Below, piece after piece: positions 1 through 23,235 of a DNA stretch of 23,235 nt; the first letter of the stretch is position 1; each line of letters opens with the position of its first letter. The translations under genes were made by a program, and so were the position numbers. This stretch comes from a virus. The stretch spans positions 1 through 23,235 of IMG/VR virus record IMGVR_UViG_3300026321_000021; one strand, written 5' to 3'. The notes under the pieces are model-generated. The model did no database searches. It saw only the letters and a list, made by a program, of their open reading frames with translations, and was not told where the DNA came from.

Positions 1-790
1 CAACCTTGAACTGTTGTTCAGATGTGTTTGCAATAGTTTGCTCTCTCCATTTAGCATCTCTCCCGGGTACCTGTGACCAATGCACCTCGGTTGGAATGTA
101 TTCATTCTTTCTTCTTTCAGCATCATGCCAAAGTTTATAAAACATATTCATACCATGAGGGGTAGAAATGATTATAACTTTAGTTTTCTTACCAGATGAA
201 ATGGTAGGATAAACTGAGCTAAAGAATTGGTCAGCAATATGATTAGGTACGAATGCAAATTCGTCTAAGAATATAACGTTGAATGACATACCACGAACCG
301 CTGATGCAGAAGTGGATGCTGCCATGATCTTACTACCATTCTCTAATTCAAGAGATCCTTTATTCCATTCGTTAATACCTTGCTGTAACCAACGTGGTAA
401 ATTTTCATAAGATAATTGGAGACGACCAAGCATTTCCCTAGCCGTCGCAGCTTTGTTTGCAAGAATTGCTACGTTTACATTCTGATTGAACAGCACATAC
501 CATAATAGGTATGCTGTAACGATGGTTGACTTGCCAGACTGTCTAGGTAACTTTGCTATGTTGAATCTTTCAGCATGAAACTTCGCTACCATTTCCTCCT
601 GGAAATCGTACATCTTAAAGTTAACTAAACCTTCGTCTAGGCTAACAATCTTAAGATACTGCTTAATGAAATAGATAGGGTTATCTGCACATTTCAAATA
701 CTCTTGAACCTGTTCAGGAGTAAAGTCCTGTGCAACATTCGCCTTCTTAAGGTTCGGGTTACCTAGGTAGATGTCTGTATTGACTGCCAT
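1..790 (-). CDS. 17: Terminase large subunit (gp17), N-terminal ATPase part, cut by window edge
   Basis: ATP-driven DNA-packaging motor that moves concatemeric phage DNA into the prohead and cuts it. The visible 263 residues start at ATG 790 (MAVNTDIYLGNP) and cover the ATPase domain. The Walker A motif is LPRQSGKST (about residues 81-89). Walker B is VIFLDE (about 172-177) with the catalytic glutamate. A coupling motif IISTPHG lies near residue 205. This layout matches T4 gp17 (Walker A RQLGKT, then IDE, then STPNG). The C-terminal RNase H-like nuclease domain lies beyond position 1. The start shares one base with the stop of the preceding gene (TGATG), which suggests translational coupling. 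Unlike in T4, gene 16 is not the direct upstream neighbour; about 2.3 kb of cargo separates them. Confidence 0.95.
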   Translation of the reverse strand, partial: MAVNTDIYLGNPNLKKANVAQDFTPEQVQEYLKCADNPIYFIKQYLKIVSLDEGLVNFKMYDFQEEMVAKFHAERFNIAKLPRQSGKSTIVTAYLLWYVLFNQNVNVAILANKAATAREMLGRLQLSYENLPRWLQQGINEWNKGSLELENGSKIMAASTSASAVRGMSFNVIFLDEFAFVPNHIADQFFSSVYPTISSGKKTKVIIISTPHGMNMFYKLWHDAERRKNEYIPTEVHWSQVPGRDAKWREQTIANTSEQQFKV

Positions 791-975
791 CAGTCGTTTT
801 TCTTCTTAGCAGTGCACTTGTAAAGTTTAGCACATATCGCTGCTACTACTACAACACCAATAAGAATTCCAAAATCCCTTGCATTGTTATTAGTTTCTAC
901 TACTGGAGCAGGTAGTATCTCTTGTAGTGACTCAACCTGAGTCGGTAATGGTAATTCCTTGATTACTGATTCCAT
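790..975 (-). CDS. Small single-pass membrane protein, unknown function
   Basis: A 61-residue protein that I do not recognise. It has a proline- and glutamate-rich N-terminal half, one hydrophobic helix at about residues 35-49 (FGILIGVVVVAAICA), and a basic C-terminus (KLYKCTAKKKND). The positive-inside rule predicts the tail in the cytoplasm. A Shine-Dalgarno-like GAGGA sits about seven bases before ATG 975 and overlaps the stop of the nuclease gene upstream. Its stop overlaps the gp17 start by one base. Its position between a nuclease and gp17 is typical cargo; nothing in it suggests an enzymatic role. A lysis accessory role is possible, but nothing specific supports it. Confidence 0.7.
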   Translation of the reverse strand: MESVIKELPLPTQVESLQEILPAPVVETNNNARDFGILIGVVVVAAICAKLYKCTAKKKND

Positions 976-978
976 TGT

Positions 979-1446
979 TTATTCCTCAATTAGGGTACCG
1001 TGTTGTCTACGGATTTCACGTAGTTGTTCAAAGTCTTTCTGCTTGGTGCCACCATCGTATTCCCATGCATAACCTTCTTCGATCATCTGCTCATTTAATG
1101 AGAGAGTATCTTCATTTATATATAACCATCCCAAGAGGCGGCCATATTTACCTACACCACCTTTTAATTCTGTGCGAATACTAAGCTCGTCTCCGTCACC
1201 AGCTATAGTATCTTCTAATTTCTTTTTGAGCCAGTTGGTTGCTTCTATTCCCAGTGCCTTCTCTTCCAGGTCTCTTGTTCTCTTCTCTGGCGTATCAACT
1301 CCTGCAACTCTAACTCTTTCTTTCTTGTATAGATCAAAGCCGAGATCGATAGTAACATCAATAGTGTCACCATCAAGTACCTTGTTTATCTCCGTCACTC
1401 GGAAGTTGTAACAACTCTTCCGGCTCGGTGGAACCATCGCACCCAT
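979..1446 (-). CDS. Staphylococcal-nuclease-like (thermonuclease) family protein
   Basis: A 155-residue protein of the SNase/thermonuclease fold, a Ca2+-dependent phosphodiesterase family acting on DNA or RNA. Motifs in order: VLDGDT (residues 23-28), RVAGVDTPE (46-54), KYGRLLGWLY (100-109) and LNEQMIEEGYAW. They match the SNase active site: D27 (SNase Asp21), R46 (Arg35), D51 (Asp40), E54 (Glu43) and R103 (Arg87) are all present, so activity is expected. No signal peptide is visible, so it should act in the infected cell, perhaps in nucleotide salvage. That role is inferred. A GGAG lies ten bases before ATG 1446. The first 13 residues look unlike the fold's usual beginning, so an internal start is possible (ATG nine bases later, or the GTG at VTEINK). 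Confidence 0.9.
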   Translation of the reverse strand: MGAMVPPSRKSCYNFRVTEINKVLDGDTIDVTIDLGFDLYKKERVRVAGVDTPEKRTRDLEEKALGIEATNWLKKKLEDTIAGDGDELSIRTELKGGVGKYGRLLGWLYINEDTLSLNEQMIEEGYAWEYDGGTKQKDFEQLREIRRQHGTLIEE

Positions 1447-1531
1447 GTTCGTCCATCTCCAACTCTAGTATTGAGTTATTTAGCATCTCTTCTACAGGGG
1501 TGCGATTCTGTTCAGACTTCCATTCCCTCAT
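1373..1531 (-). CDS. Small acidic protein of unknown function, overlaps the nuclease gene
   Basis: A reading frame of 52 residues from ATG 1531 (MREWKSEQNRTPVEEM), or 72 residues from ATG 1591. It is rich in glutamate and aspartate and ends in SDGDKQGT. It begins across the end of the preceding membrane-protein gene and overlaps the nuclease start by 74 bases in the +1 frame. No good ribosome binding site precedes either start, so expression would rely on coupling. The N-terminal 30 residues read like a real amphipathic peptide. The overlapping tail may simply be the nuclease sequence read in another frame. No family is recognised, and the call is tentative. Confidence 0.4.
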   Translation of the reverse strand: MREWKSEQNRTPVEEMLNNSILELEMDEHGCDGSTEPEELLQLPSDGDKQGT

Positions 1532-1676
1532 TTTGTGTAACCACTGATTCGGATTGATGGTTATCCAGGTCGTTAGGAGAGTGGGTATCATAGGTCATTA
1601 TCCAATATATTAGGTATCCTACCATACTAAGCATGGTACCTAACATAATATTTATAGACCAGACTACGTTATTCAA
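1512..1676 (-). CDS. Small membrane protein, probable TTG start
   Basis: A 54-residue protein with one long hydrophobic segment (VVWSINIMLGTMLSMVGYLI, residues 4-23, continuing YWIM) followed by a polar tail. The frame is open from an ATG at 1718, but that start lies 50 bases inside petE. I chose TTG 1676 because AAGGAG, inside the last petE codons, lies nine bases upstream, and because this start overlaps the petE stop in the compact style of the region. A later ATG (1646 or 1634) is possible, because an exact late-promoter motif lies at 1649-1656 inside the gene. Being next to plastocyanin does not by itself suggest a photosynthetic role. Function unknown. Confidence 0.5.
   Translation of the reverse strand: MNNVVWSINIMLGTMLSMVGYLIYWIMTYDTHSPNDLDNHQSESVVTQNEGMEV
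1649..1656 (-). promoter_or_regulatory. Candidate T4-type late promoter, exact TATAAATA
   Basis: Minus-strand TATAAATA, identical to the T4 late promoter -10 element read by the gp55/gp33/gp45 system. It lies inside the small membrane-protein gene, just after petE. From here a late transcript would cover the nuclease, the 61-residue membrane protein and gp17, leaving petE outside. The motif also encodes residues of the membrane protein, so chance occurrence is possible. Confidence 0.5.
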
Positions 1677-2052
1677 CGTGTATGACTCCTTGCATCCCTG
1701 CTCCAGCATGGGGATCACACTGAATCTTGTAGTCTCCTGTGTCTGGGAATGTTACATCGAAACTATCTCCAGCAGCGAATGCTAGGTCCGAATGTGATAG
1801 TTCTGGATGATCTGCTACCTGCATGTTATGTGGTGGCAAATCTCCATTAGTGAATGTAACTGTATCTCCAGCAGAGATTGTTATCTCATTGGGCTCGAAG
1901 ACTAAGTTGCCTCCTGATCCCATCGTTATATCAGCAGCGTATGCTGATGCTGCGAAAACAAATGAGAATGCTAGTGCACAAAGCATGACTGTTATCCTGC
2001 TCATCCACCACATTATCTCATCCTTATTTTCTCGTATTGTGTCGGTAGTCAC
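1669..2052 (-). CDS. petE: Plastocyanin (photosynthetic auxiliary metabolic gene)
   Basis: A blue copper protein that carries electrons from cytochrome b6f to photosystem I in the thylakoid lumen. It has 127 residues. A hydrophobic signal peptide ends in ASAYA, with cleavage predicted after residue 39. The mature domain is about 88 residues, somewhat shorter than host plastocyanins (usually just under 100). The type 1 copper ligands are all present: H75 (PPHNM), C112, H115 and M120 in CDPHAGAGM. The start is GTG 2052: AAAGGAGG at 2059-2066 sits six bases upstream, the best ribosome binding site in the window. An internal ATG after AAGGATGAGATA would give a shorter leader (starting at residue 14). 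One base separates it from the preceding small gene (TGAAGTG). Known as a cyanophage auxiliary gene, it likely keeps electron transport running during infection. Confidence 0.95.
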   Translation of the reverse strand: MTTDTIRENKDEIMWWMSRITVMLCALAFSFVFAASAYAADITMGSGGNLVFEPNEITISAGDTVTFTNGDLPPHNMQVADHPELSHSDLAFAAGDSFDVTFPDTGDYKIQCDPHAGAGMQGVIHVE

Positions 2053-2053
2053 T

Positions 2054-2215
2054 TCACGCCTCCTTTATGATATAGTCAAAAAAATGAGGATGCCCCTCTA
2101 GGAAGGGGACATCCTCTTTGCTGTGTTCCATCGCTTGATATGCATCTTCTGCATACTCGCAAATTTCTAGTTTTTGACGTTGAGCATCGTGATATCCAAC
2201 TGTGTAGTGTGACAT
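2054..2215 (-). CDS. Small conserved-looking protein of unknown function upstream of petE
   Basis: A 53-residue frame starting MSHYTVGYHDAQRQKLEICE and ending HPHFFDYIIKEA. Its stop TGA is one base before the petE GTG, so the two are probably co-translated. The composition is typical of a real soluble protein: aromatic start, an acidic middle (EYAEDAYQAME, KEDVPFLEGH) and no membrane segment. No catalytic motif or family is recognised. No good Shine-Dalgarno precedes ATG 2215. About 60 bases of non-coding DNA lie upstream (2216-2276), the longest such stretch in the cargo block. The gene also contains a terminator-like hairpin, listed separately. The petE spacing and the unbroken frame support the gene. 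Confidence 0.7.
   Translation of the reverse strand: MSHYTVGYHDAQRQKLEICEYAEDAYQAMEHSKEDVPFLEGHPHFFDYIIKEA
2078..2116 (-). terminator. Terminator-like hairpin inside the 53-residue gene
   Basis: Read on the minus strand, GAGGATG-T-CCCCT pairs with AGGGG-CATCCTC: 12 base pairs, one bulged T and a six-base loop. ATTTTTTT follows directly. It has every part of an intrinsic terminator, yet it encodes EDVPFLEGHPHFF and lies only about 30 bases before the petE start. It could act as an attenuator or an RNA 3'-end stabiliser, or be chance. Confidence 0.55.
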
Positions 2216-2276
2216 CTGTTGTAGCCGAGGGCTCGCCTATGTTATGTGCTAATATTTAGGTATTAACCCTCACATA

Positions 2277-2411
2277 TTAAGGCTTTTTATCCGCATGTGA
2301 AGACGCTGTTCTGCAATCCTGACGTTTGCGCTCAAAGTCAACTTGAGCTAGTAGGGCTTGGGTCTTGGCAAGTCTTGCTGCCTTTTCCTTTGGACTTTCT
2401 TGCGGTTCCAT
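2277..2411 (-). CDS. Small charged protein, +1 frame overlap with the preceding gene (or its displaced C-terminus)
   Basis: A 44-residue frame from ATG 2411: MEPQESPKEKAARLAKTQAL, then LAQVDFERKRQDC and HADKKP. It is helical and rich in lysine, alanine and glutamate, which looks like true protein, whereas the overlapping end of the 83-residue gene (KSKGKGSKTC, then SPTSSS) looks like out-of-frame sequence. The two overlap by 74 bases. Two explanations fit: a separate coupled gene with no clear ribosome binding site, or the real C-terminal half of the upstream gene displaced by a one-base indel or a +1 frameshift. Function unknown. Confidence 0.5.
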   Translation of the reverse strand: MEPQESPKEKAARLAKTQALLAQVDFERKRQDCRTASSHADKKP

Positions 2412-2589
2412 AGTTCTCGATGAATTGCTTGTAAGTCAACGGTGGTTTGACCATTTCCTTTTGGGCTAATTTATTAGCCGTAGCATACATCACTTCCTTG
2501 TCACGCGTACCATATAAGCGTTTAAAATCAGAGGAACGTTTCTTCATTCCTCTAACAATATACTCTGCCTTTTGATTTACAAGAGGCAT
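2338..2589 (-). CDS. Small basic protein of unknown function
   Basis: An 83-residue basic protein. The N-terminal 45 residues (MPLVNQKAEYIVRGMKKRSS, then DFKRLYGTRDKEVMYATANK) contain the pattern F-x-x-x-Y-G ... V-M-Y-A-T-A-x-K. I associate that pattern with short hypothetical proteins of cyanophages; this is from memory, not from a search. The next part (PPLTYKQFIENYG) is plausible. The last 25 residues look out of frame, and a better-looking frame overlaps them (the 44-residue entry). One base separates its ATG from the upstream stop (TAAGATG), which suggests coupling with the probable virion protein before it. The molecular role is unknown. Confidence 0.65.
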   Translation of the reverse strand: MPLVNQKAEYIVRGMKKRSSDFKRLYGTRDKEVMYATANKLAQKEMVKPPLTYKQFIENYGTARKSKGKGSKTCQDPSPTSSS

Positions 2590-2590
2590 C

Positions 2591-3127
2591 TTAGCCGCCT
2601 ACTACCTGTACTTCTTCAATCACTACTGCATTAGTAGCTACTGTTAATTTTACTGCTCTCTGGACTTTTGCTTGCGGTCCAGAATATGCATATGTATAGT
2701 CAGCACTAGCTGATGAAGAGTCTATATCTGTGCTTATGGTAGTATTAGTCGCTGCTGTTATCTTTTTACCAGCGGTTCCTGCTGATAAGAAATTACTGTC
2801 AATCGCAGGAGAAGTGCTGTTATCCACCACAGCAATGTAGTCTCCTACTGAGAAAGGATGTGTACTAGATCTTTCGCCAAGATTGGTACCTAATATATAA
2901 TCTGCTGTAGCGTCATCAACGCCCTTTACTACAGTTGCTGAGCCAGGCTTTGCACCTTTGATTAGTAATGCTATGTCTTGGATCAGGGTTATAGCGGGTC
3001 CACCGTTAAAGCTAATAGTAGCATCACCTGCTGTGGCAACGCAACGGTAAAAACCAGTTTGCACAGTTTGATACTCAGATGCACCTGCGGCCACTGAGTT
3101 TGTGCTCAAAACATTAAGTACTGTCAT
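2591..3127 (-). CDS. Probable virion or decoration protein, unknown
   Basis: A 178-residue beta-rich protein high in threonine, serine, alanine and valine, without cysteine-rich or catalytic motifs. The N-terminal part (YQTVQTGFYRCVATAGDATI) and PFSVGDYIAVVDN resemble small beta-sandwich phage structural proteins. It ends VIEEVQVVGG. A candidate late promoter (GATAAATA) lies 26 bases before its ATG, inside the end of gp16, which fits a late virion protein. No Shine-Dalgarno is visible. It sits eight bases after gp16. The structural call rests on composition and context only; no family is identified with certainty. Confidence 0.65.
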   Translation of the reverse strand: MTVLNVLSTNSVAAGASEYQTVQTGFYRCVATAGDATISFNGGPAITLIQDIALLIKGAKPGSATVVKGVDDATADYILGTNLGERSSTHPFSVGDYIAVVDNSTSPAIDSNFLSAGTAGKKITAATNTTISTDIDSSSASADYTYAYSGPQAKVQRAVKLTVATNAVVIEEVQVVGG

Positions 3128-3135
3128 TGTCGTGT

Positions 3136-3564
3136 CTAGTTAGATTCTGTATTATTTATCTCTTTTTGTTGCTTAAGCATCTTTTGAAGGTCTGCGGTAC
3201 TCCCTACAAACATAGTATTGTTAACCGTAGACGGTCCTTTCTTCTCTTCTTTATCCAATTCTTTCATCTTTCCTTGCAAGTCAATCAACTTATCAGTTAC
3301 ATCTCCCACTGATTTGATGAGTTGGCCAGCAACTTCATAAGCACGAGGATGATCTGACGCTCGTGCCACATCAAGTATGCCATCTACTGCCTCCTGTCCT
3401 TTCATTACTAGGCTATGTAGGTTAGCACGACTCATCTCATAGTCTTGCTTTATGTCAACACTATCAGTCTTTTTTACTGGAAGTGCTTGCTTCACTTCCT
3501 CATGTCTTGCTATATCTGCTGGCTCACTGCCAAATACTTTATCTAAACCTTCAAAGGTTGCCAT
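3136..3564 (-). CDS. 16: Terminase small subunit (gp16)
   Basis: A 142-residue small terminase that recognises DNA and regulates the gp17 motor (T4 gp16 is 164 residues). The central helical part matches the T4-like family: QDYEMSRANLHSLVMKGQEA (about 60-79), RASDHPRAYEVAGQLIKSV and TDKLIDLQGKMKELD, which form the coiled-coil oligomerisation core. The C-terminal third (STVNNTMFVGSTADLQKML) is a probable motor-binding tail. GAGG about six bases before ATG 3564 serves as ribosome binding site. It follows gp15 by seven bases. Its usual partner gp17 lies about 2.3 kb downstream instead of directly after it. Confidence 0.92.
   Translation of the reverse strand: MATFEGLDKVFGSEPADIARHEEVKQALPVKKTDSVDIKQDYEMSRANLHSLVMKGQEAVDGILDVARASDHPRAYEVAGQLIKSVGDVTDKLIDLQGKMKELDKEEKKGPSTVNNTMFVGSTADLQKMLKQQKEINNTESN
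3153..3160 (-). promoter_or_regulatory. Candidate late promoter before the 178-residue virion gene
   Basis: Minus-strand GATAAATA, one base from the T4 late consensus TATAAATA. It sits inside the last codons of gp16, 26 bases before ATG 3127. Spacing and downstream gene type fit a late promoter. It is a short motif, so chance cannot be excluded. Confidence 0.5.
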
Positions 3565-3571
3565 AGATACC

Positions 3572-4606
3572 TCATGTTATAGTTTCATCAGCACCGCTAG
3601 TTGGGTTACGCTTCTTAAGGTCAGTGAAGTCTGAGTATATTTCACCGAATCCGAAATCGTCATCACTATCTATGGTTGCATGATCTGCTTCATCAATCTC
3701 TAGGATTCCTGATCCAGCAGCATGACCTGCAATAGTGCTACCATTCCATCCACGTTTAACGTGTAGTGTAGTACCAACGATTCTATCGATACGCATTACT
3801 TCAGTATCAATTTGAATATTGGTATTCTCTGCTAGATCTGTAACAGATCCAACTGCAAAGATACCGTCGTTGATATCCATAGCATTGGTAAGTGTAGTGA
3901 CTGCTGCACCAGTAACGTTGACCAAAGCAGTTGGAGTTGCTTGATAACGTACCTGTCTTGGTGCAGAGGTAACATTTGTATCTGTATAGTAATCTGCAAC
4001 TGCTTTCTTGATGACCTTGCTGTCTGTAACAGGACCGTATAGGTATGTCTTAGCAGTAAACTGAAGAGTCCAAATGATTGCTCTTCTAGTAGCGAAGTCA
4101 CCTTCGTAATCATCCTCATAGTCTACACTGTTTAGTGTGACTGGGACATCTTTAATTTCATTAATCTGTGTTAGTAACTTGATCGACAAGTTATAATGGG
4201 GTTGGAAGTAAGGTAATACTTGCTCAATAATCTGCAAACCATCTTCCTGATTCTTAGCAATGATTGCCATTTCAAATCCTACGTTGTAGGGTACTGGCAT
4301 ATATGCATTCTTATTTTTGCTAGTTGTACTAGCAATCTTAATCTTCTGTGTAGGTGATACCTTCCTTACTGGGTCATATGTAATTCCATTCATCTCAAAT
4401 GAAATTCTAGGAAGAGTGATTTGCACTCTCTTATTAGTAGGGTCAGGCATTTGCTCTAACCTTGCCAAGAATTTCTGCTTAGGACCATATGCCAGAGGCA
4501 CCTTCATGACCTCGTTTGCTCGTCTTAGTTCAATGTTATTAAACATCGTACCAAAGGCAACGACAGTCTTCCTAAAAATCTCGTGATATGAATATGTGCC
4601 TAACAT
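3572..4606 (-). CDS. 15: Tail completion / proximal sheath stabiliser (gp15), with C-terminal extension
   Basis: Caps the finished tail and provides the surface that joins it to the head neck. The first 215 of 344 residues match T4 gp15 (272 residues): FRKTVVAFGTMFNNIELRR (11-29), VPLAYGPKQKFLARL (36-50), ITLPRISFEMNGITY, the hallmark QIIEQVLPYFQPHYN (125-139; T4 has QIVEQILPYFQPHFN), and RRAIIWTLQFTAKTYLYGPV. Residues about 236-305 form an added beta module (IQIDTEVMRIDRIVGTTLHV, then RGWNGSTIAGHAAGSG), a pattern common in phage virion proteins and similar to one in the DUF4815 protein here. The acidic tail is DSDDDFGFGEIYSDFTDLKK. It starts one base after the gp14 stop (TAAAATG) without a Shine-Dalgarno. 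Confidence 0.93.
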   Translation of the reverse strand: MLGTYSYHEIFRKTVVAFGTMFNNIELRRANEVMKVPLAYGPKQKFLARLEQMPDPTNKRVQITLPRISFEMNGITYDPVRKVSPTQKIKIASTTSKNKNAYMPVPYNVGFEMAIIAKNQEDGLQIIEQVLPYFQPHYNLSIKLLTQINEIKDVPVTLNSVDYEDDYEGDFATRRAIIWTLQFTAKTYLYGPVTDSKVIKKAVADYYTDTNVTSAPRQVRYQATPTALVNVTGAAVTTLTNAMDINDGIFAVGSVTDLAENTNIQIDTEVMRIDRIVGTTLHVKRGWNGSTIAGHAAGSGILEIDEADHATIDSDDDFGFGEIYSDFTDLKKRNPTSGADETIT

Positions 4607-4607
4607 T

Positions 4608-5534
4608 TTAGATCGTCAAATCAGTAGTAGAACCAACAGAACCAAACGGATTAGTCTCAGAGAAATCAATGATATCGTTATCGGAAGTCTCGAAATCGTA
4701 GTTCTGGTCGTATTCTGATGTAGTATTATTTATGGTGTTGTATGAAGCAGTTGTCCAGGATGCACTTGATGTACCACCTGTAACGGTTTCAGGCACTTGG
4801 AAAGTACCAGACCTGTTGATAACAATGAGAGTGCGTGAAGCATTATCCCAAGACTTAACTTCAGCAGTAACATTAGATGTTCCACCAGTAACAGTCTCAC
4901 CAACAGTGAATTCACCAGACCCACCTGCTACGAGACCAACCGTTATTGCGTTAGCAAAGGCAGTCTCTATAGCATCGATCTCAGCAATACCAGTATCAAT
5001 CTGCTCATCAGCATACTGGAAGAGCTCACACTGACATTCCCAAACGTATCCTTTTCCTAGTTGGTAGAATGGTTTCTCCACTTCTACAAACTGTATTTCA
5101 AATAAATGCTTTGTTGTAGGGAAGTATATTAAATCTCCCTCGTTGGGACGACCTTCGACATTAAGGACCGCATTGTCGTCAACTTTCTCTTTAAACTTGG
5201 TACGGGAGAATATAAACGTCGTTTTATCTTCGACACGTACTCCGAATTTGCTAAGTAATTCGCCTTGTCCTTCCCATCCTTCAACGTTATTGACGTAGGC
5301 TCGGATGGAGAGAGCATTTCCAAAACTGCTGTTATCAACTTCATCTAATATAGTGTCCCGATTAATGTATGTCCTAGGTAGATAATACAGGTTTTGACCA
5401 TAAATTTCAATAGTCTCAACTATAAGATTTTCTATAAATCCCTGCTCCTGTGCAGAACCATTAAGGTTAACCCGACATGCACTTGTATAATCGGATTGCA
5501 CACATGCTTTTGCTGGTGAATTACTGTATGCCAT
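4608..5534 (-). CDS. 14: Neck protein (gp14), with inserted beta module
   Basis: A head-completion neck protein that forms the collar with gp13 after packaging. It has 308 residues. The core matches T4-like gp14: EQGFIENLIVETIEIYGQNL (30-49), YYLPRTYINRD (50-60), AYVNNVEGWEGQGELLSKFG (79-98), FIFSRTKF, and GDLIYFPTTKHLFEIQFVE (133-151). Residues about 206-262 hold two GETVTGGTS-type motifs around KSWDNASRTLIVINRSGTF, not present in T4 gp14. The C-terminus NDIIDFSETNPFGSVGS then resumes the cyanophage gp14 pattern, so the module is an insertion and not a tail addition. It starts one base after the gp13 stop (TAATATG). Confidence 0.92.
   Translation of the reverse strand: MAYSNSPAKACVQSDYTSACRVNLNGSAQEQGFIENLIVETIEIYGQNLYYLPRTYINRDTILDEVDNSSFGNALSIRAYVNNVEGWEGQGELLSKFGVRVEDKTTFIFSRTKFKEKVDDNAVLNVEGRPNEGDLIYFPTTKHLFEIQFVEVEKPFYQLGKGYVWECQCELFQYADEQIDTGIAEIDAIETAFANAITVGLVAGGSGEFTVGETVTGGTSNVTAEVKSWDNASRTLIVINRSGTFQVPETVTGGTSSASWTTASYNTINNTTSEYDQNYDFETSDNDIIDFSETNPFGSVGSTTDLTI
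4727..4734 (-). promoter_or_regulatory. Possible late promoter inside gp14
   Basis: Minus-strand CATAAATA, one base from TATAAATA, inside the last quarter of gp14 and about 120 bases before the gp15 start. It matches the NATAAATA form that I recall being described for cyanomyovirus late promoters. The distance is longer than for the other candidates, so this one is weaker. Confidence 0.3.
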
Positions 5535-5535
5535 A

Positions 5536-6342
5536 TTAGCCTACTAGATCCATTGGTGGTAATTCATAACGATCTCGTAATTCAGTTTCAAGATCAACCT
5601 TGAATTTAGCAGCATCTTCTAAGATCTGCCTACCATTGAGTGTTACACCACCCAACATCTGAATACCGTCATACTTACTTAGGTTCCTTCCCCACTGTTG
5701 TTGGAATAATGCCTCAACATAATCCTTTAACCAGTTGTCATTAAAGACATCTGTAAAGGTTGTGGGGTCTTGACGCATCTTCATATCAACCATGATGTAA
5801 TCACCTACTTGAAGGTTTGCCCAATCAAAGTCAAGTGTCAATCTGTTGTTATGCTCATTCCATCTAACCCTTCTATTTGCGTTAGAGTTAGTAACCCAAT
5901 CTAATGTTTCAAGATATTGGGATGTCATAAAGTAATGTAATATCTGTCCATGAGTCATGGCATAGATATCATTCAAGAAAATCTGATATTTGATATTAAA
6001 AATATTTCCAGGTACAACGCTAGATGCTCCAATACCTGTAAAGACTTGATTAATACCTAGGGTTCCAGGAGGTGTCGATATATAATTGTCTTGACCCCAC
6101 CATGCAGTAGACCCTTCTTGTGTCCAGTCAGTTGCAGCAGTCTTAATTGCTTCAGTAACTTCTACTCTCATGAAAACATCATAGCTTCCATTGTAGTGAT
6201 ACTCTTGATAATAATCGATTGCTTCTTCTACTAAGTCATCCAATTGCTCATCACACACGTTAATGTCAATCGCAGGATAACCCAGTCTGCGAAGTGCATA
6301 CAGTTTTAGCTCTGCTTTAGTAGCTGGTCTCGTAGCGGTCAT
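5536..6342 (-). CDS. 13: Neck protein (gp13)
   Basis: A 268-residue head-completion protein that attaches to the packaged head and works with gp14 to receive the tail (T4 gp13 is 309 residues). Features: N-terminal KAELKLYALRRLGYPAIDIN (9-28), a helix LDDLVEEAIDYYQEYHYNGS (34-53) typical of T4-like gp13, YQIFLNDIYAMTHGQILHYF, then NEHNNRLTLDFDW (about 162-174), and a C-terminus of LKDYVEALFQQQWGRNLSKY and ILEDAAKFKVDLETELRDRY. It begins seven bases after the giant fibre gene with no visible Shine-Dalgarno, and is followed one base later by gp14. No insert module is seen here, unlike in gp14 and gp15. Confidence 0.92.
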   Translation of the reverse strand: MTATRPATKAELKLYALRRLGYPAIDINVCDEQLDDLVEEAIDYYQEYHYNGSYDVFMRVEVTEAIKTAATDWTQEGSTAWWGQDNYISTPPGTLGINQVFTGIGASSVVPGNIFNIKYQIFLNDIYAMTHGQILHYFMTSQYLETLDWVTNSNANRRVRWNEHNNRLTLDFDWANLQVGDYIMVDMKMRQDPTTFTDVFNDNWLKDYVEALFQQQWGRNLSKYDGIQMLGGVTLNGRQILEDAAKFKVDLETELRDRYELPPMDLVG

Positions 6343-6348
6343 TTGTTA

Positions 6349-9300
6349 TTAAGCGAATGAGGAGATAGTCAAGTTAGTTACATCATTAGCACCAACGGTC
6401 TCTCCAACTTTGAAGAATCCATCTACATTATCAACGGTAACGGAAGTAGCACCAAGAGCAGTGATGACTGCTGTTGATCCAGATGTGCTTCCTGTTACAG
6501 TCGCTCCAACTTCCATCGTTGTGATGTCAGAAAGTGCGAAGGTTGCATTAACGAATACGGTAGCAACGTCAATCGTTGCGCCATTTCCATGTATAGCAGA
6601 AACTGGGATTGTTGCTGCACCATTACCACCTGTAATAGTTATAACTTCGGATGCTGCATAACCAGATCCATCGTTATTGATACTAACAGCAGTAACTGCT
6701 CCAGCATTTGTGGTGATATCAACTGTCAATCCCGTGCCTGATCCAGAGGATGTTGTAGCAACGGCGGTTGCGTTAATGTATGTGGCACCAGCAGCACTAA
6801 TAGTTCCAAGAGTCTTAACTCCAGATGCATTAGCGTTAGCAATGGTAACTGTGTTTCCAGCAGCGTATCCAGTACCAGCAGTGTTAACTGTGACTCCTGT
6901 GATACCTCCAGAGGATGCTGTGATATCAACTGTAAGACTGGATCCATCTCCACCAGTGGCAGCGATGTTAGTTCCAGATGCATATCCTGTGCCAGCAGTC
7001 AATGTTGCGCCGTTAACGGTCTTAACACCTCCAGCAGCAGCGTTTGCTATCGTTAGGGTATCTCCAACTAGGTAATCGCTTCCAGCGGCATTCAAGGCGA
7101 TTGCAGTGATGACTCCGCCACTTGTAGTAGTATTAACTGTTAAACCACTACCTGTGCCACCTGTAGTTGCGACTCCAGTGCCGTTAGAGAATCCTCCAAC
7201 ACCATTGTTGGTGATAGCTCCAAGGGTTACAACGGAACCAGGAGTTGGGTCTCCAGATAGATTTAAGACTAGGGTTGTAGCAGTAGCAAGGTTATTCAAC
7301 ATTGCACTAAGTTGTGCGTATGCATTGTCAAGTTTTGCTTGGACTCTTGCTTCTGTGTAGTAAAGATTTGTGCCTTCTGATAGAGCAGCAGTATTATGGT
7401 TGCTTAGGTTTGCTGCCTGAGTAGCAGTAGCAGGTGTAATATTCGCTGTGCCATCGAAAGATGTGCCACCGATTGTCCTTGCTGTAGCAAGAGCAGTAGC
7501 AGTTGCAGCAAGTCCTACAGCGATGTTAGCAGATCCATCAAAGGATGTACCACCGATCGTTCTGGCGGTTGCTAGTTTCGTTGCATCTGCTGCTAATGTT
7601 GCATTTGATGCTGTGCCTGTTACATTACCTGTAACGTTACCAACTACTGCACCAGTAAACTGAGTAGCAGTAATGATTCCTGAACTTGGGTTATATGTAA
7701 GACCTGTGTCTGAATCTATAGTCTCAGATCCAGTTGCAGCATCAGCAAATACCAAGTAATGAGTAGCGTCTGTGCTGTTGTTTGCCCATATTTGTACTCT
7801 TGTTGCTGTAGTACAAGTATCAGCATTACCTGTAAGATCTCCAGTGATGTCTCCAGCAAATCCAGTAGCAGTAAGGATGCCAGTATTTGAATTGAATGTT
7901 AAGTTTGTGCCACTCTTAGGTGCAAGGTTGCCAGTTGCAGCAGTTGCAAAGAGGACATTACATGAGGTGTCTGTTGACTCATCAGCAACGGTTACTGTTG
8001 TTGCTACGTCAGCAGTACCAGTTAGGTTACCTGTAACGTTACCAGTCAGTGCCGCTGTTATTGTGCCAGCAGCAAAGTTTCCTGATCCGTCACGTAAGAC
8101 TAGGTTGCTTGCAGAGTTACTACTTGCAGAAGCAACGTTGATTGTTGTAGCACCTGATACTCCATCAGCATTGGTAAGAGTAACACCAGAGTTAGCTGTA
8201 ACAGCAAATGTGCGTTGAGCATAAGTGTTTGCAGCAGTCCTTACAACGTATCCTGTGCCAGACATACCTGCTAGAGCAGTGATATCAGCATCAACGAATG
8301 CTGTAGTGATACTTACATCAGCAGATCCGTTAAAGGATACTGTGCCAGAAACTGCACCAGCGACTGCGATATTTCGTGCAGTAGCAAGTGTTGTTGCTGT
8401 AGATGCATTACCTGTTAGTGCAGCAGTGATTGTACCAGCAGCAAAGTTACCAGAGGAATCTCTGTTAACGACTGTAGATACAGTGTTTGCAGTGGCAGTT
8501 GTCATGCCATCTAACAAGTCTGCGTTAAGATTATTAATTTTGTCTGTTGTAGGAATGACAAGAGCAGGTCCAGATCCAACTTGAGATATGATCTGTCCGT
8601 CTACCGTTGCAGTTCCATCAACGTTAAGGTTATTGTCTACATCTAATGAGGTGCCAGCTCCAGTTACATGGACTGATCCGATTCTTAAAGCACCGTCTGT
8701 GCCAGCCATTACTTCAGCGGTATTAGTACCACCAGTAAGCATACAGAATTCTAAGGTTGATCTATCGAGTCCGAAGAAACCAATTTTCGCTGAGCTGTCG
8801 TAATAACGGAATTCAACACCACGATCTTTAGCATCGTTGGATGAGGGTGCCGTGTCACCTCCCAAAGTAATAATAGGGTCATCGAGAGTAGTGACCGTGC
8901 TGTTAACTGTAGTTGTGTTTCCATTTACTACTAAGTCCCCTCCGACTGTAAGGTCATTGTGGAATTCACCATCGCCTGTAGCGTTAGTAACAGTAAATGC
9001 TGCACGTGTATTACCTGCATCATATACTACGAAGTTTCCACCAACGTATGTATTCTTATCAATTGTTGCACCACCAGCAACTTGAAGAGCAACTGAAGCA
9101 TCTGCAAGAGATGTTGCTTCATCAGCGTTACTGACTACTAAATTACCTGATATATCTGCACTGCTGTTAAGGTCTAAACTACCTGTCAACTCTGTATTGC
9201 CGTAGACTCGTGCCCCGCCACCAACTGCTAAGTTTTTCGCTAAACCAATACCACCAGAGAATCTTCCAGCACCATCAGCAGCGTATGATCCTGTGAGGGT

Positions 9301-12300
9301 TTGCTCTGTGTTTGCCGTTGCTGTTATTACACCCGAAACACCGAATGTATCATTGATTTGAGTCGCATCACCAACGGTGAGTGTGCCAATAATGTTAGTG
9401 TTACCGTTGTCAGTATCAACTTCAAACTTAGTAACAGGACTACCAGCCCCATTCTGGATCGTAAATGTTTCATTAGCAGCATTAACTTTTAGGGTATCGA
9501 TTACTTGTGTCTCACCCTGTACTACTAGAGTACCTGCTATAGCAGTATTACCATTATCGGTATCTACTGTAAACTTATCTACTGCACCAGCAGTCTGGAC
9601 TTTAAATAATTTGTTGTCTGATTTAACAATCAGATCGTCTTGGATAGTTGTTGCACCATCAACGTTAAGTGTGGTGTCAAAATCAACTGCTCCTTTAATG
9701 TTTAAATCTCCTTCACCTACTGCATTACCAGTAGAAGAAGCAACAGTAAACTTATCTGTTGTGCTATTACGGACTGCGAAGTTGCCATCAACATCTACAG
9801 TTCCATTAAATTCTGCGTTACCGTTTTGGGTTAATACACCTTCAGATGTAATATTACCAGTAGCACCTAGGACACTAAACTTAACTGTGTCTCCAGAGTT
9901 TTTCTTACCAACGAATAAACCTTCGCCAGATCCAGTACCACCAACGTGCCAGTTAGTAGCAACTCCTCCACCACCATATACTCTTAGGTTAGAAGTATTA
10001 TGTGTAGCATAGGTTGGAGTATAAGCAACACTACTACCAGCTCTGACTTTATATCTTACCTGCAACCAGTTCCGTAAACCCCAACTCTCTGTTCCACTAT
10101 CTCTCTGGTTAAAGTCTCCGTTTAGATAGAGGTCACCATTGAATAGGACATCCTTAGCGAAGTAACCACCACCATCATTTCTTAAAGCACCATAGTCAGA
10201 ACTCTGGATTTCATATAAATCTGTGCCACCATTTAGTGCAATGTTAGGCTCATCAGTAGATTCAAAGTGGACTAGATCAGCAACGTTTAATTTACCTTCA
10301 CCATTAGCATCACCATTATCTGTATCGATTGTAAACTTGTCTGCACCAGCAGCAGTTTGAACTTTGAAGAACTTATTGTCTGCTTTAATGATAGTATCAT
10401 TAGATATCGTTGTAACCCCTGCTATAGCAGTGTTACCAGATGATGCTGTAATATTAAACTTATTACTATTAACGTTAACGTTACCAGTAACAGCAAGGAT
10501 ACCCTCCATAGTGAGGTTACCAGATGTAGTTACAGCAGTAATCTTAGCGTTGTTACTACCATCCTTAAGTATGAAATTCTTAGAAGCACCCTTAATTACT
10601 ACTTCATCAGTGAAGAGTGATGTGCCTGTGACACCTAAGTTAGTGTCGATATCAACTGATCCACCAATATTAACAGCACCTGTAATTCCAACACCACCAG
10701 CAACTACCAAGTCTCCAGTAGTATTAGTAGTAGATGCTGTGCCTGTTGTAAGTTTTAAGTTACCAGCGATGATCCCTGCATCTGTTCCAGAGAATACCTC
10801 TGAGGTATTTGTGGCATTGTAGAGGAATGAGAATGATCCTGTATGGCCTCCAAGATCAGCGGCCGAATCGTCGTAACCAAAGAATCCAATTCTTGCTGAA
10901 CTGTCGTAATATCTGAATTCAACTCCTCGATCCTTATTGTCGTCCGATGAAGGAGCAGTATCACCACCAAGAGTGATGATAGGGTCATCCAGAGTAGTGA
11001 CTGCTGAATTAATTGTTGTAGTCGTGCCATCTACTTGTAAGTCTCCATGTATTCTACATGTTCCAGAAACTGCTCTATCATCACCTGGGTCTAGGTGTAA
11101 TGTTGCTCCAGTAGATCCAATGTAGTCTGCTTGGAATTTAGATCCCTCAACAGTAACTTTACCATTGGTTGCTTCTGAGGCAGTTATAATAACTGCATCT
11201 TCTGCTGTAATATTAACTGTGCTTGACCCAGATCCTGAGTTAGTAGCAGTAAGACTTACAGCTCTTGCAGATGAAGAGTTTTGTGTAGATGTAAATGTAA
11301 GGTTTCCGTCACCAGTCTTGGCTAAAGTTTGTGCAACCCCTCCGTCGAGGGTAATGTCTGGATCACTGAAATATGATCTGACGTTGACATCAATCTCTCC
11401 AGCACCACCATCACCCGTATTATTTGCGCTAAACAGTAGAGCACCACTTGTGTTATTAACCTTGACATAATTAAGTTTATTAAATCCTTTATATGCTGTA
11501 GCAGCAGTTAATTCGCTATCTAATGCAAAGTCTTCTTTCGCGTTTGTATCAGAGAAGGATATTTTATTGTTTTGGAGTTGAGTATTATCAACAGCAGCAC
11601 TAGCGATGCTAACATGACCTGCCGCAGATACATCAAAGTCCTCTTGTGCAAAGGATGCGAGTCCTTTCTGTTGTGTAGTAACTGCACCGAGATATCGCCA
11701 TGATCCGCTATCTGAACTATCTGAATGAGTAGGCGCACCAGCTCCAGCACTAATCCCTCCAATGGCCTGATAAAGCTTCGACGCATTAGTGATCTTATCA
11801 TCTCTGGAATAGGTCGTTCCTGCATTGTATGCTGCTGCTGTAGTACCTTCTACTGCTGTAGCAATCGGAGCATCAACAGATGCTGTTAGTCTACCATAAG
11901 TATCAACCGTAAAGGTGGTTGTGTTAACTGTCTGTGACCCAGCTACTGATGTAAGTGATGCAGTGTTGTATGCAGCAGCAGTTACAGCAGTTGATATTAA
12001 GTCAATGGTAGGGTTACCTGAGAGTCCACCACCATCATTTATTTGAATTCTTGCGGCAGTACCAGTAATAGTTCTGGTTGCCATTGTGCCAGCAGAAGTC
12101 CTGGAAAGTAATCCAGTCGTCGTCAGGTTTGCAATTGCAATTAGATCGTTATCATATGGTTGAGCAGAAGCACCTTCTACGGTACCATTCAATCCATATG
12201 CTGCTAGAGTTGTTGGGTTTGAAGCATTTGTAATTCTACCTTTAGCATCTACAGTAACTTTTGTATAGGTACCTGTAGGTGTTGCTGTGCCATCGTAATG

Positions 12301-12687
12301 AGGCAGAGTAGATATAAGTGAAAGTGAAGTATTAAGTGTTAAGTTAGCAGATCCATCGAATACGCCTGTAGCAGAAACATCATCTGCTAATTGGAACTGT
12401 CTAGTAGAAGCAAGTCTTGAAGCTGTAGAAGCATTACCAATAAGTGTAGAGGTAATTGTGCCAGCGGCAAAGTTACCATCTGCGTCTCGTTGTACTAGGG
12501 TGTTTGCAGTGTTAGATGTAGACTCAACAGGTCTTTCATACCTTAGTGAGTTCCATGCAGTAACGCCGTCACCTATTTTAAATCGTCCAGTGTCTAACTC
12601 TATTCCTAATTCGCCTTGTGCAAGCGTTGGGTTAGAGTTTGCCCATTCCTGGGCACCACCTCGTCGTAATTGTATTCTATTTGCCAT
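6349..12687 (-). CDS. Giant repetitive tail fibre with Mtd-like N-terminus
   Basis: A 2112-residue virion protein, probably a receptor-binding or side fibre. The first 50 residues (IQLRRGGAQEWANSNPTLAQ, then FKIGDGVTAWNSL) match the N-terminal attachment domain found in Mtd and many cyanophage fibres. Next come fibre repeats of the type GNASTASRLASTRQFQLADD, recurring near residues 70-110, 1400-1440 and 1540-1620. A long middle (about 680-1250) has units such as LFKVQTAGAVDKFTVDTDNG. A block DDPIITLGGDTAPSS plus DRGVEFRYYDSSA occurs twice (about 555-650 and 1250-1345). TARTIGGTSFDG is repeated in tandem near 1720. Three beta repeats of about 65 residues (GLTV ... GxGYxxGxxVTIA) fill 1820-2030. 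No C-terminal chaperone domain is visible. A candidate late promoter lies 34 bases upstream. Confidence 0.85.
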   Translation of the reverse strand: MANRIQLRRGGAQEWANSNPTLAQGELGIELDTGRFKIGDGVTAWNSLRYERPVESTSNTANTLVQRDADGNFAAGTITSTLIGNASTASRLASTRQFQLADDVSATGVFDGSANLTLNTSLSLISTLPHYDGTATPTGTYTKVTVDAKGRITNASNPTTLAAYGLNGTVEGASAQPYDNDLIAIANLTTTGLLSRTSAGTMATRTITGTAARIQINDGGGLSGNPTIDLISTAVTAAAYNTASLTSVAGSQTVNTTTFTVDTYGRLTASVDAPIATAVEGTTAAAYNAGTTYSRDDKITNASKLYQAIGGISAGAGAPTHSDSSDSGSWRYLGAVTTQQKGLASFAQEDFDVSAAGHVSIASAAVDNTQLQNNKISFSDTNAKEDFALDSELTAATAYKGFNKLNYVKVNNTSGALLFSANNTGDGGAGEIDVNVRSYFSDPDITLDGGVAQTLAKTGDGNLTFTSTQNSSSARAVSLTATNSGSGSSTVNITAEDAVIITASEATNGKVTVEGSKFQADYIGSTGATLHLDPGDDRAVSGTCRIHGDLQVDGTTTTINSAVTTLDDPIITLGGDTAPSSDDNKDRGVEFRYYDSSARIGFFGYDDSAADLGGHTGSFSFLYNATNTSEVFSGTDAGIIAGNLKLTTGTASTTNTTGDLVVAGGVGITGAVNIGGSVDIDTNLGVTGTSLFTDEVVIKGASKNFILKDGSNNAKITAVTTSGNLTMEGILAVTGNVNVNSNKFNITASSGNTAIAGVTTISNDTIIKADNKFFKVQTAAGADKFTIDTDNGDANGEGKLNVADLVHFESTDEPNIALNGGTDLYEIQSSDYGALRNDGGGYFAKDVLFNGDLYLNGDFNQRDSGTESWGLRNWLQVRYKVRAGSSVAYTPTYATHNTSNLRVYGGGGVATNWHVGGTGSGEGLFVGKKNSGDTVKFSVLGATGNITSEGVLTQNGNAEFNGTVDVDGNFAVRNSTTDKFTVASSTGNAVGEGDLNIKGAVDFDTTLNVDGATTIQDDLIVKSDNKLFKVQTAGAVDKFTVDTDNGNTAIAGTLVVQGETQVIDTLKVNAANETFTIQNGAGSPVTKFEVDTDNGNTNIIGTLTVGDATQINDTFGVSGVITATANTEQTLTGSYAADGAGRFSGGIGLAKNLAVGGGARVYGNTELTGSLDLNSSADISGNLVVSNADEATSLADASVALQVAGGATIDKNTYVGGNFVVYDAGNTRAAFTVTNATGDGEFHNDLTVGGDLVVNGNTTTVNSTVTTLDDPIITLGGDTAPSSNDAKDRGVEFRYYDSSAKIGFFGLDRSTLEFCMLTGGTNTAEVMAGTDGALRIGSVHVTGAGTSLDVDNNLNVDGTATVDGQIISQVGSGPALVIPTTDKINNLNADLLDGMTTATANTVSTVVNRDSSGNFAAGTITAALTGNASTATTLATARNIAVAGAVSGTVSFNGSADVSITTAFVDADITALAGMSGTGYVVRTAANTYAQRTFAVTANSGVTLTNADGVSGATTINVASASSNSASNLVLRDGSGNFAAGTITAALTGNVTGNLTGTADVATTVTVADESTDTSCNVLFATAATGNLAPKSGTNLTFNSNTGILTATGFAGDITGDLTGNADTCTTATRVQIWANNSTDATHYLVFADAATGSETIDSDTGLTYNPSSGIITATQFTGAVVGNVTGNVTGTASNATLAADATKLATARTIGGTSFDGSANIAVGLAATATALATARTIGGTSFDGTANITPATATQAANLSNHNTAALSEGTNLYYTEARVQAKLDNAYAQLSAMLNNLATATTLVLNLSGDPTPGSVVTLGAITNNGVGGFSNGTGVATTGGTGSGLTVNTTTSGGVITAIALNAAGSDYLVGDTLTIANAAAGGVKTVNGATLTAGTGYASGTNIAATGGDGSSLTVDITASSGGITGVTVNTAGTGYAAGNTVTIANANASGVKTLGTISAAGATYINATAVATTSSGSGTGLTVDITTNAGAVTAVSINNDGSGYAASEVITITGGNGAATIPVSAIHGNGATIDVATVFVNATFALSDITTMEVGATVTGSTSGSTAVITALGATSVTVDNVDGFFKVGETVGANDVTNLTISSFA

Positions 12688-12720
12688 TTTTAGAGCAACA
12701 CTAGTACTATGCTTCCAAGT

Positions 12721-12728
12721 TATTTATG
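12721..12728 (-). promoter_or_regulatory. Late promoter of the giant fibre gene
   Basis: Minus-strand CATAAATA, one base from the T4 late element TATAAATA. It lies in the short non-coding gap between an intrinsic terminator and the fibre ATG at 12687. Location in non-coding DNA, spacing of about 34 bases to the start, and the terminator directly before it make this the best promoter candidate in the window. Confidence 0.65.
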
Positions 12729-12732
12729 CCAC

Positions 12733-12755
12733 AAAAAAGGGGGAATTATTCCCCC
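12733..12755 (-). terminator. Intrinsic terminator overlapping a stop codon
   Basis: On the minus strand GGGGGAATAATTCCCCC forms a seven-base-pair stem with a three-base loop, followed by TTTTTT. The loop TAA is the stop codon of the 80-residue gene, and the 5' arm encodes its last residues. It should end transcripts coming from gp8 and the DUF4815 gene before the fibre promoter. Confidence 0.85.
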
Positions 12756-12988
12756 GTTGTCAATTCGTCTACTGTGTCAGTGATTTCAGGCTCTTCTGGT
12801 TTCTCTATAAAGTAGTCCAGAGTCTCTAATGCACCTTGTAGTTTGAGGGCTGTGATCTCGTTTTCTTTAATTTTAGCAGCCAGTTTTTTATTTTCTTCAA
12901 TCAGATCAGTGTATCTGGTTTGAAACTGTGACTGCATATCCTCTTGGGAAACCTTTTCAGGTGCTCCTGTTGCTGGATTTGTTGTCAT
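12746..12988 (-). CDS. Small coiled-coil protein, unknown function
   Basis: An 80-residue protein. Residues about 15-55 (MQSQFQTRYTDLIEENKKLA, then KIKENEITALKLQGALETLD) have strong heptad character and should form a coiled coil. The tail is acidic (EKPEEPEITDTVDELTTGE). Its ATG overlaps the stop of the preceding small gene (ATGA), so the two are co-translated. The stop codon lies in the loop of a terminator, so this is the last gene of the transcript. Between two giant virion genes it may be an assembly chaperone or a trimerisation partner for a fibre; this is inferred from position only. Confidence 0.75.
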   Translation of the reverse strand: MTTNPATGAPEKVSQEDMQSQFQTRYTDLIEENKKLAAKIKENEITALKLQGALETLDYFIEKPEEPEITDTVDELTTGE

Positions 12989-13209
12989 GATTGTGATTTA
13001 GCTAACGTTAGTAAAAGTGTTTTAATTTCACTCAACTCAGATTTTACATCAGAAACTTCATTTTGTAAAGTCTCCATTTGCATTTCTTTAGCTTTCTCAG
13101 ATTTTATGCCAGCCATGTACTTGGAGTATGCTGACGTATCTGCACAATCAACGGATCCTGATGTTGAGTCTTTAAACCATCCATCTAGATCCTTCACTGG
13201 TTGTCTCAT
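12985..13209 (-). CDS. Small protein with C-terminal coiled coil, unknown function
   Basis: A 74-residue protein. The N-terminal half (VKDLDGWFKDSTSGSVDCAD, then TSAYSKYMAGIKSEKAKE) looks like a compact conserved segment. The C-terminal half (METLQNEVSDVKSELSEIKT, then LLLTLAKSQS) is a clear coiled coil with leucine, valine and isoleucine at heptad positions. Its ATG shares one base with the stop of the DUF4815 gene (TAATG), and its stop overlaps the next ATG by four bases. The two neighbouring coiled-coil proteins may bind each other or a giant virion protein. I do not recognise the family. Confidence 0.75.
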   Translation of the reverse strand: MRQPVKDLDGWFKDSTSGSVDCADTSAYSKYMAGIKSEKAKEMQMETLQNEVSDVKSELSEIKTLLLTLAKSQS

Positions 13210-16200
13210 TAGATTGCTAAGGCGATTGCTCTAAGGTCTTTGATTACTGGACTATATGCTTGGTTAGGTGAAGCATATACTACCTTAATCTGATATTGAT
13301 CGAAACTTAAACCAGAAACCTCGTATTCGTAATCCCTAAACACATAGTTGTCAACCGTATCAGGTATCGAAGCATTGGTTGTTGGGAAGAATTCAAATCC
13401 AAACATGTCGATTGGATCAGTGTTTCCAGTTGGTCTGACTCTATATAGGACGCTAATTGTAGACCCTGTTGGACGGTAACCCGCAAACATAAGTTTGATA
13501 GATCCTGAAGAGTTTGTTAGAGTTGCTGCTCTTGTAATATAACAAGCAGAGTGCTCATCGCCAATGGCAGATTTAGCACTATTAATATTGGTAGGACTAT
13601 TAATCCTGTTTGATACTAATATAGAGGACATCCTATCTGTATCAACAATAGGTGATACATTGGTTGCTGTAGTCGTAAGAGTTAAATCTAATCTTAAAGA
13701 CTTCTCACCACTCAATTCTTCAGACTCATTGATGTGTGAGCAAACAAGTTTTGGTCTAATCAGTTTGTTGTCATCATTCAAGAGGACATTGATGAATGTA
13801 CCATCGTTTGCAAACGATCCAGATAATCCTGTAGCACCATCATTGATTGATGTACCATTGATTGTATTGATTCTTGCTGTGATTTCAGTCTTAGGAAGAA
13901 TCATTCTCTGTATCTGAGGAATAATTGTCTCATACTGTAGGTTCTGAGTGGCTTTTGCATTTGCTCCACCACCTCTAATGCCTATATCAGCGAGAGATGT
14001 AACCGCAATTTCGTAGGTATCCAATGTAGGATTAGCAATTGCAGCGTGTGTTTTATTCAATTCTGTTAGTGGGATACCATCAAGGTTGTAGCATTTAACA
14101 ACTGTCTCATCAGCGTGTGATATCGCAGTAGTGCCACCTTGTGCTCTTGCCTGTACGGTAATTGTCTTACCATCATTTGAAATTGCATTATAAGATATAA
14201 CCTCAGTGCCTATCTGGAGATATGCAACGTTGGATGCACTGATTGCTACACCGTTAATAATCTTGTGGAATGCACTAGCATCATTAACAGTAATAGATGT
14301 ATCTGTGTTAGATATCGCAGCAGTTAAATATGTATCACTAACTTCAGATATTAAACCTGATAGTGTTACGTTGTTTGCCACGTCATGCATAGCATGATTG
14401 GTATGATAAACTTTGATTATCCGTTGGTCGGATGTATATGTTGGTGTGACGTTAGGATATGAATCCGATATTGCAGCAGATTCTACAGCGTCACCAGCTG
14501 GAGTGAAGACGTTAACAGTAGCAGTCTTACCAGATGTGCCACCTGTTATAACTTCACTTGAGTTAGTAAAGTCGTCAGAAACAGATGTTAATGCGAATGT
14601 TGCAGCACCACCACCATTGTCTGTCCAAGTGCCTACAACAGCAGTTGGAGCACCAGAAGTGTTACCAGTAATGGTTTCTCCAACAGTGAATGCACCAGAT
14701 GCACCAGTCACTGTCATTGCACCAGTTGTCTTAGAAGATACTAGACGGTTAGTAACGTTACCACCAGCAGCAGATCCTTGTGCAAATGTACCACTTAAGT
14801 TATCAAGTGTTATACCTACACCACCTGCTAAGACTTCTACCTTAGTAATGGTACCTTCTGCAAGGGTTGTCTTCTGATAAACTCTAGCACCAACCGTATA
14901 TGGTAGTGTTGTAGAGTTAAGTACTAAACGTATTTGTGGTTGCTTAGTTTCTATTGGATCTCTTCTTAGTGCCAATACACCTCTATTACCAACGCCTAAC
15001 TTAGCGTTGTTGAGGACAATCTTACTTGTGCCAGTGTTATCAAACGCTGCTCTGTAGATAGAGAATTTAAGATCCTCGTATTGGTCAGCAGTCCATGTAG
15101 ATGCGTTTTGTGACTTGAATAAGACACCAGCATATGGCTGCTCAGATATTGTACGATCTCCAGTAATATCCAATTCACCCATTCGTGATATCCAAACCTG
15201 ATAGGAGTTGGAGTCAGAGAGCAATACGAAACAATGCTCTTGTGATTGAGGGATATAAACTGGTGCTCTGAATGTAAACTTGGTGGCAACAGCACCAACT
15301 TCTGATAACTGAATGTCATCAGGATTGAGTGTTATATCAGAGAATGGAAGAATAGTTTTTGTAGGATAACCATTCTGCATAGTCCTTATCTGCATAGAGA
15401 TAGGAATATTGGTATCCTTTGCGTTGAAGAAAACATCAACAGAGGTAAGGAATACACCACCTTCTTCGTCACATATAAATGACTGAGCAAGAGGGTCATA
15501 CCAACCAATCTGTCTTGTTTCTGTCCTAGTTGTCTCAAGGACTCTATCATCAGTTACAGTATCACGGACGATATCAGCATTTCTTACAGCAAGAATATTC
15601 TCTTGGACTGTATTCAATGTACCTGATGCTTGATATTCAGTCTCAGCAGATGAGTCTACCCGACCTGCAAGTCTGCTATCTACATCAGATGTAGTAAATC
15701 TTAGTGTCCTAGTGCCTACTGCCCAACGTGGGTTAGTATCTACACTTGGATTTGGAATAAAGAATGAACCAGAGAATTGACCTAAGCGATCAGAAAGGAT
15801 CCTTCTATCCTTAACAACTGCTTTAGCACCTGATGCACCTGTGAGAATTTCACCAGTGACCATGTTTCCATAGTATTCACCAACTGCTTGCTCTGCAAGA
15901 GAGGTAATATCTACGTTTAGATATGCAGTAGTTGATGCATATGAGGTAGCAAGCTCTGTATCATCATAAGGATTGTACTTAAAGTAGTCATTAGGTGCAG
16001 CAACTTTAAATGTTACACCACTTGTATCTCCAGTAACTGTCTCTCCAATAACAAATGGAGTTGAGTTTGTCCTAGCATCAATTGCTGGATCTTTAATCAA
16101 CTCAATAACTTTAGGCATGATGTAGTCGTTGGTTGCCTGACCATCAAAGAATGAGAAGAAGGTTGTCCTAGGCTTCATACGGACAACATTCATAGCAATG

Positions 16201-19200
16201 TTTCTTGATCTTATCCAAGGAATTTGGACGCTGGATAGAAGCACATCTCCTTGAGAGATTCTATCAATTCTAGGTGTAATCCTAGTCCTGATACCACTTC
16301 TTGTCTGTCCTTGGTTAACTCTAATCGTAGTAACTCTGTTGATACGACGCATACCACGACCATTCCAAACTTGAGGGTTTGGTGATCTTCCGATGTCCTC
16401 TTCTAACCAGAAAGAGTTTCTTTGCTCTTGAGATGAAATAACTTCTGCATCACCTGTCCAGTTGGTTCTCCATGAACCCCACTCGATAGGAGCAAATCCG
16501 TTTTGGTCAAGATTCAATTCCGATGCAGTCTGCTGGAAGTCACCCTCTGTAGGGATAACTCTATCAGGTAGACGATCAACATCGAGCCAGTCATCAGATG
16601 CTGGTGTTAAATCAATACGACCAATATAAGTGAATACGTTAAATGGGTTTACGTTCTCAACCCTAGAAGCATAAGGCTGGTCTACAATCTTAAACTCAGT
16701 GTATGGAAGTGATAGTAGTGGACCTGTCTGCCTATAATTTGTAGATAATCCTGTGTTGATTATCATCGCAACGTTAGTTGTATAATGAGCTGCTCTACAT
16801 GTGCCTTCTCTGAAGTCTATAGCAGCACCGAAATCTTGATGTGATGTATCAGACTTACTATGGTCTGTAAAATCATCAACAATAAATCCGTTTTTGAAAC
16901 GATCTTTACCAGTAGCATCTACAATAGTAGTGTTAAAGGTATCACTCTCAAGCATGTTGAGAGAAGTATAATACTCAATCTGATCTAACCTACGCTCAAG
17001 AGCACCAATGTCTCTCATGGTGAAACGTTTGTTATCAGATCTCTTAATTATTGTGTCTCCATCATCACCGAAACCATATGGTCTATGCTTAAGAGTTGCT
17101 AAATGCATACCATCCTTAAGACCGTCTGGCTCTTGCGGAGTCTGAGCAGAGTTACCTTTTATAATCTGGAACTGACCATTAGGAGTGATGTATAACTTAT
17201 CAGTCCTAGGTAGATACCAGTCAAAGTCACAACGGAAGTCGCTGTCTAACTTAGGTATATCAAAGATAGTAGAGTTTGTTGACCCACCAATAGTGAATAC
17301 TCTTGACTTAAAGTCAAAGGTGGAGCAGTTAACATATGCAGGAGTAGAAATTGTACCTGTCCCGCTATAAAGATTCTTAGCACCAGGTCTCCAATCTAGC
17401 ACGTCTGCTAAGAATGCTGTCTTGTAGAATGGAATATCCTTGTATGCTGTATTGAGGTAAGACTGACCTGCAAAATAATCACCTGTTGAGGAGTGAGCAT
17501 AGTAGTCTACAATAAATTTAACTTGGCGAATTGGTTTTGTTGCACCCTTCTTACGTACAATTCTGGATGTGTCATAAATGAATCCTGTCTGACTATCCTC
17601 AAGGAAGTAATTAGAAGTAATAACTTTAGATCCTTGGACAACAGATGAAGCACCGTCGTTAATAATACCAGTGATTGCTGTGCCAGCACTATCGAAACCA
17701 TTTAAAGTTTCACCTGGTACAAACTGTGCGTCACTAAGGTAAACAAGACTTAGTTTCAAACTTGCAGATGCAAATTCAACAACCTTTGCTCTTGCTAAGG
17801 AAGTCCTTCCTGTTACAATTGTGCCAACAGCAAAGAATATTGGCTCAACCAATATTACATTAGGTACAACAGGCTCACTGTCATCTAGTGATTCATATAC
17901 AGCATGTAATCTGAATGCATCAACTAAACCTAGTGATAGATCTTGGTCTTCAATTCTAGTTCCATAAAGAGTGGAGAATGCCAATCCATACTGAGGCTTG
18001 TCAAGGGATCTAATAGTCTTATTAGCCTTGATAACAAACATCTCATTCTCAGATTTTGTCTTCTTAGTAGTTACGTTCTTAGAGATTGTAGCAGTAACCT
18101 TAACAACAGTAATATTTGTTAGGTTGGCAATCTGTAAGGTAGTCCTATCAGATGTAGTGAATGTGCAATAACCTACACCACTACTTGTAGTCGTATTAAT
18201 AGCAAGTTGATCACCAGCAGGATATGTGCCGTTTGTGCTTGTTAGTACTGTAATATTATAATGCTCTTGGTCAAGAGAAACAAACTGCTCATTCTCAGGT
18301 AGAGTTATAGAGACAGAGTTTGAAGCAACTGTTTGTGCATCAAATGTCCTTCTAATAATAGATGATTCGTCAGAAATACTCTTAACATACTTTCTAGGCA
18401 TTGGGCTGAATAGATCAGCATTATCAAGACCTTGTAATTTACCACGATATCTTACTAATGTTCCATACTCACCAGCAGCAGGAGCAGCACCACCAGCACC
18501 AGGAGTTACATTAACTGTCTGGGCGGTATAACTGAATATGCTTGCCATACCAGTAGTATTCAAACTACCTGGAGTAACATAATCAACGTCAACATACTTA
18601 ACTGAGCTAAAGTAAATTCTATCGCCAGGACGTAAGTCAATAGCAAAGTTAGAGTTTAAACCAGTAATCTTCTCAGAACTACCAGTAGCATCATAAGTGA
18701 ATGAGTCACCTTCAAGACGTAATACATCTTCTAGTATTAAGTCTGAAGTGAATTCAACTGCATTTGTACTCTCATCTCTTGAAAGGATCTGACGAGTATC
18801 AGAATACTTGTAAGTATGAGTATCAGCAATAGTATCAACATTCTCACCGTTAAGAAGAATCATTTCCGATTTGGCAAATGTTCCTTCTACTTGATATACA
18901 ATCCAATCATCATTAGATGATACTGTATTAACAATATAACCTCTTGCGCCAGATGTGGCACCTACAATTATTGATCCCTGATCAATAGATTTTGCAGAAG
19001 CTAAAGTAATCAAAGTAAACATCTGTACATCAAAGATGTTTAACTTATATTTGTCATCAGCATTACCGAAAGTCTGGTCTGGATCCTCGATGTGCTCAAT
19101 AGCAGCAGTACGAGCATATCCAATAAGGTTACCTACTTGATCACCAGCAGTTGCAGTAAATGTGTCTCTTAATTCTAATACCTGATATGAGTTAGATACT

Positions 19201-20435
19201 GTAGAACCTGTAAGGTTGGGGAAACCAAACATGTTGTTAACTCTACACCAGTTGCCCATTTCAAATGGGATAATCTTGTTTTCTACTTTGTCTGTATCTC
19301 TTGGCTTCTCTAAGTCAACATAAGTTGGTGATAGAGTCTTAAGTCTATATCCTTTAACGTATGCAAGACCTGGACCAATCTCTACAGAGTAGAGTGCTTC
19401 TGAAGCAGTTGCACCACTAGAGGTAGTACCACCAGATTGATAAACACCATTGTTAAATCCGTCAGAGAGGTTTTCTCTCATACCGATTTGGAAATCTTTA
19501 ACAACGTAATTACCAGACTCTTCAAAAGTCCTTGTTGCTAGTGACTTCTCAAGCTCAGCATATGTAGATCTGTCTACAATCTTTTCGACTTTAGCTGAGT
19601 TAACACGAAGCAGTTCAATGAAGTCCTTATCTGCGTCGTCTGTAAGAAGTTTCTTATTTAATTTTGTGGTTATTCGGAACCTGTGAGCACCAGGAGCAGC
19701 ATAGTTAGATGTGCCAGCTGCGTTATCATTAAGGGATAAGTCATCTTCTGGGGTGATGATGGATTCTTGGATGTCAAGTCCAACTCGGTATGAAGGGGTG
19801 CTTCCATATTGATCAAGGAGAATATATTGATAAGGTACATCTACAAAGAAACCTCTTATGTAGTATACACCTGTTTGGACATAAGCAACACTACCAATTT
19901 GTAATGCAGCAGTAGGAAGTAACTGTGCAAATGGTGATCCAATCTCAATAAGAGTGGTACCAAATGTTATTTCCTTTTCTGTTATTAACTGCTCATTGTT
20001 TGAGAATGTGCCTTGGTCATTCTTTGTACCACCTGATTCGATATACTTAACATAAACTGTAATATATCCTTTGTCTGAATCGGTAGCTGAAATACTGTAT
20101 AATACTTTTGCTCTAACACCAGATGTTAAACCTTCTATAATTAAACCGTTTAACTGTGTTCTATAATTTTCTACTTCTGCTCCCAAGAAACTTTCCTGAA
20201 GCATAATACAATGCAAATTCAGGTCATAACCAACCTGACCAGGAATGACCATCGCACCATCTTTGAAAAGATGTGATCCGACACTTTCTATCTGATTCTG
20301 TAAGATAGACTGCCCCGTCGTAAGCTCTCTAGCTTGTATAGGAAACCCAGGACGATATAAGACTCGATAAAAGTTTTTAGTTTTATCAAAGTCGTCATAG
20401 TACGGAGTGACGTTTAGATTGGTGTTCTGTGCCAT
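13209..20435 (-). CDS. Giant DUF4815-type virion protein (baseplate or tail-fibre associated)
   Basis: A 2408-residue structural protein. The N-terminus (TPYYDDFDKTKNFYRVLYRP at about 10-29, then GFPIQARELTTGQSILQNQI and FKDGAMVIPGQ) matches the DUF4815 domain of cyanophage and other phage tail proteins. Its place directly after gp8 corresponds to T4 genes 9-12, so a baseplate or fibre-anchor role is likely; I infer it. The GExVTGxTSGxxAxV-type motif occurs at least six times (about residues 96-112, 482-528, 865-930, 1462-1483, 1522-1545 and 1915-1975). A TDTSITVNDASAF and IGTEVISY module (about 2030-2110) resembles the gp15 extension. The C-terminus (FGFEFFPTT, YEYEVSGLSFDQYQIKVVYA) is a beta domain. 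It starts one base after the gp8 stop (TAAGATG), with no Shine-Dalgarno. Confidence 0.88.
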   Translation of the reverse strand: MAQNTNLNVTPYYDDFDKTKNFYRVLYRPGFPIQARELTTGQSILQNQIESVGSHLFKDGAMVIPGQVGYDLNLHCIMLQESFLGAEVENYRTQLNGLIIEGLTSGVRAKVLYSISATDSDKGYITVYVKYIESGGTKNDQGTFSNNEQLITEKEITFGTTLIEIGSPFAQLLPTAALQIGSVAYVQTGVYYIRGFFVDVPYQYILLDQYGSTPSYRVGLDIQESIITPEDDLSLNDNAAGTSNYAAPGAHRFRITTKLNKKLLTDDADKDFIELLRVNSAKVEKIVDRSTYAELEKSLATRTFEESGNYVVKDFQIGMRENLSDGFNNGVYQSGGTTSSGATASEALYSVEIGPGLAYVKGYRLKTLSPTYVDLEKPRDTDKVENKIIPFEMGNWCRVNNMFGFPNLTGSTVSNSYQVLELRDTFTATAGDQVGNLIGYARTAAIEHIEDPDQTFGNADDKYKLNIFDVQMFTLITLASAKSIDQGSIIVGATSGARGYIVNTVSSNDDWIVYQVEGTFAKSEMILLNGENVDTIADTHTYKYSDTRQILSRDESTNAVEFTSDLILEDVLRLEGDSFTYDATGSSEKITGLNSNFAIDLRPGDRIYFSSVKYVDVDYVTPGSLNTTGMASIFSYTAQTVNVTPGAGGAAPAAGEYGTLVRYRGKLQGLDNADLFSPMPRKYVKSISDESSIIRRTFDAQTVASNSVSITLPENEQFVSLDQEHYNITVLTSTNGTYPAGDQLAINTTTSSGVGYCTFTTSDRTTLQIANLTNITVVKVTATISKNVTTKKTKSENEMFVIKANKTIRSLDKPQYGLAFSTLYGTRIEDQDLSLGLVDAFRLHAVYESLDDSEPVVPNVILVEPIFFAVGTIVTGRTSLARAKVVEFASASLKLSLVYLSDAQFVPGETLNGFDSAGTAITGIINDGASSVVQGSKVITSNYFLEDSQTGFIYDTSRIVRKKGATKPIRQVKFIVDYYAHSSTGDYFAGQSYLNTAYKDIPFYKTAFLADVLDWRPGAKNLYSGTGTISTPAYVNCSTFDFKSRVFTIGGSTNSTIFDIPKLDSDFRCDFDWYLPRTDKLYITPNGQFQIIKGNSAQTPQEPDGLKDGMHLATLKHRPYGFGDDGDTIIKRSDNKRFTMRDIGALERRLDQIEYYTSLNMLESDTFNTTIVDATGKDRFKNGFIVDDFTDHSKSDTSHQDFGAAIDFREGTCRAAHYTTNVAMIINTGLSTNYRQTGPLLSLPYTEFKIVDQPYASRVENVNPFNVFTYIGRIDLTPASDDWLDVDRLPDRVIPTEGDFQQTASELNLDQNGFAPIEWGSWRTNWTGDAEVISSQEQRNSFWLEEDIGRSPNPQVWNGRGMRRINRVTTIRVNQGQTRSGIRTRITPRIDRISQGDVLLSSVQIPWIRSRNIAMNVVRMKPRTTFFSFFDGQATNDYIMPKVIELIKDPAIDARTNSTPFVIGETVTGDTSGVTFKVAAPNDYFKYNPYDDTELATSYASTTAYLNVDITSLAEQAVGEYYGNMVTGEILTGASGAKAVVKDRRILSDRLGQFSGSFFIPNPSVDTNPRWAVGTRTLRFTTSDVDSRLAGRVDSSAETEYQASGTLNTVQENILAVRNADIVRDTVTDDRVLETTRTETRQIGWYDPLAQSFICDEEGGVFLTSVDVFFNAKDTNIPISMQIRTMQNGYPTKTILPFSDITLNPDDIQLSEVGAVATKFTFRAPVYIPQSQEHCFVLLSDSNSYQVWISRMGELDITGDRTISEQPYAGVLFKSQNASTWTADQYEDLKFSIYRAAFDNTGTSKIVLNNAKLGVGNRGVLALRRDPIETKQPQIRLVLNSTTLPYTVGARVYQKTTLAEGTITKVEVLAGGVGITLDNLSGTFAQGSAAGGNVTNRLVSSKTTGAMTVTGASGAFTVGETITGNTSGAPTAVVGTWTDNGGGAATFALTSVSDDFTNSSEVITGGTSGKTATVNVFTPAGDAVESAAISDSYPNVTPTYTSDQRIIKVYHTNHAMHDVANNVTLSGLISEVSDTYLTAAISNTDTSITVNDASAFHKIINGVAISASNVAYLQIGTEVISYNAISNDGKTITVQARAQGGTTAISHADETVVKCYNLDGIPLTELNKTHAAIANPTLDTYEIAVTSLADIGIRGGGANAKATQNLQYETIIPQIQRMILPKTEITARINTINGTSINDGATGLSGSFANDGTFINVLLNDDNKLIRPKLVCSHINESEELSGEKSLRLDLTLTTTATNVSPIVDTDRMSSILVSNRINSPTNINSAKSAIGDEHSACYITRAATLTNSSGSIKLMFAGYRPTGSTISVLYRVRPTGNTDPIDMFGFEFFPTTNASIPDTVDNYVFRDYEYEVSGLSFDQYQIKVVYASPNQAYSPVIKDLRAIALAI

Positions 20436-20436
20436 C

Positions 20437-21969
20437 TTAGAATTCTATTACGATTTTAATGTCTTCGATTTGGTCGTTCGCACGACTAATGGATCTCCTG
20501 TTATCAATGTAGATAATTTGACCGTCATTAGATTTAATCTCAGGTTTTGCATACCCGTTATTAAACTTCATACCCAAGTCATATTCAGTATTGTTGATGG
20601 TCCGTGAGGAGGAATTAGGGACGGCTGGGAAGTTAACATCAGGAGCACCTGCTGCACCACTTGTCGCACCACTAATTACGTTAGATCCATCAAATTCATT
20701 AAGAGTACCAGTAACCTCTGGATGGATTCCATCCACTGAGTTCTGGTAATATTTCAAAACTTTTGTAGTAGCATTCCAGGAAACAACTCTACCACGTGCA
20801 GTAACGTTAGTACCTCCCACCACTCTTGTTTGAGTGACAATTTCATCAGGGACGTAGTTACCTTGGAAGGTAGGAGAGAAGATAACTGCTTTAGCTGCCG
20901 ATACTGTTAGGTCAGCAAGCAATTCTGTTGTGCCAAACTTTAGGGGGTTTGTGATAAGACCGATTCTTCTATAGTCATTATCAACAGGGAAATCGCCAGC
21001 ACCCTCATCATAGGAGAGTTTAGCGTTAATCATTACTCTAAATGCACCCATTTCGATGACTGGATCGTATCCATGTCCACTTGGAGGAGGAATGATAACA
21101 TCCACTTGACCACCTGTACCAGTACCAATACCAGTAATATTCCCAATAGAAATTTTACCAAAGGTATAACCAGTACCACCGCTAGTAACAGTAGCAGAGA
21201 TAATGCGACCACCGTCAACGACGATTGAAACACGACCACCAGTGCCATCGCCATTAATAGCAACGTTATCATAAGTTCCATTGTTGTATCCAGCACCTGC
21301 GGCATTAATTACGACTGTATCAATCTCACCAGCAACAGCGTTAGTCTTGACTGCATCGTTAGTGAAAACGGGCATGTAGTCATTCGAGAAGAATTTTAGG
21401 ACACTAGCAACAGGTATAGTATAAAGATACTTCCAACGATAGCTATCGGCGGTAGTGATAATACTTGTTGACGTGCCAGTTGGCTCAACTGTTGAAGGTT
21501 TACCATTAGGGTCTGAGGGTGATGTGCCGTTGTATATGCACTTATAACATTGATACTGTGAGTTTACGACATAAAAGTCTGAGTCATATAACTTCGTTGC
21601 ACCTGAAGATGCAGTCTTACTTGGTGAGTAATCGTGACGATACATGTCATAGGTAAAACCTAGACCACCAGTAGTTTGCTCAGGGGATACCCAGTCGATA
21701 CGACGAACCACTTGAACCGTGTCGGCAGCTAATACACGTTTCAGTGAAATCATATCATCATAGGATGACGAAAATTCCAAGAAGGAGTCTACTGCTTGCG
21801 GAGGTGAGTTTTCATCATCCCAAGCTTGGGGTCTACCTATAAAGATATAAACCCGGTCTCTCGTTGCTCCTGCATCTGCGTCACTCTGTGTCGATATTGG
21901 ACCTTCGAGTGCTTTAATGAATTTTTGAGCAGAAAAGATTCTAAATTGATCTGTTAATAACGCTGCCAT
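20437..21969 (-). CDS. 8: Baseplate wedge protein (gp8), enlarged
   Basis: A baseplate wedge subunit, 510 residues against 334 in T4 gp8. Shared landmarks in order: YIFIGRPQAWDDENSPPQAV (41-60; T4 FITFGRSEPW), VVRRIDW (87-93; T4 RRDW), ADSYRWKYLYTIP (174-186; T4 GDGYVWEYLFEIP), YRRIGLITNPL (333-343; T4 FRQISIITNPL) and the C-terminal GQIIYIDNRRSISRANDQIE (483-502; T4 MENRPPIIMAMDQTEE). Two insertions explain the extra length: glycine-rich GxGY repeats at about 212-300, and a GExVTG-like segment (GRVVSWNATTKVLKYY, then NVISGATSGAAG) at about 370-442. A candidate late promoter lies about 30 bases upstream, just after the previous gene. Confidence 0.93.
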   Translation of the reverse strand: MAALLTDQFRIFSAQKFIKALEGPISTQSDADAGATRDRVYIFIGRPQAWDDENSPPQAVDSFLEFSSSYDDMISLKRVLAADTVQVVRRIDWVSPEQTTGGLGFTYDMYRHDYSPSKTASSGATKLYDSDFYVVNSQYQCYKCIYNGTSPSDPNGKPSTVEPTGTSTSIITTADSYRWKYLYTIPVASVLKFFSNDYMPVFTNDAVKTNAVAGEIDTVVINAAGAGYNNGTYDNVAINGDGTGGRVSIVVDGGRIISATVTSGGTGYTFGKISIGNITGIGTGTGGQVDVIIPPPSGHGYDPVIEMGAFRVMINAKLSYDEGAGDFPVDNDYRRIGLITNPLKFGTTELLADLTVSAAKAVIFSPTFQGNYVPDEIVTQTRVVGGTNVTARGRVVSWNATTKVLKYYQNSVDGIHPEVTGTLNEFDGSNVISGATSGAAGAPDVNFPAVPNSSSRTINNTEYDLGMKFNNGYAKPEIKSNDGQIIYIDNRRSISRANDQIEDIKIVIEF

Positions 21970-21998
21970 TTAACTATAGGTACTTTATGTCCTTTGTC

Positions 21999-22006
21999 TA
22001 TTTATC
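21999..22006 (-). promoter_or_regulatory. Late promoter before gp8
   Basis: Minus-strand GATAAATA, one base from TATAAATA, in the 41-base gap between the gp7-like stop and the gp8 ATG at 21969. It is the only non-coding gap in this part of the baseplate operon. The spacing of about 30 bases to the start is like that of the fibre promoter. Confidence 0.6.
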
Positions 22007-22010
22007 AAGG

Positions 22011-23235
22011 TTACTGAGTCCTTGCTATTGTTTGGAACTCGATGCTCTTAATTCGATAAGAAGCACCACCGTTTCCGACCAGTTTTTCACCACCTAAAAT
22101 TGCCTGTGCGACTGCACCAGCTCCAGTGGTATCACCTGATGCATTAGTGAATGTGACTGTTGGATGGATATTATATGTACCATCAACTGTCTGTGGAATT
22201 CCATATCCACCATTAGTTATAGTGATAGAACCAACTTGGTCTCCAGCAGCCGTCAAGACTACTGTGCCAGTTGCTTGTATGTCTCCAGTATTCTCTACTG
22301 CAACAGTCGGCACTAACGAATAGTTAGTACCTGCATTTTGAATATTGAAATCTACGATAGTGCTAGTATCTGAGAATTTATACAGATAACCAGCAACACC
22401 TATATTTACATTACCAGTATTAAATGGAATTATATCACCAACCACTAATTTACCTGTGCTTGGGTTCCATGACACCACAGTGCCTTTAACCCCAGATACA
22501 TCACCAGTCACCACTTCATTAACTGCATAGTTTTGTCCATTACCAAAGTTACCATCAACGGTAATCTCCATCAATGCTGCATGAGGTACACCCTCACTCA
22601 AAGCACCAGCAGTAGTAATAGTTGCATACTTGAATGGTATGTCAGCATCCTTAATGCTGTCACCTGCTTGGAATAGAGTTGTGTTTGTGCCACCTTGAGT
22701 TTCCTCAATACCATATAGAGAATCGAATCTACCACCCTCTAAGTTGATCTGGTTAACATACTCAGTGCCTGTATTTACAAGATCGGGAATACCGTCTCCT
22801 GCACCAGAGTTTTCATCATCGTCTTCAAATTTCTTGTTTAATATCTGCGAAATAGGTACTGTTAATGTAACAATGTTGTCACCAGTTGAGTTTACCAACA
22901 CGTGTGGTTGGAATGAGGAGTTGGCAGAATCGGCAACTCCTGCATCAAACTGGACAATTGCATCTTCTGTAGATGGAAGACCACCATCAATGAATGCTAG
23001 TTCATCAACTTCAAATGCTACCAGTAATTCTCTTGTCTGATTATTCCAGTCATAAACCTTTGCTATCTTGTTAGCAGCATTTTCAACCCTTCTAATTACT
23101 CGGTCACCAACGTTAAACTTATAATTGGATGTGCCGTCTTGGGCATTCTGTCCAGAATCAAGAATAACACGTTGATCATAGTTGAAATTAAGACCTCTTG
23201 TTACATTACTAAACTTCTCTCTTGATTTGGAAGAG
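22011..23235 (-). CDS. Baseplate wedge gp7/VrlC-like protein, C-terminal 407 residues, cut by window edge
   Basis: The frame is open from the window edge (position 23234) to the stop at 22011, so the start lies outside; an internal GTG at 22901 is not the true start. Visible segments include GLNFNYDQRVILDSGQNAQD, NYKFNVGDRVIRRVENAANK and VYDWNNQTRELLVAFEVDEL, and the C-terminus SYRIKSIEFQTIARTQ. The position directly before gp8 is that of T4 gene 7; cyanomyoviruses carry a VrlC-like baseplate protein at this place. The C-terminal 200 residues hold a GExVTG-type module (VNEVVTGDVSGVKGTVVSWN, at about 22430-22535) and two GxGY-type repeats (about 22100-22350). The assignment rests mainly on gene order. 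Confidence 0.65.
   Translation of the reverse strand, partial: SSKSREKFSNVTRGLNFNYDQRVILDSGQNAQDGTSNYKFNVGDRVIRRVENAANKIAKVYDWNNQTRELLVAFEVDELAFIDGGLPSTEDAIVQFDAGVADSANSSFQPHVLVNSTGDNIVTLTVPISQILNKKFEDDDENSGAGDGIPDLVNTGTEYVNQINLEGGRFDSLYGIEETQGGTNTTLFQAGDSIKDADIPFKYATITTAGALSEGVPHAALMEITVDGNFGNGQNYAVNEVVTGDVSGVKGTVVSWNPSTGKLVVGDIIPFNTGNVNIGVAGYLYKFSDTSTIVDFNIQNAGTNYSLVPTVAVENTGDIQATGTVVLTAAGDQVGSITITNGGYGIPQTVDGTYNIHPTVTFTNASGDTTGAGAVAQAILGGEKLVGNGGASYRIKSIEFQTIARTQ

Follow-up and report, generated by a model that had tools for sequence, protein, structure and literature searches.

A hairpin with a U-rich tract directly behind it, encoded within a conserved small gene of cyanophages, is supported by comparative evidence as a nucleic-acid element under selection on top of the selection that acts on the encoded protein. 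The element was analyzed in a 23,235-nt stretch of viral DNA (IMG/VR record IMGVR_UViG_3300026321_000021, hereafter the window), where it lies just upstream of petE, and in homologous genes from phage genomes and viral contigs. We think it probable, though well short of assured, that it is an intrinsic (Rho-independent) terminator internal to the open reading frame (ORF), which would attenuate a late transcript and be suppressed by a ribosome close behind the polymerase.

The small gene and its internal hairpin

The host gene of the hairpin is a minus-strand ORF of 53 aa (positions 2054 to 2215) whose product matches the phrog_8866 profile over residues 1 to 52 of 53 (E 1.6e-26). It corresponds to T4-GC 224, a family of unknown function with annotated relatives in the cyanomyoviruses P-SSM2, P-RSM4, S-SSM7, P-HM2, and P-SSM7. 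An AlphaFold model of the protein, of moderate confidence (pLDDT 78), contains strands and a helix, and the residues encoded by the stem form the helix end and a loop. One base separates the stop codon from the GTG start (2052) of petE (1669 to 2052, minus strand; phrog_515 PetE, PF00127), which encodes plastocyanin with a signal peptide, so that the junction reads TGA-A-GTG; in most homologues the stop codon overlaps or abuts the next start. The Shine-Dalgarno-like AAGGAGG of petE (2059 to 2065, minus strand) falls within the final codons of the small gene, clear of the hairpin. The gp16 gene (3136 to 3564) is three ORFs upstream. The g15-g18 region is a known hyperplastic region of cyanophages (PMC2984593), and petE cassettes vary within it.

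On the minus strand the hairpin runs from 2116 to 2086 and reads GAGGATGTCCCCTTCCTAGAGGGGCATCCTC. Its stem has 12 bp, consisting of seven outer pairs, a bulged U (2109), and five inner pairs, and an alternative register gives 13 pairs. The left outer arm GAGGATG (2110 to 2116) comprises the codons for E34 and D35 and the start of V36, and is followed by the left inner arm CCCCT (2104 to 2108), the loop TCCTAG of the centroid structure (2098 to 2103), the right inner arm AGGGG (2093 to 2097), and the right outer arm CATCCTC (2086 to 2092), which includes the codons for H42 and P43. The stem occupies codons 34 to 44, so the ORF overlaps the stem of the putative terminator. Directly 3′ is ATTTTTTTGA, that is, A TTTTTTT GA (2085 to 2076, minus strand), with the seven Ts at 2084 to 2078; the A and U7 tract (2078 to 2085) would form the 3′ end of the terminated RNA. 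The sequence thus has the features by which intrinsic terminators are recognized, a stable G+C-rich hairpin and a U-rich tract directly 3′ of it on the transcribed strand. The minimum free energy (MFE) of the 31-mer is −20.9 kcal/mol, and among 2,000 synonymous recodings that preserve the peptide and follow the codon usage of the window, none was as stable (mean −8.4, sd 3.7). When both strands of the 23-kb window were scanned for terminator-like sites, the hairpin at 2116 to 2086 with its U-tract ranked first. The coordinates and fold given in the initial annotation, a 12-bp hairpin and seven Ts within a 53-residue gene before the petE ribosome binding site, are therefore confirmed. An ordinary intergenic terminator, GGGGGAATAATTCCCCC followed by T6, is found elsewhere in the window (12739 to 12755, minus strand) upstream of a gene encoding 2112 aa, and is adjoined by a CATAAATA box at 12728 to 12721.

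Conservation of the stem among homologues

Protein searches returned 41 phage records and 160 viral-contig loci, in which the gene takes two forms: one with an ED-x6-HP motif (usually EDVPxLxxHPHFID) and an "NPHA" form, EDLxGFNxPHxAEYC, which is one residue shorter. The stem is kept in 67 of the 68 unique ED-x6-HP genes, the exception being locus L063 (GAAGATC...CATCCCC). The distance from the start codon to the stem is 99 nt in 59 of the 68 genes and 105 to 114 nt in the remainder. P-SSM2, P-SSM7, and P-RSM6 are among the phages with the stem. A terminator was called inside every stem-bearing gene with enough flanking sequence (61 of 61) vs. none of the 46 NPHA genes, which gave no call within 60 nt downstream of the gene either. 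The U-tract is more variable than the stem: an uninterrupted U7 occurs in few homologues, the tail is interrupted in most (ATTTTATT; TTTTATT), and those of P-SSM2 and S-SSM7 are weaker. Homologues of the same protein without the stem, named in the initial annotation as evidence against the element, do exist as the NPHA clade and L063, but their C-terminal coding sequence has diverged as well. The stem/no-stem difference may have a single origin, because the label requires only three changes on an N-terminal tree, which is poorly resolved (93 columns).

The stemless gene of L063 (L063 2080 to 3962), which has the HPH motif, is isolated, with minus-strand genes on either side, and the strong terminator that follows it, 189 nt past the stop codon, is of the ordinary kind; this locus offers a natural comparison, the same gene with the terminator moved out. 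Past the U-tract, the protein tails differ in length and sequence (L007, L012, L014, L029, L035, and L081), with a recurrent ...GIPMGH/R C terminus among them, as if recombination had exchanged tails right behind the hairpin. Most homologues of the small gene, from both the stem-bearing and the stemless clades, are preceded by a conserved 5′ leader, GGAGTTGAAA(C/G)(T)ATC-ATG-TCC.

Codon statistics were confined to loci found through protein similarity. A search of viral contigs for the pattern GAGGATG..CATCCTCNTTT also picked up hairpins unrelated to this one, as well as matches to the same gene on the reverse strand, and the loci found in this biased way were left out of the codon and energy statistics and used only for counting inner-stem changes. 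Among the protein-found loci, the codons of the outer arms are nearly invariant: GAG in 48 of 49 (33% in the rest of the same genes), CAT in 49 of 49 (42%), and CCT in 48 of 49 (19%), with GAT in 48 of 49 and, in the tail, TTT in 44 of 44. The comparison with flanking genes points the same way, both for the stem (GAG, 49/49 vs. 38%; CCT, 49/49 vs. 51%) and for the tail codons TTT (Phe; 45/45 vs. 62%) and ATT (Ile; 36/36 vs. 44%). The Lys codon preceding the stem is AAA in 36 of 43 genes (50% elsewhere), which is also typical of the A-tract before a terminator. Because the sequences are related, every binomial P value is inflated; neither the contrast along the gene nor the swaps between near relatives, both described below, depends on such values.

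Synonymous diversity across 39 gene clusters, a set that excludes sequences without CATCCT and so lacks one stemless gene, averages 0.44 in the N-terminal codons upstream of the stem, falls to 0.00 to 0.01 at the seven invariant codons of the stem and tail (E, D, H, P, H, F, and I), and is 0.51 at the very next codon. The constraint thus covers the stem and the following eight bases and ends right there, which argues for an intrinsic terminator, as does the synonymous conservation of the U-tract in itself. Diversity also dips seven and six codons before the stem, at a Glu (0.10) and an Ala (0.20) codon. In 49 unbiased unique sequences the mean MFE of the native hairpin is −17.9 kcal/mol vs. 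−5.2 kcal/mol for synonymous recodings and −13.6 kcal/mol when the inner codons alone are recoded, and every native sequence is more stable than its own inner-recoded mean.

The inner arms vary among relatives yet remain complementary, at times through a shift of register. Compensatory stem changes in related phages, proposed in the initial annotation as a check, were accordingly found in the inner stem, some of them between near-identical genes. Outside the stem, L011 and L036 are 3.8% divergent, yet C12-G21 in one is G12-C21 in the other, and between L011 and L171 the pair A9-U24 is swapped for U9-A24. Four pairs are altered on both sides in the covariation set, whose score of 0.339 compares with 0.125 for shuffled alignments (reached in 0 of 500) and 0.04 to 0.11 for slid ones; the 15 sequences were chosen for the register of the window, and the score leans towards it. 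The seven outer pairs hardly vary and so contribute no covariation evidence.

Transcription-unit layout and proposed mechanism

About 40 nt upstream of the start codon of the small gene lies a putative promoter, the late-promoter-like box CCTAAATA (2253 to 2260, minus strand), with one mismatch to the cyanophage late-promoter consensus NATAAATA (PMC2984593). Of 57 unique sequences preceding stem-bearing genes, 50 carry a T4-like late box 27 to 48 nt before the start codon, compared with 127 of 731 other ORFs (17%) and about five expected in shuffles. The order in the window, late-promoter-like box, small ORF, hairpin, and petE, is consistent with that of an attenuator. Because the element is flanked by the probable promoter on one side and the downstream gene on the other, leaving hardly any space for another promoter, attenuation is the natural reading of this anatomy. 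A transcript starting at the small gene's own late promoter is likelier to meet the hairpin than one arriving from gp16, the source originally suggested.

The element accompanies the small gene, not petE. The gene that follows 66 unique stem-bearing genes is petE in 33, a petE-type signal peptide without plastocyanin seen in 23 (about five of them cut by contig ends), and another gene in 10. In Syn1, S-MbCM25, S-H38, and S-RIM12, petE occurs in other gene contexts and the small gene is not adjacent. The selected hairpin, the synonymously conserved U-tract, and their placement support the proposal of attenuation before petE, but not its specificity for that gene. A "sensor for petE", as the small gene had been described, is too narrow, since half of the copies are followed by a signal peptide only, a cut-off contig, or another gene. 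The orphan signal peptide is a petE-type leader, MWWMSRLTIM...AAQAYA/AYV, of 26 to 27 aa counted from MWW, which ends at the cleavage site. It follows the small gene in L001, L030, L087 (P-SSM7 PSSM7_113), and about 15 more loci, and is elsewhere fused to plastocyanin, as in the window (2013 to 1936).

The mechanism that we propose is a race between ribosome and polymerase, for which the argument is the placement of the stem within the catch-up range known from E. coli together with the precedent of pyrL. The first ribosome in E. coli catches up with the polymerase over about 100 to 200 nt, and a terminator placed within the initial 100 bp of a coding region is effective there, whereas one located further in is repressed by the following ribosome (PMC4824070); a ribosome advancing on E. 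coli pyrL inhibits the pyrL terminator (PMC5021804). The phage stems, which begin 99 to 114 nt after the start codon, fall within this E. coli window, although the host here is an infected cyanobacterium. Transcription from the late promoter just upstream would pass the start codon and, some 100 to 140 nt later, produce the hairpin and the U-tract. If no ribosome were near the polymerase, the hairpin would form and transcription would stop within the small gene; if the first ribosome had caught up, it would cover the left arm and the polymerase would continue into petE or the signal-peptide-like gene. By analogy, then, a ribosome that follows the polymerase closely probably suppresses the terminator, prompt translation leading to read-through and delayed translation to termination. 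In this way the element would determine how many transcripts are short and how many full, and the downstream cassette would rely on the small gene being translated promptly.

We detected no conserved partner for a mutually exclusive antiterminator pairing in the upstream codons of the homologues (mean synonymous diversity 0.44). Two candidate pairings were rejected: the start region ATGTCCC is present in the stemless clade too, and an upstream GATGC gives a weak pairing that is not conserved. The lack of a conserved alternative pairing upstream of the stem makes a trp-like switch unlikely. Because few homologues have an uninterrupted U7, ribosomal frameshifting and transcription slippage on that tract were rejected by reasoning.

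Alternative explanations and known systems

The main rival is a plain leaky terminator, a constitutive element that sets a fixed leak at a module boundary without sensing ribosomes and overlaps coding sequence for economy in a compact genome. The hairpin and U-tract evidence applies to it equally, the missing antiterminator partner and the synonymous freedom of the upstream codons suit it, and an E. coli terminator 30 bp into an ORF loses about 10% of its efficiency under translation (PMC4824070). Situated downstream of its own late box and before its own stop codon, however, such a terminator would cut the mRNA of its own gene, and ribosomes normally repress terminators in later coding sequence; we regard this explanation as unlikely. 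It is improbable that the hairpin instead acts in RNA stability or processing, guarding the upstream mRNA at its 3′ end or a processed petE mRNA at its 5′ end from nucleases, or slowing ribosomes before the petE start, with no termination involved. A conserved, covarying hairpin with the petE Shine-Dalgarno sequence just downstream and outside the stem would be compatible with such a role, which nevertheless leaves unexplained why TTT and ATT are invariant up to the end of the U-tract and not past it.

That asymmetry bears also on elements acting as DNA, either an inverted-repeat operator, whose 7-bp half sites would be separated by 17 bp, or an anchor for recombination at a cassette boundary within the hypervariable g15-g18 region. 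The nearly invariant outer half sites and their constant spacing, the C-terminal tails that vary in length and sequence past the site, and the known hyperplasticity of the region (PMC2984593) would all fit; yet the spacer covaries so as to preserve base pairing, the conserved T-tract flanks one side only and an operator would not need constraint on it, and the reading frame imposes constant spacing as well, which together make a DNA-level role very improbable, its small remaining probability resting on the near-invariance of the outer pairs. Finally, a conserved peptide motif, here KEDV...HPHF, could in principle be encoded by codons that happen to be complementary. A chance by-product of this kind can hardly account for synonymous sites frozen only in the stem and tail, for synonymous recodings that rarely or never fold as well, or for pairing that is kept while the inner amino acids vary, and a chance origin of the hairpin is refuted by the codon, recoding-energy, synonymous-diversity, and covariation comparisons.

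The favored explanation, an ORF-internal terminator suppressed by a closely following ribosome, has points against it too. Termination within an ORF would yield non-stop mRNA, a cost; the tails of most homologues are interrupted, the late box in the window is off consensus, and no conserved antiterminator partner is evident upstream; the outer pairs vary too little to yield covariation, and the downstream gene is not always petE. A broader version is rather doubtful: a phage-wide late-gene attenuator would use a conserved coding gene as its leader, with the terminator at a fixed distance of about 100 nt equal to the catch-up length of the ribosome, so that a photosynthesis cassette would be expressed only with prompt translation, for example in a light-energized cell.

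In the pyrBI attenuator of E. coli, the leader peptide serves for regulation, and coupling is set by a pause that responds to pyrimidines. The phage ORF, in contrast, encodes a member of a conserved protein family and showed no pause signal, and the setting is a cyanobacterium infected by a T4-like phage. The two are alike in that a short ORF runs through an intrinsic terminator upstream of a gene; in pyrL, an advancing ribosome prevents termination (PMC5021804), as it would in the phage. Trp-type leader attenuators likewise place promoter, short ORF, terminator, and downstream gene on one transcript, as the phage locus may, but that locus has no conserved antiterminator pairing, and its putative terminator lies within the ORF where theirs follows it. 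Bacterial coding sequences are known to contain intrinsic terminators or 3′ ends (Li 2015, PMC4824070; Adams 2021, PMC7815308), and the spacing between ribosome and polymerase was found to set termination efficiency (PMC4824070); those studies concern reporter constructs or a survey of E. coli 3′ ends, whereas the present element is phage-borne and conserved across dozens of homologues. Intergenic terminators of the same hairpin and U-tract type were described in cyanomyoviruses by Sullivan 2010 (PMC3037559), where a terminator was accepted only between genes or no more than 10 bp from the end of an ORF. The hairpin would have been missed by that rule because the site is too far inside the ORF. 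Rfam gave no relevant match in positions 1200 to 3200 of the window, even at E up to 5. The literature searched, whose coverage left out most subscription papers, contained no report of the element and no cyanomyovirus Term-seq or RNA-seq map of the locus.

Strongly selected transcription signals within conserved genes are easily missed. If the proposed mechanism is true, the distance between ribosome and polymerase would control an auxiliary metabolic gene, that for plastocyanin, in abundant viruses of the ocean. The family would then also provide a natural test system, made up of homologues that have or lack the stem and of compensatory variants, which separate RNA from protein effects.

Follow-up and report, generated by a model that had tools for sequence, protein, structure and literature searches.

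The question raised by this locus, a stretch of 23,235 nucleotides of viral DNA (here termed the window), is whether a single short beta module recurs in five different virion proteins, as an earlier note on the sequence had claimed, and what such a module might contribute to the particle. The relatedness of the putative copies was examined with ‘family-only’ profiles, each built from orthologues of a single protein and searched against 14 proteins of the window together with 714 decoys (50 shuffles and the reversal of each window protein). With each of the eight profiles, one or more copies in other proteins outscored every decoy, the best decoy for each profile lying between 3.8 and 7.6 bits, and the recurrence of one module in five virion proteins is thereby upheld.

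The gp7 profile found the module in gp14 (39.2 bits), in gp8 (9.7 bits) and in a copy of the DUF4815 protein at residues 1455-1482 (17.2 bits), while the gp14 profile found gp7 (21.4 bits), the DUF4815 protein (12.5) and gp8 (10.0). Four profiles were built on separate regions of the DUF4815 protein: that for residues 1880-2000 found gp14 (48.8 bits), the fibre C-terminus (21.9) and gp7 (18.1); that for residues 862-936 found gp14 (21.9), gp7 (17.5), gp8 (10.1) and the fibre (9.4); that for residues 478-540 found the fibre (20.6) and gp14 (15.2); and that for residues 1452-1540 found gp14 only (9.4). The gp8 profile found gp7 only (8.9 bits) and the fibre profile only two copies in the DUF4815 protein (10.4 and 6.6 bits); the links within the family are weakest for gp8 and the fibre. 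A previous profile, derived from near orthologues of gp14 alone, had placed gp8 level with 294 decoys (E 0.019, as against 0.023 for the best decoy) and had not found the fibre copy; broader orthologue sets then linked both proteins to the module.

The unit so defined is termed module A. A combined profile (best decoy 6.8 bits) was trained partly on copies from the window and thus serves to map them, the test of relatedness being the family-only profiles. The copies are as follows (scores are those of the combined profile unless another is named):

4752..4925, minus strand: module A in gp14, residues 204-261 (69.1 bits, best decoy 6.8; AF2 model)
20647..20871, minus strand: module A in gp8, residues 367-441 (49.8 bits; gp14, gp7 and DUF4815 862-936 profiles 9.7-10.1; AF2 model)
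22329..22544, minus strand: module A in the gp7-like protein, residues 231-302, core ~231-275 (38.0 bits; gp14, DUF4815 862-936 and DUF4815 1880-2000 profiles 17.5-21.4)
23013..23126, minus strand: weaker module A-like stretch in the gp7-like protein, residues 37-74 (DUF4815 1880-2000 profile 8.9 bits, best decoy 6.7)
19974..20147, minus strand: module A in the DUF4815 protein, residues 97-154 (28.2 bits)
18828..18983, minus strand: module A in the DUF4815 protein, residues 485-536 (41.9 bits; its own family profile finds the fibre copy at 20.6 bits)
17673..17840, minus strand: module A in the DUF4815 protein, residues 866-921 (49.5 bits)
15990..16073, minus strand: N-terminal half only of module A in the DUF4815 protein, residues 1455-1482 (30.0 bits; gp7 profile 17.2)
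15807..15869, minus strand: marginal half of module A in the DUF4815 protein, residues 1523-1543 (8.6 bits, best decoy 6.8)
14775..14915, minus strand: divergent module A in the DUF4815 protein, residues 1841-1887 (13.6 bits)
14517..14705, minus strand: module A in the DUF4815 protein, residues 1911-1973 (29.8 bits; the 1880-2000 profile finds gp14 at 48.8 bits)
6364..6531, minus strand: module A at the fibre C-terminus, residues 2053-2108 (38.7 bits; DUF4815 profiles 9.4, 20.6 and 21.9)

The five proteins are those that the earlier note had named, and its count of at least six copies in the DUF4815 protein agrees with the six mapped here, to which the stretch at residues 1523-1543 adds a marginal seventh; the paired strings that it had listed for gp14 and for gp8, however, are the two halves of one unit in each protein.

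That unit is ~57 residues long, opens and closes with a GEx(V/I)xG hairpin and has a composition that reads as rich in Gly, Thr, Ser and Val; the columns of high information comprise hydrophobic core positions and turns, together with a single Glu and a single Ser. Modelling suggests a small beta barrel, probably of six strands, that contains a two-hairpin pseudo-repeat. In the AlphaFold (AF2) model of gp14, residues 201-260 have block means of 83-93 and form the only stretch in which these means exceed 70; outside the module the model is poor (pTM 0.37), so that the orientation of module A on the neck is not fixed by it. The common fold expected for the gp14 and gp8 modules is supported by the similar order of their strands in the AlphaFold models (by eye, five of the six gp14 strands occur in the same order in gp8, where the sixth is short) and by their matches, at modest Z, to the same solved barrels. 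These include 8rk3_b (residues 491-559 for the gp14 module, Z 5.7, 62 aligned, 2.3 A; residues 494-559 for the gp8 module, Z 4.7, 63 aligned, 2.0 A) and domain 3 of aIF2-gamma (Z up to 5.9 and Z 3.7, respectively), Z values of 3.7-5.9 lying in a range that the structure-search tool calls common for such matches. The top structural matches of module A are barrels, and folds missing from the match list are not thereby excluded. The prediction covers the gp14 and gp8 copies, to which those of the gp7-like, DUF4815 and fibre proteins are linked by sequence profile.

Alignments with T4 agree with the claim that the module interrupts T4-homologous sequence, since segments homologous to T4 flank module A on both sides in gp14 and gp8; the core of gp8 around its modules keeps the T4 gp8 fold (1n7z, Z 16.3, 262 aligned), and the modules of gp14, gp8 and gp15 all lie outside the conserved core of the host protein. 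When compared with Pfam, none of 10 window copies of module A exceeded a curated cut-off; the gp7 copy bears a weak resemblance to DUF2187 (18.4 bits, cut-off 24.7) and to KOW2_Spt5 (12.5 bits, cut-off 28.9), and the fibre copy shows a weak likeness to IPT and DUF6486. Among 27 module members from elsewhere no Pfam family matched more than two (best E 0.0037), and the Ig-like family models yielded one weak match, to Ig_ZP2 (E 0.0095), and none to any other Ig-like family; no match to an Ig-like family was found among the 10 window copies. A sequence search of the PDB with the module A alignment found nothing (best E 0.2).

Two further shared modules, B and C, which the earlier note had missed, occur in the window besides A, and comparison of the three profiles with one another gave no link above column-shuffled controls:

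21088..21360, minus strand: module B in gp8, profile residues 204-269, structural match 217-294 (combined profile 68.7 bits, best decoy 11.9; fibre-only profile 14.5, best decoy 8.0)
6658..7245, minus strand: three-unit module B array in the fibre, residues 1815-2010 (37.9, 56.3 and 68.1 bits, best decoy 11.9)
22128..22325, minus strand: possible module B in the gp7-like protein, residues 304-369 (46.0 bits with a combined profile seeded with it)
14079..14318, minus strand: module C in the DUF4815 protein, residues 2040-2119 (combined profile 74.7 bits, best decoy 5.3; gp15-only profile 26.4, best decoy 6.8)
3689..3904, minus strand: module C in gp15, residues 235-306 (combined profile 72.4 bits; missing in relatives; at T4 gp15 ~225-232)
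23115..23231, minus strand: possible end of a module C in the gp7-like protein, residues 2-40, cut by the window end (combined profile 20.3 bits, best decoy 5.3)

A gp8-only profile recovered two of the three module B units of the fibre above all decoys (17.0 and 17.2 bits). The gp7-like stretch at residues 304-369 was found by neither the gp8-only nor the fibre-only profile, and its own profile found no other protein, so that its membership of module B is weakened and unconfirmed. The partial module C of the gp7-like protein was picked up by the combined profile alone, and not by the gp15-only or DUF4815-only profiles. For the two principal copies of module C, the DUF4815-only profile does not find gp15; the reverse search is the one that scored 26.4 bits.

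The module had also been described as ‘mobile’, a description that does not hold for A. The proposed check, whether copies within a genome are closer to each other than to their positional homologues, was carried out on stretches of 42-50 kb from nine named genomes together with the window, in which 68 copies were found and 57 used (five labelled ‘other’ and six with fewer than 30 comparable columns were left out, and no copy was labelled as fibre). The nearest neighbour was the same protein of another genome for 51 of the 57, and mean cross-protein identity was 0.217 within genomes versus 0.219 between them. With the HMMER filters off, which adds three fibre copies (74 found, 60 used, 8 ‘other’), the corresponding figures were 53 of 60 and 0.223 versus 0.223. 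The copies thus group by protein and give no sign of recent copying of module A within genomes, and its recent spread by that route was rejected.

Mobility is shown instead by modules B and C. Arrays of module B are alike in DNA between the fibre and DUF4815 genes, and the number of units near one site in the DUF4815 protein is 0, 1 or 3; in the gp14 of Syn9, module B lies inside module A. Among phages that share 79-92% identity with the window in gp14, module C of gp15 is either there or cleanly missing. Cross-protein pairs of more than 50% identity number 381 for B (including ORFs labelled ‘other’) and 0 for C. One further candidate trace of the insertion of B at the turn, the start of nearly all of 60 listed rows at query residue 22-25, was dropped, because S-TIM4 starts there too and yet has a gp14 of ~310 residues that aligned in one piece.

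Of 73 matches to module A in nine genomes of marine T4-like phages, 70 fall in genes named as virion-type, and T4 gave no match in the same scan. Some of the virion proteins tested lack a module, namely gp3, gp6, gp13, gp18-gp20, gp23 and one tail fibre of S-SM2, and gp18 and gp19 of P-SSM2 and HTVC008M; the sheaths of S-SM2, P-SSM2 and HTVC008M have no module B above decoys. The only contrast of presence and absence seen for A is a deeper one, in that gp14 of HTVC008M and of T4 lacks it. Relative to the core, the gp14 module has changed more quickly in the P-SSM2-like group (mean identity 0.627 versus 0.802), whereas in the window's group it is as conserved as the core (0.900 versus 0.894). 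Module A looks like an old and stable add-on, beside which B and C come and go between relatives.

The neck bears on what such add-ons might do. In the T4 virion, residues 178-256 of gp14 contact residues 203-245 of gp15, according to a preprint (PMC12270204). Module A of cyanophage gp14 aligns loosely to T4 gp14 ~207-245 and module C of gp15 to T4 gp15 ~225-232; both thus fall within segments that touch each other in T4, and would probably widen or adjust the head-tail joint. In a sample that two clades dominate and in which phylogeny is uncontrolled, module C is present in gp15 at 68 of 72 loci with an A-only gp14, as against 6 of 79 with a B-bearing gp14; the four A-only loci that lack it indicate that C in gp15 is dispensable.

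We are inclined to regard module A as a non-catalytic structural accessory domain of T4-like marine phage virions, an unnamed family of a known kind, and hold this reading with reasonable though far from complete confidence. It would have been added to at least five virion-type proteins (neck gp14, baseplate gp7-like, gp8, the DUF4815 protein and the fibre) at sites that tolerate insertion, where such modules may act as spacers, as extra contact surface or as reinforcement of joints; the turn inside module A may itself be a safe insertion site for another module, and in one gp14 lineage B lies within A. A structural role is favoured by the conservation of core and turn positions and by the placement at the gp14-gp15 joint. 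Points on the other side are the modest Z values, the poor gp14 model outside the module, the dispensability of C in gp15, the faster change of the gp14 module in the P-SSM2-like group and the virion proteins that lack a module. As in promiscuous accessory virion domains, homologous copies of A occur in virion proteins of different function, and the variable presence between relatives that marks accessory domains is seen for B and C.

Several other explanations deserve weighing against this one. A role in weak binding to glycans or surfaces, by which the modules would hold the particle close to the cell much as Ig-like domains are proposed to do, seems unlikely: the occurrence of A in fibre and baseplate genes, and of B in the fibre and gp8, would suit it, whereas the conserved positions of A belong to the core and the turns, apart from a single Glu and a single Ser, and one copy sits in neck gp14, which in T4 is away from the cell-contacting end of the particle. 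The same reading gains some encouragement from the adhesion hypothesis for Ig-like sheath domains related in PMC9230969. Neutral accretion, whereby exposed loops tolerate small stable barrels that have no common function, also strikes us as improbable; the clean presence and absence of C in gp15 among close phages, and the varying B arrays near one DUF4815 site, are what it would lead one to expect, but the grouping of A copies by protein across the compared genomes, and the conservation of A at the level of the gp14 core in the window's group, are not. A more ambitious variant of the structural reading would make A, B and C an interchangeable kit, in which A or B of gp14 faces C of gp15 and lineages fill the head-tail joint differently (A with C, or A with B and without C), tuning the fit of neck and tail or giving neck, baseplate and fibre a common docking surface for one partner; we consider this quite improbable. 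Convergence, in which Gly/Thr/Val-rich beta proteins merely look alike and the motif is compositional, would fit the richness of A in Gly, Thr, Ser and Val; shuffled and reversed decoys of the same composition nevertheless stay below the cited cross-protein scores, and profile comparison does not align A with B or C, which are similar in composition, so that this explanation is very hard to credit.

Module A could derive from a barrel that T4-type virions already had, either gp7 ~760-851 or a sheath domain, and that was copied to other proteins within the cyanophage lineage. Such an origin would be compatible with the accessory-domain reading, and is a tentative possibility that we doubt more than we believe. 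In its favour, VIA aligns the gp14 module with chain BJ of 5iv5, assumed from its length to be gp7, at residues 760-851 (Z 7.7, 83 aligned, 4.1 A); hhalign of module profile A6 with a six-sequence alignment of T4-like gp7 pointed to the same region, but at P 0.068; and among 103 windows of T4 proteins A6 ranked gp18 106-149 first (P 0.00096). However, the gp7 windows at 771-788 came far down that ranking (P 0.35 and 0.74), no T4 link stood out with a larger module A profile (best P 0.039, 103 windows), T4 is without a match in the genome scan, and BLAST gave no similarity between the gp7 of the window and that of T4. The sequence links of module A to T4 gp7 and gp18 varied with the version of the profile.

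The accessory-domain reading bears on annotation. Structural genes of cyanophages are annotated by similarity, and a shared domain without a model probably lies behind some conflicting names: in MbCM1 the protein at the DUF4815 position is named ‘gp14 neck protein’ and gp14 is assigned to cluster T4-GC 399, that of the P-SSM4 gp7-like protein, while in HTVC008M the protein at the gp7 position is named ‘head closure Hc2’. Such names could be corrected more readily with models of the three modules, and the placement at gp14 and gp15 raises a testable question, namely whether accessory domains tune the head-tail joint.

Among known systems, the barrels of the EF-Tu and aIF2-gamma domain 3 type resemble module A in fold (both match the gp14 module, and aIF2-gamma the gp8 module), but share ~3-13% identity with it, have no functional relation to it and represent a common barrel arrangement. 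Leaving its own core aside, the gp14 module finds its best structural match in T4 gp7 ~760-851 (5iv5_BJ, Z 7.7), which has no significant sequence link to module A. Residues 99-187 of the T4 sheath protein gp18, which we take to be domain I, are a VIA match of module B of gp8 (3fo8, Z 6.1, 73 aligned, 2.6 A), with a Z in the range of common arrangements; the module B profile scores 5.7 bits against T4 gp18, below its best decoy (10.6). The additional domains of the T4 sheath are described in PMC9230969 as supposedly nonessential for sheath formation.

The suggestion of an ‘undescribed module-sharing system’ survives in one respect, since module A has no Pfam model; the sharing of accessory domains among virion proteins is, however, already described in PMC10684548 and PMC9230969. 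The closest parallel is with the Ig-like and other promiscuous accessory domains of tailed phages treated there, which are likewise small, outside the conserved core, common to several functional classes and variable in presence. Module A differs from them in belonging to a family without a Pfam model and with a predicted small barrel fold, in being found not only in fibres but also in neck gp14 and baseplate gp8, and in having copies that group by protein and not by genome.

The minus strand of the window (a viral record of 23,235 bases) carries a structural cluster of the cyanomyovirus type, for whose gp8 and gp14 Synechococcus and Prochlorococcus phages are the top matches. Two ORFs lie beyond it, and an annotated PetE gene is placed similarly to the second in Syn9 and S-CAM8.

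Minus strand: gp7-like C-terminus, gp8, DUF4815 protein (2408 residues), fibre (2112 residues, Mtd_N at its start), gp13, gp14, gp15
2591-3127: DUF7243 protein (Pfam E 9.7e-72), between the plastocyanin-like ORF and the gp15 end of the cluster
1669-2052: ORF, plastocyanin-like by eye, downstream of the structural genes

For module A, a predicted small barrel of about 57 residues, one profile per position was built from orthologues in fetched virus loci and searched against the 14 window proteins and 714 decoys, each protein contributing its reversal and 50 shuffles. All eight profiles matched at least one copy in a different protein with scores over all decoys (top decoy per profile, 3.8-7.6 bits), which bears out the earlier note's claim of a module shared by gp14, the gp7-like protein, gp8, the DUF4815 protein and the fibre. 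Among the strongest links were those to gp14 from the DUF4815 1880-2000 profile (48.8 bits) and the gp7 profile (39.2 bits); DUF4815 profiles reached the fibre at 21.9 and 20.6 bits, and four of the eight profiles, and none of the rest, linked gp8 to other proteins (8.9-10.1 bits). The same cross-talk appears among PHROG profiles, where the gp14 module matches phrog_708, a gp7-like family, and two families of fibres; none of the window's 10 copies matched Pfam over the cut-off.

In the module A alignment (300 rows, ~84 effective sequences), informative columns include F5, G8, I/V11, G13, S16, A18, G/A20, V22, L32, V34, F41, G44, E45 and I/L47: positions of the hydrophobic core and of turns, besides a single Glu and a single Ser. 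Both ends of a unit bear a GEx(V/I)xG hairpin, so that each pair of strings noted earlier, one pair in gp14 and one in gp8, makes up a single unit. The AlphaFold2 model of gp14 (window sequence with 53 orthologues) is weak as a whole (mean pLDDT 54.6) and confident in the module (block means 83-93 across 201-260; six strands), while that of gp8 (55 orthologues) is better overall (75.8). The modelled gp14 and gp8 modules both match aIF2-gamma domain 3 and chain 8rk3_b of the JBD30 baseplate (491-559 for gp14, 494-559 for gp8), which suggests the common fold that had been anticipated, although Z scores of 3.7-5.9 are modest and such barrels common. This fold evidence covers the gp14 and gp8 copies; those of gp7, DUF4815 and the fibre were placed by sequence.

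Run against ten complete genomes, those of eight cyanophages, a pelagiphage and T4, the module A profile gave 73 matches in nine and none in T4. Assigned by hand from annotation tables, 70 of the 73 fell in baseplate, neck/head closure, tail fibre, virion structural, structural, VrlC or Virulence Associated protein genes; the other three lie in P-SSM2 genes annotated hypothetical, two in PSSM2_113, which comes after gp8 like the DUF4815 protein, and one in PSSM2_118, within the structural cluster. Carriage is not universal among virion proteins: no A, B or C exceeding decoys was found in gp3, gp6, gp13, gp18-gp20, gp23 and one tail fibre of S-SM2, or in gp18 and gp19 of P-SSM2 and HTVC008M. 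Excerpts of a proteomic study of S-SM1 virions (PMC3037559) place gp14 among 41 proteins detected.

The proposal that module A is mobile is not supported. Its nearest neighbour lay in the same protein of another genome for 51 of 57 copies ('same protein' being the best BLAST match, which in the multi-copy DUF4815 protein need not be the same copy), and mean cross-protein identity was 0.217 within genomes versus 0.219 between them. With filters off these values became 53 of 60 and 0.223 for both, and in neither case did any within-genome pair exceed 50% identity.

Module A looks static; two further small modules, B and C, appear to move, and profile comparison gave no alignment among the three. 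B, which is Gly-rich (GGTGYTxAPTVTI type), is carried by gp8 and, as an array of three units, by the fibre: a gp8-only profile found the fibre at 17.2 and 17.0 bits (top decoy 10.1), and a fibre-only profile found gp8 at 14.5 (top decoy 8.0). C occurs in the DUF4815 protein and gp15; a gp15-only profile found DUF4815 at 26.4 bits (top decoy 6.8), and the DUF4815-only profile found no match in gp15. C is present in gp15 of the window, L006 and L039 and missing, with clean ends, from that of L035, L040, L041 and L056. In gp14 of Syn9 and S-CAM8 a B-type stretch of ~82 residues, read directly, lies within module A, at the turn matching the window's TSN. gp7 is at most a possible carrier of B and C: single-family profiles failed to confirm what combined profiles, seeded with or fitted to the gp7 copies in question, had indicated.

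B units were found in 10 of 146 DUF4815 ORFs of at least 1000 residues, many of the 146 being truncated where a contig or locus stops. Three units occur in L105, L110, L112 and L123 and one in L085, L100, L103, L116 and L124, all starting at residues 579 to 633, a site without B in the window; S-PM2 has one unit at a different place. Across 710 bases, the L105 array (12285-13053) is 70.4 and 70.3% identical in DNA to fibre genes of L061 and L021; the corresponding L110 site is equally close (69.5%, 750 bases). The simplest reading would be that B arrays have been exchanged between DUF4815 and fibre genes.

According to excerpts of a preprint (PMC12270204), residues 178-256 of T4 gp14 have no ordered structure in isolated necks and touch gp15 203-245 in the virion. 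Since A corresponds loosely to T4 gp14 ~207-245 and C aligns to T4 gp15 ~225-232, modules appear to have been added to both sides of one joint. B in gp14 and C in gp15 seldom coincide (window 3572-4606 and the surveyed loci). Among 154 loci having both genes, L001 and L002 being the window itself, C was present in gp15 in 68 of 72 with A-only gp14 versus 6 of 79 with B-bearing gp14, uncorrected for kinship; gp15 lacked C where gp14 was 'AA' (S-PM2, one) or module-free (HTVC008M, T4). Most loci entered as top matches to one of two queries, so that the sample is dominated by two clades; the apparent avoidance is a lead and falls short of a result.

As for function, A may bind glycans, or may be a neutral accretion; a role as structural add-on is favoured, because A has no conserved surface patch, groups by protein and is placed at the joint.

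Several public names are at odds with gene position. In MbCM1, 'gp14 neck protein' is given to the DUF4815-position protein, and gp14 is assigned to cluster T4-GC 399, the gp7-like protein in P-SSM4; in HTVC008M, 'head closure Hc2' is given to the gp7-position protein. The shared module seems to mislead annotation in both.

Oddly named genes (MbCM1, HTVC008M): L167 28957-36186 and 43846-44772; L340 1436-4486

Literature searches on A and its host proteins in cyanophages listed no paper whose title or opening abstract text describes the module, and the family appears to be unnamed. T4 gp8 matches the core of the modelled window gp8 at Z 16.3, with the window's modules as additional parts. The gp14 module matches 5iv5 chain BJ 760-851 (taken as T4 gp7 by length) at Z 7.7; sequence comparisons of A with T4 gp7 gave no consistent link. 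Accessory domains common to different virion proteins are themselves already known, as excerpts of earlier work describe (PMC10684548, PMC9230969).
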